Source: Asaia prunellae JCM 25354 (GTDB taxonomy: Bacteria > Pseudomonadota > Alphaproteobacteria > Acetobacterales > Acetobacteraceae). Taken from it: a stretch of DNA of 64,000 nucleotides. Numbering within the stretch: position 1 is the stretch's first letter; every line of letters starts with the position of its first letter. A model generated the notes under the pieces. It was not told the DNA's origin and searched no databases. It was given only the letters and a program-made list of their open reading frames with translations. The stretch is from positions 124,001 through 188,000 of the forward strand of contig NZ_BAJV01000007.1 in NCBI RefSeq assembly GCF_000613885.1, read 5' to 3'. Both the position numbers and the translations under genes were made by a program. Shown piece by piece: positions 1-64,000 of this stretch.

Positions 1-613
1 CTGCTTTCGTCTCATCCGCCAGATCCTGTTCATTGATTGCCGTACGGATGGTACCAGGCAGTACCGAGTTACATCTTATGCCATGCCTGCCCAGTGCTAT
101 TGCGGTCGATTGCATGAGCGAATGCACACCTGCTTTGGTCGGCGTATAGTGGCTCTGGAACTCGCCGCCAACCAGCGCCGAAATAGAGGATACGGCGATA
201 ATAGCGCCACCACGTCCCTGCCGGACCATCTGGTTTGCAGCAGCCTGAACCATGAAATAGGCGCCGAGCAGATTCACTTCCACCGTTCTTCTGAGCGTTT
301 CGGAAGGAAGATCAAGAAAGGAATGAAAAGGACAGATACCGGCATTGCTGACAAAGATATCCAGGCCTCCGAGACCTTGCACTATGGTCTCGATAAAGCA
401 CGTCGCTGTCTCGGCTGCAGAGACATCGCCTTGCAGATAGACTGCCTTGCGTCCCAGCGACGTGATCTCGTCCAGAAGCGGTTGGACAGTCTCTTCTTCT
501 GCGATGTCAGAAATGGCAACATCCGCGCCATGGCGAGCAGCCTCCAGAGCCGCTTCCCGACCAATTCCCGACGCCCCGCCTGTAATCGCGAAAATTCTGT
601 TTTCGAGCAGCAT
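1..613 (-). CDS. SDR oxidoreductase, L-rhamnose 1-dehydrogenase-like (3' end cut by window edge)
   Basis: Classical short-chain dehydrogenase read on the minus strand from ATG at 613; the C-terminus lies beyond base 1. About 204 residues are visible of a usual ~250. The Rossmann motif TGGASGIG is near residues 12-19, NAG in the middle, and the catalytic YxxxK is YTPTK. The stretch LPGTIRTAINEQDLAD after the active site resembles the L-rhamnose 1-dehydrogenase branch (NAD(P)-dependent oxidation of an aldose to its lactone). That substrate is an inference from memory of the family. The reading frame is intact throughout. It is the last visible gene of a long minus-strand catabolic cluster, 135 nt downstream of the DhaK-DhaL kinase, so it probably oxidises a sugar or polyol intermediate of that pathway. 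Confidence 0.85.
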   Translation of the reverse strand, partial: MLLENRIFAITGGASGIGREAALEAARHGADVAISDIAEEETVQPLLDEITSLGRKAVYLQGDVSAAETATCFIETIVQGLGGLDIFVSNAGICPFHSFLDLPSETLRRTVEVNLLGAYFMVQAAANQMVRQGRGGAIIAVSSISALVGGEFQSHYTPTKAGVHSLMQSTAIALGRHGIRCNSVLPGTIRTAINEQDLADETKA

Positions 614-748
614 GTATCTACCTCCCGCAGGACTGTTCTGGATAAACCGACCAGTAGAAATTACCTTACTCTCCCGTGCCGCTGCACAAAACAGGTCGGT
701 CGGGAAACCACTGGCGAAAATGCAAAACATGCATTTCTGGCAGTTTTA

Positions 749-2464
749 TCAGGACAGATCCTCAAGAAGCGGGGTGAGCGCCTGCATAGCCAGGGCAAAA
801 GACAAAGCACCGGGATCGGGATACCCTTTGCTATGATCTCCATGGGTCTTGGCACGCCCGCGCCTCGCAGCAAAAGCCTTGGTTGCCTCAGCTCCCCGAT
901 GGGCTTCCTCAACCGCTCCGGTCCAGATCACATCCAGATTGTGTCCAGATGAGCCAGTGCTTTCCAGAGCTTCGACAAACGGTACCAGAGCATCGACCAT
1001 GGTCTTGTCTCCGATTTCGGCCTTGCCAATACTGCGGATACGCTGAGCACCCTTAATTACACCCTGCACCAGAACCTTAGCATCAATACCCGCATCATCA
1101 TGCAGAACCGTCGAAAACGCGAAAAGCGCCTCCCCCCACAGGGCTCCGGATGTTCCTCCTGCCCGGTCACCCCATGCATCGGCGGCAGCCTCCATCACCG
1201 TGCGAGCGCCTGCACCGACTGCAGAGGCGGCTTGGGCCGCTCTGGCTGCAGCTCGGGTGCCTCGTGCCATTCCCTGACCATGATCGCCATCACCGGCAAT
1301 GGCATCGATACGGCCAAGCCTGTCCTCTTCATCCTCCATGGTGCGGGCAAGACACGCCATGGCACGGGCAATACAGGCTCCGGCCTTTTTACCGGTTGCG
1401 TTCGGGGCCGGTTCATAATGGACCGGTAATTCGGCCATAGCCTGACTGGAAGCTGCGACCCAATCGCCTTTGACTTCATGACGACAAAGGGCAGGAGAAT
1501 TGACCGGCGCCCGCCAGAAACGCTCCAGTTCATCATCGAGCCATGTAATCGTGAGTGAACAACCATACATGTCGAGGCTTGTGGCATAAGAACCAAGCAG
1601 TGGCGCAACAAGAGTAAGCCCGTCGCGCTCGAAAAGGGCCTCTAGCTCATTCCACAACACAAAAAGCTCTTCTGTTGTCGTGGCGCCCGCCCCGTTGAGC
1701 AACACGGCCAGGCGCTTTGCTTCTTTCGGACGTTCGGCCATGACCCGAGAATAAAGCTCGGCAGCGATCTCTCCTGGTGAGGCTATGTCACGTTCCTCGA
1801 TACCGGGCTCGCCATGAATACCAAGACCCAGCGCCATGCGTCCCTGGGGAATAGTAAATATCTTCTCTGGCGCGCCGGGCAGGGCGCAGCCATCGAAGGC
1901 GATACCGAAAGACCGAGTATGGGCATTCGCCTTGCGGGACACCGCCTCGACAGCATCAATGTCATATCCGGCGTCAGCGGCAGCCCCCATGATCTTGAAG
2001 ACTATAATATCGCCTGCAACACCACGACGGCGCTCTGGCGTTTCTGGTGGAGCGCTTGCGACATCGTCAGTCGTGACCACAATGCGCGTGTCGATGCCTT
2101 CAGCGCGCAACCTTTCGGCCGCGATACCGAAATTGAGATTGTCACCTGCGTAATTGCCAAACCCCATCACAATACCCCCACCACGATGGGCAAGTCTACC
2201 GATCGTCGCCACGGCCTGGATCGATGGCGAGGCAAAAATACCGCCCATCACAACCGCATCGGCAAATCCCTGTCCAACGAAACCACAGAAGGTAGGGTAA
2301 TGGCCTGATCCACCTCCGACGAGGACAGTTACCTTACCTTCGGGCCCGGGTTGAGCACGTAGCGCACCACTCCGCACAGGACGTACGATATCCTGAAAGA
2401 CATGATTGAACGCACGTAAGCCATGCGTTGCGAAATCGTCTTCATTTCCACAAATATCGACCAT
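749..2464 (-). CDS. DhaK-DhaL fusion kinase (dihydroxyacetone/tetrulose kinase family)
   Basis: ATP-dependent kinase of the dihydroxyacetone kinase family, 571 aa, with both halves in one chain. The N-terminal DhaK domain has GGGSGHYP at 50-57 and the covalent substrate-binding histidine in GIHGEPG (His217). The C-terminal DhaL domain has the ATP/Mg motif GDGDHG at 391-396 and the GGTSGALWGE loop. Members phosphorylate a terminal hydroxyl of short ketoses: dihydroxyacetone, D- or L-erythrulose, or related keto-sugars. The enzyme sits directly downstream of an aldolase-like gene (32 nt gap) and a DenD-like dehydrogenase, so the substrate is more likely a pathway-specific ketose than free glycerone from glycerol. 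Product: DHAP or another ketose phosphate. Which ketose cannot be read from sequence. Confidence 0.88.
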   Translation of the reverse strand: MVDICGNEDDFATHGLRAFNHVFQDIVRPVRSGALRAQPGPEGKVTVLVGGGSGHYPTFCGFVGQGFADAVVMGGIFASPSIQAVATIGRLAHRGGGIVMGFGNYAGDNLNFGIAAERLRAEGIDTRIVVTTDDVASAPPETPERRRGVAGDIIVFKIMGAAADAGYDIDAVEAVSRKANAHTRSFGIAFDGCALPGAPEKIFTIPQGRMALGLGIHGEPGIEERDIASPGEIAAELYSRVMAERPKEAKRLAVLLNGAGATTTEELFVLWNELEALFERDGLTLVAPLLGSYATSLDMYGCSLTITWLDDELERFWRAPVNSPALCRHEVKGDWVAASSQAMAELPVHYEPAPNATGKKAGACIARAMACLARTMEDEEDRLGRIDAIAGDGDHGQGMARGTRAAARAAQAASAVGAGARTVMEAAADAWGDRAGGTSGALWGEALFAFSTVLHDDAGIDAKVLVQGVIKGAQRIRSIGKAEIGDKTMVDALVPFVEALESTGSSGHNLDVIWTGAVEEAHRGAEATKAFAARRGRAKTHGDHSKGYPDPGALSFALAMQALTPLLEDLS

Positions 2465-2496
2465 GTTTCTCTGTTCCGGTTATGAGCCGAAAGGGC

Positions 2497-3489
2497 CTAA
2501 TACAGCAGGGGGTCTGTGACGTTCAGATCAGATTCAAGCGTTCTTTTAGGCGTCAGGCCACGACAAAGCAGTTCTTCGTGATAGATACTGACTGCCTCAG
2601 CCGGGGTCAGCCGCCGTTCAACGACAGCTCGCATCATGGCGATCATCGTAGGCGAATGCTCCGCATCCAGGATCTTGCGTCCGAAAAGCGCCGCCCTCGC
2701 ACCGCTGAGCTGCGCTTGATGAAGGAGTTCAAGACAATCCCGCGTGGTGCCGCTGCCCCCTCCCATGATACCGACGATCAGAGAAGGGTCATACCGGCAG
2801 AGAGCCTCAAGGGAACGTGAACCGTTGAAAGTAAGTTTGAGAAATTCCGGACGTTCTTCCTCATGCATGCCTGCAAGGGCGCGGCTGACCATATCATTGA
2901 GAAAACAGCCGTAATCAGCCTTGTCGAGCAGCGGGAGAGGGGGGTTAAAGACTTCAAGAAAATGCTTCACGCCAGCCGCCTGCGCCTCGATACGAAATGC
3001 ACGATACTGAGAAAGCGTATCAGCATCTTCCTTGGCATCACCGCTGAAAGTCATTGAATAGAGACCAAATTTGACGGGAAGATATTCGAGCCGGGCCGTA
3101 CGGAACGGAATGGACGGCTGTCGACCGTAATCAGCACCGGATATTCGCCACAGATCGGTTGTATCATTCAGACGCACGGCCTGATGGACGGTGCTGCCAT
3201 CGAATACGCCCTTCTTTGCAAGGCGGCCAAGCGTCGAGACCGATGCCAGCAAGATATCAACGACATCCTGCCGTACAATCTCGTGAACGGCCTCATCAAA
3301 TTCGACAAGCGTACGGGGACAATTGGTTACATGATCCGTGCCAAGTGCCGAAAGTCCTCCCGCCATGTCGCCATCCTTGGCATCGGCAAGGATGAAATCC
3401 GAAATGCTGTCCGTGCCGGCACGCATGCGTGCTATTTTGGCGTCGTAGCGCGACTGGCGAGGCGGCACGTTATAGGGCTTGAGCGTCAT
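2497..3489 (-). CDS. DeoC/LacD/FbaB-like class I aldolase (putative)
   Basis: 330-aa protein with TIM-barrel character resembling the class I aldolase group that holds tagatose-bisphosphate aldolase LacD and FbaB. The C-terminal phosphate-binding style loop is IVGIMGGGSGTTRDCL, followed by SGARAALFGRKI, typical of the last barrel strands. The segment RPEFLKLTFNGSRSLEALC probably holds the Schiff-base lysine strand (LKLTF). Its ATG overlaps the TGA of the upstream isomerase by 4 nt (ATGA), so the two are translationally coupled. The following gene is a ketose kinase. An aldolase beside a kinase suggests cleavage of a ketose phosphate to DHAP plus an aldehyde; this is an inference. I do not recognise a characterised orthologue, and it could instead be an isomerase or epimerase on the same fold. 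Confidence 0.65.
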   Translation of the reverse strand: MTLKPYNVPPRQSRYDAKIARMRAGTDSISDFILADAKDGDMAGGLSALGTDHVTNCPRTLVEFDEAVHEIVRQDVVDILLASVSTLGRLAKKGVFDGSTVHQAVRLNDTTDLWRISGADYGRQPSIPFRTARLEYLPVKFGLYSMTFSGDAKEDADTLSQYRAFRIEAQAAGVKHFLEVFNPPLPLLDKADYGCFLNDMVSRALAGMHEEERPEFLKLTFNGSRSLEALCRYDPSLIVGIMGGGSGTTRDCLELLHQAQLSGARAALFGRKILDAEHSPTMIAMMRAVVERRLTPAEAVSIYHEELLCRGLTPKRTLESDLNVTDPLLY

Positions 3490-4469
3490 TTCGGAAGAAT
3501 CCTGCGAATATAGTCACGATTTCGCGCAGCGACACTCAATCCGTCTCCTCCGTAATGCTCGACAAGAAACGGACTGGCATAGCCATGCTCCAGAGCCATG
3601 CCTATGGCAGCGCGATAGCTGATGACCCCTTGTTCCATCGGCGCGGGAGCCGTGACCACCATACCTGTCATCTCATCCTCGGTACGCAGGTAATTCTTGA
3701 CGTGCCAGTAACGCAGATAAGGAGCGAGTTTTGTCATCATATCCCGCCAATGCTCCATCGGGCGATGGAGCCGCACGAGATTGCCGATATCAGCATTGAT
3801 GCCGCAGGCGGGGTGATCGACATCACGTACAAAACGCACGGCAGAGTCAGCAGAGCCGAGATAGGTATCTTCATACATTTCAAGGGAAAGGGCCACACCG
3901 ACGCTTTGTGCATGATCGGCCAGCTCACGGATGCGCAAAACTGCTTTTTTCCAGATCTGCGGGTCGTCAGGATCTCGATGGCCCGGTGCAGTCCAGAACC
4001 ACAGGGCATTTTTTTGGCGAGCGCTCAGCTCAGCAGCAAAACCAAGCGCGATCTCACGGGCTCCGATTTCTGCGGCCGTATCAATCACTTTGTGAATATA
4101 GGTGAGAGACGCATCAGCCTTTTGCTTATCCGGGTCTATCACCGAACGGCGAGAGGTTGATATTGCCGGGATCGTGAGGCCATGATCTGCACAGACAGAG
4201 AGAAACTCCAGCCTGCGAGACGGTAAAAGATCAGCAATACGCAGCCAGCTATCTGTGGGATCAAGCTCGGTAAATCCCGCACACTGTATGTCGGCCAGAG
4301 TAGACGACCACCCCTCTGCAGACTGATCCTGAACTGAGCTCCCATCCGGTAATGTGGCCGGATACTGGATCATGGCAGCAGCAATCGGCCAGGTCTGTGC
4401 CGACCAGGGGGGGGTGTGAGCCAGGATTTCGTTACGATGCTGCGTGTGACTCTGCGCTTCTGCTACCAT
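3486..4469 (-). CDS. TIM-barrel sugar (phosphate) isomerase/epimerase, xylose-isomerase-like
   Basis: AP-endonuclease-2-like TIM barrel of the sugar phosphate isomerase/epimerase group. Metal-ligand style segments are visible in order: ALSLEMYEDTY (Glu), GINADIGNLVRLH (Asp), YWHVKNYL (His) and FLVEHYGGDG (Glu/His near the C-terminus). I start it at the ATG at 4469, about 20 residues before the first barrel strand (WPIAAAMIQYP). The reading frame is open further upstream and runs into the end of the DenD-like gene, so as printed the two look fused (see findings). Its TGA overlaps the aldolase ATG. Role by context: isomerising the keto product of the upstream dehydrogenase, as 2-oxo-tetronate isomerase OtnI does in D-erythronate catabolism. 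The specific substrate is inferred. Confidence 0.7.
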   Translation of the reverse strand: MVAEAQSHTQHRNEILAHTPPWSAQTWPIAAAMIQYPATLPDGSSVQDQSAEGWSSTLADIQCAGFTELDPTDSWLRIADLLPSRRLEFLSVCADHGLTIPAISTSRRSVIDPDKQKADASLTYIHKVIDTAAEIGAREIALGFAAELSARQKNALWFWTAPGHRDPDDPQIWKKAVLRIRELADHAQSVGVALSLEMYEDTYLGSADSAVRFVRDVDHPACGINADIGNLVRLHRPMEHWRDMMTKLAPYLRYWHVKNYLRTEDEMTGMVVTAPAPMEQGVISYRAAIGMALEHGYASPFLVEHYGGDGLSVAARNRDYIRRILPK

Positions 4470-4521
4470 CCTGACGCGATCAGATGCATTTCTGGCAGAC
4501 AGTCCCGTATCAAACCTCCCA

Positions 4522-5491
4522 TCAAGTTCGTCATCTATATAAATTCGTATGATTTCCTCGAAAGACTCATCAGCTGTAAAACCCAGACTGAGAGCCCAAT
4601 GCGTATCGAACGCCTTGGGCCAGCTTGACACGAAATACTGCACGAAGGGATCGGGCTGTTCGCAAATGAGCTCAACAGCTTTACTCCCTGCCACCAGTCG
4701 CAACGCCTCGATTTCTTCCTCAACCGTGACACTCAGCGCAGGGAGTGTGAAAACGGGACGGGGACGGATCATGTCGTAATCGAGCCTGGCGGCATGGCGC
4801 AGTGCCCGCACAGCAGCACGAGGCTGATCAGCCAATGACGTGTTTCTCTCGGCACCGGCAGGATCGCTTTTTTGCCTGCAAGGGGTTCGCGAATAATGCT
4901 GGAGAAAAACCCTGATGCCGCTGCATTGGCCTCTCCTGGCCGTACACAGATGGTTGGCAGGCGTGGTGCAACGCCATCAAAGATGCCCCGGCGTGAATAA
5001 TCACTCAGCAGCAATTCAACCATTGCCTTCTGGACACCATAACTGCTCTCGGGTGTCGGGATCTGAGTGTCCGGTATGACGTCCGGTAGAGGACGTCCAA
5101 AAACCCCTATTGATGAAGCAAAGACGAGACGCGGCTTGTAGCCTTCTCGTTCGTGCAGGTCGCGAATAGCCTCAAACAGCATGAAAGAAGCATCGAGATT
5201 GACGCGATAACCAAGTGCCATGTCACGTTCGGCAGCACCCGACACGATAGCAGCCAGATGGAAAATGATATCCGGTCGCTCGACAAGGATCTTCTCGGCT
5301 TCCCCCGGGACAGACAGATCGCTTGCGATACAGGAAATCGTACCGCTGAAACTCTGGGGCCTTTCAGGCATCGATCGATCGACGAGCATCAGATGCGAAG
5401 GCCTTGGAAATAATTCCCCGACTTCCTTTACAAAATTCTCAGTCAGCTTCCGGCCCAGCATGCCTGCCGCACCAAGGATGAGAACCCGCAT
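4522..5491 (-). CDS. denD: DenD-like NAD-dependent dehydrogenase/epimerase (frameshifted)
   Basis: Extended SDR (NAD-dependent epimerase/dehydratase fold) resembling D-erythronate dehydrogenase DenD, which oxidises D-erythronate at C2. GAAGMLGRK at residues 8-16 binds NAD; the catalytic SxxxYGVQK is near residue 150. The frame from 5491 reads well to RETRHWL and then leaves the family pattern. The continuation ADQPRAAVRALRHAARL is in another frame from about 4832, where one base (probably a G in TGG-GCT) is missing. The C-terminal part SFEEIIRIYIDDEL ends beside a TGA at 4524-4522 that would be in frame if one more base were restored. In the printed sequence the frame instead runs on into the isomerase. 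The gene is 75 nt downstream of the LysR regulator. DenD identity is a family judgement and other hydroxyacid substrates are possible. Confidence 0.65.
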
Positions 5492-5566
5492 GATTTTCGT
5501 TCGTCCTTGTTAATACATGAGCATCTCACTGAGGAAGAACGAGCACGCAAGTAAAGTCGATAAGAC

Positions 5567-6507
5567 TTACCTGATGGCGCTATCGGATAATCTGATAGCC
5601 CGACGCTTTATTTCATCTGAGAGATATGTCATCGCCGGTGTCATGGTCCGATCACGAAGCCGTAACATGGCATAGGGTGTAAGAATATCCGGTAGAACAA
5701 CCGGCAATTCCCGGATAATCCCAGCATCTTTGAATGAATTGTAGACCGGACGTGAAAGCACTGCCAGCATGTCAGACTGGGTCAGGAGTTCGATCGTTGC
5801 ATAGATCGAACTCAGCTCGACCGCGAAAAGAGGTAACGGCAATCGCGCCATCGTGAATGCCGCCTCCAGAGCCTGCCGCATGGGGCTGGCTGCCATATGA
5901 GCAACCCAGCGCGCGTGTGTGAGCTCCCCCAGGCAAGTCGGCGGGGTCTGGTGAACCGGATTCCTGGCTCCCGCTACAATGACAAGATGCTCCTCGGCCA
6001 GGAGCTCAACAACAAGCATATCCGCAGGAATGCCCTCTACCGGGCGACCGATTGCCAGATCAATACGCCCCTCCTGCATCATCTCGATCAGGTCGTGGCT
6101 CGTACTGACATGAAGCGTGACACTGATATCCGGCTGGGCCTCGGCGAGATCTGAGAGAATGGGCAAAATGATTTCTCTCAAAGGTGCACTGATCGTTCCG
6201 ATGGCCACCGTGCCGGAAAGCCCTTGCTGAACGGCCTGAAGATCATGTCGCAACCGGCCAAGATCAGCCAGGATCTGCTGCGCATGCCTGATGGCTACCA
6301 GCCGGCACGTGTAGGAGTCAGCCCCTGCGTGTGTCGCTCGAAAAGCTGCACCTCCAGATCCGTTTCGATATCCTGCAGAAGTTTTGACGCAGTTGGCTGG
6401 GAGAGATTGAGAGAACGCGCTGCCCTGTTGAGAGCCGGTTCGCGGCCAATCTGGCGCAGTAACAGCAACTGCCTGAATTTGAGGCGGAATATCAGATTGT
6501 CGGTCAT
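5567..6507 (-). CDS. LysR-family transcriptional regulator (frameshifted)
   Basis: LysR regulator split by an indel near 6300. The N-terminal helix-turn-helix (PALNRAARSLNLSQPTASKL) and linker read from ATG 6507 to TPTRAGW followed by a stop. One extra base restores TRAGLVAIRHAQQILADLG, and the effector-binding domain then continues to DSAIR at 5567. The restored length of about 313 aa is normal. A GTG at 6543 would add 12 residues, but the HTH starts at its usual distance from 6507. The effector domain resembles the GbpR/PcaQ-like subgroup that senses sugar acids or aromatics (an inference from LRHDLQAVQQGLSGTVAIG). It lies inside the catabolic cluster between the porin and the DenD-like gene, on the same strand, so it probably regulates the cluster together with the LacI protein. 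Confidence 0.85.
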
Positions 6508-6553
6508 GATCCGGATCGTGCCGTCGAACGACGCTTCTGTCACTTCACGTCTG

Positions 6554-7963
6554 TCAAAGCACAGCGTGAATCTTAAGTCCTACAGCATCGACCTGAGGCT
6601 TATCGGCCTGAAGGTTTGTTCGCCAGATATGCTGATAATCCGGCTGGATCGACAAGCCTCGGAACGCATGGATGCTGTAGGTCAATTCGAATGTCATAAG
6701 ATGACTCTGGGGATAGGTTGCGCTACCGGGCAGGGCCAGGCCCTTGCGATACCGTATCCATTGAGATGCCACGAGATCAGGGCTGGCAAATGTTTCGGAC
6801 CACTCGATGCCGAATGTATCCTTGGGCCGCCCCTTGATCAGACCGCGATCAACAATACCGGCATAAACCTGCCAGTCGTAAAGACTGTTCTTGCCCTGAC
6901 TTTTTGTGGCGCCAGCAAGGACATAAAGTCCATTCAGCGGGCCTGTACCGTTACGGATCAGCATCTGATCACCCTGAAGCCAGATCTGGGTTTTGCCATT
7001 TGTCCAGCCATAAGGCAGCCCGGTCTCTGCAGCCGCATTACCGTTTATATCGCGGAACAGATCGCGGTAATTCGATGAATCGTAGGCAACGCCGAATTTG
7101 TAATGCCCGACCAGATTATGTTTGCCAAAGGACGGAATCAGCCCGATCTCGGTCGGGATGTACACCCCCGTATAGAGCTCTGTTCCCATACGGAAACCTG
7201 TACGGTCATACTGATTGGTATTGAGATAGGGATTTACCCCATAAAGACCAGTCTGCATGTAGATACCGTGTAGCGGCCAGTAACGCAGACGCGTCCCCCA
7301 TGTCGAACCGGGATAGGTCCCATAACCCGCTGCTGTCCGTGTAAGGGATTTGGGAATGCCGCAATTGGATTTGTTCATGAAGGTGCAAAAGAGCGGTGAA
7401 TTGGCAAAATCTATATTTACCGGCATTTTTCCCAGGGAAATCTGCAGCCTGTTCCTGAACAGATCCTGCGTGCCATAAATGTAAACGAGATGGGCGCCAA
7501 CATTACCACCACCACCATAGATCTCCTGAAAGCCGTTAAGTGATCGCTCACCAAGATCTGCTGCCATGTTATGTCCTGCCCGATTGACGATAACAGCATG
7601 GGTAATAAAGCCGCGCCATCCTATCAGCCGTGACCAGTCCAGATCCAGTTCCACCCCGATCTGATGCGCATACCCGGCATCTCCGGCATGCCCGGCATTC
7701 AGCGCCATGGCACTTTCGCTGGTATAGTCGATGACAATACCAACTCCCTTGCGATTGAGCTTCTTTACCAGTTGTTCCCAGCCCGACACCATGTTTTCCA
7801 CCGGTGGTGTAAAAGGCGTATTGGCATAGGATGTTGGCGTATCGAGCGCAAAAAGGGGTGCTGTTTCCGAGACAGGACCACGATATTGTGCCTGCGCCTG
7901 AGGCGCAGAAAAGAGCAGCGCGCCCAGCATGGCCAGGCTCATGATTGCAACTCTGTTTGTCAT
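6554..7963 (-). CDS. oprB: OprB-family carbohydrate-selective porin
   Basis: 469-aa outer-membrane porin. A signal peptide ends about residue 25 (LLFSAPQAQA). The rest alternates aromatic and polar residues as in a 16-strand beta barrel. OprB landmarks include GWRGFITHAVIVNRAGHN, the long KMPVNIDFANSPLFC loop, and the terminal strands SIQPDYQHIWRTN with a final hydrophobic residue. OprB porins let monosaccharides and sugar acids into the periplasm and are common in acetic acid bacteria. The gene is complete and in frame. It lies 84 nt downstream of the D-2-hydroxyacid dehydrogenase, on the strand of the catabolic cluster, so it probably supplies outer-membrane entry for that substrate. Confidence 0.88.
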   Translation of the reverse strand: MTNRVAIMSLAMLGALLFSAPQAQAQYRGPVSETAPLFALDTPTSYANTPFTPPVENMVSGWEQLVKKLNRKGVGIVIDYTSESAMALNAGHAGDAGYAHQIGVELDLDWSRLIGWRGFITHAVIVNRAGHNMAADLGERSLNGFQEIYGGGGNVGAHLVYIYGTQDLFRNRLQISLGKMPVNIDFANSPLFCTFMNKSNCGIPKSLTRTAAGYGTYPGSTWGTRLRYWPLHGIYMQTGLYGVNPYLNTNQYDRTGFRMGTELYTGVYIPTEIGLIPSFGKHNLVGHYKFGVAYDSSNYRDLFRDINGNAAAETGLPYGWTNGKTQIWLQGDQMLIRNGTGPLNGLYVLAGATKSQGKNSLYDWQVYAGIVDRGLIKGRPKDTFGIEWSETFASPDLVASQWIRYRKGLALPGSATYPQSHLMTFELTYSIHAFRGLSIQPDYQHIWRTNLQADKPQVDAVGLKIHAVL

Positions 7964-8047
7964 GATTATCCAAACCCTGAAATGCAGTGAGTGCGTCAGG
8001 GCGTCTGACCCTCAGATCAGACCACCGGAAGCGGAAAAACTAGGGCA

Positions 8048-8977
8048 TCAGAACAGGGGAGTCACCGGGGTCAGGAGTGGCGAGCCCGCGAAATGGGCAG
8101 TGAGATTATCCAGAACGAGCCGCCCCATGGCCTGTCGCGTTTCAATCGTGGCAGAGGCTCTGTGTGGCTGAAGGACCACATTGGGCATGGTCTTTAGCGC
8201 GTCGGGTACATTTGGCTCATCGGTAAAGACGTCAAGCGCTGCACGACCCAGACGCCCCTCCTGCAATGCAGAAACCAGTGCCTGCTCGTCCACCACAGTG
8301 CCTCGGGCCACATTCACGAGCAATCCGTCAGGACCAAGCGCATCAATGACCTTGCGATCAACCAGGTTGCGGGACTGCGCGCCGCCGGAAGCTGCAACGA
8401 CAAGAATGTCGCTTTGTTCTGCCAGTGCAGGCAGACTGCTCACAAAAGGAAAGGCCGGCAGGTCGAGATTACGTCGGCTGAAATAGGAGACCTGCATCGA
8501 AAAAGCCTGGGCCCGCTTGCCAATAGCCTGACCGACCTGACCCATACCGACAATACCCACTCTTGCACCTGACACCTTGCGGGCCAGAGGGAGAACCTGC
8601 TTGCCCCAGAGATTATCACGTACGAGACGATCACCAGGCAAAAGATCACGCATCGAAGCAAGCATGAGCGCCATGGCAAGATCGGCCACATCGTCTGTCA
8701 GCACATCACGCGTCACAGTAACAGCAATCCCGCGGCGCGACGCCTCAACCAGATCCACCGCATCGGTGCCGATACCGTTTATGGCAATAATCTCCAGTGC
8801 GGGCAGTGCGTCCATAACGGCACGAGGGACGCCGGTGCCGCCGCCTGTTGCGATCGCACGTATTGGCGCATCTTTCGGCAGTTCGTCTTTCTGCCATCGA
8901 TGCACAACATAGGACTCGTCGAGCGCCTTTTCGACCGCAGGCATCATTGGCTCGATCAGAAGGAGATGAGGCTTCAT
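8048..8977 (-). CDS. D-isomer-specific 2-hydroxyacid dehydrogenase (GhrB/hydroxypyruvate reductase type)
   Basis: 309-aa NAD(P)-dependent dehydrogenase interconverting a D-2-hydroxyacid and its 2-ketoacid. The Rossmann motif GMGQVG is at 144-149. The catalytic set is complete and in family order: Arg225 in VNVARG, Glu254 in FTDEP and His272 in QPHRAS. Length matches glyoxylate/hydroxypyruvate/2-ketogluconate reductases. It is separated by only 21 nt from the upstream hydratase-like gene and precedes the porin, so all three look cotranscribed. Likely role: reducing a 2-ketoacid such as hydroxypyruvate or a 2-keto-sugar acid, or oxidising the imported acid. Direction and substrate are inferred from context. 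Confidence 0.87.
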   Translation of the reverse strand: MKPHLLLIEPMMPAVEKALDESYVVHRWQKDELPKDAPIRAIATGGGTGVPRAVMDALPALEIIAINGIGTDAVDLVEASRRGIAVTVTRDVLTDDVADLAMALMLASMRDLLPGDRLVRDNLWGKQVLPLARKVSGARVGIVGMGQVGQAIGKRAQAFSMQVSYFSRRNLDLPAFPFVSSLPALAEQSDILVVAASGGAQSRNLVDRKVIDALGPDGLLVNVARGTVVDEQALVSALQEGRLGRAALDVFTDEPNVPDALKTMPNVVLQPHRASATIETRQAMGRLVLDNLTAHFAGSPLLTPVTPLF

Positions 8978-8998
8978 CGATGTGTTTTCTTTCTTGCT

Positions 8999-9802
8999 TT
9001 AAGGAAGCGTGACGGAGACAGGCGCGAGCGAGGCAATCTGTGCCGTTGCGATCGTTCCTAAAGGCACAAAAATCGTGTCAGTCATCGAACCCGTCGTAAC
9101 GACATCTCCAGCCCGAAGCGGCAGGCCACGCGCACTGGCATGATTAGCCAGCCAGACGAGAAGCCGCCTGGGATCTCCCGCTGAATTGCCACCGATATGC
9201 TCAATGAGATGACCGCTACTCAGGGCAAGCCGTACGGTCTCCGAAACCGGACTCAATCCGTGCCATGCTGTTTGGCCCTCACCGATAATCAGGGCACCGT
9301 GACTGCCCTGATCGGCAAGATGGGCAAGACGTGGCTGGGTATTTGGTTTTTCGAAACGCGTATCAATAATCTCGATGGCTGTATGGACAGTGTCGACGGC
9401 CTCCAGAACCTCATCAAGCGTCCAGAGCCGCTCACGAGGCAGCAGATCCCGTCCGAAACGGTAAACGATTTCAGCCTCCACACCGTAATAACGGCAAAAC
9501 CCTACCGGCAGACTCGTATCGCCCGAAAACAAGGTGGCCTCATGAAGAGGGGCTGCAAAAGGAACGCTGCCAGACGATGCAGCCCCGACCTTCCAGCCTG
9601 CCACTTTACCCTGGGTTGCAACGAGAGCCGCAACGACCTCGTCCTGGATGTCATAGGCCTCGCTCTCTGTTACAGGTACAATGCCTGCATCCAGCGTGCT
9701 CAGGGAGCGCTCACCATTTCGTACTGCGAGGAATTGACGGGCGCATGGCGAAAGCGAATGGCACTCAGGATGGTCAGGGTGAAAGAAGTCGACAATGCTC
9801 AT
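8999..9802 (-). CDS. 2-keto-4-pentenoate hydratase / fumarylacetoacetate hydrolase family protein
   Basis: 267-aa member of the MhpD-type FAH superfamily (hydratases and decarboxylases acting on 2-keto-enoic acids). Visible motifs: KVAGWKVGAAS near residues 65-75, the metal-ligand region GVEAEIVYRFG, and the C-terminal GDVVTTGSMTDTIFVPLG. Starts at ATG 9802, 72 nt after the transporter stop, and ends 21 nt before the hydroxyacid dehydrogenase. In aromatic meta-cleavage pathways this family hydrates 2-keto-pent-4-enoate. Here there is no aromatic ring-cleavage enzyme nearby, so a sugar-derived 2-keto-3-deoxy or enol acid is an alternative substrate (inference). Confidence 0.82.
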   Translation of the reverse strand: MSIVDFFHPDHPECHSLSPCARQFLAVRNGERSLSTLDAGIVPVTESEAYDIQDEVVAALVATQGKVAGWKVGAASSGSVPFAAPLHEATLFSGDTSLPVGFCRYYGVEAEIVYRFGRDLLPRERLWTLDEVLEAVDTVHTAIEIIDTRFEKPNTQPRLAHLADQGSHGALIIGEGQTAWHGLSPVSETVRLALSSGHLIEHIGGNSAGDPRRLLVWLANHASARGLPLRAGDVVTTGSMTDTIFVPLGTIATAQIASLAPVSVTLP

Positions 9803-9874
9803 AAAACGCCCCAGGATCAGGAAAGGAGATGGTCCGGCACGACAGGCCGGAGCTGCAGGACTGAGAGCAAAGCG

Positions 9875-11319
9875 CTACAACGCGTCCTCCTGGGCCAAAA
9901 GATCACGTCCTCTGGTTTCGGGAATGTAGAAAGTAGCCACGATCGCGAGGCCAGCCAGAAGCACGACGTAACTGGCAAGCGGAATCCAGGCATATTTGCC
10001 GCTACTGATTCCGCCGATATGGAACCGTGCGAACATTGCAATAAGGAACTGTCCAACCATTGGAGACACTCCTCCCGCAATGACGGATGAAAATTCCCGC
10101 GTGAAGGAGACTGCTGTATAGCGGTGGCGAAGGCCAAACATCTCGGGCAGAAAGGCCCCCTGGGTGCCGAACATGCCCCAGGTCGCCACACCGAGCGCGA
10201 ATGACAACGCAATGGCTGAATTCAACGGATCGCCTTGGCTGAAAACATACCAGACGGGCAATGCACTGACTGCCTGAAGTATCGCGAAGCCACGATAGAC
10301 ACGAACACGCCCGAACCGGTCACTCAACAGACCTGCCACGGGAATCGTGATGCCTCCGACAACTGCCGCCCCGATAAGAACGAGCGTTCCCCATCGGCTG
10401 CTCATACCAATCGTATGGACCAGATAACTGATCGCCAGGACCTGATAGATCGACGAGCCACCATTTTCGGCCATACGCAAGCCAAGACCGGCGAGAATAG
10501 GCCTCCATGATGCAGTCAGTGTCTCCCGGATCGACATGACCTCCTCCCGACGCTCGTCATTCTCGATCTGTTCGAATGTTGGTGACTCTTTCAGACGCAG
10601 ACGCATGTAGAGAGCGATGACGAGGAGCAGCGCACTGCCAATAAACGGCACACGCCAGAGCATTGTCTGGGTAATATCAGGTACACCGGTCAGCATGACA
10701 TAGTAGATAATGCCCGCTGTAACCGTACCGAGCTGGATACCGAGAAAGGGAAGAGCCGCATAATAGCCCCGCCGCTTTCTGGGAGCTGATTCTGTCATCA
10801 TCACGGCTGCACCAGCCTGTTCGGCACCAGCACCAAAGCCCTGAGCCATACGCAGCAGAACCAGAAGCAGCGGTGCCGCTATACCGATACTCGCATAGGA
10901 CGGAATAAGGCCAATCAGCGCACTGGCCAATCCCATCAGCGTAACGGTAATCAGCAAGACTTTTTTGCGACCATGCCGGTCACCCAGCCGGCCAAAGACG
11001 ATACCGCCTATAGGCCGTACCGCAAAACCGATGAAATAAGTGGCGAAACTTGCGACGAGTCCCAGACCGGGGATATTGCTGGGGAAAAAAGAGGCCCAAA
11101 AACAAGGGCTGAAGCGAGACTGTAAAGGGCGAAATCGTAGTATTCCATCGCGCTCCCTATGGAGCAGGTCCAGGCTGCACGACGCAGTTCTGCTTCGGGC
11201 ATTTCGGGACGCGATAGAGCATCATTTTCGTCACTACCAACCGGGGACCGTTGCATGTCTGACATGCTCGCCAGGGTCTTGGCGGGGGCGTTGTTCTTGT
11301 TCATGGCAAGAGACATCAT
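9875..11319 (-). CDS. MFS transporter, metabolite:H+ symporter (MHS/ShiA-like) (frameshifted)
   Basis: Inner-membrane 12-helix transporter of the metabolite:proton symporter group (shikimate, citrate, alpha-ketoglutarate type). The N-terminal signature is SAMEYYDFALYSLASALVFG, with FGRLGDRHGRKK in the loop after helix 2 (frame following the break). The frame breaks in the A-run at 11085-11090 (T-run on the coding strand). One more T restores FGPLFFPSNIPGLGLVASF and a normal ~480-aa protein ending ETRGRDLLAQEDAL. The start ATG at 11319 has a strong ribosome-binding site (AAGGAG, 7-nt spacing). It is the first structural gene after the LacI regulator, with a palindromic operator about 150 nt upstream. 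Likely imports the organic or sugar acid used by the downstream genes. Confidence 0.87.
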
Positions 11320-11668
11320 CGCGTGGCTCCTTCCGTGATATGTCTGAAAAGGCGCGACAACAGGATCTGCCCCGCAAGAGCAGAAATTCTCGGTAACAGC
11401 ACGTAGATATTCTCAACCATCATGACAGACCACCTTGAACCACCTGTCGGCCGGTTCCGCTGGAAGCAATTAGATCGATCTAAATTCGCCTCAAAAAAGC
11501 GCCCTGCTCAGCAGGAAAAAGCGCAAACCGGAGAGGGGAGACGGGATCAGACTGACCTAAACAAACTGTAATGACATCAGAACGCCTTTTTACAACAAAA
11601 GTCACATGATTAATGTGCAGATAAGGTCACGCTTGTGTGATCTTCAGAGAGGTTCGACGTCTCTGGAA
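11320..11668. other. Intergenic region between LacI regulator and transporter
   Basis: 349-nt gap without a convincing gene. It holds a strong ribosome-binding site just before the transporter ATG and a perfect LacI-type palindrome at 11470-11483. AT-rich tracts on both sides of the palindrome could hold the promoter of the catabolic cluster, but I cannot name a -35/-10 pair with confidence. Confidence 0.6.
11470..11483. promoter_or_regulatory. Putative LacI-family operator
   Basis: Perfect 14-bp palindrome TTAGATCGATCTAA with the central CG step typical of LacI/GalR-family operators, in an AT-rich setting (AATT on the left, AATT on the right). It lies about 150 nt upstream of the transporter ATG and just downstream of the LacI-family gene, which suggests autogenous or cluster-specific control. 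I found no second obvious copy in this window. Confidence 0.55.
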
Positions 11669-12679
11669 TCATGAGCTGTTTCTCAACACCAGCTCCGGTG
11701 TGATGACAAAGCGCTCTCCCGGTCGCTCGGGCTGCATGAGACGTTTCTGCAGGAGAGTAGCCGCTACGGCGCCTATACGCTGCGGAAGGGTCGCAATCGT
11801 TGTGAGAGGTGGATAGGCCGCGGCAGCCTGAGGAAGATTATCCATGCCAATGACTGCAAAATCTGTCCCGACAATCATGCCGCGCCGCCCAAGATGATGA
11901 AACAGGGTGAGAGCGATGAGGTCATTGTAACAGATGGCCGCGTCCGGTGGCTCGGGCAAATCGAAAAGCCTGTCGAGCGCCTCTTCATCATAACGATGAT
12001 CTCTTGTGCCAGCGATGACTGGCAGTTCCTCCAGGCCAAAATGTCTGATTGCCGAGCGATAGCCGTCCAGTCGTGCAAGCGCCGCCGAATGCATTTCCAT
12101 CGCCCCGATGAAAACAATCCGTTTTCTTCCGGTCTCAACGAGATGGGCCATGGCTCGCTCAATCCCCAGAGCGTAATCGGCTGTTACGACATCACCACTG
12201 GCATAAGGAATTTCTCTCAATACCTGAACATAGGGTAGGCCGAGACGCGTGAGTTCATCAATCAGCTTCTGGTCACTTCCTATAGCCGGGCAGATGATCA
12301 GTCCATCAACATTATGCTCGCGCAGACGCCTGATCTGGCGACTCTGTCTCTCGGGTGAGTCGGCCGTGTTCGCAATCAGACAAATGGCTTCCGACGCATC
12401 ATTGGCTTCCTCAACACCTGCCGTCAGCGTACTGAAAAAAGGATTTGAGATATTTGAGAGAACAAGACCAATCGTTCCTGTACGGTTTTGCCTCAGATTG
12501 GCGGCACCTCGATTATAGATATAGCCAAGTGTTTCCATGGCTGCCTTGACGCGGGCGCGGGTTGGCTCGGCCACAAGGGGGCTGTTACGCAGAACGAGTG
12601 ATGCTGTCGCCCGCGAAACTCCGGCCTCTTTCGCGACAGCAATGAGGCTCACCGTGGGAGCAGGGACTTTTTTATTCAT
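11669..12679 (-). CDS. LacI/GalR-family transcriptional regulator
   Basis: Sugar-responsive DNA-binding repressor. The N-terminal HTH is VSLIAVAKEAGVSRATASLV and the hinge helix region NRGAANLRQNRTGTIGLV; the periplasmic-binding-protein-like effector domain follows (LSNISNPFFSTL to the C-terminus). I start at ATG 12679 because the HTH begins about 9 residues later, as is usual. Upstream in-frame ATGs at 12697 and 12760 would add non-conserved residues. The protein is about 336 aa and intact. It is the most upstream gene of the minus-strand catabolic cluster and probably binds the palindrome at 11470-11483. The inducer is presumably the cluster's sugar or sugar acid. Confidence 0.9.
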   Translation of the reverse strand: MNKKVPAPTVSLIAVAKEAGVSRATASLVLRNSPLVAEPTRARVKAAMETLGYIYNRGAANLRQNRTGTIGLVLSNISNPFFSTLTAGVEEANDASEAICLIANTADSPERQSRQIRRLREHNVDGLIICPAIGSDQKLIDELTRLGLPYVQVLREIPYASGDVVTADYALGIERAMAHLVETGRKRIVFIGAMEMHSAALARLDGYRSAIRHFGLEELPVIAGTRDHRYDEEALDRLFDLPEPPDAAICYNDLIALTLFHHLGRRGMIVGTDFAVIGMDNLPQAAAAYPPLTTIATLPQRIGAVAATLLQKRLMQPERPGERFVITPELVLRNSS

Positions 12680-13150
12680 TCGACCAGCCGACACCATAGG
12701 AAGATAGATAACCTTGCCATTGGAACAGAAAAACGTAACTGTCCTCCAATCATTTTTCATCGCACGCAGGCATTGGCTGTATAACGAAAATGGATCAGAA
12801 AATTCAAAATAGTGAGATAAGCATCACATAAAACAGGCGTTGAAGCCCATATCGTTATTTAGTCACGAAATAATCGTTAATGCCAACTTGGTCGCATGGT
12901 TTGTCACTAGACATTTTCCAGTAAACTCTCTATAAAGAAAAAACTTCAAAGAACATGAACATGTTGCAATATAACACAGAAATGTAGTGACATGGTTGAA
13001 ACTGTCTGACTTGCAATACCATTGGCGGGCAGGCATGGATAATCATGCTTTTGGCGGGAACATTTAGTCAAACCTGATGGGTTCGGAGAATTCATTTCTC
13101 ACACGGTTCAGCCGTCAGCGAGCTCTTTATCGTATCTAGGGAATTCACTT
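12680..13150. other. Intergenic region upstream of LacI and the 13.1-kb gene
   Basis: About 470 nt, AT-richer than the flanking genes, between divergent genes: the LacI regulator on minus and the repeat protein on plus. No credible coding frame, tRNA or strong hairpin was found. It presumably holds both promoters. AGGG nine bases before the TTG at 13151 looks like a ribosome-binding site. Confidence 0.5.
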
Positions 13151-13630
13151 TTGGCGAGAACAGTCAGGCCACGAGCCACCACCGCAAAGAAGAGAAAAAC
13201 CTCGGCAGCAGAGTCCAGATCGCCAAATGAGCTTCTGCTTCAGGCTTCGGATGAAGCGGAGCCACCCGCTGAAGAAGCGTCAACTGCTCCGATTGAAATA
13301 CCGTCCCCTTCCTCCGGGGAAGGGGATGAAAACCCGACCGAAATCCAGACCTCGAATGAATCAGCAGCTCAGACGGTCAAGAGCTATCCGGTAGAGGCCC
13401 TCTATTTCGACGCCAGCTGGTACCTCGAAACCTATCCGGATGTCGGGGCCTGCGGCATTGACGCTGTCGAGCATTTCCTGACGCACGGCTATCTCGAAGG
13501 GCGAAATCCGAACGGCCATTTCAACGTCCTGGAATATATTGCTGCCAATCCCGACATTCCCTTGACGATCAATCCATTCCTGCACTTCATCATGCATGGT
13601 GCTGCTGAGGGCCGTCCGCTTCGTCGCTAG
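13151..13630 (+). CDS. Hypothetical protein with two copies of a YPDV/EGR-type repeat
   Basis: 159-aa protein of unknown function starting at TTG 13151. Residues 1-75 are basic, then acidic and low-complexity (rich in A, E, S, T, P), probably disordered. Residues ~84-157 contain two related units of about 37 aa: YFDASWYLETYPDVG...HFLTHGYLEGRNP and HFNVLEYIAANPDI...HFIMHGAAEGRPL. The same unit is familiar from N-termini of large glycosyltransferases and surface proteins in Acetobacteraceae (recollection of family patterns, not a search). No signal peptide or membrane segment. It is followed 46 nt later by the peptidoglycan gene cluster, which may hint at an envelope role. Confidence 0.7.
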   Translation: MARTVRPRATTAKKRKTSAAESRSPNELLLQASDEAEPPAEEASTAPIEIPSPSSGEGDENPTEIQTSNESAAQTVKSYPVEALYFDASWYLETYPDVGACGIDAVEHFLTHGYLEGRNPNGHFNVLEYIAANPDIPLTINPFLHFIMHGAAEGRPLRR

Positions 13631-13676
13631 GACGGTCGGCAAGCAACGGCTGAACTGAACAGGCAAGGATGACACT

Positions 13677-14677
13677 GTGCTGACTCGACGCTCGCTAATG
13701 GTCGCTGTTACGGCCATTCCCTCTCTCTGCGGGAGCAGCGTTGCACGAACGCGCAAGCATCCGGCTAATCCCGCTGCGCAGGGCAACTATGCTGCGTTCC
13801 TTTCATCGCTTCGAGCTGAGGCGCTGGGTAAAGGCATATCAGGCTCCACACTTTCTCGCGCACTGGCGATGACAACTGAGCCAAATGCACGCGTCATCAA
13901 ACTGGACCAGCATCAGCCCGAATTTACCTTGACCTGGGCGCAATATCGCAAGCGTGTCATCAGTACGACGCGCATCAGCCAGGGGCAGGCTGCCCGGCAG
14001 CAATATGGCGCGCTTCTGGATAAAACAGGGAAGAATTACGGTGTTGATCCGCGCGCGATCATGGGAATCTGGGGGCTTGAATCAGGATTTGGCCGCAAAA
14101 TCGGTACTTTTTCGGTTATCGATGCGCTCGCTACCCTTGCCTATGACGGGCGAAGAGCAAGCTTTTTCCGCGGTGAACTGCTGAAAGCACTTCAGATCCT
14201 CGACCACGGCGATATCCAGCCGGAAACATGCTGGGCTCTTATGCTGGTGCCATGGGCCAGCCTCAGTTCATGCCCAGCGCCTATCTTCGCTATGCTGTAG
14301 ATGCCGATCATGACGGCAGACGCAATATCTGGTCAAGTGAACAGGATGTCTTCGCTTCTGTCGCCAACTATCTGCATGGTTCCGGCTGGCATGCAGATGA
14401 GCCATGGGGACAAGCGGTCAGGCTGACACAGGATATTCCCCAGAGCCAGCTTGGTCGCAGCAACAAGCAAAGTCTGGCAGCCTGGTCGACTCTGGGTGTG
14501 CGCCGGGAGGACGGTTCAGTCTTCTCCCGCCAGGATGTAACGGGTGCCGTCCTCCGGCCAGATGGCCCGGGTACAGAAGCTTTCATGGTCTATCATAATT
14601 TTGATGTTATCCGACGCTATAACCCGTCAGATTATTACGCGCTCGGTGTAGGATTGCTCGGTTATGAGATCGGTTAA
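13677..14677 (+). CDS. Lytic murein transglycosylase, MltB family (frameshifted)
   Basis: Cleaves peptidoglycan glycan strands to 1,6-anhydro-muropeptides. GTG start at 13677 with AAGGA upstream. Twin-arginine-like leader MLTRRSLMVAV, then the MltB domain with catalytic Glu135 in GLESGFGRKIG. The frame breaks at the AAA near 14224. One more A restores QPENMLGSYAGAMGQPQFMPSAY, a hallmark of this family, and the frame then runs to YEIG at 14677. Restored length is about 333 aa, normal for MltB-type enzymes. It overlaps the rlpA start by 14 nt, so the two peptidoglycan enzymes are probably cotranslated. Confidence 0.87.
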
Positions 14678-15529
14678 AGCATTCGTTTCACTGTTGGGCG
14701 CAGGCGCGACGCTTGTGGGTTGCCACCATCAGGAAACGACAAAACAGGCCAGCCCTCATTACATGACCGGACAGGCCTGGCAGGGGAGTGACTCCTGGTT
14801 TTATCCCTCCGAACGTTTCGACATGACAGAAACGGGACTTGCCATCATCCAGTCTCCTCCTAAAGACGGCGTTACGGCAGATGGTGAGATCTGGTCAGCT
14901 CAGTCAATGACCGGTGCACATCAGACCCTGCAACTCCCCTCTGTCGTGAGCGTGCGCAATCTGGCTAATGGCCGGATTGTCAGGGTCCGACTGAATGATC
15001 GCGGACCGGCTTCATCCGGGCGCCTGATTGCAGTTACGCCACGTGTGGCCAGTCTGCTCGGCATGGGTGATGAGCCGACACCTGTCGAGATCAGTGTCGA
15101 TGAGGCCGTCAGTCGGCAAATAGCCGATTCTAATCCGGATGCGCCCAAACTCGATATTGCCGCAGCACCGAGAGAAGCCATTATCGCGCAGTCTCTTGAC
15201 GACGGCAGCACGCATACGCTTGGCCTGAAATCAGGAGACAAGACCGACAGTTCCCGTAAATTGTTTCTGCCGAAATGCCTCAGACTGTCATGCAGGGTAT
15301 GGCCGAATCCCCCCTCTACCATATCGAACTCGGCAGTTTTTCAGGCCATGCGGCAGCCGCCCAGGTGGCAGCGCAATGTGGCGCGGAAATCACACGACAG
15401 GCAGGGCGGGCAGCTACACTTCCATGGATGGTTGCACTCGGGCCCTTCACAACTGTGCCCGAGGCGGATAGGGCATTAGCAAAAGCGCGCCAATGCGGTG
15501 GTATGGGCGCGCATATCGTGGCCAAATAA
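14664..15529 (+). CDS. rlpA: RlpA-like septal ring lytic transglycosylase with SPOR domain (frameshifted)
   Basis: Lipoprotein that cleaves denuded glycan strands at the septum. The lipobox LVGC sits at residues 17-20. A double-psi beta-barrel domain holds VRLNDRGP with the catalytic Asp. The C-terminal SPOR domain (SPLYHIELGSFSGHAAAAQ to GAHIVAK) binds denuded peptidoglycan. The frame breaks near 15273, where one base is missing (CCG-GAA-ATG or CCG-AAA-ATG), joining SSRKLFLP to the SPOR domain at 15275-15529. Restored length is about 288 aa. The gene lies between the MltB-like enzyme and a D-Ala-D-Ala carboxypeptidase (9-nt gap), a typical alphaproteobacterial cell-wall cluster. Confidence 0.87.
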
Positions 15530-15538
15530 GGTGTTGAT

Positions 15539-16774
15539 GTGCGGACAAGACGTTTTCTGCTTTCGGGTGCGGCTGGGTTAGCCGTTTCAACTCAGTTTGC
15601 TTTTGCACGCCCGCGACGAGGAAAAGCCGCCGCAAAAGCCGCCTCTGTCGCTGCATCCGGCATGACTGCTGTGCCAACCGGAACGCCGGCCACTACACCG
15701 ATCGGCCCTCTGGATACCGTGGCGCGCTGGGCCTGTATCATCGATTTCGATACAGGCGCGACCCTGCTTGAAAAAGCAGCTGATGACCATATGCCACCTT
15801 CATCGCTAACGAAGATGATGACCGCCTATGTCACCTTCGGCATGCTGAAGGCAGGACATCTGACGCTTACCCAGTCTTTACCCGTCAGTGAAAAGGCCTG
15901 GCGCACACAAGGCTCCAAGATGTTCGTGCCACTTGGCCAGAGTGTAAGCGTATCTGATCTGATTGAAGGTATGGTCATCCAGTCCGGCAATGACGCCTGT
16001 GTCGTGCTGGCTGAGGGGATTGCCGGTTCTGAAGAACAATTCGTCAATCTGATGAACCAGACTGCCGCCAAACTCGGCATGACCAATACGCATTTCATGA
16101 ACTGCACCGGTCTGCCGAATGAGTCCCAGTACATGAGCGCACGCGACGTCTGTCGCATCGCCATGCATCTGATCCGTGACTACCCCGAATATTACCATCT
16201 TTTCTCCGCCACGGAATTTACGTTCAACAATATCAAGCAGGGCAATCGTAACGTTCTGGTTGACAAAGGGCTGGCTGATGGCCTGAAGACAGGTCATACC
16301 GATGCTGGCGGATTTGGGCTTTGCGCCAGTTCCAAGCGCGACGGCAGACGCATCATCATGGCAATCAATGGCACGAGCTCGATGAATGAACGTGCCCATG
16401 AGGGTGAACGCCTGCTTGGCTGGGCCTTTGCAAACTTCGAGAACGTAACCCTTTTCCATCACGGTCAGGTTGTTGATCACATGCCCGTCTATATGGGCAC
16501 CTCTGCCGAAGTACCACTTGTAGGAACCAGGGATATTGTGCTGACGCTGCCGCATGGCTGGCAGCAACGCTCCAGGATCAGCGTGGAATATCCATCCCCT
16601 GCCATCGCACCGGTCATGGCAGGTCAGACAATTGGAGCACTCGTGCTTCAGAACCAGGGCATGCCCGATATCCGTCTTGATCTGGTAGCCGCCAACGCCG
16701 TGCCACGTCTGGGTCTGGTCGGGCGCGCAATGGCACGCCTCGGCCATGGCCCCAAACCTGCGCCTCATGGCTAA
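15539..16774 (+). CDS. D-alanyl-D-alanine carboxypeptidase (PBP5/6 family)
   Basis: 411-aa penicillin-binding protein removing the terminal D-Ala from peptidoglycan pentapeptides. All three serine-peptidase motifs are present and spaced as expected: SLTK at 89-92, SGN at 149-151 and KTG at 250-252. Leader MRTRRFLLSGAAGL looks like a twin-arginine or Sec export signal. A low-complexity Ala-rich linker (30-55) precedes the catalytic domain. The C-terminal PBP5_C-like domain ends about residue 390. GTG start at 15539 with AAGG upstream. Its stop is 3 nt from tmk, so the cell-wall genes and the replication genes probably share a transcript. Confidence 0.93.
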   Translation: MRTRRFLLSGAAGLAVSTQFAFARPRRGKAAAKAASVAASGMTAVPTGTPATTPIGPLDTVARWACIIDFDTGATLLEKAADDHMPPSSLTKMMTAYVTFGMLKAGHLTLTQSLPVSEKAWRTQGSKMFVPLGQSVSVSDLIEGMVIQSGNDACVVLAEGIAGSEEQFVNLMNQTAAKLGMTNTHFMNCTGLPNESQYMSARDVCRIAMHLIRDYPEYYHLFSATEFTFNNIKQGNRNVLVDKGLADGLKTGHTDAGGFGLCASSKRDGRRIIMAINGTSSMNERAHEGERLLGWAFANFENVTLFHHGQVVDHMPVYMGTSAEVPLVGTRDIVLTLPHGWQQRSRISVEYPSPAIAPVMAGQTIGALVLQNQGMPDIRLDLVAANAVPRLGLVGRAMARLGHGPKPAPHG

Positions 16775-16777
16775 GGC

Positions 16778-17407
16778 GTGAAAGGGCTTTTCATTACTTT
16801 TGAGGGTGGAGAAGGGGCTGGCAAATCAACACAGACCCGTCTCCTCCATGCCGCGCTGTCCAAACTGGGACACACGGTACATCTTACGCGTGAACCTGGG
16901 GGCTCTCCCGGCGCCGAAGCATTGCGGGAACTGATTCTTTTCAGTGAAGCACCATTGTCGCAACGCGCGCAGGTACTTGCCCACATGGCGGCACGCGCAG
17001 ATCATCTTGACAGTCTCATTCTGCCGGCTCTGGCACGCGGCGAGAGTGTGATCTGTGACCGGTTTCATGATTCAACGCTGGTCTATCAAGGCTATGGCCT
17101 GGCTCGTGGCGCGACGAGGGACCTCGATTTCATCCGCTCGGTGCGCGGTCTGCTCGCCTGCGAACCTGACCTCACGATCCTGCTCGATGTACCCCCTGAA
17201 CTCGGTGCGGCTCGTGTTGCATCACGGGGAGGTAAAACAGACCGCTACGAACAGGAGGCAATTGCGTTTCACCAGCGTATTGCTGCCGGGTTCGACACGT
17301 TGGCCAATGAAGAACCACGCCGCATCAGGCGTATTGACGCGAGCCGCACACCCGATGAGGTCGCCGCCGACATTCTTTCAGTTGTCATGAATTATCTGCC
17401 CTCATGA
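16778..17407 (+). CDS. tmk: Thymidylate kinase
   Basis: 209-aa dTMP kinase making dTDP for DNA synthesis. The P-loop EGGEGAGKST is at residues 9-18, TREPGG follows, the DRFHDST motif binds dTMP, and the LID region has RGGKTDRYE. GTG start at 16778, 3 nt after the carboxypeptidase stop. Stop overlaps the holB ATG by 4 nt. The tmk-holB order is widely conserved in Alphaproteobacteria. Confidence 0.96.
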   Translation: MKGLFITFEGGEGAGKSTQTRLLHAALSKLGHTVHLTREPGGSPGAEALRELILFSEAPLSQRAQVLAHMAARADHLDSLILPALARGESVICDRFHDSTLVYQGYGLARGATRDLDFIRSVRGLLACEPDLTILLDVPPELGAARVASRGGKTDRYEQEAIAFHQRIAAGFDTLANEEPRRIRRIDASRTPDEVAADILSVVMNYLPS

Positions 17408-18345
17408 ACAAAGCAGTTTATCCGGCTGTCCTGCCGCTGATCGGACACGAGGCCGAGCTGACCCTGTTTGTAAAAGCCCACAGGACCGACCGGATGCATC
17501 ATGGCTGGATAATCCATGGTGATACAGGCATAGGCAAGACATGCTTCGCCTTTGCCTGCGCCCGCATCCTGCTGAACGGGGCTGATCCACAGAGCCGGGC
17601 AGGGCGCCAGATCAGCGCGGGCACCCATCCCAATCTCCTCCTGATCACACGGCGCATGGACGAAAAACGCAAACGTCTGCGGCAGGAAATTGTGATTGAC
17701 GATGTACGACCTGTACAGGATTTCCTGCATCATACAGCAGCGGACGGCGCATGGCGCGTCGTTATCGTTGACGCCGCCGAAACACTCAATCGCAATGCCG
17801 CCAATGCGCTTCTGAAGCTTCTTGAAGAACCGCCCGGCAAGACCGTGTTTTTCCTGACCTGTCCAACCCCCTCGGCTCTGCTGCCAACCATCAGGAGCCG
17901 CTGCCGTCTTCTTGCACTTGACACACTTCCTGAAGAACAGACACGACAGGTTCTCCGTTATCATGGCCTGAGCGGGGACGAGCTTGAGACACTATCCGGC
18001 CAGGCTCACGGCATGCCCGGCCGTGTTCTTGAAACCGATCAGGGAACAGACAAAGCGGCGCGCGACCTTGCCAACGCTCTGATAGAAACCGGAGAAATTA
18101 CGGACCCTGACACCGTGGCGGGACTCTTGCGCCACGATGATGGTTTTGCGTTGCTGTGTTCTTTGCTAGGAGAAGCACTTGCGAACCGGGCCAGAACTCT
18201 GGCCGGGCAGGGAAAGCTGAACGAGGCCAGCAAGGCCGCAGAAGCCTTTTCTTCCCTTCAGGCGCTCCAGCGCGAGACAGAACGGTTCAATCTGGACAAG
18301 AATCAGGCTGTCAGACAGGCAGCCTCCATAGCGAGTGCCCCATGA
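17404..18345 (+). CDS. holB: DNA polymerase III subunit delta'
   Basis: 313-aa clamp-loader subunit, complete. AAA+ P-loop GDTGIGKT at 39-46; the mid-domain has VVIVDAAETLNRNAANALLK and LLEEPPGKTVFFL, followed by the sensor-like SPIRSRC-type segment TIRSRCRLL. Works with delta and tau/gamma to load the beta clamp. Start overlaps the tmk stop (ATGA) and its stop overlaps the metG start (ATGA), so it is translationally coupled on both sides. Confidence 0.94.
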   Translation: MNKAVYPAVLPLIGHEAELTLFVKAHRTDRMHHGWIIHGDTGIGKTCFAFACARILLNGADPQSRAGRQISAGTHPNLLLITRRMDEKRKRLRQEIVIDDVRPVQDFLHHTAADGAWRVVIVDAAETLNRNAANALLKLLEEPPGKTVFFLTCPTPSALLPTIRSRCRLLALDTLPEEQTRQVLRYHGLSGDELETLSGQAHGMPGRVLETDQGTDKAARDLANALIETGEITDPDTVAGLLRHDDGFALLCSLLGEALANRARTLAGQGKLNEASKAAEAFSSLQALQRETERFNLDKNQAVRQAASIASAP

Positions 18346-19882
18346 CTTCACGGTATTACGTCACCACTCCCATCTATTACGTGAATGGCGCACCGCATAT
18401 CGGTCATGCCTACACATCTATCGCAGCCGATGTTCTGGCCCGCTTCAACCGGCTTGACGGCAAGAATGTGTTCTTCCTGACAGGTACGGACGAACATGGC
18501 CAGAAAGTCGAGCAGGCTGCGCAGATTGCCGGCATCGACACGCAGTGCTTTACTGATGGTATTGCCAGGGATTTCCGCAGCATGGCTGATGCCATGGGAA
18601 TTTCCTATGACGATTTCATCCGCACCACCGAACCGCGTCACAAGCAGGCTGCCCAGGCATTATGGGAAAAGGTTGCGGCCAATGGTCATATCTACCTCGG
18701 CGCGTATGAAGCTGGTACGCCTTGCGCGACGAATGCTTCTATTCCGAAGATGAGCTGACCACCCATGCTGATGGCTACAAGACCGCCCCTACAGGAGCGC
18801 CGGTGGAATGGGTGCGTGAGCCTTCCTATTTCTTCCGTCTCTCGAGCTTTGAAGACCAACTGCTGGCACTCTACGAACAGCATCCGGAGTTCCTCGGCCC
18901 GTCCGGTCGTCGTAACGAGATCGTCAGCTTCGTCAAACAGGGGCTGAAGGATCTTTCCATCAGCCGCACAAGCTTCAGATGGGGTATCCCGGTTCCGAAC
19001 GATCCGGACCATGTGATGTATGTCTGGTTCGACGCGTTGACCAACTATCTTTCGGCACTCGGTTATCCTGATGAGAGCGCCTCGCGCATGGCTTACTGGC
19101 CTGCCTCGGCCCACATCGTCGGCAAGGACATCATCCGCTTTCATGCCGTATTCTGGCCTGCCTTCCTGATGGCTGCCGGTATTGAATTGCCACGATCGGT
19201 CTATGCCAATGGCTGGTGGACCATCGAAGGCGAGAAGATGAGCAAATCGATCGGCAATGTCATCGACCCGCGCGATCTGGTGCGCGATTTCGGACTTGAT
19301 CCTGTGCGTTTCTTCCTGTTGCGCGAAGTCCCGTTTGGCGGCGATTCCGATCTCAGCCGACGTTCACTCATCAACCGCCTGAATGTCGAACTTGCCAATG
19401 ACCTCGGCAATCTTGCGCAACGCACACTGAGTCTCATCGCCCGCAATTGCAACGCAAGCCTGCCTGCTTTTGATGTACTCAGCGAGGACGATACAACCCT
19501 GCTTGCCAGTGCTTCGCTTCTGCCGACGCTGATGCGTGGCCAGCTTGGACGTTTTGCCCTTACAGATGCTCTGGAAGAAGTCTGGAAACTGATACGAGCC
19601 TGTAATGCCTATATTGATCGTCAGGCCCCCTGGGCGCTGAAAAAGACAGATCTTGTACGTATGGCAACGGTTCTGCGTGTGCTGCATGAAGCACTGCGTC
19701 ATATCGCCATTCTGTTGCAGCCCTACATGCCCGGCACAATGGACAAGCTTCTTACCCAGCTCGGTGTGGCACAGGAAAAGCGTGATATCGCCTCACTGGC
19801 CGAAAGCCTCGTGTCAGGTACTTCTCTGCCGGCACCACAGGGTCTTTTCCCACGTCATGTCGAGCCAGAGGCGACCGCATGA
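18342..19882 (+). CDS. metG: Methionyl-tRNA synthetase (frameshifted)
   Basis: Charges tRNA-Met and is essential. Class I signature PHIGH at residues ~18-22 (TPIYYVNGAPHIGHAYT); KMSKS appears as EKMSKSIG in the second half. The frame breaks near 18711: GAA-GCT-GGT should be GAA-GGC-TGG, i.e. one G missing, restoring YEGWYALRDECFYSEDEL. Restored length is about 513 aa, the short alphaproteobacterial form without a C-terminal dimerisation domain. A broken metG in an otherwise normal operon is strong evidence for sequencing error. Overlaps holB and tatD by 4 nt each. Confidence 0.94.
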
Positions 19883-20661
19883 CAGGACTGATTGACACTC
19901 ACTGCCATCTTGATCGGCTGGATGATATACCGGCAGCCCTTGCTCTGGCTAAGGAGCATGGGCTGTCCGGCATGACGACCATCGGTACGCGCCTGTCACA
20001 TGCCCAGACACAGATCGATCTGACCCGTTTTGATAGCCCAGAGCTGCGTGTCTGGTGCGCCATCGGGACCCATCCTGACCATGTTGATGAAGAGCCCCTC
20101 CCTAATGTCGAGACAATCATACAGCAGGCAGAAGCCAGAAATGTGATCGGCATCGGTGAATCAGGGCTGGATTATCTTCACGGTGCGCAGCCTATACGCG
20201 CAGCCCAGGCAGAAAGCTTTCGTGTTCATATTGCAGCGGCGCGAAAGACAGGCCTTCCCCTCGTCATCCATGCACGTGAGGCGGATGCTGACGTTGCAGC
20301 CATATTGCGTGACGAGCATGCAAGAGGAGCGTTCCCGTTCCTGCTGCACTGCTTTGCCTCCGGACCTGATCTGGCACGCATCGCCATTGAGCTAGGAGGG
20401 TATATCAGCTTCTCGGGACTGCTGACCTTTCCAAAATGCGAAACAATACGTGAAGTGGCACGTGCAATGCCTCAGAACCGTATACTCGTCGAGACGGACA
20501 GCCCGTTTCTGGCCCCGGTTCCCAAGCGCGGCAAGCCGAATACGCCAGGCTATGTTGCTTATACAGCTGCGCGTCTTGCACAGGAACGGGGCATGGAAGC
20601 CCAGACGCTCGCCGAGCTGACAACAGAAAATTTCTTCACCCTGTTCGGGCGCGCTGCATGA
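19879..20661 (+). CDS. tatD: TatD-family metal-dependent hydrolase
   Basis: 260-aa TIM-barrel DNase/hydrolase. Metal ligands: IDTHCHLD at 4-11, Glu in IGESGLDY, His in LVIHAREAD, His in FLLHCFASG and Asp in VETDSPFLAP, all in family order. TatD proteins are 3'-5' exonucleases in DNA repair; the relatives linked to metG may process other substrates. Overlaps metG and the next hydrolase by ATGA, so it is coupled within the operon. Confidence 0.93.
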   Translation: MTGLIDTHCHLDRLDDIPAALALAKEHGLSGMTTIGTRLSHAQTQIDLTRFDSPELRVWCAIGTHPDHVDEEPLPNVETIIQQAEARNVIGIGESGLDYLHGAQPIRAAQAESFRVHIAAARKTGLPLVIHAREADADVAAILRDEHARGAFPFLLHCFASGPDLARIAIELGGYISFSGLLTFPKCETIREVARAMPQNRILVETDSPFLAPVPKRGKPNTPGYVAYTAARLAQERGMEAQTLAELTTENFFTLFGRAA

Positions 20662-21442
20662 AAGTAACGATCCTCGGCTGCGGTGGGTCTGGTGGCGTAC
20701 CCATGGTGGGCGGTGCAGATGGGGCAGGGATCTGGGGCTTGTGCGACCCGACTGAGCCACGCAATCAGCGGACACGCTCTTCTATCGTGATCGAAGCTGA
20801 CAGTGGCAAGCGTCTCCTGGTCGATTCAGGGCCCGATCTACGCACCCAGTTGCTGCGCGAGAAGATCGGCGTGGTCCATGCTGTACTTTACACCCATGAA
20901 CATGCGGACCATGTCGCCGGGCTCGATGAACTACGCGCCATCAACCGTATGCTGGATGCCCCTTTGCCGCTTTATGCGACCGAAACAGTGATGCAGGAAC
21001 TGGAGGCACGATTCAGTTATGCCTTCCGCCCCTGGAGTGGAACCGGTTTTTTTCGCCCGGTGCCCGAACCTCACAAGATCACGCTCACCGATCGTCTTGC
21101 ACTGTGCGATCTTGAGGTCCAGCTTTTCGAACAGCGGCATTACCGTATCCCGACAGCAGGAATCCGCTGTGGTGACTTCGCCTATTCCACCGATGTCGAG
21201 CATCTGAGTGAAGACTCGTTTCTCGCGCTCAAGGGCGTAAGAACCTGGGTGGTTGGTTGTTTCCAGTATGAGCACATGTGGCTCATGCCTGGGTCGATCT
21301 GGTGATCGAGTGGTGCGAGAAACTCCGGCCGGAACGGACCATCCTGACACATATGGGGCCTGGGCTCGATTATCAGACGCTTCGCAGGAAGCTCCCGAAA
21401 GGGATAGAGCCCGGTTATGACGGCATGGTTTTTCACCCCTAA
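20658..21442 (+). CDS. MBL-fold metallo-hydrolase, PhnP-like (frameshifted)
   Basis: Metallo-beta-lactamase-fold hydrolase, commonly the gene after tatD in Alphaproteobacteria. N-terminal GCGGSGGVP and GLCDP are typical of the PhnP-like group (phosphodiesterase on cyclic phosphates). The Zn motif is THEHADHVAG; ACGFAYSTD-like segment GDFAYSTDVEHL carries the Asp ligand. The frame breaks near 21273: GAG-CAC should be GAG-CCA-CAT (one C missing), restoring YEPHVAHAWVDLVIEWCEKL, ILTHMGPGLDY and a stop at 21440-21442. Restored length about 261 aa. Probably the last gene of the tmk-to-hydrolase run; the next operon starts 272 nt downstream. Confidence 0.88.
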
Positions 21443-21582
21443 ATAATTCGACGTTGATCCAGTTTTTTGTTGATGCGCGCTTCAACATCGCGATAGCGTC
21501 ATCATATCGGGTCAGTCTGGTCCTTTTGCACAACGTTTGATTTCCCTCAAAATCCGGTATTCCGGGTCAGTTTTTTAATGTT

Positions 21583-21598
21583 GAGACAGCAATGTCTC
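21583..21598. promoter_or_regulatory. Short inverted repeat upstream of prkA
   Basis: GAGACA-gcaa-TGTCTC is a perfect 6-bp inverted repeat about 120 nt before the prkA ATG, in the 272-nt gap. It may be an operator or part of a weak terminator for the upstream operon. No assignment is possible from sequence. Confidence 0.3.
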
Positions 21599-21714
21599 CG
21601 CACCTGTTGTCGTCCCCGTAGCCTGACTTCCCGACTTATCGCCTGCATGTCTTTCGGTGGGTATGACCGTTTCGCCCCCCGGCAAAGTGGCAGGTCCATC
21701 GGAGCACATGAGTC

Positions 21715-23661
21715 ATGAGTTCATTCTCGGACGTCTTTACGTTGGCTTCCTCGTTCCGTGAGGAACGTCGGGAAACAGAGATGTCGCTGGCTTCCTATCT
21801 CTCTCTGTGCCGCGAAGACCCTGCCAGCTATGCGAGCGCCGCGGAACGCATGCTCAAGGCCATCGGCGAGCCGGTCATGCTGGATTCCTCACGTGACCCG
21901 CGGCTGAGCCGCATTTTCATGAACCGCACCGTACGTACCTATCCCGCCTTCGCTGATTTCTACGGTATGGAAGACGCGGTGGAGCAGATTGTCGGCTTCT
22001 TCCGCCATGCCGCTCAGGGGCTGGAGGAGCGCAAGCAGATTCTCTATCTGCTCGGCCCGGTCGGCGGCGGCAAATCCTCGCTTGGCGAACGTCTCAAGAC
22101 CTTGATGGAGCGCGAGCCGATCTACGTGCTCAAGGCGGGCAAGGAGATTAGCCCCGTTTTCGAGAGCCCGCTCGGTCTGTTCGACCCCGAGCGTTTCGGG
22201 GCTTCCCTGCTTGAGCAGTATAACATTCCCCGTCGCGTTCTGACCGGCATTGCGAGCCCCTGGGCGCTCAAGCGGCTCGAGGATTTCGACGGCGATATCT
22301 CGCGCTTTACCGTGGTACGACTCAACCCGTCCAAGCTGCGTCAGGTCGCCATCGCCAAGACAGAACCGGGTGACGACAATAATCAGGACGTCTCAGCGCT
22401 GGTCGGAAAGGTCGATATCCGCCAGCTCGAAAACTTCAGCCAGAACGATCCTGATGCCTATAGCTTCTCCGGTGGTCTGAACCGTGCCAATCAGGGACTT
22501 CTCGAATTCGTCGAGATGTTCAAGGCACCGATCAAGATGCTGCACCCCCTTCTGACGGCAACGCAGGAAGGGAATTATGTGGGCACCGAAAATATCGGCG
22601 CCATTCCTTTTACCGGCGTGATTCTGGCCCATTCGAACGAAGCTGAGTGGCAGTCTTTCCGCAATAACCGCACCAATGAGGCCTTCCTCGACCGTGTCTG
22701 CGTCATCAAGGTACCTTACTGCCTGCGCGTCACCGAGGAATCCAAGATTTATGAGAAGCTGATCCAGTCTTCAGCCCTGGGCGAAGCGCCCTGCGCACCG
22801 CATACGCTCGAAATGCTCGCGCAGTTTGCTGTGCTGTCCCGTCTCAAATCGCACCCCAACTCGACCCAATTCGCCAAGATGCGCGTCTATGACGGCGAGA
22901 ATATCCGCGAGACCGACCCCAAGGCGCGCGCCATGCAGGAGTACAAGGACAGCGCCGGCGTCGATGAAGGCATGGAAGGCATCTCGACCCGCTTCGCCTA
23001 TAAGGTGCTCTCGGCCACTTTCAATCATGACCCGTCCGAGATCTCGGCTGACCCTGTGCATCTGATGTACGTGCTCGAGCAGGCGGTGCGTCGTGAGCAG
23101 TTTCCCGCAGAGGTGGAGGCCGCCTATCTGGCATCGCTCAAATCCGATCTGGCGCGCCGTTATGCCGAATTCCTGGGTAATGAGATCCAGAAAGCCTATC
23201 TGGAGAGCTATAATGATTACGGTCAGAATCTCTTTGATCGCTATCTCGATTACGCCGATGCCTGGATAGAGGATCAGGACTTCAAGGATCCGGATACCGG
23301 TCAGTTGATGAATCGCGATCTGCTGAATGCCGAACTGAGCAAGACCGAAAAAGCGGCGGGTATCGCGAACCCGAAGGATTTCAGAAATGAAGTCGTCAAG
23401 TTCTCGCTTCGCTCCAGAGCTGCGAATGGCGGACATAACCCGTCATGGACGAGCTACGAGAAGATCCGTGACGTTATCGAGAAGCGGATGTTCAGCCAGG
23501 TCGAGGACCTGCTGCCAGTGATCAGCTTCGGCTCGAAAAAGGACAGCACCAGCGAACGAAAACATGACGAGTTCGTCAGCCGTATGGCCGCGCGTGGCTA
23601 TACCGAGCGCCAGGTAAGGCGTCTGGTCGAATGGTACATGCGCGTCAAGCAGTCTGCCTGA
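21715..23661 (+). CDS. prkA: PrkA-family serine protein kinase / AAA+ protein
   Basis: 648-aa homologue of E. coli YeaG and Bacillus PrkA. N-terminal AAA domain with Walker A GPVGGGKSS at 114-122 and the conserved MYVLKAG-like segment after it; C-terminal PrkA kinase domain including the SQNDPDAYSFSGGLNRANQGL-type core (residues ~242-262). Acts in stationary-phase and nutrient-stress signalling in E. coli; a protease activity has been suggested for the Bacillus protein. Start ATG 21715 with GGAG ten bases upstream. Followed by yeaH (22 nt) and spoVR, the standard three-gene stress operon. Intact frame. Confidence 0.93.
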   Translation: MSSFSDVFTLASSFREERRETEMSLASYLSLCREDPASYASAAERMLKAIGEPVMLDSSRDPRLSRIFMNRTVRTYPAFADFYGMEDAVEQIVGFFRHAAQGLEERKQILYLLGPVGGGKSSLGERLKTLMEREPIYVLKAGKEISPVFESPLGLFDPERFGASLLEQYNIPRRVLTGIASPWALKRLEDFDGDISRFTVVRLNPSKLRQVAIAKTEPGDDNNQDVSALVGKVDIRQLENFSQNDPDAYSFSGGLNRANQGLLEFVEMFKAPIKMLHPLLTATQEGNYVGTENIGAIPFTGVILAHSNEAEWQSFRNNRTNEAFLDRVCVIKVPYCLRVTEESKIYEKLIQSSALGEAPCAPHTLEMLAQFAVLSRLKSHPNSTQFAKMRVYDGENIRETDPKARAMQEYKDSAGVDEGMEGISTRFAYKVLSATFNHDPSEISADPVHLMYVLEQAVRREQFPAEVEAAYLASLKSDLARRYAEFLGNEIQKAYLESYNDYGQNLFDRYLDYADAWIEDQDFKDPDTGQLMNRDLLNAELSKTEKAAGIANPKDFRNEVVKFSLRSRAANGGHNPSWTSYEKIRDVIEKRMFSQVEDLLPVISFGSKKDSTSERKHDEFVSRMAARGYTERQVRRLVEWYMRVKQSA

Positions 23662-23683
23662 TCTCACTTAAACGGAGCGTTTC

Positions 23684-24994
23684 ATGGAAATCATAGACAG
23701 GCGCCCGAATCCGCATGGCAAGAACACCGAGAACCGGCAGCGTGTCCTGTCGAGAGCACGTCAGGCCATACAGACTGCAGTGCGAGATGCCGCAGCTCAG
23801 GGACGCATTCGTGAGATTGGCCAGGATAGCGCGGTCTCGATCCCTGCCGATGTCCTGCATGAGCCCAGCTTTCACAGGCAATTCGATGCCGGCACACGCC
23901 ATCTGGTGCTCTCCGGCAACAAGGAATTCGTCAAGGGAGATCGTTTGCGCCGTCCTCCTGAAAGCGAGGGCCAGGGGGGTGGAGATGGAAACGGGGCCGG
24001 CGAGCAGGGCGGGGGAGAGGACTCCTATCGCTTCGTGCTGTCGCGCGAAGAATTTCTTGATCTGTTCTTTGATGATCTGGAACTTCCCGATCTCGTCAAA
24101 CGCGAGGTGACCTCTGTCTCTTTTCTGTCTAACAGCAGATCGGGTCTCACAAGCGACGGCTCACCCTCGCAAATTGACCTCGGCCGCACCATGCGGCGAT
24201 CGATGGGACGTCGTATCGGTCTAAAACGTCCCAAACCCCAGGAGCTGATCGATATCGAAGCCGAAATCACGGCGCTGGAAAATGAACGACCACTGACAGA
24301 AATGAAGTTCCTGCGCCTTCAGGAGCTACGCGAGAGCCAGACTCTGCTTCGCCAGAGGCTCGCACGCATCCCCTGGGTCGATCCGGTTGACCTGAGATAT
24401 CGTCGTTTTACACCTGTCCCGAAACCAACCACGCAGGCAGTCATTTTCTGCATCATGGATGTCTCGGGTTCCATGACCGAGAAAATGAAAGAACTGGGTA
24501 AGCAGTTCTTCATGCTGTTGCATGTGTTTCTGGAAAAACGCTACGAAAAACTGGAAATTGTCTTCATCAGACATGCCGAAACGGCGGAAGAAGTCGAGGA
24601 AGACGTGTTTTTTACCGATCCACGTACTGGCGGTACGGTCGTATCCACGGCCTTGCATCTCATGTACAAGGTACAGAAAGAGCGTTTTCCTGCCAATAAA
24701 TGGAATATCTATGTTGCCCAGGTCTCGGACGGCGACAATATTTCTTCCGATATGAGCAGTGTAAACCACTTGATGACCGAGGCCATATTACCGGTAGTAC
24801 AATATTTCGCCTATGTCGAAGTCAGTATTGGCGGTGCTTTCCTGCGCAGCGAAACTGATCTGTGGCGAGGTTACAAGGTCATCGCGGATGACAAGCCGCA
24901 CCTTGCTATGCGTCAGGTACAGGACAGGCGCGATATCTTCCCGGTATTCAGAGAGCTTTTTGCCCGTCGCGCCGCCGAACGGGCAGGGGAGTGA
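23684..24994 (+). CDS. yeaH: YeaH/YhbH family protein (DUF444, VWA-like)
   Basis: 436-aa DUF444 protein. The N-terminal part is basic with a Gly-rich hinge (GEGQGGGDGNGAGEQGGGED around residues 88-107). The C-terminal von Willebrand A-like domain has the MIDAS motif DVSGSM near residue 258, then SHGGT-like TGGTVVS and VSDGDN. Function is unresolved; it is a partner of the PrkA kinase in stress survival. Lies 22 nt after prkA and overlaps spoVR by 4 nt (ATGA). The frame is intact. Confidence 0.92.
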   Translation: MEIIDRRPNPHGKNTENRQRVLSRARQAIQTAVRDAAAQGRIREIGQDSAVSIPADVLHEPSFHRQFDAGTRHLVLSGNKEFVKGDRLRRPPESEGQGGGDGNGAGEQGGGEDSYRFVLSREEFLDLFFDDLELPDLVKREVTSVSFLSNSRSGLTSDGSPSQIDLGRTMRRSMGRRIGLKRPKPQELIDIEAEITALENERPLTEMKFLRLQELRESQTLLRQRLARIPWVDPVDLRYRRFTPVPKPTTQAVIFCIMDVSGSMTEKMKELGKQFFMLLHVFLEKRYEKLEIVFIRHAETAEEVEEDVFFTDPRTGGTVVSTALHLMYKVQKERFPANKWNIYVAQVSDGDNISSDMSSVNHLMTEAILPVVQYFAYVEVSIGGAFLRSETDLWRGYKVIADDKPHLAMRQVQDRRDIFPVFRELFARRAAERAGE

Positions 24995-26495
24995 CCATGC
25001 TTTATACAGGCACAGACTGGAGCTTTCCGATCCTGCGCGATTGCTACGGAGAAATCGATCGTATTGCAAGCGAGGAGCTCAAGCTCGATACATATCCCAA
25101 TCGTATCGAAATCATCACTTCAGAACAGATGTTGGACGTCTATACGTCGCACGGTATGCCAATCAGTTATCCGCACTGGTCTGCAGGCAAACGTTTCGTC
25201 TCGCATGAAAACGCCTATAAACGTGGACTGATGGGGCTAGCCTATGAAGTAGTAATCAATTCCAGCCCCTGCATCAGCTATCTGATGGAAGAGAATACTG
25301 CGACGATGCAGGCATTGGTTATCGCCCATGCTGCGTTTGGCCATAATCATTTCTTCAAGAATAACCGCCTTTTTCGTGAATGGACGAATTCAACCCAGAT
25401 CCTCGACTATCTTGAGTTTGCTCGTGGCTATGTTGCACGCTGCGAAGAGAAATACGGGGTGAAGGCAGTAGAACGAATTCTGGATGCCGCCCACGCACTG
25501 CAAAGTCAGGGCGTCGATCGTCATACTGGCAGCAAGCGTCTCGATTTGCGTCAGGAACAGGAGCGCGCAAGAGAGCGACGCGCCTATGAGGACGAACATT
25601 TCAATGATCTCTGGCGCACACTGCCTGATAATCAGGTCCAGGCTGATACTACAGCCAATACAGGCGCCCAGACTGCTGCACTCGGCTTGCCGGAAGAAAA
25701 TATTCTCTATTTTCTGGAAAAGAATGCACGCGACTGGCCAACTGGGAACGGGAAATCATCCGGATCGTACGCCTCATAGCGCAGTATTTTTATCCTCAAC
25801 CCCAGGCAAAACTCATGAATGAGCTGCGCCACCTGGGTGCACAATTTCATCATGCACCGTCTGCATGACAAGAAACTGATCGACGATGCAGCCATACTGG
25901 AGGTTATTCACTCTACCAGCAATGTCATTACGCAACGCGGTTTCGATGAAGGGGGAGGGCCGAACTTCAACCCTTATGCACTTGGCTTCGCATGATGTCC
26001 GATATTGCCCGTGTCTGTACCAATCCGACAGAAGAGGACCGCATGTGGTTCCCCGGTCATGCAGGTAACCGTGACCCCATCGGCACATTGCATCATGCCT
26101 GGGCCGAATACCGTGACGAGAGTTTCGTACAGCAATTCCTGTCACCCAAGGTCATCCGCGATTTCCGCTTTTTCCGGCTCGAAGACGATCTTTCCCAGTC
26201 TTATCTTCTGGTCGATGCGATACATGACGACACAGGGTATCGTGACATACGTCGTTCGATCGCCGCCTCGTATGATCCGGGGCTTCTGGCGGAGGAGATT
26301 GAGATCGTAGGAGCAGATCTGACCGGGGATCGCATTCTGCGCCTGGAACATCGCACCAGACCCGGCAAGCTTTTACAACCTACGGATGCAAGGCTGACCC
26401 TGGAACATCTGGGTATGCTTTGGGGTTACGGCGTGATTCTCAAGGAAGTTGACAATCAGACGGGTGCCGAGCTCGGCAGCTACGCATTGGCATAG
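24991..26495 (+). CDS. spoVR: SpoVR family protein (three frameshifts)
   Basis: Homologue of B. subtilis SpoVR and E. coli YcgB, usually encoded with PrkA and YeaH. N-terminal signature DWSFPILRDCYGEIDRIA, then MPISYPHWSAGKRF and AHAAFGHNHFFKNN. Three breaks are inferred: one base missing near 25733 (NARRLANWEREII), two near 25823 (KLMNEGCATWVHNFIMHRL) and one A near 25992 (GFAMMSDIARV). Repaired, the protein is about 502 aa and ends GAELGSYALA. The middle segments are clearly the conserved SpoVR core, so the printed breaks are probably errors. Biochemical function is unknown. Followed by a strong hairpin at 26517-26553. Confidence 0.88.
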
Positions 26496-26516
26496 GCGCG
26501 CCAGAGAAAATCCGGT

Positions 26517-26553
26517 GTCAGAGATCAGAGATAATCCGTCTCTGATCTCTGAC
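26517..26553. terminator. Perfect 15-bp hairpin after spoVR
   Basis: Arms GTCAGAGATCAGAGA (26517-26531) and TCTCTGATCTCTGAC (26539-26553) are exact reverse complements with a 7-nt loop. It lies 22 nt beyond the spoVR stop. There is no long U-tract, but position and perfection favour a terminator, perhaps also serving the antiporter gene coming from the other strand. Confidence 0.7.
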
Positions 26554-26753
26554 ATTCCCATATCAGTTGGCATAATATATCTTATCGAACTTATGGATTT
26601 CAGGAAGAGGAGCGATTGATCATGATCTTCTGTCAGTATGACTGGTTCGCAAGGCATTTCTCATCCATCCACAAGATACACGTAAACGAAGGTAAACGAA
26701 CACGCAGACCCAGATTCATGCATGGCACCTCTCCAAGCATGAACCTAACCTCA

Positions 26754-29333
26754 TCAATCGTGCTTTTTGGGCTCCACCACCGTTGTAATCTGCTCACGAG
26801 CAGGAATGAATGGCTCCTTGTCTGTACCAAGCACCAGAGACAGACGATGGCCGTCTGCCAGACGAGCCTCTGCTCTTTCGTCAATGGTTCTCCTGACAAT
26901 CGGGTAGTCCTCAACCAGACGACGAAAAAGATGCGCCGGAATAGCGAGCAGATGACAGAACTGCATTGTTCGCACTGTTCCACGCGAAAAGGAATGATTG
27001 ATCAGCGCCGCAGCCCCGATGAGATCCCCTGCCCCGAACTGCACATCCTGTTCAGCAATATGCACTTCAGCGAGGCCGGCCACCACGGCGTAGACCATAC
27101 GGATTTTACCGTTACGACGCAGAAGCACCTCACCCGGCGAGGCAAAACGCAGAGAAATATTCATCGCCAGATCATGAAGCACGCCATCAGGCACTCCACG
27201 AAAAGCAGGAAAAGAACGCAATCTCTGCTCGATACCGCTCTTGAGATTGAAACGAAGAGGTTTTTCCAGACGCTCCTGTCGCTTTTCAACATCCTTGAGC
27301 AGCTCGCGATGCAGTTCCTCACTGACCAGGTTGTCGGACAGGAGTTCATCGTATTCCTCCTCCTCCAGACGCAACGCAATCTGATGCAGAATGCGACTTT
27401 CCAGAGCCTCGGAATAACCCTGATAATGCAGACGCATCATCTCGAGTGCATCGTCAAGCATCCGGCGCTGCCGCCCCAGAACTTCTGACACGATTTCGCC
27501 GATACGCACTCCCAGTGTCGGTTCGAGGCGCTGATGCATGAAACGCATCAGGGAGAGCGAAACAAGATGGGCAATAACAAGCATCTCGAACCGCTCTGAC
27601 ATGCAATACATGAGCGGTTTGTCGATATGAAAGCGCTGATGAAGCATCTGCGCCATACGAAAACGTAAGGTCGGACGCAAGCGACGTCGCAAGGCCCGCA
27701 CGTAACCATAACGTCCTTCAAGTCTGGCCCCGTCAACCATGGCTTCCGAAGAGCGCAAAAGTGTCTCCATGACACGACGCGAAAGGCCCCGGATGCGGAA
27801 CAGATCGAGCAACAGGGAGCGTTCCCGGTTGGCGATCGTGATCAGAGCCAGAGTTACACGCTGTCTGTCACCAAGCGCCGTGTCAAATGTATTAGCCTCG
27901 CTTTCTTCCTGCGCGCGGCGCTCGATCTGCCCAATAATGGTTTTTTGCGTACCGGAACCAAAACCGAGTTCATCAGCCAGATCATGAGTGCGCTCGGCAA
28001 CCTGGGCCAGACCGCTACTCAGCACCTGATGTCGAAGGGCCTGATCCATGGTCGGTAGCTGATCGAGCTTGAGAAACACAACGAGGTAACGCAGGGTCGT
28101 GCCATTGACCAGAAGCGTAATCAGCACGAAACCCGTCGCAATGATGCCGATGAAATGCGCTGTGGATGTGGAAACACGCTGGTTTTCGGTCACGGCGAGC
28201 GCCAGAGCCAGAGTGATGGCTCCACGCAGCCCACCCCACACCATTGTGGTCTTGAACGGAACCGGCACGGGTGGCGATAGCTTGAAGGCAGCTAGAACAG
28301 GGAGTAATCCAAATACCACGGCTCCGCGTGCCAGAAGACCGGCTCCGGTAGCAATCAAGATCAGCACACAGTCCCAGCGCGTCATCCCGATCAGGAGACG
28401 CGGCACAAGCATGGAAGCCAGAACAAAGACAAGTGACCCGGCCCAGAAGACCAGCTGGACCCAGAGCTCATTCAGGAAACGCCAGACCTGAGGTCTGAAT
28501 GTTGATGGGCCATATACAGAAAGGGTCAGTCCGGACGCTGCTGTCGCCACCACACCGGAAAAACCCAGAAATTCATCGCAGACGATGTAGACAACGTAAG
28601 GCAGGGCCAGTGTAAGCGTGATCTCGGCGGCGGCCGCCCCACCAAGCCCGGCAATCATCAACAGGGTCAGTCTGCCTACAGCAACACCGACAACGATTGC
28701 GCCGCCAAACGAGGCCAAAAAATCGATAACCGTCTCGCCGAGCTGGATATGGCGATGAGAGGTGACAGAAGCCAGAAGGATAGAGAAGATGGCGATAGCG
28801 GCAGCATCATTGAGAAGCGCCTCTCCTTCCACCAGCCGTGTCAGGCGCGATGCGGCTCCGATCTCGCGAAAAATCCCCGCAACCGCTGACGGATCGGTGG
28901 TCGCGACAATCGAACCCAGCAGAAGACAGACAACCATGGACTGCCCCGCGAAAGGATAGAGCGCGCCACCAATGGTAAGGGTTGAGACAAGCACCGCCAC
29001 GACGGCCAGAAGCAGTACTGTCGCAGTCTCATGCGCCAGTCGTCTGACATCAATCGCCAGTGCGCCCTGAAAGACCAGTATAGGCAGAAAGATTAAGAGA
29101 AAGGCTTCGCTGTTGATCGGAAAATAGAGCAGCGTCTCTGCTGCTCCATCAAATATCTCGGTTATGGAGGATCGCAGCAGGATATCAGCTCCGGCTCCGA
29201 TACCGATACCGGCCAGAGCAAGAAGAACAGTCTCCGAAACCTCAAGTCGGCGCGCGAGAGGCTGCACTACACTGATGAGCACCATCAGAAGCGCCAGCAC
29301 CAGAATAACGGCAGTCAATTCCGTCACCACCAT
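26754..29333 (-). CDS. CPA1-type cation/proton antiporter with C-terminal cyclic-nucleotide-binding-like domain
   Basis: 859-aa inner-membrane protein. The N-terminal ~410 residues carry about 12 hydrophobic helices typical of NhaP/SOS1-type Na+(K+)/H+ exchangers, including TTDPSAVAGIFREIG and GEALLNDAAAIAIF where acidic residues form the ion site. A long cytosolic helical region follows (420-700), then a cNMP-binding-like beta roll (FASPGEVLLRRNGKIRMVYAV to the C-terminus, ending about residue 840). The architecture matches plant SOS1-like and bacterial cation antiporters gated by a cytosolic ligand. Role: pH and cation homeostasis, relevant to acid producers. A single-gene unit, convergent with the spoVR operon. 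Intact. Confidence 0.9.
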   Translation of the reverse strand: MVVTELTAVILVLALLMVLISVVQPLARRLEVSETVLLALAGIGIGAGADILLRSSITEIFDGAAETLLYFPINSEAFLLIFLPILVFQGALAIDVRRLAHETATVLLLAVVAVLVSTLTIGGALYPFAGQSMVVCLLLGSIVATTDPSAVAGIFREIGAASRLTRLVEGEALLNDAAAIAIFSILLASVTSHRHIQLGETVIDFLASFGGAIVVGVAVGRLTLLMIAGLGGAAAAEITLTLALPYVVYIVCDEFLGFSGVVATAASGLTLSVYGPSTFRPQVWRFLNELWVQLVFWAGSLVFVLASMLVPRLLIGMTRWDCVLILIATGAGLLARGAVVFGLLPVLAAFKLSPPVPVPFKTTMVWGGLRGAITLALALAVTENQRVSTSTAHFIGIIATGFVLITLLVNGTTLRYLVVFLKLDQLPTMDQALRHQVLSSGLAQVAERTHDLADELGFGSGTQKTIIGQIERRAQEESEANTFDTALGDRQRVTLALITIANRERSLLLDLFRIRGLSRRVMETLLRSSEAMVDGARLEGRYGYVRALRRRLRPTLRFRMAQMLHQRFHIDKPLMYCMSERFEMLVIAHLVSLSLMRFMHQRLEPTLGVRIGEIVSEVLGRQRRMLDDALEMMRLHYQGYSEALESRILHQIALRLEEEEYDELLSDNLVSEELHRELLKDVEKRQERLEKPLRFNLKSGIEQRLRSFPAFRGVPDGVLHDLAMNISLRFASPGEVLLRRNGKIRMVYAVVAGLAEVHIAEQDVQFGAGDLIGAAALINHSFSRGTVRTMQFCHLLAIPAHLFRRLVEDYPIVRRTIDERAEARLADGHRLSLVLGTDKEPFIPAREQITTVVEPKKHD

Positions 29334-29438
29334 GCGCGCGTTTTCTCCCTTAATTCCTGCAAGATTGGGACTCTATACGCGAGTCCTCACAACTCCGCGA
29401 GGGCAAGAGCCTCATTATGAAGGAAATATTACCAGATA

Positions 29439-30050
29439 TCAGGATGAACAGGTCTGCAGCCAGGCTCTGACCTGATATTCAGGATCATCGGATGCTATGA
29501 AATCCGAAACCGCAGCAACACTATCAGCTCCGGCAGCAATACAGGACGATGCTCTTGCTTTTGTGATACCACCAATCGCCACGAGTGGCATGTCGGGTCC
29601 GATTATTCTTCTCCATTCCGTCAGTTTCTCGACACCTTGCGGATCCCAAATCATTTTCTTGAGCTTGGTTTCCCAGATCGGACCAAGCGCAACATAATCA
29701 GGTCGCACGGACAAGGCACGATCAAGTTCCTGATGAGAGTGGGTGGAAATGCCAAACGCAATACGCGCGGCCCTGATCTGTTCCAGATCGGTTGTATCGA
29801 GATCTTCCTGCCCGATGTGAATATAATCGATACCCAGCTCGAGAGCGAGCTGCCAGTAATCATTAAGGACAAGCCTTACATTATGACGCGCGGCTGCCTC
29901 CTGCCCTTCGATCACCTGCGACCGCAAGGTCTCGGGATCGAGGTTTTTCAGACGCAGCTGAATAAACCGCGCGCCTGCAGCACCGAGACGCTCGACCCAG
30001 CGCGGATGATCAACGACAGGATAGATTGGTGACGGAAGCCGGGAAGTCAT
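29439..30050 (-). CDS. thiE: Thiamine-phosphate synthase
   Basis: 203-aa TIM-barrel enzyme joining HMP-PP and thiazole phosphate to thiamine phosphate. Landmarks: FIQLRLKN near residue 29 (QLR substrate motif), [37 protein letters not shown] and [14 protein letters not shown]. The usual HLGQ/DVAxAxxxD pattern is modified (HIGQED, NDYWQLA), as in the second TenI/ThiE group found with thiO-thiS-thiG. Its ATG overlaps the thiG stop by 4 nt, so it is the last gene of the thi run. Confidence 0.85.
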
Positions 30051-30819
30051 GATGCGAAAACTGCCTTGCCAAGAGTGGGCGTCGAGGGAACGGCCATATC
30101 GCGTTCTTCCATAGGGTCGGCTGTCCGGGCTGTCTGCCCTACCGTGCAGGCCAGACGAAAGGCCTCAGCCATGACTGCGGGATTTCCGGATTTGGCGACT
30201 GCCGTATTGATCAGAATAGCGTCGAAGCCAAGTTCGAACGCGGTAACGGCATGAGAGGGCGCCCTATACCCGCATCAATCACCATTGGCGTCTCGGGAAA
30301 ATGCGCACGCAGGGCTCTGAGGCCAAACAGATTGTTCAATCCCCTCCCCGACCCGATCGGTGCCCCCCATGGCATAAGCACCTCACAACCTGCCCGAAGC
30401 AGACGTTCAGCCACAACCAGATCTTCCGTCATATAGGGAAAGACCTTGAAGCCCTCGTCATTCAGAATCCGCGCGGCTTCAACCAGAGCGAAAACATCAG
30501 GCTGAAGCAGATCACCCTGCCCGATCACTTCCAGTTTGATCCAGTCGGTTTCGAAGACTTCACGCGCCATCTGCGCAGTCGTAACCGCCTCTCGAACCGT
30601 ATGGCAGCCAGCTGTATTGGGCAGAACTGGCACGTTGAAACCACGAACCAGCTCCCAGAAGGCCTGTCCAGCCTGTAACCCTGCAGATTCCCGCCTCAGG
30701 GAGACCGTTACAGCACCAGGTTGCCCATGACGGACGGCTTCAGCCAGAATGGCCGGGCTATCATAAAGCGCTGTTCCCAGCATAAGGGGGGATGACAGTT
30801 CGACACCGTAGGCGCGCAT
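30047..30819 (-). CDS. thiG: Thiazole synthase (frameshifted)
   Basis: Forms the thiazole ring of thiamine from DXP, ThiS-thiocarboxylate and iminoglycine. Read from ATG 30819: [14 protein letters not shown], then WIKLEVIGQ with the Schiff-base lysine strand, and [17 protein letters not shown]. The frame breaks near 30258 (one base missing in CGCCCTCTC). Restored, it continues [26 protein letters not shown] to a TGA at 30049-30047 that overlaps thiE. Restored length about 257 aa, normal for ThiG. Starts 3 nt after thiS. Confidence 0.92.
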
Positions 30820-30822
30820 GGA

Positions 30823-31020
30823 TCAGCCCCCCTGCATCGGAGCAAGAATTTCGAGGTGCGCGCCCTCTTCGAGTGCCCGGCCTTCTCGCGCGGATCGGGG
30901 GACAAAAACGCCGTCTATTGCCGTTGCCACCTTCGCTCCGGCATAGCCGAGTTCGATCAGCGCTTCAGAGAGAAAGCGGCTCGTGATCAGCTTCATCTCG
31001 TCATTCACCATGATCCGCAT
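30823..31020 (-). CDS. thiS: Sulfur carrier protein ThiS
   Basis: 65-aa ubiquitin-like sulfur carrier. ATG at 31020 is preceded by GGGAGA at good spacing. The C-terminal Gly-Gly (APMQGG) is the site adenylated by ThiF and thiocarboxylated. The region VATAIDGVFVPRS matches the family's VAVAxNxxxVPR strand. A longer open frame extends upstream but has no support. Sits between thiO and thiG. Confidence 0.92.
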   Translation of the reverse strand: MRIMVNDEMKLITSRFLSEALIELGYAGAKVATAIDGVFVPRSAREGRALEEGAHLEILAPMQGG

Positions 31021-31124
31021 GGCAGTTCTCCCAGTCTTTAGAAAGCGCCTGGTCCCGATATTGAACCTGGCGCCCTGCTTGTATGCTCGTTCCGTGTCCT
31101 GAAACGCCCCGGCACAGGGGTGGG

Positions 31125-32095
31125 TCAGACACTCTGACCAAAGATGATATCGGCGACTTCTCTCGCTCTGGCAGGCGAGAGCAAAAACCCGTGGCGATAC
31201 ATACCATTGACGGAAATCCGACGCCCTTCGCAATGCACACGTGGCACATTATCCGGATAGGAAGGACGGATCCCTGCATTGGCCTCGATGATTTCGGCCT
31301 CGGCAAAAGCAGGATGCAGGGTGTAGAGAGCGTTGAGGAGCTCGCTCATGGCCCTCACCGTAATTTCCCGACTGTCGTCGCTCTCGACCATCGTCGCCCC
31401 TACCATGAAAACATGATTCTCTCTGGGTACGATATAGATCGGGATCCTCGGGTGCAGCATCCGTACGGGACGATGCAGGGTGACATCAGGACAGCGTACC
31501 AGAATCATCTCACCGCGAACACCACGCAAGGCAGTTTCGGTGTCCCGCGCCTGCATGCCGGTACAATCGACAGTCCAGTCGAACTGGCCTTCAACTACCG
31601 AATGGTCCAGACGGATATGACCACCGAGCGTCAGCAGGCGTTCCTTGAGACGTACAAGCGCAACGCGCGGATCGACATGACCTTCTTCGGCAAAGAAAAG
31701 AGCTTTCTCGAAACGCCCGGCAAGATCAGGTTCGAGTGCAGCAATATCGTCCATGCCCAGAGACTGGAAATGCTCGTACGCCTGCCAAACCGGGCGAGCT
31801 CTGCCTGATCGCGCGGCGGGGCCACAACAAGGCTCCCGTTGTGCATGACATGCGGCACGTGTTCCGACCACCAGGCAAGCGCATCGAGCGAATCCCGGGT
31901 CACCTCTTCAGGAGCCGACTCTGCCTCACACCAGGGCGCAAGCATACCTCCGGCAAACCAGGAGGCTCCACTCCCTATGCGCGGACCGGCCTCATGAAGA
32001 GTTACCTGAGCGCCACGTTCGGCAAGGGTCACCGCGGTCACGAGCCCGGCCACTCCGGCACCCTGGATGAGTATCGTCGGTCCCGATCCCGCCAT
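31125..32095 (-). CDS. thiO: Glycine oxidase ThiO (frameshifted)
   Basis: FAD enzyme oxidising glycine to iminoglycine for thiazole synthesis. N-terminal FAD motif GAGVAGLVTAVTLAERG at about 12-28, then GASWFAGGMLAPWCE. The frame breaks at the AAA near 31787; one more A (T on the coding strand) restores ELARFWQAYEHFQSLGMDDI. The C-terminal part has GMQARDTE, PRENHVFMVGATMVE and the FAD-binding GIRPSYPDN with NGMYRHGFLLSPA. Restored length about 323 aa. It starts 33 nt after the glmS stop. Translation to thiS is separated by about 100 nt. Confidence 0.9.
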
Positions 32096-32128
32096 TGATC
32101 TCTTTCCCTGTTCTGCTTCGGGAAAAGA

Positions 32129-33952
32129 CTACTCCACAGTTACTGATTTGGCGAGGTTACGGGGCTGATCAACATCCGTCCCCCGGCGCAATGCCACTTC
32201 GTAGGCGAGCATCTGTACGGGAATCGTATAAAGGATCGGCGCCACAAAAGGATCAACATCGGGCAGGATAACCATATGTTCCGCAATACCGCTCAGGCGT
32301 TGCGCCCCTTTTTCATCAGTAAAAGCCATGATCCGCCCGCCACGTGCCTTGGCCTCCTGAATATTTGACAATGTCTTGTCAAAAAGAATGGTCGAGGGTG
32401 CGATGACGACAATGGGCACATCCTTGTCGATCAGCGAGATAGGACCATGCTTCATCTCACCGGCAGCATAGGCCTCTGCGTGGATATAGGAAATCTCCTT
32501 GAGCTTGAGCGCTCCTTCAAGGGCAACCGGAAAACAGATGCCCCGCCCGAGATACAGCACGTCGCGTGCTTCGGCGACAGCGCCGGCCATGGCCTGGATA
32601 GCCCCTGCCCGCGAGAAGACCTCAGAAGCCCTTGAAGGGAGATCGAGCAGGCTTGCAAGCAATTCGCCTTCACGCTTGGCTGACATCGCGTTCCGCGCAC
32701 GAGCAATACCAATCGTCAGTACGGCCAGAACAGAGAGCTGCGCCGTAAAGGCCTTGGTGCTGGCAACCGAAATTTCCGGGCCTGCTACCATGCCGAGAAC
32801 AACATCACTCTCCCGCCCCATCGTACTCCCCTCAACGTTGAGGACCGAAACGATATGCTGCTGGCGTTCACGAAGGCTGCGCATTGCCGCCAGGGTATCT
32901 GCTGTCTCGCCGGATTGCGAGATCATCAGCGCCATGCCTTTTGGCGTGAGCGGCGGGTTGCGGTAACGCAGCTCTGAGGCAACATCGATATCGACCGGCA
33001 AACGCGCCTCGGCCTCGAGCCAGTATCGCGCCACAAGACCGGCATAGAAAGCTGAACCACAAGCGGTGATAACGACACGAGGCAGTTCGGCCAGATCGAA
33101 AGGAAAGTCAGGCAGATTGATCGCACGGGTTACCGGGTCGATTATACGCTGCAGGGTCTGACCGATTACTACTGGATGCTCGTGAAGCTCCTTCTCCATA
33201 TAATGGCGATAGCCATCCTTGCCGACTGCACCAGCCATCAGGGCAATGGTCTGGACTGGCCTCTGGACACGGATATTGGCTGAGTCGAAAAACTCGACAC
33301 CATCCGGCTGCAATACGCACCAGTCACCATCATCGAGATAGGCGATCCTGCGTGCGAGTGGTGCCAGCGCAAGGCTGTCAGAGCCGAGAAACATCTCGCC
33401 TTCGCCGAAACCGACTGCCAGCGGTGCACCATGGCGTGCGCCGATCATGAGTCCTTCATGCCCGGCAAAAATCATGGCAATCGCATAAGCACCCTGCAGA
33501 CGTCCCAGAGTCTTGCTGGCTGCCTCACGGGGCGACAGACCCTGGTCAAGATAGAAATCAACAAGCTGCGCCACGCATTCGGTGTCGGTTTCGGAGCTGA
33601 ACTGGCGTCCCACAGCCAGCATTTCAGCCTTGAGCTCCTCGTAGTTCTCGATAATACCGTTATGAACGATCGCCACGCGATCCGTTGCATGAGGATGGGC
33701 ATTGGTCTCGTTTGGCAGACCATGGGTTGCCCATCGCGTATGACCGATAGCTGTCACACCGGAAAGCGGTTCCACATCAAGCACGGCCTGCAGATTATCC
33801 AGTTTGCCCGCCGCACGACGGCGTGAGATCTGTCCATCAACAAGACTTGCAATGCCAGCAGAATCATAGCCGCGATATTCAAGACGACGTAGCGCCTCGA
33901 CAATGAGCGGGGTGGCATTCTGATGCCCGACAACGCCGCAGATTCCGCACAT
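32129..33952 (-). CDS. glmS: Glutamine--fructose-6-phosphate aminotransferase (isomerizing)
   Basis: 607-aa enzyme making glucosamine-6-phosphate, the first step to UDP-GlcNAc for peptidoglycan and LPS. N-terminal glutaminase with Cys2 (MCGICGVVG) and HTRWATHG; two SIS domains follow (ISQSGETADTLAAM, then SYIHAEAYAAGEMKHGP). Ends ARNLAKSVTVE as usual. Intact. ATG at 33952 overlaps a TGA in the glmU reading frame, so glmU-glmS is translationally coupled. Confidence 0.97.
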   Translation of the reverse strand: MCGICGVVGHQNATPLIVEALRRLEYRGYDSAGIASLVDGQISRRRAAGKLDNLQAVLDVEPLSGVTAIGHTRWATHGLPNETNAHPHATDRVAIVHNGIIENYEELKAEMLAVGRQFSSETDTECVAQLVDFYLDQGLSPREAASKTLGRLQGAYAIAMIFAGHEGLMIGARHGAPLAVGFGEGEMFLGSDSLALAPLARRIAYLDDGDWCVLQPDGVEFFDSANIRVQRPVQTIALMAGAVGKDGYRHYMEKELHEHPVVIGQTLQRIIDPVTRAINLPDFPFDLAELPRVVITACGSAFYAGLVARYWLEAEARLPVDIDVASELRYRNPPLTPKGMALMISQSGETADTLAAMRSLRERQQHIVSVLNVEGSTMGRESDVVLGMVAGPEISVASTKAFTAQLSVLAVLTIGIARARNAMSAKREGELLASLLDLPSRASEVFSRAGAIQAMAGAVAEARDVLYLGRGICFPVALEGALKLKEISYIHAEAYAAGEMKHGPISLIDKDVPIVVIAPSTILFDKTLSNIQEAKARGGRIMAFTDEKGAQRLSGIAEHMVILPDVDPFVAPILYTIPVQMLAYEVALRRGTDVDQPRNLAKSVTVE

Positions 33953-35317
33953 CAGCCTGTTCCTTCTTCATGCGCAAAGACTCACTGATCATGCGTCCAC
34001 GCTCCTGCTTGTTGGTTTGTCTGGACCGGCCAAGGGCAAGAGCGCCAGGCTCGACATCTTCCGTAATCACGCTACCTGCCGCAATCAGGGCATGATCACC
34101 AATCGTGACAGGCGCCACAAGAATGGCGTCTGAGCCGACAAATACATTGTCACCAATTGTGGTCCGGTGCTTGAAGAACCCGTCATAGTTGCACGTGATT
34201 GTTCCTGCACCGATATTGGTCCGTGCACCGACACTGCTATCACCCAGATAGGAAAGATGATTGGCTTTCGCTCCATCTCCCAGCTGGGTCGCCTTGAGTT
34301 CAACAAAGTTACCGACATGAGATCCCGTACCGCATGTCGTGCCCGGGCGCAGACGGGCATAGGGTCCAATCAGGGCATCATGACCAACGACACAGCCTTC
34401 CAGATGACTGAAAGCCCTTATCCGTGCGCCACTTCGTACCGTTACACCTGGGCCGAATACGACATTGGGTTCGACCAGAACATCTGGCTCGATCACTGTA
34501 TCAACACTGAGGAACACGCTCTCGGGAGCAACCAGGGTGACACCGGCCTCCATCGCGGCAAGACGCAGGCGTTTCTGGAGACTGGCTTCGGCTACAGCCA
34601 GCTCGGCCCGGGAATTGATTCCCGCAAGCTCCTCGGCCGGGGCTTCGACATGATGCACCTCACCTTCTCCGGCAGCCTGGGCCACGACATCAGTCAGATA
34701 ATATTCCCCCTGTGCGTTTTCATTACTCAACCCAGCCAGCCAGCGGCGCAGATCGGCAGCATCAGCACAAAGTACGCCTGCATTGCACAAGGCTACCTTA
34801 CGCTGGGTCTCAGTCGCATCTTTCCATTCCACGATTTCCTGCACACAACCGTCGCGTTCGATCACACGTCCATAACGGCCCGGATCGGCCGGACGCATGG
34901 CAAGCAGGGCCAGTGAGGTATTTTGCCGACGGCGGGTAGCAAGCAGATCACGCATGGTCTGCTCGGTAATCAGCGGATTATCAGCGTATAATATGGCGAC
35001 ATCACCCTCTCCGAAAAGGGCTTCTGCCATGCGTGCTGCATGACCGGTACCAAGGCGTTCGTTCTGCACGACGCAAGGCCAGGGAACTGCAGCTTTTTCC
35101 AATAGATCCATATCAGGGCCGATAACCACAACGAGCCGGTCGAATACCAGTCCGGCCGTTTCGATCAGATGCATGATCATCGGACGCCCGCCCAGAGGAT
35201 GTAGCGCTTGGGAAGCGAAGAGCGCATGCGTGTTCCAAGGCCGGCAGCCAGGATCACGGCAGTCGTGGGCTTGTGATGGCGGACGGTCTGGCCGTCGGGG
35301 AAGGAAAGTGATGTCAT
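33952..35317 (-). CDS. glmU: Bifunctional N-acetylglucosamine-1-phosphate uridyltransferase / acetyltransferase (frameshifted)
   Basis: Makes UDP-GlcNAc. The N-terminal pyrophosphorylase motif LAAGLGTRM is near residue 24, preceded by a ~20-residue extension from ATG 35317. The frame breaks near 35207: AAG-CGC should be AAG-GCG (one G missing), restoring RSSLPKALHPLGGRPMIMHL. The C-terminal left-handed beta helix has GPYARLRPGT, GNFVELK and NYDGFFKHRT. At the 3' end the printed frame overruns glmS by 74 nt to 33879. One more missing base near 33956 would end it at a TGA overlapping the glmS ATG (TGATG), which I adopted. Restored length about 455 aa. glmU-glmS is a well-known pair. Confidence 0.93.
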
Positions 35318-35421
35318 ATTATGACGTGGCGTAGCCAACAGGGATAAGACCTGTCAAACGCTTGCCCTGTCACTTCGGGTTGCCGATTATTGCATCCTTA
35401 CCAAGCCAGGGAAGAACGTCC

Positions 35422-36096
35422 TTGAGAACCCAAATCAAAACAGCCGTTTTCGATCTCGACGGCACGCTGGTTGATAGTTTGCCCGATCTCGCTGAGTCTG
35501 GCGTGGCATTGCTGAAATCATATGACCTGCCTCCCGCGAGCGAAGAGGCAGTCAGAATCATGATCGGAGATGGTGTCCGACGTCTTGTCGATCGCCTACT
35601 CGTCCATGCCGGTGACGAGAACCACATCGATCGCGATGAAGCGACGCGGCGCTTTCTCGAAATTTATGAACCACGCGCCACGCAGAAGACGCGTCTGTTT
35701 CCCGACACAGTCGAAACGCTTGAGGCACTTCGCCAGCAAGGCATGGCCTGTGTCATCTGCACAAACAAGCCCGTCAAGGCCGCTCAGGCAATCATCGAAC
35801 AGCTTGGCATTGCCTCACTGATTGACTCAATCGGCGGCGGCGACAGTTTTCCCGTACGAAAGCCCAACCCTGATCATATAAGGCAAACACTGCATCTGAT
35901 TGATGCCGACCCCCTGCATGGAGTCATGATCGGCGATCATCACAATGACATAGCCGCAGCCAATGGCGTACCCATGCCATCACTCTTTGCCAAATGGGGC
36001 TATGGAACACCTATTATGGCCGGACATGCGACAGCCATAGCGGAGACCATGACAGAGATTCCTCTTTTGATCCGTCAGATTTCACAGCCGGGCTAG
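35422..36096 (+). CDS. gph: HAD-family phosphatase, phosphoglycolate phosphatase-like
   Basis: 225-aa haloacid dehalogenase phosphatase: DxDGT nucleophile motif FDLDGTLVD about 10 residues from the start, Thr/Ser motif CVICTNKP, Lys in VRKPNPDH and the Asp pair in MIGDHHNDI. Gph-type enzymes dephosphorylate 2-phosphoglycolate from damaged DNA ends. I choose the TTG at 35422 because GGGAAG stands 8 nt before it; a longer frame from TTG 35362 adds non-conserved residues. Divergent from glmU, with 104 nt between. Confidence 0.9.
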   Translation: MRTQIKTAVFDLDGTLVDSLPDLAESGVALLKSYDLPPASEEAVRIMIGDGVRRLVDRLLVHAGDENHIDRDEATRRFLEIYEPRATQKTRLFPDTVETLEALRQQGMACVICTNKPVKAAQAIIEQLGIASLIDSIGGGDSFPVRKPNPDHIRQTLHLIDADPLHGVMIGDHHNDIAAANGVPMPSLFAKWGYGTPIMAGHATAIAETMTEIPLLIRQISQPG

Positions 36097-36097
36097 A

Positions 36098-36122
36098 CCG
36101 CAGCCCTTCCTTGAAGCTGCGG
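36098..36122. terminator. Short GC hairpin between convergent genes
   Basis: CCGCAGC (36098-36104) and GCTGCGG (36116-36122) are complementary around an 11-nt loop, immediately after the gph stop and before the stop of the convergent DUF3108 gene. Probably a shared terminator; there is no clear U-tract. Confidence 0.4.
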
Positions 36123-36138
36123 CCGCGAGCAGCATATC

Positions 36139-39414
<3,276 letters not shown>

Positions 39415-39571
39415 GCTGGGGTGACGCTCCTACTCGCAACAAGCGCCCAATATAACCCGTCTGCCACTCTGCCGCTAGGGCATTGAGACGCAACCCTTTC
39501 GGCTTGCATTGCTTTTCATTGAGTGTCGACAGATCGGCACAGTCAGTCAGCCACATGATGAGAGCGTTTTC

Positions 39572-40627
39572 ATGACCAGCAAAACACCAGACCAGCCCCT
39601 CTGCCCTGCAGATCCGGGAGCAAGCAACGAGAAGCAAGTCGGGCCTGGAAGACGTTCAATCATGCAGGGTGCAACACTGGGCATTGCAGGAATGATGGTT
39701 GCCTCCAGTCGAGCCCAGGCAGAATCCAGACCTCCTATGGCGGCACCGCTTACTGACCCGCAAAAACTGTATGCTCATGCGCCCTTTTCATCCCAGGAAC
39801 AGGAGTGGCCGGGCCTCCAGTCACATATGCATCCCAAACCCGATTGTGGCGAAACAAGCTATCATGGCTCAGGCCGTATGACCGGTCGTCATGTCCTGAT
39901 CACAGGCGGGGACTCAGGGCTCGGACGGGCGGCTGCCATAGCCTATGCGCGCGAAGGCGCCGATGTCGCAATCAACTATCTGCCCCAGGAAGAGCAGGAC
40001 GCAAGTGAGGTCATCGCCCTCATCCGCAAGGCGGGCCGCAAAGCCGTGGCCCTTCCTGGCGATCTGCGTTCAGAAGAGTTCTGCAAAAAACTGGTGGCGG
40101 ATGCTGTTTCCCAGCTTGGTGCTCTTGATACACTGGTCAACTGCGCGGGCCGTCAGCATTACCATGAGAGCATTCTCGACCTGACGACTGAGGAATTTGA
40201 CTGGACGCTCAAGACCAACATCTACGCTTTGTTCTGGCTGATCAAAGCTGCCATTCCCCATATGCCGCCCGGCAGTGCGATCGTGAACACCGCATCGTCC
40301 AATGCCTATGACCCATCACAGATTATCATTGATTACAGCCTGACCAAAGCTGGTATCGCCAATCTGACAAAATCCCTTGCGAAACAGCTTTTGCCAAAGG
40401 GGATACGTATCAACGCTGTCGCTCCGGGGCCATTCTGGACTCCGTTACAGGTATGTGGCGGTCAACCCATGTCAGCGGTAGAGAAATACGGGACCACCGT
40501 ACCGATGGATCGGCCCGGGCAACCGGCTGAGATTGCCCCTGTCTATGTTTTGCTGGCCTCAACAGAGGCCAGCTACATAACGGGACAGATCTACGGAATT
40601 ACCGGCGGGACCGGTATGCCGGGCTGA
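39572..40627 (+). CDS. SDR oxidoreductase (YghA-like) with Tat-type signal peptide
   Basis: 351-aa short-chain dehydrogenase related to E. coli YghA and Bacillus YdaD/YhdF. N-terminal GRRSIMQGATLGIAGMMVAS looks like a twin-arginine signal, unusual for an SDR. The catalytic domain starts HPKPDCGETSYHGSGRMTGR; coenzyme motif TGGDSGLGRAAA, NYLPQEEQDA, active site DYSLTKAG. C-terminus TGGTGMPG. I start at ATG 39572; an ATG at 39509 adds unsupported residues. It is divergent from gyrB and convergent with clpB, from which a strong hairpin separates it. Confidence 0.88.
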   Translation: MTSKTPDQPLCPADPGASNEKQVGPGRRSIMQGATLGIAGMMVASSRAQAESRPPMAAPLTDPQKLYAHAPFSSQEQEWPGLQSHMHPKPDCGETSYHGSGRMTGRHVLITGGDSGLGRAAAIAYAREGADVAINYLPQEEQDASEVIALIRKAGRKAVALPGDLRSEEFCKKLVADAVSQLGALDTLVNCAGRQHYHESILDLTTEEFDWTLKTNIYALFWLIKAAIPHMPPGSAIVNTASSNAYDPSQIIIDYSLTKAGIANLTKSLAKQLLPKGIRINAVAPGPFWTPLQVCGGQPMSAVEKYGTTVPMDRPGQPAEIAPVYVLLASTEASYITGQIYGITGGTGMPG

Positions 40628-40632
40628 TAAAG

Positions 40633-40664
40633 AAAGGCGTGAGATCATCAGATCTCACGCCTTT
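40633..40664. terminator. Perfect 14-bp hairpin, bidirectional terminator
   Basis: AAAGGCGTGAGATC (40633-40646) and GATCTCACGCCTTT (40651-40664) form an exact inverted repeat with a 4-nt loop, right after the SDR stop (TGA at 40625-40627). The A-rich left arm and T-rich right arm suit termination from both sides, including clpB, which ends at 40710. Confidence 0.85.
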
Positions 40665-40709
40665 ATGGTTCATTCCCTGAGCTGTGAAACCTCCGCAGGC
40701 ATCATCCCC

Positions 40710-43311
40710 TCAATCGAGCTCGGCCTGCTGGCCATTGATGACCAGCCCTTTGTCATTGGCCGAAACATGCACGGTCTGACCATCAAAGATCGACCCATCC
40801 AGAATAAGCCCCGCAAGTATTCTGGAGATTGCGCTGTATGACCCGCTTGAGCGGACGTGCACCATAGACAGGATCGTAACCTGATTCCGCCAGCCAGTCG
40901 CTTGCCGCCTGGTCAAGATCGAGCGTGATCTTGCGTTCCTCAAGAAGGCTGCGCAGGCGCTTGAGCTGAATGGCAACGATGCGATTCATGTCCACACGCT
41001 GCAGGCGAGAGAAGAGAACAATCTCATCAAGCCTGTTCAGGAATTCCGGACGGAAGTGATTACGCACCACTGCCATGACCTGTGCCTGAACCAGATCTGT
41101 ACTCTCACCATCCGGCTGGTTAGCCAGAATATCCGAACCGAGGTTGGACGTCAGAATGATGATCGTATTGCGGAAGTCGACAACACGCCCCTGCCCGTCT
41201 GTCAGACGCCCATCGTCAAGCACCTGCAGGAGAATATTGAACACATCCTCATGCGCCTTTTCGACTTCATCAAACAGGATCACCTGATAGGGCCGACGAC
41301 GCACCGCCTCTGTCAGTACGCCACCTTCCTCATAACCTACATAGCCAGGAGGTGCACCAACCAGACGGGATACGGCGTGTTTCTCCATGAACTCGCTCAT
41401 ATCCACGCGCAGCATGGCGCGATCATCATCAAACAGGAACTGCGCCAGAGCCTTGGCGAGCTCGGTCTTGCCCACACCTGTCGGACCCAGAAACAGAAAG
41501 GATCCGATAGGACGGTTGGGATCCTGCAACCCGGCCCGCGCACGACGGACGGCATTGGAGACTCCCTTGAGCGCAGGCTCCTGACCTACAACACGCTCAC
41601 GCAACGCGTCTTCCATACGCACGAGTTTGGCACGCTCTCCTTCGAGCATGCGGTCAACAGGAACACCGGTCCAGCGTGAAACAACCGAGGCAATACCCTG
41701 ATCGGTCACGGATTCACTGAACAGACCAGCCTGAGCTGCATCTTTCTGCTCTTCCTGCTGAGCTTCCTCAATCTGACGCTCAAGACCCGGAATGGTCGCA
41801 TACATGAGCTCTGACGCTTTGCCGAGATCACCTTTGCGCTGCGCCACCTCGACTTCGGAACGCGCCTGATCAAGTTGCTCCTTGAGCTTCTGAATGGCGT
41901 TCACCCGATCTTTCTCGGCATGCCAGGCAGCACCCAATGTGTCGGACTGCTCCTGCAGGTCAGCCAGCTCGGCTTCCAGCTTCACCAGACGCTCACGGCT
42001 CGCGCTGTCGTCTTCCTTGCGGATGGCTTCACGCTCGATCTTGAGCTGAATGATACGACGATCGAGTTCATCAAGCGCTTCTGGTTTGCTGTCGATCTGC
42101 ATACGCAGACGGCTTGCTGCTTCATCGATCAGATCAATCGCCTTGTCAGGCAGAAAACGGTCGGTGATGTAGCGGTTTGACAGCGTCGCAGCAGCGACCA
42201 GGGCGCCATCGGTGATACGCACACCATGATGCAGCTCATACTTCTCCTTGATACCGCGCAGGATGGAGATCGTATCAGCCACTGAAGGTTCGCCAACGAA
42301 AACCGGCTGGAAGCGCCTGGCGAGAGCGGCATCTTTTTCGATATACTTACGATACTCGTCGAGTGTTGTGGCACCAATGCAATGCAGCACACCGCGTGCA
42401 AGCTCAGGCTTGATCAGGTTCGAAGCATCCATGGCGCCATCGGCCCGTCCGGCACCAACAAGTGTATGCATTTCGTCGATGAACAGAATAACCTGTCCCT
42501 CAGCGCTCTCGATTTCCTTGAGAACCGCCTTGAGACGCTCTTCGAATTCGCCGCGATATTTCGCACCGGCAACCAGAGCACCCATGTCGAGTGACAGCAG
42601 CTTCTTGTTGCGCAGGGCTTCAGGAACGTCACCATTGACAATACGCAAGGCCAGCCCTTCGACAATGGCCGTCTTGCCAACACCAGGCTCACCTATAAGC
42701 ACAGGATTGTTCTTCGTGCGACGTGCCAGAACCTGGATTGCCCGGCGAATCTCCTCGTCGCGTCCAATAACCGGATCGAGTTTACCCGAGAGTGCAACCG
42801 CGGTGACATCACGGGCATATTTCTTGAGCGCATCAAATCCGGCTTCGGCATTGGCGCTATCGACCACACGACCTTTACGAAGCTGGGCGACAGCGCTTTC
42901 GAGCGCCTTGGAATTAGCCTTGCCCTCGACGAGTGCCTGGCCAGCTGCCGACTTGCTTGCGGCAAGCGCAACAAGCAGGCGGTCCTGCGCCACGAAGCTA
43001 TCACCGGAACGCTGGGCGTCCTGTTCGGCTGCGTCGAGTGCACGGACCAGATCGGGCGTAGCCTGAGGCTGGCCAGCCCCGCCACCCTGCACTTTGGGTA
43101 GACGCGCCAACGCTGCCTCATTGGCCTTGCGAACAGCTTCCGGATCCCCTCCCGCTGCGCGAATAAGACCGGAAGCCGCTCCCTCCGAATCGTCAAGTAG
43201 AGCCTTGAGGAGATGCTCGGGTGTCAGCTGCTGATGATAGTCACGCAGGGCAATCGTCGATGCGGCCTGAAGAAACCCACGACTTCTTTCGGTAAATTTC
43301 TCAATATTCAT
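40710..43311 (-). CDS. clpB: ATP-dependent disaggregase ClpB (3'-end frameshift)
   Basis: Heat-shock disaggregase working with DnaK. N domain (residues 1-145), AAA-1 Walker A GEPGVGKT, the coiled-coil middle domain ([20 protein letters not shown]...), AAA-2 Walker [19 protein letters not shown] and SNLGSD. The printed frame ends early at [11 protein letters not shown]. Restoring two bases near 40819 (probably CC) gives [21 protein letters not shown] and the stop at 40710. Restored length about 867 aa. Intact through both ATPase domains. Stops 45 nt before the convergent SDR terminator. No clear heat-shock sigma promoter could be picked out by eye in the ~115 nt upstream. Confidence 0.95.
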
Positions 43312-43427
43312 GTTCTTGCAATGCTCCTATGCCCCGTGAAGGCGGCCAGTTGCGACGGCGTAAACCCCGTTATGGCAGTTCTCGCTTCGTCCTTACTTGT
43401 AGATAGGAGCATTATCCGAAATGCCAA

Positions 43428-43461
43428 GAGAGGGCCTGCAAAATGACTTGCAGGCCCTCTC
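43428..43461. terminator. Perfect 14-bp hairpin between the glycosyltransferase and clpB
   Basis: GAGAGGGCCTGCAA (43428-43441) and TTGCAGGCCCTCTC (43448-43461) are exact reverse complements with a 6-nt loop. On the minus strand this is about 47 nt downstream of the glycosyltransferase stop and upstream of clpB, so it most likely ends the glycosyltransferase transcript. Confidence 0.75.
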
Positions 43462-43507
43462 CACAGATACCTTCGTTTCAGTGTCGGGAGTGATCCGGCA
43501 AACCTGA

Positions 43508-45097
43508 TCAGGCAGTTTCGAGGCTTGATTTGTGCTGTTTCTCGAATTCGGCAAGCGAGAAGAGACGACCATAAATCTCGATCTGATCTGTCTGCAAATA
43601 GACCTGCACACCTGGTACCGTCACGCGTACATAACGCCCAAGAACACCTTCCTCACTCTGCCAGTCGAATGGTGTACCATCAAGACCTCCGAAAACAGGT
43701 CCGTTCTGGCGATCGATAATCGTATTCCAGAAGAAACGATCATGGGAAACCTCCACCTTGAAACTCGACATTCGCTCCAGCACACCATCGAGACGATTGA
43801 AGATCATGATCTCATGTATGTGACAAAGCGCGCCCAGATCGACCATCCACCAGGGATTGTCCTCCAGAGCGGTGTGGTGCTGCGGGCGTCCGGTCAAACG
43901 ACCGGAGACTGCACGGCAGGCGTCCTCATCACGTGAACCTTCATGCACAGTCGAGGTCTGGGTGGCGCGTTTGCCGACCGAGAGCAACGGCCAGGAAGAG
44001 CCTCTGATGATGGTCGTCTCAAGGCCTTTACCAACCAGGGATTGCCAGTAATCCCTGAGATAAGTGTCGGTTACCGCATTCGTATCGGCATGATAGGCCT
44101 GACGCTCTTCCCGGCTCTTGTTCTTCCAGTGGGTCTGGGGCCCGAAATCACCCTTGCATCCACGTTCTACCCTGCGGGCAAAATCGTCTTCCGAGCGAAT
44201 GTTGAAATGAGCGATATAGCCAGCCTCTACCAGACGGACCCGCCGGTTTTCCTCATTCAGAAAATTCCAGGCATGTTCCGGAAAATTATCATAATAACCC
44301 TCCATTGATTCTCCGAGCATGTTGCACGCCCGCAGCGGCGCACCCAGTGCGTAGAGATCATGATGGATAGCAATCAGAGGATTGTCGAAGGAAAGCCGGT
44401 AGGAAACAGCGCCTGTCTTGGCAAGTATCTTGGTGAAGGGCGAGGCTCCGACCTCCCGCTTGATATAATTGCGTAAAATACCGTCCTTTGGCCGCACGCC
44501 ATATCCGGAATGCCCGTAACCGCACCAGTTCAGATAGACCGCATCGTATTCCGCACCGAAACGATTACTGACGTCCCTTATATTATTGCTTCCCGGCAGA
44601 CATACAAATTCGTCCAGATCGAGGAACATGAGCCATTTCGTCTCATGGGCATAATGCCTGAGAAAATGACGATACATCTGCAACTGTTCACCCTGATACC
44701 GATAATGATGAAAAGTCACAAAGGGTGCAGCTTCCTGAAGGAAAGGCAGGATAGCTGTATAAAGTGCCGTCGGATCATCATCATTACAATAAAGATAGAC
44801 ATGATCGAACCCCAAGGAGCGATGATAGGAGAGCCATTCGACGACATTCTCGGTTTCCCATCGGGCACAGGCAACCAAGACATGCTGGTAGTGCGGCTTG
44901 GGCCACATGCCGCGATTGCGGGCTACAGCAAGGGGAAGCTTGCCGAAACTTGAAAGATCCTGCGCATTGGCACTGGTGGTTTTGGAAAACGGCATATTCT
45001 TCTTGATCACCCTGCTCAAAATTCCGCGGTTGACGGCATTGCTCATGATTTCCCGGCAGGCCTGATGGTTCTGCGGGAGCATATCGCGGCCTATCAT
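43508..45097 (-). CDS. Family 2-type glycosyltransferase with C-terminal F-type-lectin-like (F5/8) domain
   Basis: 529-aa protein from ATG 45097, chosen because AAGG stands 8 nt before it; ATG 45046 (GGGA close upstream) is an alternative. The N-terminal catalytic domain resembles the PF13704-like glycosyltransferases: VEWLSYHRSLGFDHVYLYCND, DLDEF (metal/nucleotide-sugar site, residues ~160-164) and NWCGYGHSGYG. The last ~150 residues form an F5/8 type C or discoidin-like domain with NPWWMVDLG. It keeps a fucose-lectin motif H-x26-R-x-D-x4-R (His408, Arg435, Asp437, Arg442). No signal peptide or membrane helix is seen, so it is probably cytosolic. Divergent from the AGE-family gene; may modify cell-surface polysaccharide. 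Intact frame. Confidence 0.83.
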   Translation of the reverse strand: MIGRDMLPQNHQACREIMSNAVNRGILSRVIKKNMPFSKTTSANAQDLSSFGKLPLAVARNRGMWPKPHYQHVLVACARWETENVVEWLSYHRSLGFDHVYLYCNDDDPTALYTAILPFLQEAAPFVTFHHYRYQGEQLQMYRHFLRHYAHETKWLMFLDLDEFVCLPGSNNIRDVSNRFGAEYDAVYLNWCGYGHSGYGVRPKDGILRNYIKREVGASPFTKILAKTGAVSYRLSFDNPLIAIHHDLYALGAPLRACNMLGESMEGYYDNFPEHAWNFLNEENRRVRLVEAGYIAHFNIRSEDDFARRVERGCKGDFGPQTHWKNKSREERQAYHADTNAVTDTYLRDYWQSLVGKGLETTIIRGSSWPLLSVGKRATQTSTVHEGSRDEDACRAVSGRLTGRPQHHTALEDNPWWMVDLGALCHIHEIMIFNRLDGVLERMSSFKVEVSHDRFFWNTIIDRQNGPVFGGLDGTPFDWQSEEGVLGRYVRVTVPGVQVYLQTDQIEIYGRLFSLAEFEKQHKSSLETA

Positions 45098-45251
45098 AAG
45101 TTTTGCCTTGTCGGAGTGACAGTGAATTCTTGTTTCGCCTCGCCCGTCAACACTCCTTTCAGACCATATCCGGGTCATTTCAGAACATCAGGAGCAACCA
45201 CCCCCCTTTCCCTGCGTGTTGATCAAAACGACATCTGGACAGGATCACACG

Positions 45252-46506
45252 ATGACCGATCTACTCTCCCCCATGCTTCTGCCTGAAACGAGCTGGGTCC
45301 GACGGGCTGCTCACCGCTTGTGGCTGGCTGCTGAAGGACGTCACCTTCTGCGCTTCTCCCAGGCAGCGCGTATGGAAGGCGGATTTGGCGCTCTGGGGCG
45401 TGACGGCAGTCTTCCAGACGATGCACAGCCCGATGGTATTCTGACAGCGCGCATGGTGCATGCCTTCTCGATGGCCGCCCTTCAGGGCATTCCCGGCTGT
45501 CTGCCGCTCGTGCAACACGGTGTTGCGGCCTTGCTTGGTCCTCTTCATGACAAGGATCACGGCGCTGGTTCGAAAGCCCAGCTGCGCCGGAAAATCGCAA
45601 ACAGGCCTATCTTCATGCCTTTGTTGCTCTTGCCGGATCGTCTGCAACACTACTCGGCGTGGAAGGCGGCGAAAAGCTTCTTTCCCTTGCGACAGAAATC
45701 CTCGAAAAACATTACTGGTCTGAAGAAGAAGGCGTCATGCGCGAAAGCTTCGCTCGCGACTGGAGCGACGAAGAGGATTATCGTGGTGCCAATGCCAATA
45801 TGCATTCGACCGAGGCCTGCCTTGCCCTTGCGGACATCACTGGCAATGACGAATGGCTCAAGCGTGCGCACCGTATCGTTCATCGTTTCGTACATGAGAT
45901 CGCCGGAAGCCATGACTATTGCATGCCCGAGCATTTCAATCGCGAATGGTCACTCCTGCGCGATTACAACAAGGACAAGCCGACAGATTCACTTCGTCCC
46001 TATGGGATGACCCCGGGTCATTTTGCCGAATGGGCACATCTTACCATCAAAGTCGAAGCTGCCCTTCTGCGCCGCGAAGGCATTGCTCCTGGATGGATGT
46101 TGCATGATTCACGCGCTCTGCTTGACTCTGCTCTTCGCTATGGCTGGGCACCCGATGGCAAGCCTGGCATGATTTACACGATAGACTGGGATCACAAGCC
46201 CCATGTCACTGTAAGGGCCCACTGGGTGCAGGCAGAAACAGTCACCGCTGCAATCAATCTTCTCAAACGGACAGGCAGCCCGGCATATGAGCTGTGGTAC
46301 CGCAAGATCTGGGATTACATCGCCGAAGCCTGATCGATCACGAGAGAGGCGGCTGGCGCAATGAAGTCGATGCGGATGGAAAGATCTCAGGTGACGTCTA
46401 CCCGGACAAGGCCGATCTGTATCACGCGTTTCAGGCAACAGTGGCCCCGATCCTGCCCCTCTCACCCTGTCTGACTCTTGCCCTGCGTGAGTCAGATATT
46501 GTCTGA
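45252..46506 (+). CDS. AGE-family epimerase/isomerase, D-mannose isomerase-like (two frameshifts)
   Basis: (alpha/alpha)6-barrel sugar isomerase of the N-acylglucosamine 2-epimerase/YihS group, acting on free sugars such as mannose/fructose. Start ATG 45252 with AGGA upstream. Motifs: ARMVHAFSMAALQG, MHSTEACLALADI and PYGMTPGHFAEWAHLTIKVE, plus VRAHWVQAETVTAAINL. Breaks: one G missing near 45564 (HGGWFESPAAPENRKQAYLHAFVAL restored) and one C near 46329 (IAEALIDHERGGWRNEVD restored). Stop at 46504-46506. Restored length about 418 aa, normal. Divergent from the glycosyltransferase-lectin gene (155 nt). Substrate is inferred only from family. Confidence 0.82.
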
Positions 46507-46526
46507 CACAGGTATACAGCCTGATC

Positions 46527-47243
46527 CTATTCTGTACCGCCAGGTAGAGTGATCTGGTCATATCCGTCTGATCCCGGCGGCGCCCCGCGTGGGATCAGAG
46601 GTTCATCCGATATGTGTATGGCTTGCAGGCGGTTCGGGCCAAGCCGACGCGCCACAACCAGCTTGCCATAGGCTGTCTGGTAACCATAACCATCTGCGTA
46701 AAGTGGTAAACCGGGTTTCAGGAGGGCCGTTCTCGCACCGGAAGCGGGGACGCGTATTACCGCCCCCGTATCCAGCAAGGCACCATTCAGTGCGCCATCT
46801 CCGTCATGAAGCAGACGTACGATCCGCCCCTCGGCGGTAGCTGGCGGTGCCGAAGTCACCAGCTCAGGCATGGGAGCCGCACAGACATCCTGCTGAGCGG
46901 CAAGGGCAAAGGCACGTACCAGATGCAGAGACGGGGCTGCCAACCCCCTGACTGTCAACACCGCCCCTGCACGAAGGTGGTGATCCTGTGCGGCAAGGCC
47001 GGGCGCCATCTCCACCTCAGTGCCATCAACAAGGATGGCACCGATCGCGTCGCCCTGAGTGCCCGGCAGAAGACGTTCGATCCTTCCCGAAAAACGCGGC
47101 AGGCTGGAAAGATCGAATACACAATTGGTCCCGACAGCATGATCAACCGTCGGGGGCGTTGCAGCGTGGGCTACACCCGACATACCCCACAAGAAGGCGG
47201 ATAATCCCATGGCCGCCGAAAATGCCAGAAACCGGTTATCCAT
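46527..47243 (-). CDS. Exported hypothetical protein with an internal domain duplication
   Basis: About 238 aa from ATG 47243 with GGAGG upstream. Signal peptide FLAFSAAMGLSAFLWGMSGVAHA. The mature part has two related units: GRIERLLPGTQGDAIGAILV and GRIVRLLHDGDGALNGALLD, each followed by an acidic/Gly-rich turn and a V/A-rich strand. They look like OB- or DUF-type small beta domains, possibly binding a ligand or nucleic acid; I cannot assign a family. C-terminus DGYDQITLPGGTE. It ends 20 nt from the AGE gene and is transcribed in the opposite direction. Downstream of purH on the same strand. Confidence 0.7.
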   Translation of the reverse strand: MDNRFLAFSAAMGLSAFLWGMSGVAHAATPPTVDHAVGTNCVFDLSSLPRFSGRIERLLPGTQGDAIGAILVDGTEVEMAPGLAAQDHHLRAGAVLTVRGLAAPSLHLVRAFALAAQQDVCAAPMPELVTSAPPATAEGRIVRLLHDGDGALNGALLDTGAVIRVPASGARTALLKPGLPLYADGYGYQTAYGKLVVARRLGPNRLQAIHISDEPLIPRGAPPGSDGYDQITLPGGTE

Positions 47244-47283
47244 CCTGCCCTCCTGCTCCAAGCCCTGTCCTGCGCCTTGTTGA

Positions 47284-48863
47284 TCAATGCCGGAAATGGC
47301 GCATCCCGGTAAACACCATGGCAATCCCGGCTGCGTCGGCTGCGTCAATCACCTCCTGATCGCGGATTGATCCACCAGGCTGGATAACAGCCACAGCACC
47401 GGCAGCAATCACGCTTTCAAGCCCGTCTGCAAAAGGAAAGAATGCATCCGACGCCGCGACCGAACCCTGGGTCAGTGCCACGGTCTCGCCAGCGGCCTCA
47501 GCTGCATCGAGGCTTTTACGCGCGGCAATACGGGCCGAGTCAACCCGCGACATCTGACCGGCGCCAATACCGACTGTTGCACCGCCCTTGGCATAGATAA
47601 CGGCATTCGACTTGACGTGTTTGGCGACACGGAAAGCAAAAAGCAGATCTGCCATCTCTGCTTCCGTGGGAGCGCGTTTGGTTACCACACGCAGCTCGGT
47701 CTCTTTCACCTGCCCTGCATCACGGCTCTGGGCAAGGAAACCACCGGCAACCGACTTGAACGTCAGGCCCTCAGCAAGAGCAGAGGGCACACCACCGGTC
47801 AGCAGAAGGCGCAGGTTCTTCTTCCGGCTCAGAACGACCTTCGCTTCCTCAGTCGCGTCGGGCGCCACGATAACTTCCGTGAAGATCGACGCGATCTGTT
47901 CGGCGGTCGCCTCATCAAGAGAGCGGTTGAGCGCAACGATGCCGCCAAAGGCCGATACCGGATCGCATTTCAATGCGGCCTGCCAGGCAGCTTGCAGCGT
48001 TTCCGCACAGGCGACACCGCAGGGATTGGCATGTTTCACAATCACAACGCTTGGCTTGTCAAATTCGGCAACAGCCTCGAAAGCGGCATCGGTATCGTTG
48101 AGGTTGTTGTAGCTCAGCGCCTTGCCCTGGATCTGGGTTGCCGTCGCAATGCCGTAACGCTTTTCCGATGTGACATAGAAAGCCGCATTCTGATGGGGAT
48201 TTTCGCCGTAACGCAGCAATTCGCGTCGTGTCCCGCTCAATGTCATTGTCTCCGGAAGGGCATCACCACGCTGCGTCGCAAGCCATGATGCAATCATTGA
48301 GTCGTACGCGGCCGTATGGGCATAAGCAGCGCCCGCCCAGAGCTGACGTTCAGTGAGAGTGGAACCTCCCTGGGCCAGCGCATCGATGAGGGCCCCATAT
48401 TGCTTGGGTTCGGTCAGAATGACAACATGATCATGGTTTTTCGCCGCGGCCCTGATGAGGCTGGCCCGCCGATATCAATATTCTCAATGCACACTTCTGC
48501 GCCTGCACCAGAGGCAACTGTCGCAGCAAAAGGATAGAGATTGACACAAACGAGATCGATGGGCGCAATCTCATGCTGCTCCATCTGGGCAAGATGCGAC
48601 GCGAGATCACGACGACCGAGAATACCGCCATGGATTTGCGGCACGAGTGTCTTGACGCGGCCATCCAGAATTTCAGGAAAACCGGTATGGTCGGAAACAT
48701 CGGTGACATCCAGCCCGGCTTCGCGTAGCGCCTTGGCTGAGCCCCCGGTCGAGAGAAGCTGAGCACCCTTTGCAACGAGTGCCCTGCCGAGGTCGATCAG
48801 ACCCGCCTTGTCTGAGACGGAAAGAAGCGCCCGGCGGATGGGCAGACGATCGGGAGAGGACAT
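47284..48863 (-). CDS. purH: Bifunctional AICAR transformylase / IMP cyclohydrolase (frameshifted)
   Basis: Last two steps of purine synthesis. The N-terminal IMP cyclohydrolase (MGS-like) domain reads from [25 protein letters not shown] transformylase follows with [22 protein letters not shown] and [25 protein letters not shown]. The frame breaks near 48460: GCC-TCA should be GCC-CTC (one base missing), restoring [23 protein letters not shown]. Restored length about 526 aa, normal for PurH. Conserved in every part, so the break looks like an error. Upstream of the exported protein and downstream of the YdjM-like gene. Confidence 0.95.
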
Positions 48864-48887
48864 CAGGGGCTCCAGAATAGCTGAATT

Positions 48888-49451
48888 TCAGAGCTGCTCA
48901 TAGTCACCCGGACGCGTTAACGCAATGAAGGCAGAATGATGCAGCTTCTGTCCGGACTGTGGAAGCTGGCGCGAGAGATAATGATAGGTTACGCAGCTCA
49001 ATAATCCGAGAGAGGATATCAGCAGGAGATATTCTCTCATGCTCCCGGTCTTGGCATAGGGCCACAATGAAACCCTGTTTCTGGACAGGGGATACAGCGC
49101 CCAGCATCCTCCGGTCATGAGATCAGCCAGAATATGACTGATGTAGCCAATCAGAAAAGCGCCCCAGGCTGACCGCAGCCCCCCAATCCCTGAATAATGG
49201 GCCAGAACCCCACCAGTCAGCAACGGCACAAAAAGGGAATGCGTGACAGTGCGATGACCGAAAAGCCGTGAGATCGGGCGTGACAACCAGACCATTCTGC
49301 AGCCAAGAAGCGACCGTTCAGTATCAAGGTCGGGAGCAAGGCTCCCGAGCGCAGCAGCGCCAAGACTGGCAAAAGTAAGCGGCACATACCCCATTGAGGA
49401 GGCCGTGATGGCGCAGGCGACACCAAGAACGATATGAGAACGTCCGATCAT
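48888..49451 (-). CDS. YdjM-like inner-membrane metal-dependent hydrolase (DUF457)
   Basis: 187-aa membrane protein. The N-terminus MIGRSHIVLGVACAITASS and the GSLAPDLDTERSLLG segment (Asp/His pattern) match the DUF457 family of inner-membrane proteins. FGHRTVTHSLFVPLLTG is the signature His-Arg-Thr-x-THS motif. Three to four hydrophobic helices. Predicted to be metal-dependent (zinc), function not established. It lies just upstream of purH on the minus strand, with no visible promoter. Confidence 0.82.
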   Translation of the reverse strand: MIGRSHIVLGVACAITASSMGYVPLTFASLGAAALGSLAPDLDTERSLLGCRMVWLSRPISRLFGHRTVTHSLFVPLLTGGVLAHYSGIGGLRSAWGAFLIGYISHILADLMTGGCWALYPLSRNRVSLWPYAKTGSMREYLLLISSLGLLSCVTYHYLSRQLPQSGQKLHHSAFIALTRPGDYEQL

Positions 49452-49679
49452 GCCGCCTTATGACATCAGTTTCGCTGTCACGTCTATGCCTATGATTATA
49501 AGGGAATTTTATTCAAAACCAATATCGGGGCTGTCAGTAACTTTTACTGGATCGGCCTCGTATTTGCCCAGCAATACCTAGATAGGAAAAAAACTTTATA
49601 ATCAAGCGCCTGAACTCATCTCCTCATATACAGGATGACATAAATCACGGTTAATCAGAAATATGATGTAATCTATTTA

Positions 49680-51147
49680 TTATCTTGGTTTTAAAGCATT
49701 ATTTTCTGAAAAGGGTGCATATTCCCACCCACCGCCAAGAGCCTTGTATAGTGAGACAAAAGCTGTTGCGATCTGTATGCGATTGGCTGAAAATCTGGCC
49801 TCTGCCGCAAGGGCAGCGCTCTCTGCCAAATCAACCTGCAAAAAATCGACTGCCCCCTCACGGTATTGCTGCTGGGCGATTGATACAGCCTTGCGGCTCT
49901 CCTTCCAGGCTATCTCGGTCTGGATCAGTCGTTTCTGGGACTGGGCATATGCCGTCAAGGCATTATCGACCTCATTCCAGGCTGTCATGACGGTCTGATG
50001 AAAAGCCAGCGCAGCATCCTTTTGCTCTGCCTTGCGCAATGCGAGGGTCCCGCGCAGACGCCCTCCCTCGAAGAGAGGTACGGAAAGCGTCGGACCAGTC
50101 GCAAATTGCCGCGAGGGCAAGGAGAAGAAATTGGCCGCAGAAAGCGTCTGGGTCCCCATTTGTCCTGTCAGCGTGATATCCGGATAGAAAGCCGCAACAG
50201 CGACGCCAACGCCGGCAGTGGCTACATGCAGACGTGCTTCTGCCTCACGGATATCCGGACGTCTGCGCGCCAGAGCTGAGGGAAGACCGATCGGCGCCGC
50301 TGGAACAATAATCGGTAGCGCATTTTCCCGTCGCGCCAGTTCGACAGCAAGGCTGCGTGGAGGTTCATCCAGCAACAGACCGATCGCATTGATCAGAGCA
50401 CTCTCCGAATTCCGCAAATTCGGTAGAGCTGAGGCCGTATTGGCTTGTTCGGTGCGGGCCTGCGCCAGATCAAGTGTTGTTGCTGCGCCATTGCCAAACC
50501 TGGCCTGGACAAGCGCGACATCATGATCGGAAACGTCGAGATGTCGCTCTGTTATGGCAATCTGATCCTGGACACCCCTGAGTTGCATATAGGAATCGAC
50601 AAGAGTGGCGATAGTGCTGAGTGCAAGACCATGCCTCGCTTCTATTGCAGCCTCCTGCGTAGCGCGCTGCGCCTCAACGGCTCTTCTGATCTGACCAAAC
50701 AGATCAAGGTCCCAGGAAGCGCCAAGTGTGTTCTGAAAGAAGTTATATTCGTTCGGCGCGCCTGCTCTTGGTTCAACAAGAGAGATAAACCCGGTCATAC
50801 TCTGATGGGTGCGTGCGTAGGAACCTGCCCAGTCAAGACTTGGTAAACCCTGCGCCGCTGCGATACGGGTCTGGGAACGTGCTTCCTGAATACGCTGCAT
50901 CCCTCTTTGCAGATCAATATTCTGCACGGCCAGCCGGTCGATCAGTCTGTTCAGTACAGGATCGTTGAAAAGTTTCCACCACGTGATATCGACCGGACCA
51001 CCATAAGTTGCCCCGGCCAATCCCTGTGGCTCTTCGCCGAAATGTCGGTGCGATGATATCAGGCCGTTTGAAATCTGGCCCGAGTGTACATCCCGCCAGG
51101 ACCGCCATTGTCGCAATTCCGGTCAGTCGCCGTGCGAGAGTCTTCAT
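49680..51147 (-). CDS. Outer-membrane efflux lipoprotein, NodT/OprM family (frameshifted)
   Basis: Outer-membrane channel of a tripartite pump. ATG at 51147; lipobox AGC within MAVLAGCTLGPDFKRP. The core has TWWKLFNDPVLNRLIDR, RPDIREAEARLHVATAGVGVA and GPTLSVPLFEGGRLR; C-terminus SLYKALGGGWEYAPF. The frame shifts near 51041, where either one base is extra or two are missing (TTT followed by CGGC; PTFFGEEPQG would result with two more T). About 488 aa restored. Overlaps the HlyD gene stop by 4 nt. Last gene of the efflux operon. Confidence 0.88.
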
Positions 51148-52238
51148 CGTGAAGTGATTCCGGCAGTGCTATGCTGCTGTTCATCCACGACGTTCTCGAG
51201 ATGGGTATCGACACTGGTCTCAACCGAAAATCCCATTCGCAACAGTTTTGCGAGGGGCTGTCCCGGGGCAACGACAATCTTGACCGGAAGACGCTGCACG
51301 ATCTTGGTAAAGTTGCCCGTCGCATTCTCCGGTGCAATGGGAGCGAAGGCAGCGCCAGAAGCGGGCGGTATGCTGTCAACAATCCCATCCAGATCCATAT
51401 CATATGCATCGACGTGGATACGCGCGTGCTGGCCCGGGCGCATATGACGCAAGGCGATCTCACGATAATTCGCCATGATCCAGAGCTGATCCATAGGGAC
51501 GACAGCCATCAGGGCAGCGCCGGGGGCTACATAATTGCCATTCTGGACCGTTTTCTCACCAACCATACCATCCAGCGGAGCCCGTATTTCCGTATAGGAT
51601 AGATTGAGCTCGTCCTGCCGAATAATGGCACGGTCGATTTCCAGTGTTTTCAGCGCAGCCTCATGACGGGCGCGCAGAATGGGCAACTCGGCTTCAGCTG
51701 CCACAATACGCGCATTCATGCTCTGAAGATTGGCTTCCATCTCCCTCATGGAGGCATCGGTCATTTGCCGCTCCTGGTTCGAGCCGGCACCGGTCTGAGC
51801 AAGATTGTGATAGCGCTGGGCATTCTGCCGTGCATAAACGAGTTGCGCGCTGATGCGCGCAGCTTCGGCCTTGCTCTCTTCGATCATGCTTGGCTGGCGC
51901 TCGACACTGGCCTGGGCATCGTTCACCAGTGCCGCATCATGAACAAGCTGTGCCTTGCTGCGCATAAGCGCTGTCTCGTAGTCGCTGGGATCGAGGCGTG
52001 CCAGAACCTGCCCCGCCCTGACTGTCTGGTTGTCATCGACCAGTACTTCAATGATCTGGCCAGGAATACGCGGCGCAATTGTCGCATAATGGGCTGTGAC
52101 ATAGGCATCATTGGTCCAGACATGTCTGGACGGCACGAAGATGATGGCCAGAATAATGCCGCTGAACACCGCAATGATAAGGGCGGTTACAACGAACGGC
52201 CATTTTGCAGGGGTGCTCTCTTGATCGTCAAAGGCCAT
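51144..52238 (-). CDS. HlyD/EmrA-family membrane fusion protein
   Basis: 364-aa periplasmic adaptor. One N-terminal transmembrane helix (WPFVVTALIIAVFSGIILAII), then the biotinyl-lipoyl-like domain (YVTAHYATIAPRIPGQIIEVLVDDNQTVRAGQVLARLD) split by an alpha-helical hairpin (residues ~80-190) and the beta-barrel domain ending VDEQQHSTAG. Links the EmrB-like inner-membrane pump to the outer-membrane channel. Separated from the MFS gene by 17 nt; overlaps the lipoprotein gene. Intact. Confidence 0.92.
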   Translation of the reverse strand: MAFDDQESTPAKWPFVVTALIIAVFSGIILAIIFVPSRHVWTNDAYVTAHYATIAPRIPGQIIEVLVDDNQTVRAGQVLARLDPSDYETALMRSKAQLVHDAALVNDAQASVERQPSMIEESKAEAARISAQLVYARQNAQRYHNLAQTGAGSNQERQMTDASMREMEANLQSMNARIVAAEAELPILRARHEAALKTLEIDRAIIRQDELNLSYTEIRAPLDGMVGEKTVQNGNYVAPGAALMAVVPMDQLWIMANYREIALRHMRPGQHARIHVDAYDMDLDGIVDSIPPASGAAFAPIAPENATGNFTKIVQRLPVKIVVAPGQPLAKLLRMGFSVETSVDTHLENVVDEQQHSTAGITSR

Positions 52239-52255
52239 GGGTCAGGACTGTTTCT

Positions 52256-53800
52256 TTATGAACATGAGACGGGGGGGAAAGTGCGTTGCGGCAGAAGCAG
52301 AACAGACAGCATCAGGCAGATTGTGATAGCCGCAATGATCATATAGGCGTCAGACAACTCCAGAACCGTTGTCTGATGTGCAAGTTGTGACTTGAAGGTC
52401 AGGAGAGAGTCGTTTGTGCGTGGCGTTCCATCTGGCAAGAAAGGCGCTGGCTTCTGGAGCGGAAGCGCGTTGGCCTGAAAAGTACGATAACGGTCAACGC
52501 CAAGACGATCTGTCATCCGATTGGAATGCAGGCCACCGCGCCAGCGATGAATCAGTTGCAGGAGCCATATCCCTATGGCCTGGGCCACGGCACGAGGCGT
52601 ATTGACCATGGCTGCAGCAAATGGCCCCTCGGCTGGCACCAGCGAATTTGTCGACATCATCAGGAGTGGCATGACGATCATGGCCTCACCGGCCCCCATG
52701 AAGATCTGCCACAGATAGAACTCGTTACGGTTCCAGCCTACCGTCATGAAACTGTCTCCGGCACAGGCCATGAGGATAAGCATCATACCCAGAAGACTCA
52801 CGACACGACTGTCAACTGATTTGCTGTTCAGCACAACGGCCATGAAAGGCAGCATGACGAGCTGGATACAGGCAATTTCCAGCGTCACGAGATAGATCTG
52901 CTCGGGCCGGTACCCAGCCACCTCCTGCAGAAAGCTGGCAGGCAATGTCGAAGAGGCTAAGGAGACGACAAGAAAGACCAGAAGGGTCGAAGCCCCATAA
53001 GCAAAATTACGCCGACCCAGAAGCTGAAACCTGAAAAGCGGCGTGTGCTGGTTCCATTCGTTATAGACCAGCAAGGGCAGACAGATCGCTGCAATAAGCG
53101 ATAACACGCATATGGCTGGCGAATTGAACCAGTCAAAACGGTCACCTTGCTGAAGAACGGTTGAAAATGCCCCGAAGCCAAACAGGATCAGCAGCGCCCC
53201 TTTCCAGTCAAACCGCGCAAAACGTTTGTAATTCGGCTTTTCGACGGGAATACCATACCAGAGCAACGAGGCTGCGAGACTTCCGAAAGGCACCGCCTGC
53301 CAGAAGACAAAGCGCCAATCAACCAGATCGGTCCATAAACCGGCAAGCGCCGTACTCAGATTGGGAAAGAATGTCGCGGTCAGGGAATAGGCTGCAAGAC
53401 CGTAAAGCCTGATTGGGGGGGCCAGTACTCTCAGGGCAGTCATCAGCACAAGCGGAATGGCAAAACCACCGGCCAGCCCTTCGACAATACGCAGCATATA
53501 GAGAAGAGTCAGATTATCAGTGAACGGAATCAGGGAAGCGGAAAGACTTGCTGTTACGGCAACACTGACAGCAAAACGCCGGACACCGAATGTTAGCGCC
53601 AGCCAGGGCGCAAGCGACATGCCGAAGATTTCAGCCGACAGATAGAGACTGTTGAACCAGGTCCCGGCATCGTGACTGATGCCAAGACCACCGAGGATGT
53701 CGGGAAGGGATTGGGATGAGACCTGCTCGTTCAGCTCGGTTGTCATCGCCAGGACAATCACCCCGGCCAGCCCGAAGAAAGAGCGCCCCTGTTTGGTCAC
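52256..53800 (-). CDS. DHA2-family MFS efflux transporter (EmrB-like)
   Basis: 514-aa inner-membrane drug:H+ antiporter with 14 predicted helices. N-terminal QSLPDILGGLGISHDAGTWFNSLYLSAEIFG is the DHA2/EmrB signature region with Asp in helix 1; motif C-like VGWNRNEFYLWQIFMGAGEAMI later. Exports hydrophobic or acidic compounds together with the HlyD and OprM-like proteins. First gene of the three-gene operon; 237 nt separate it from eda upstream on the same strand. Substrate unknown. Intact. Confidence 0.9.
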   Translation of the reverse strand: MTKQGRSFFGLAGVIVLAMTTELNEQVSSQSLPDILGGLGISHDAGTWFNSLYLSAEIFGMSLAPWLALTFGVRRFAVSVAVTASLSASLIPFTDNLTLLYMLRIVEGLAGGFAIPLVLMTALRVLAPPIRLYGLAAYSLTATFFPNLSTALAGLWTDLVDWRFVFWQAVPFGSLAASLLWYGIPVEKPNYKRFARFDWKGALLILFGFGAFSTVLQQGDRFDWFNSPAICVLSLIAAICLPLLVYNEWNQHTPLFRFQLLGRRNFAYGASTLLVFLVVSLASSTLPASFLQEVAGYRPEQIYLVTLEIACIQLVMLPFMAVVLNSKSVDSRVVSLLGMMLILMACAGDSFMTVGWNRNEFYLWQIFMGAGEAMIVMPLLMMSTNSLVPAEGPFAAAMVNTPRAVAQAIGIWLLQLIHRWRGGLHSNRMTDRLGVDRYRTFQANALPLQKPAPFLPDGTPRTNDSLLTFKSQLAHQTTVLELSDAYMIIAAITICLMLSVLLLPQRTFPPVSCS

Positions 53801-54037
53801 AGGCGCGCCAGACTGCCGTGAATTTCAATAAGAGCGTAGAAAAGGCACATTACTTTTTATTCGGCGCTTTAGGCCGAATTGGCAATTCCCCGAATGATAA
53901 AAATTTAATTAGTGAAATGATATCCGGAGCTGGAGATCTGATCTGAAATGCCGGTTTCGACTGTATCTTGCACAATGGCAGGATACTCTCCTGCGTGGAA
54001 TGAAAAATCATGTCACGCAGGTTACACCAAAATGTAA

Positions 54038-54658
54038 TTAACGACTGATATGCGCCGCGCGATGTGCCCGCGCTTCGACCGTGGCCGCCTCAAATCGCCC
54101 GGATGTCAGCCAGGAACCACCTACGCAACTCACTGCCGGCTCAGCCAGCCATTCCGACGCGTTCTCCTCGCTGATTCCACCCGTGGGGCAGAATTTGACC
54201 CGGCCAAAGACAGAGGCAAGCGCCTTCAAGGCAGGCAGGCCACCATTGGCCATGGCCGGGAAAAACTTGAACCGGCTCAACCCCAGATCCAGACCACGCA
54301 TGATATCACCTGCGTTGGCCACGCCAGGCAGCAGAGGCACATCGTGACGCTGGGCTGCTGCCGCGACTTCAGGCGTCAATCCCGGGCTTACAATGAATTG
54401 TGCGCCAGCATCGACGGCACGTGCGAGATCATCACCATTCAGAACGGTCCCGGCTCCGACATGCGCGCCCTCAACCTTTGACATCTCGCGAATGGCCTCG
54501 AATGCGCATTCGGTGCGAAGCGTCACTTCAAGCGTGGTCAGTCCACCCGCTACCAGCGCCTGCGCGATCGGTCGCGCCAGCGAGAGCTCGGGTATCACCA
54601 GAACCGGAATGACCGGACATCTCGTCATCACGGCGTCCAGCATTGTTGTATCGAGCAT
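54038..54658 (-). CDS. eda: 2-dehydro-3-deoxy-phosphogluconate aldolase
   Basis: 206-aa KDPG aldolase cleaving KDPG into pyruvate and glyceraldehyde-3-phosphate. IPVLVIPE with the catalytic Glu region, LEVTLRT, VGAGTVLNGDDL, and the Schiff-base Lys in LSRFKFFPA; C-terminal PTGGISEENASEWL. ATG 54658 has AAGGA upstream within the end of edd. Follows edd on the same strand, so edd-eda is the Entner-Doudoroff operon, which is the main hexose route in many acetic acid bacteria. Confidence 0.96.
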   Translation of the reverse strand: MLDTTMLDAVMTRCPVIPVLVIPELSLARPIAQALVAGGLTTLEVTLRTECAFEAIREMSKVEGAHVGAGTVLNGDDLARAVDAGAQFIVSPGLTPEVAAAAQRHDVPLLPGVANAGDIMRGLDLGLSRFKFFPAMANGGLPALKALASVFGRVKFCPTGGISEENASEWLAEPAVSCVGGSWLTSGRFEAATVEARAHRAAHISR

Positions 54659-54669
54659 CTGTATCTTCC

Positions 54670-56515
54670 TTATCGAGTTCCGGGCCGTGACTGTCCATCA
54701 CATCTTCCAGGGCAGCGAGCATGGCTGAGCCGCCTTTTTCGGCGCTGTCGGAACGGCTGCGCATGAGGGTGAACAATTCGCGCCCGGTCCCTGCCCCCGG
54801 CAGAGGCGGTTGTGCCGCGATGCGCCGCCCCCATATCGCAGGATCCACCAGAACTTCAATCTCGCCCCGACGAGCACAGATACGCAGCATGTCACCATCC
54901 TCGATCCGGGCAATCGGGCCACCTGACTGCGCCTCGGGACAGATATGAATAGCCGCAGGGACTTTGCCGCTGGCGCCGGACATGCGGCCATCAGTCAACA
55001 GCGCCACGCGGTAGCCCTTGTCCTGCAGAACAGCAAGTGCCGGGGTCAGGCGGTGCAGTTCAGGCATGCCATTCGCGTCCGGTCCCTGGAAACGCACGAC
55101 CACGATTACATCGCGGTTGAGCTTGCCTGCCTTGAAAGCAGCAATGACATCTTCCTGTGTATGGAACACGGCAGCAGGCGCTTCGATGGTCTGGCGATCC
55201 TCGTCAACCGCGCTGGTCTTGTAGATGCCCCGCCAAGTGATCCCTGAACAAGACGCATCCCGCCATCCTTACGAAACGGATCCTTCACGTCGCGCAGAAC
55301 ACCACGATCAGCAGAAGGTCGCGCAGCGCTGTAAAGCAGGGCCTCTCCTTCCAGACGTGCACGACAGGCATAGTCGGCAAAACCGTTTTTCGATACTGTC
55401 AGAATGTCCTGATGCAGCATTCCGCCTTCACAAAGGGCTGCAATGAGCGTCGGCAAACCGCCCGCTTCCTGCATCGCATTCACATCGGCAGAACCATTGG
55501 GATAGGCACGTGTCAGCAACGGTATGGCGGCAGAAAGTCTGTCCAGATCACTCCAGTCGATACAGATTCCGGCGGCACGGGCAATAGCAGGGAGATGAAT
55601 GGCGTGATTGGTTGAACCACCTGTCGCCAGAAGACCGACGGCTGCGTTGACGATCGCTTTCTCATCCACAAGATGCGCCAACGGGCGATGATCCTCACCG
55701 GGGCGGGATATCTCGACAAGACGATGAACCGCCTTGCGATTGAGCGCCTGACGGATACGACTGTTCGGATTCCAGAAAGCCGAGTCAGGTAGCATCAGCC
55801 CCATGAGCTCGACCATCATCTGGTTTGTATTGGCTGTGCCATAAAACGTGCATGTACCGGCACTGTGATAGGACGCAGCTTCCGCTTCCATCAGTGCACC
55901 TGAATCAACCTTACCCTCGGCATAAAGCTGCCGGACGCGCTGCTTCTCCTTGTTGGGCAGGCCGGAAGTCATCGGCCCGGCTGGTATAAGCAGAGCAGGC
56001 AAATGGCCAAAACGAAGCGCACCCATGAGGAGCCCGGGCACGATCTTGTCGCATATGCCGAGCAGGGCAACTCCTTCAAACATGCCATGACTCAGGCCAA
56101 TCGCCGTACCCATCGCGATATTGTCGCGCGACAGCAGGGAGAGCTCCATGCCTTCCTGGCCCTGCGTGACACCATCACACATGGCAGGCACACCCCCTGC
56201 CACCTGAATGGTAGCACCGACTTCACGTGCAAAAACTCTCATCTGGTCGGGATAGCGCGCATACGGCTGATGCGCCGACAACATGTCATTATAACTGGTG
56301 ATCACGCCCAGATTGACGCCACCACCGCGCATGAGACGGGCCTTGTCCTCTCCTGATGCCGCCAGCGCATGAGCCAGATTGCCGCAGGCCAGGCGCGGAC
56401 GTGAAATACCTTTCTGACGGTTGCGTTCCATCAGGGCAAGGTAACGCCGCCGCGACACGGCGGAGCGTTCGATAATGCGCTCTGTGACTGACGCAACGAC
56501 AGGATGCAGGGACAT
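54670..56515 (-). CDS. edd: Phosphogluconate dehydratase (two frameshifts)
   Basis: Fe-S enzyme converting 6-phosphogluconate to KDPG. Read from ATG 56515: AGGVPAMCDGVTQGQEGMELS (Fe-S Cys region), LLGICDKIVPGLL, YHSAGTCTFYGTANTNQ and LLATGGSTNHAIHLPAIA. The frame breaks near 55230 (GGCGGGGCA; one G missing), restoring LVQGSLGGGIYKTSAVDEDRQ and then VFHTQEDVIAAFKAGKLNRD. The printed last part runs past eda's start to 54528. One more missing base near 54680 would end it at a TAA (54672-54670) before the eda ATG, as adopted here. Restored about 615 aa. Divergent from the TonB receptor. Confidence 0.94.
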
Positions 56516-56815
56516 GGCGGCTCGCAGGAGGCTGTTATTATGCTCGCGAAATCGCGAGCAGAAGCACTGTAAAGTTTCCGTGATAATCCGGTCAAGAGGA
56601 AGTCAGGTAATAAAATTGTCCATAAAGACAAATTTTTAATTTTTTATAACAAAGGCATGCAACAGCCTGTTGCATACGGAACACATCGCAATGGAAATGT
56701 CACAATTACAGGGTGTGACCATACATTACGAGATTGAAACCCTGGATCACGCTGTGCCATTTCGAAGCCAATCCGGAATATTTTCCGCCACCATTTTCTT
56801 TCGCGAAAGTGACCA
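56516..56815. other. Intergenic region between edd (minus) and TonB receptor (plus)
   Basis: 300 nt, AT-rich (poly-A/T tracts near 56610-56650), divergent promoter region. It holds the edd promoter and the receptor promoter. A short imperfect repeat, TTGTC-cataaa-GACAA around 56616-56631, could be an operator; I give it no name. No gene was found. Confidence 0.45.
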
Positions 56816-59745
56816 ATGGCCATTTCCCGCATTCGCTTCCGCCACGCTTCGTTACTGCTTGGAGCCACAATTCTTGCAGGCGTAAGCGTCACAGCACAGG
56901 CAGCCACAGAAAGCAGCACCGCCCTCCACAAGGCCCCTCACAAGTCAGCATCCAGACACAGCACCCGTGCAACGCCCAGGGCTGCTGCTGCGACAAGCGG
57001 CACCGTTTCATCTGCGACACCAGCGGTCGCGCGTCGCTCGGCTGCCTTGCGTAACCTTTCTGGCCCGGCCCCGGCAGGAAACGAGAGCATCACGGTCGTT
57101 GGTTCGGCGCTGAGCACGTCCAATAACACCAACGCCAATCCCGTTCAGATCGTGACGGCAAAGCAGATCTCCCAGACAGGCGTCAATAACCTGGGCGATT
57201 TCTTCATGCGCCTGCCTTCTGTGGGTTCCAGTGGCGTTTCAAACGCCGTAACCAATGGTGGCGGCGGCGTTTCCTGCGTTGATCTACGCAATCTGGGCCT
57301 TTCTCGTGTGCTTGTGCTGGTTGATGGCAAACGCACGACGGTCAATGGCGCCTCCAACTGCGTCGATCTCAACTCGATACCGATCCAGCAGGTCGCGAGT
57401 GTTGAAATTCTCAAGGACGGTGGTTCAGAGCTCTATGGCGCCGACGCGGTATCCGGCGTTATCAACATCAAGATGCGTCACGATATTACCACAGGCAATA
57501 TCACGATGCGCGGTAGCATTTCGCAATATGGCGATGCACCCGAAGGCATGCTCTCGGCCTTCAAGGGATGGAATTTCGATCACGGCAAGGGAAACATCAC
57601 CCTTTTTGGTCAGTACCTGACCTCGACCGGTGTCATGCAGCGTAACCGTGCCTGGGCAAATCCTGCAGCACAGAACAATCCGGTAACGGGACAACCGACA
57701 TTTGGTTCGGGCAATCCTACCACAGGCCGTTTCTACAACACAGCGGGTGATTCCTTTACCAGTCATGATAACGGAAAGACCTTCGTTCCTTTCGCCAGCA
57801 GCGATCGCTATCCGTTCAATCGCGATCAGAACCTGACAAACTCCTATCAGGATTCCTCGCTTTCCGGTGACACACATTACGATGTCAACAAGCATCTGAC
57901 ACTCTATGCGAATGTGCTTTACAGCCATCGCACCACTAACAGCTTCATGGCCCCTGTTCCGGTCAGCGGCTCCATCCCCCCAAGCTCACTACCCAGCTCC
58001 ATTCTTGTTCCTGCTGATTATCCGGGTAACGAATTCGGCGAGCAGATGCAGGTATATCGTCGCATGAGCGAATTCGGCTCCCGTCGTACCGAACGGGCTT
58101 CAGACACCGTCACCGGCATGTTCGGTGCCAAAGGCGAGATCTACAAGGGCTGGATGTATGACGCATCCTATACCTACGGTGTGAACCGCGAGCAGGTACG
58201 CACGCTCAATGTTGGTAACTATGCGAAACTTCTCAACGCATGGGGCTTGCGTGCGGATGATCCGGGTAATCCGGATACAACCCTCAGCTATGATCCGTCA
58301 GTCTGTCAGGCATCGGCTGGCTGCGAACTGTCTTCGCCATTCGGTCGCCTGACGCAGCAAGGCGCCAATTACGCGAATTATACGACCGTCGAGAATATCC
58401 AGTACCAGTTCCGTGATACCAATTTCCGCGTTCACAATAACCACGTTATTTCCATGCCCTGGAAGAATGGTGGAGATCTGGGTATTGCCCTGGGTATGGA
58501 ACACCGCAGCGAGCAGATGAGCGACAGCCTGATCCGCTGGTTCAGCAGGGTATTACCCTTACCAATACCCAGGCCTATGCCGGTGGCGGATTCAACGTTT
58601 CGGAAGGCTATCTCGAAGGCAAGCTGAATCTGCTCAAGAATGCGTTCCTCGCAAAGGATCTGACAATCGACGCGCAGGGCCGTTACTCGTCCTATAATAC
58701 GTTTGGCGGTGCCAAGAACTGGAAAGTTGCCATCAACTGGGCACCCAACCGGGATATCCGCTTCCGTGGAACGCTGGGAACATCCTACCGTCAGCCAAGC
58801 GTCTATCAGCTGTATAGCGGCCAGCAGCTGAGCTACGAATTTGCCAATGATCCCTGTGCTCAGGTCTCGAGCTACGGGGCCTCTTCACCCATGGTCGCCG
58901 CCTCTTGCGCACGTCAGGGGATCCCTGCGAATTTCACGATGGTGACCGCGGGTCAGGTTCCGACGCTGCAAGGCGGCAATGGTGCTCTCAAGCCTGAAAC
59001 GGGCCGTACGTACACTTTTGGTACGGTGCTCACGCCTCACTGGGTGCCAGGCCTCTCGCTCTCCGCTGAATACTGGCACTACACTGTCAAGAACATGATC
59101 AGCGCCATTGGAACCCAGTATCTTCTTGATCAATGTTATACTGGTGCAAATACCGGCTATTGCAGCGGTATCATACGCAACAACCAGAACCAGCAGATAC
59201 AGACCGCGTCAGCATTGTACGAGAATCTGGGCGGCATGCGCACGGGTGGTCTCGACCTCGATCTGGACTACACGTTCCGTATCACCCGTCACGATCGCCT
59301 GAGCCTGAGCAACAATTTCCAGCAGCTCATCAGCTATCAGCAGCAATATGTGCCGGGCGGACAATGGTTCAATTATGATGGCCGCCTGCTCTACAACAAC
59401 AACTCGGGGCAGCCGCGCGTGCGCAACTACACCACGGCAACGTGGCGTCACGATGCGTTCAGCTTTACCTATATGATGAACTACACAGGCGGCATGGTGT
59501 GGAACGACCAGTCTGTTGACCTGACAAAGGATACGGGTGGACGTTACAAGACACCGGGCATCTTCTCACACGACATCACGCTGGGATATCAGCTCAATCG
59601 CTGGTCATTCCAGGCGGGTGTGCGCAATCTTTTCGACAAGAAGCCACCCTACGTGGTTGATGGTGCCACCAATACCAACGTGTATCAGTATGGCAGCCTT
59701 ATCATGGGGCGTAACGTCTTCCTGCAGGCAGGCGTGAATTTCTGA
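56816..59745 (+). CDS. TonB-dependent outer-membrane receptor (frameshifted)
   Basis: Active uptake receptor. Signal peptide ASLLLGATILAGVSVTAQAA, then a basic Ala/Lys/Thr-rich spacer (residues ~30-85). The plug domain starts ESITVVGSALSTSNNTNANP and includes GLSRVLVLVDGKRTTVNGASN, VEILKDGGSELYGADAVSGV. The beta barrel follows to the C-terminal RNVFLQAGVNF. The frame breaks near 58540: TTC-AGC should be TTC-CAG (one C missing), restoring IRWFQQGITLTNTQAYAGGGFN. About 976 aa restored. ATG 56816 chosen from the signal peptide. Ligand unknown; next to edd and a sugar kinase operon, so a carbohydrate is possible. A strong terminator follows at 59773. Confidence 0.87.
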
Positions 59746-59772
59746 TCTGCCGCTTTCTGTACATGATCTCAA

Positions 59773-59803
59773 AACCCGGCATCACAAGGTGCCGGGTTTT
59801 TTG
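59773..59803 (+). terminator. Rho-independent terminator after the TonB receptor
   Basis: AACCCGGCA (59773-59781) pairs with TGCCGGGTT (59790-59798), loop of 8 nt, followed by a T-run (six T with the last arm bases). Located 28 nt after the receptor stop. Classic intrinsic terminator. Confidence 0.9.
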
Positions 59804-59808
59804 TGCTT

Positions 59809-59829
59809 TGTATCATGCAGATTGATACA
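59809..59829. promoter_or_regulatory. Inverted repeat upstream of the FGGY kinase operon
   Basis: TGTATCA (59809-59815) and TGATACA (59823-59829) are exact reverse complements separated by 7 nt, about 80 nt before the kinase ATG and just after the receptor terminator. Spacing and position suit a transcription factor site for the kinase-ABC operon. No regulator gene is adjacent. Confidence 0.45.
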
Positions 59830-59907
59830 TTTAACACGCATTGGTGAGTTGCATCCCACAGGGAGCATGTGAATATGACGAATTCGTAAGAGTTTGGATG
59901 AGCTTCC

Positions 59908-61539
59908 ATGGATGTAGTGATTGGCGTGGATGTCGGGACAGGCAGCGCACGCGCCGGTGTGTTTTCCCTCGAGGGAAAGAAACTGGCGTCTTGCGTGGTT
60001 GCAACCAGAAGCTGGCGCCCTCAAAACGACTTCATCCAGCAATCCTCGGCTGATATCTGGGAAGCGGTCTGCAAATCTGTCCGTACGGCCATGACGGAAC
60101 TTGCCGGGAAAACACCGGTCGTACGCGGCATCGGTTTTGACGCGACCTGCTCCCTTGTCGTGCTCGATGGCAAGGGAGAGCCCCTTTCTGTTGATCCACA
60201 AGGCCCCGGAGCAGGATGTCATTCTCTGGCTGATCATCGCGCCATGAAAGAGGCCGCGGAGATCAATGCCGGTACATATGACGTATTGCGCTATGTCGGC
60301 GGTGTCATTTCCCCGGAAATGGAAACACCGAAACTGCTCTGGCTCAAACGCAACATGCCCGAGACCTTTGTCCGCGCCGGTTATTTCTTTGATCTGCCGG
60401 ACTACCTGACCTGGCGGGCTACAGGAGCTGATTCACGCAGCTGCTGCTCGACTGTCTGCAAATGGACCTATCTCGCTCATGACAAGGGGTGGGATGACAG
60501 CTATTTTGAAGCAATCGGCCTGGGGGAACTCGTCGAGGAAAAATATCGCCGTATTGGTGACATGGTACGGCCGCTTGGCGAAGTGGTCGGTAACGGGTTA
60601 AGTAGTGCCGCTGCGGAAGATCTCGGCCTCACCGCAGGTATTCCGGTCGGTGTTTCGGCAATCGATGCCCATGCTGGCGGAATTGGCGTTCTTGGTGCCG
60701 CGTCAGGAGATACACTTGACGACAAAGCCTCAATCGCAGTCTTGCCCTGATTGGGGGGACGTCGAGCTGTCATATGGTCGTTTCACAGGACGCCCGCTAC
60801 GTGGATGGGATTTGGGGCCCTATTCCGAGGCCATGTTGCCTGGCATGTGGCTGAATGAAGCAGGTCAGTCAGCAGTAGGATCCCTTGTAGATTTCGTCAT
60901 TACAACCCATGCTCAGGGACCAGCTCTTGCAGAAACCGCAAAAGCTGAAAACCGTACGGTCTATGAGGTGCTCAACGAACGCCTCGCCATACTCGAGCAG
61001 AATACCCTCCCCGGCTCACTGACGGCGGAATTCCACGTCCTTCCCGATTTCCATGGTAATCGTTCCCCCCACGCCGATCCGACATTGAAAGGCATGGTAA
61101 GCGGCCTTGGTCTTTCGGCTACGCTTGATGATCTCGCAAAACTCTATCTCGCAACCATTCAGGCTCTGGCTTACGGTACGCGCGACATCATTCGCGCGCT
61201 CAATGCCAAAGGCTATGCAATCGACACCATTTTTGCCACTGGCGGCGGAACAAAAAACCCTGTTTTCCTGCGAGAACATGCCAATGCCACAGGCTGTCGC
61301 ATCCTTCTGCCTCAGGAGCCGGACGCCGTCCTTCTCGGTTCTGCCATTCTCGGCGCGTCGCCGGAAATGTCTATGATGACATGCGCAGCGCCATGTCGCA
61401 GATGGCTCGTATCGGTTCCGAGATTGCTCCCGATGCGCGTACGAAACGTTATCACGATGCAAAATTTTCCGTTTTCCAGTCAATGCATCAGGAACAGTTA
61501 CGTCACCGCGATCTGATGCGGGAGGCACTCGCCTCCTGA
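59908..61539 (+). CDS. FGGY-family carbohydrate kinase, ribulokinase-like (several frameshifts)
   Basis: ATP-dependent sugar kinase of the FGGY superfamily, closest in style to D-ribulokinase/YDR109C-type enzymes. [16 protein letters not shown] at the N-terminus (phosphate 1 motif), [14 protein letters not shown], then [18 protein letters not shown] and the C-terminal [21 protein letters not shown] (adenosine motif). Breaks: a likely extra C near 60205 compensated by a missing G near 60230 ([14 protein letters not shown] restored), missing bases near 60741 ([12 protein letters not shown]), 60820 ([13 protein letters not shown]) and 61355 ([12 protein letters not shown]). Stop at 61537-61539. 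Restored about 544 aa. Precedes two ABC permeases. Substrate not determined. Confidence 0.83.
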
Positions 61540-61648
61540 ATCCTGTCGCCGGATGTCCGGCACGCTTCTGTCAAAGCGGCGGCGGGCATCTTCCGAGAGT
61601 TTTCGTCCACAGCCAGTACAGGCGGCACGTCGCCTGCGGAGCTCACCT

Positions 61649-62542
61649 ATGGAAGCCGTCATCGTCCCACCGAAACGGGTGAAACGTAAATCAGGCGCCG
61701 GATTATTCCTCTCCCCTGCCGTGATCATCCTGTTGATCTGGTCCCTGATTCCCCTCGTTCTGACCCTCTGGTACTCATTCCAGAACTACAATCTGGTCGA
61801 TCCAACCCTGAAGGGTTTTGCCGGCTTCAGTAATTACATCTATCTGCTGACCGATCCCGATTTTCTCTATTCGCTTTTCAACACCATTCTTCTTGTTCTG
61901 GGTGTACTCGTTATCAGTGTCGGTGGCGGCATTCTGCTCGCTATACTTTACGATCAGGATTTCTGGGGGCGAGGCATCGCGCGCGTACTGGTCATCTCGC
62001 CCTTTTTCGTGATGCCAACCGTCTCCGCTCTCCTGTGGAAAAATCTTATGCTGCATCCGATATACGGGGTGTACAGCGCATTCATGCGAGGTATCGGGCT
62101 TCAGCCCATCGACTGGCTGGCGCATTATCCCATGCAGACAGTCATGATGATTGTTGCCTGGGAATGGCTGCCATTCGCTGTGCTCATCCTGCTGACCGCC
62201 GTGCAGTCCCTTGACCATGAACAGAAAGAAGCGGCACGCATGGATGGTGCCGGGCCTTTTGCGCGCTTTCGTTACATCATTCTGCCGCATCTGAGCCGCG
62301 CCATTACGGTCGTGATCATGATCGAGACCATTTATCTCCTAACCGTGTTTGCTGAAATATCAGTCACGACGTCGGGTGGCCCGGGCATTGCATCGACCAA
62401 TCTGGCCTTCCTGATTTTCTCGCGTGCACTCCAGCAATTCGACATCGGTGGTGCTTCTGCGGGCGGCGTGATTGCAATCATCATTGCCAATATCATCGCG
62501 GCTTTCCTCGTCCGTGCGGTCGCCCGCAATCTGGAGGCTTGA
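61649..62542 (+). CDS. ABC transporter permease, sugar type (MalF/UgpA-like)
   Basis: About 297 aa from ATG 61649 (GGAG at good spacing); upstream in-frame residues are unsupported. Six hydrophobic segments including GLFLSPAVIILLIWSLIPLVLTLWYSF, and the EAA loop EQKEAARMDGAGPFARFRYIILP that contacts the ATPase. Intact. First permease of an importer with the next gene; no substrate-binding protein precedes it in the 109 nt after the kinase. Confidence 0.9.
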   Translation: MEAVIVPPKRVKRKSGAGLFLSPAVIILLIWSLIPLVLTLWYSFQNYNLVDPTLKGFAGFSNYIYLLTDPDFLYSLFNTILLVLGVLVISVGGGILLAILYDQDFWGRGIARVLVISPFFVMPTVSALLWKNLMLHPIYGVYSAFMRGIGLQPIDWLAHYPMQTVMMIVAWEWLPFAVLILLTAVQSLDHEQKEAARMDGAGPFARFRYIILPHLSRAITVVIMIETIYLLTVFAEISVTTSGGPGIASTNLAFLIFSRALQQFDIGGASAGGVIAIIIANIIAAFLVRAVARNLEA

Positions 62543-62546
62543 GATC

Positions 62547-63375
62547 ATGTCTCGCAAGTCAAAGCGTCTGCCCAAGATTGCGCTAGGCCTCGTGGGCTGG
62601 GCCGTAGCCATCTGGATCTTCTTTCCAATTTTCTGGATGGTTCTGACGGGCTTCAAAAGCGAGATGGATGCCATCTCGACTCCCCCTCATCTTTTCTTTC
62701 ATCCAACTCTCCAGAGCTATCATGACGTATTTGCCCAGGAGAATTACTGGCATTTCACGTTCAATACTGTGTTCATGTCAGTGCTTGCCACGGGGGGGAG
62801 CGCTTCTTCTGGGCGTACCGGCCGCCTATTCCATGGCCTTCTTTCCCGGCAAACGCACCCGCGGCACGCTGCTCTGGATGCTCTCCACCCGCATGCTACC
62901 GCCGGTTGGGGTATTGGTGCCGGTCTATCTGATTGCCAAGTCAACGCATCTTCTCGATACGGTAATCGGTCTGGCAATTATCAACATGCTTACCAACCTG
63001 CCTATCATCGTCTGGATGCTCTATACCTTCTTCAAGGAAGTGCCTGTGCCTATCCTCGAAGCCGGACGTATGGACGGAGCCAATCGCTGGCAGGAAATCA
63101 GTATTGTCCTCTTGCCGCTCGCCCTGCCCGGAATTGCCTCCACCGCCCTGCTCTCTCTCATTCTGTGCTGGAACGAGGCTTTCTGGTCGCTCAATCTGAC
63201 CTCTTCGAATGCAGCGCCTCTGGCAAGTTTCATTGCCTCTTTTTCCTCTCCGGAAGGGCTGTTCTTCGCCAAGCTTTCGGCAGCCTCTACCCTCGCTGTC
63301 GCCCCCATCCTGATCTTTGGCTGGTTCAGCCAGAAACAGCTCGTACGCGGCCTGACTTTTGGTGCCGTGAAATGA
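62547..63375 (+). CDS. ABC transporter permease, sugar type (MalG/UgpE-like) (frameshifted)
   Basis: Second membrane subunit. ATG 62547 with GGAGG 8 nt upstream. N-terminal TM segment WAVAIWIFFPIFWMVLTGFKSE; EAA loop in VPVPILEAGRMDGANRWQEISIVLLPL. The frame breaks in a run of seven G (62792-62798), where one G seems extra; with six, LATGGALLLGVPAAYSMAFF is restored. About 276 aa. Ends LTFGAVK, typical of MalG-like permeases. 4 nt after the first permease's stop. Confidence 0.9.
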
Positions 63376-63414
63376 TCATTACCACATGCTTCTTACGCTC
63401 TCCCGGAGTGACCC

Positions 63415-64000
63415 ATGGCTAAAGTTGAACTGCGCGATATTCGCAAAACCTATCACGCGGAAGAAATCATCAAAGGCGTTTCGCTCGACATCAACGATGA
63501 GGATTTTGTTGTTTTTGTCGGTCCGTCGGGCTGTGGCAAATCAACCCTGCTGCGCATGATTGCTGGCCTGGAAGAGATTTCAGGTGGCGATCTGATGATC
63601 GATGGCAAACGTGTCAATGACGTAGAGCCGGCCAAACGCGGTCTCGCCATGGTGTTTCAGTCCTATGCGCTCTATCCGCATATGAATGTGTACCAGAACA
63701 TGGAGTTTGGCCTGAAACTCGCCGGCATGCCGGAAGCTGAACGCCGTCAGAAAATTACCGATGTCGCAAAGACGCTCCAGCTCGATACCTACCTGAAACA
63801 CAAGCCCGGTCAGCTCTCCGGCGGACAAAGACAACGTGTTGCAATTGGCCGTGCCATTGTACGCAACCCGAAAGTTTTCCTTTTCGATGAGCCCTTGTCC
63901 AATCTTGATGCGGCTCTGCGCGGACAGATGCGGGTCGAACTCGCCACGCTTCATCGACGCCTCAAGGCGACGACCATTTATGTGACACATGATCAGGTTG
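63415..64000 (+). CDS. ABC transporter ATP-binding protein, MalK/UgpC type (cut by window edge)
   Basis: ATPase of the importer; 195 codons visible in one open frame, the remainder beyond base 64000. Walker [10 protein letters not shown] at 36-44, Q-loop [10 protein letters not shown], signature LSGGQRQR, Walker [13 protein letters not shown] and the H-loop VTHDQ at the edge. Start ATG 63415 with GGAG upstream. MalK-type proteins usually carry a regulatory C-terminal domain and often feed maltose, glycerol-3-phosphate, or polyols. The importer lacks a visible binding protein, which may lie downstream. Confidence 0.94.

What the first reader, a model, noticed from the sequence alone, without database searches (positions are those of the whole stretch)
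4522..63375. About twenty genes broken by small indels: uncorrected sequencing error, not gene decay
denD-like, lysR, MHS transporter, mltB-like, rlpA, metG, MBL hydrolase, spoVR, thiG, thiO, glmU, gyrB, clpB, AGE isomerase, purH, outer-membrane lipoprotein, edd, TonB receptor, FGGY kinase and the second ABC permease each leave their frame at a definite point. In nearly all, a one-base change restores a conserved sequence. I counted roughly 30 events: mostly single missing bases, two double losses (spoVR ~25823, clpB ~40819), and a few probable extra bases (FGGY ~60205, permease ~62795, lipoprotein ~51041). Many sit in short homopolymers such as A6, G7, AAA and TTT. Essential genes (gyrB, metG, glmU) are hit as often as accessory ones. 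Protein-level conclusions should therefore use the repaired frames.
Basis: partly seen in the sequence, partly recalled or inferred. Interest (0 to 1): 0.7.

Follow-up and report, generated by a model that had tools for sequence, protein, structure and literature searches.

The report
Sequencing-error frameshifts in an Asaia draft
About twenty genes in this stretch of an acetic acid bacterium look broken, but the breaks are almost certainly base-calling errors in a draft genome and not decaying genes, so gene counts taken from this draft and similar ones should be treated with care.

Summary
Every reference tested agrees on every break. The same region of the five relatives shows none under a strict filter.

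Error, not decay, is the supported reading. The rate is the same in other stretches of this genome (55 breaks in 35 of 119 genes). gyrB, metG, purH, rpoC and tuf are hit; conserved genes are hit at least as often as others; broken and intact genes show equal purifying selection. Two sister drafts from the JCM collection carry the same damage; the other drafts show none or little. The window is probably A. prunellae JCM 25354 (inferred).

One correction: long homopolymers are a minority. Most events are one-base losses from runs of 1-3, often C/G, and 3 of 28 sites recur in the A. platycodi JCM draft. This resembles the "high-frequency indels" described for Ion Torrent PGM, a platform stated for two other drafts of the JCM programme. 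I did not see the platform stated for the Asaia drafts.

The parts
3486..5491 (-). D-erythronate dehydrogenase-like / xylose-isomerase-like TIM barrel gene (one ORF of 668-670 aa in two relatives); one frame break, net -1
5567..6507 (-). LysR-family regulator; one break, net -1
9875..11319 (-). MHS-type metabolite:H+ symporter; one break, net -1
13677..14677 (+). MltB-like lytic transglycosylase; one break, net -1
14640..15526 (+). RlpA-like gene; one break, net -1
18156..19882 (+). methionyl-tRNA synthetase (metG); one break, net -1; the site recurs in the A. platycodi draft
20658..21433 (+). MBL-fold hydrolase; one break, net -1
24862..26495 (+). SpoVR-family gene; three breaks; one site recurs in the A. 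platycodi draft
30050..30819 (-). thiG; one break, net -1
31125..32202 (-). thiO (glycine oxidase); one break, net -1
33879..35338 (-). glmU; one break near the 5' end, net -1
36965..39414 (-). gyrB; one break mid-gene, net -1
40783..43311 (-). clpB; one break near the 3' end, net -2
45216..46503 (+). AGE/D-mannose isomerase-family gene; two breaks, both net -1
47284..48875 (-). purH; one break, net -1
49680..51116 (-).
52256..53818 (-).
54531..56515 (-). edd (phosphogluconate dehydratase); one break, net -1
56816..59745 (+). TonB-dependent receptor; one break, net -1
59908..61533 (+). FGGY-family carbohydrate kinase; five breaks; one site recurs in the A. platycodi draft
62472..63375 (+). ABC transporter inner-membrane permease; one break, net +1, at a long G run

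Best explanation
The breaks are base-calling errors left in the consensus of a draft genome, very probably Asaia prunellae JCM 25354. The likely source is Ion Torrent PGM flow sequencing: at certain short sequence contexts most reads drop one base from a run of one to three bases (mostly C or G), the assembler takes the majority call, and genes are struck roughly in proportion to their length. Shown: the breaks, their similar rate in all stretches compared, their net-loss bias, their lack of respect for essential or conserved genes, equal purifying selection in broken and intact window genes, and the same damage in two sister JCM drafts but none or little in the other genomes. Inferred: the strain name, the platform, the read-level mechanism, and that the living strain carries intact genes.
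For: Window 28 events/20,602 codons (1.36 per 1000, 95% 0.90-1.96); five other stretches of the same genome 58/46,733 (1.24, 0.94-1.60). There rpoC is broken twice and tuf once. Over 167 strictly filtered genes of this genome, 83 events hit 56 genes against 61.5 expected for random hits by length; genes at >=93% identity to relatives are hit at 1.56 per 1000 codons, others at 1.14. Median dN/dS 0.047 in 21 broken and 0.050 in 27 intact window genes, 1 and 5 saturated genes left out of the medians. JCM sister drafts: A. platycodi JCM 25414 30 events in 22 of 44 genes (29 distinct; one lies in a gene overlap), A. astilbis JCM 15831 9 in 8 of 25; against G005 0 of 148, G001 0 of 142, G002 0 of 12 outside the window region. 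Losses come from runs of >=2 in 60% of 109 net -1 events against 39% of simulated random deletions (P about 1e-5). PGM high-frequency indels: about one per 1-2 kb of reference; strand-asymmetric ones 82% in runs of 2-3 and mostly C/G deletions (PMC3623719, passages). Two other drafts of the JCM programme state Ion Torrent PGM + Newbler 2.8 (PMC3931363, PMC4064037, passages).
Against: No reads and no second assembly of this strain were available. The platform of the Asaia drafts was not seen in any paper. Events are somewhat more clustered than random (dispersion 1.39, null 0.78-1.28, P 0.006), partly through the FGGY kinase (5 events, P 0.0008 for that gene alone; about 0.13 over 167 genes). 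Three of the 14 events on contig C33 fall upstream of the S12 domain of rpsL, in an extension of the reference ORFs, and may not be coding. The PGM paper finds insertions commoner than deletions in reads, and A/T insertions among high-frequency indels, and only 29% of the latter in homopolymers; here net insertions are 3 of 83, so the match is to the strand-asymmetric class only. A 2025 comparison of Ion Torrent with Illumina reports longer runs (mean 5.5, runs of at least three counted) and mostly adenine (PMC12046094, passages), unlike the short C/G runs here. Other drafts are not perfectly clean: A. siamensis 8 events in 6 of 134 genes and A. krungthepensis 2 in 2 of 55 outside the window region, Swaminathania 1 in 14 genes.
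Confidence: 0.96

Rival explanations
1. Real gene decay: the genes are pseudogenes in a lineage under relaxed selection, as in a host-restricted symbiont.
For: The frames are broken as printed, and the references are intact at those places.
Against: No consensus in-frame stops; dN/dS equal in broken and intact window genes; gyrB, metG, purH, rpoC and tuf hit; similar rate in all stretches compared; damage tracks the source of the assembly and not identity between species.
Confidence: 0.01
2. A mismatch-repair-deficient or otherwise hypermutable lineage with real recent one-base losses. This is the alternative that PMC4596401 leaves open in print for the A. [quoted passage not shown]
For: mutL of this genome is itself in a short frame (237 aa against 617-629 in its five congeners), and mutS is split between two contigs.
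Against: mutS is cut by a contig end (C24 ends at 80451), and the larger piece on C15 (697 codons) shows no frame break; the short piece on C24 was not among the tested genes. mutL is hit once, about what its length predicts. Recent slippage would favour long runs, which is not seen, and selection would still spare essential genes.
Confidence: 0.015
3. A minority of the events are real (the FGGY kinase with five breaks, or the sites that recur between drafts), within a background of error.
For: FGGY has 5 events where 0.7 are expected, and 2 and 1 events in the two sister drafts. Three sites recur between the window genome and A. platycodi (expected 0.31, P 0.004).
Against: A. siamensis has metG, spoVR and the FGGY kinase unbroken. 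The recurring sites include metG. Enriched contexts around events (such as GCTTCG: 10 of 108 against 1.5 expected) give a technical reason for recurrence.
Confidence: 0.1

Closest known systems
Ion Torrent PGM high-frequency indel (HFI) errors (PMC3623719, passages)
   Same: Mostly single-base indels, about one per 1-2 kb, C/G deletions in runs of two to three prominent in the strand-asymmetric class, some sites recurring, suspected context dependence
   Different: There measured in reads against a known reference; here inferred in a consensus from relatives. A/T insertions are common there and net insertions are rare here (3 of 83 in this genome). The platform is not confirmed for this assembly.
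RefSeq exclusion class 'many frameshifted proteins' (PMC7604302, PMC10228379; passages)
   Same: Many broken genes from sequencing error; Ion Torrent assemblies make up over half of the cases
   Different: Whether this assembly bears that flag was not seen
The 'mutated' cyo operon of A. astilbis JCM 15831 (PMC4596401, passages)
   Same: Damage in a sister draft, with error suggested by its authors
   Different: They left error and high mutation rate open; the tests here favour error. The cyo genes themselves were not examined here.

Membership tests
Sequencing-error frameshifts | Absent from closely related, independently sequenced genomes | tested here: met
   Strict filter, window region: 0 events in 55, 53, 31, 56 and 54 genes of five relatives; but 3 of 28 sites recur in a sister JCM draft
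Sequencing-error frameshifts | Uniform rate across the assembly, blind to gene importance | tested here: met
   1.36 against 1.24 per 1000 codons; conserved genes hit at least as often; mild over-dispersion remains; only part of the genome was compared
Sequencing-error frameshifts | Raw reads disagree with the consensus | not testable with these tools
   no reads available
Ion Torrent PGM HFI errors | Enriched in runs of 2-3 with C/G deletions (strand-asymmetric class) | tested here: met
   60% in runs of >=2 against 39% simulated; C+G 73% of 109 losses against 67% placed in simulation, so the base bias itself is slight
Ion Torrent PGM HFI errors | A/T insertions also common | tested here: not met
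   net insertions 3 of 83 events in this genome, 0 of 39 in G006 and G007
Ion Torrent PGM HFI errors | Assembly made from PGM reads | not testable with these tools
   Stated for two other JCM drafts of the programme; not seen for Asaia
Pseudogenes | Relaxed selection or accumulated nonsense changes | tested here: not met
   dN/dS 0.047 against 0.050; 0 consensus in-frame stops
Homopolymer slippage in a mismatch-repair mutant | Concentrated in long homopolymers | tested here: not met
   runs of >=6 near 3 of 28 events in the window, 0 of 55 elsewhere

The most novel reading that the evidence does not exclude
The sites that recur between the A. prunellae-like and A. platycodi drafts (metG, spoVR, FGGY kinase) are real, independently fixed one-base losses at slippery contexts that the cells tolerate by frame slippage in translation or transcription.
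Probability: 0.01. Interest if true: 0.8.

Novelty: not a real feature. Interest (0 to 1): 0.15.

Why it matters
Biologically it is ordinary: an artefact. In practice it matters because three Asaia species were compared in print through drafts of this kind. PMC8156966 Table 1 lists 3482-3774 CDS for these 3.15-3.18 Mb drafts against 2896 for the 3.20 Mb A. bogorensis NBRC 16594, reports fewer glycosyltransferases or carbohydrate esterases in A. astilbis and A. platycodi, and one cyo operon set in A. astilbis (passages). Part of those differences is probably frame breakage (inference). The same caution may apply to other drafts of the JCM programme.

Tried and rejected

Long-homopolymer explanation: tested with simulated deletions and found weak. 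A k-mer test against unbroken background was replaced by one against simulated deletions; the context signal survives only modestly (best 6-mer P 3.6e-6 over 2080 tests).

Mutator explanation: mutS and mutL checked, disfavoured. tRNA and Rfam scans of the window: nothing. Paper searches that could have given the platform of the Asaia drafts did not.

Rows dropped: gene clusters with a reference from one genome only (four) were not counted. The strict filter (at least 80 codons, identity over 0.65, no in-frame stop) removed 1 of 49 window genes and no window event; it removed 3 of 58 events in the other G000 stretches, 1 of 10 in G006, the single G005 event, and 2 of 10 in G003 outside the window region. 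The run-length test used 72 of 83 events of this genome and 37 of 39 of its kin (net -1 only). One A. platycodi event in a gene overlap was counted in two genes; it was merged only. The tree rests on five genes, and its A. platycodi + A. siamensis node has support 0.50.
Full report
What the window is. The window lies in a 192,977-base contig of a 3,179,680-base, 38-contig genome. A search with one window protein places it in Asaia (Acetobacteraceae), closest to A. platycodi and A. siamensis (86% identity in the best segment). Genome size and window GC (about 55.5%) fit A. prunellae JCM 25354, listed at 3.18 Mb and 55.8% GC (PMC8156966 Table 1, passages). The strain name is an inference. Contig lengths identify G002 as A. 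lannensis NBRC 102526, G001 as A. bogorensis GD-01, G004 as A. krungthepensis NRIC 0535, G003 as A. siamensis CCM 7132, G006 as A. astilbis JCM 15831 and G007 as A. platycodi JCM 25414.

Noticed in passing
window 3486-5491: In two relatives (G003, G004) the D-erythronate dehydrogenase-like part and a xylose-isomerase-like TIM barrel form one ORF of 668-670 aa, so this gene looks like a natural fusion of two sugar-acid enzymes.
   Followed up: partly
L028 about 7819 and L035 about 7818: A. platycodi JCM 25414 and A. astilbis JCM 15831 drafts share a break in the overlap of two genes (one is the edd counterpart) that was not called in the window or in A. siamensis; a recurrent error site or a real difference at the overlap.
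   Followed up: partly
G000 contigs C24 (end at 80451) and C15 (start): mutS of this genome is split at a contig end, so the two contigs are probably neighbours.
   Followed up: partly
A. siamensis (G003) loci L085-L090, L118-L119, L017: Eight apparent frame changes in 6 of 134 strictly filtered genes in this non-JCM draft; several genes are short or were tested with only two references.
   Followed up: no
PMC8156966 Table 1: The A. prunellae JCM 25354 row bears the same GenBank accession as A. bogorensis IPC-01 (GCA_900465315.1), apparently a slip; PMC4596401 gives GCF_000613885.1.
   Followed up: no
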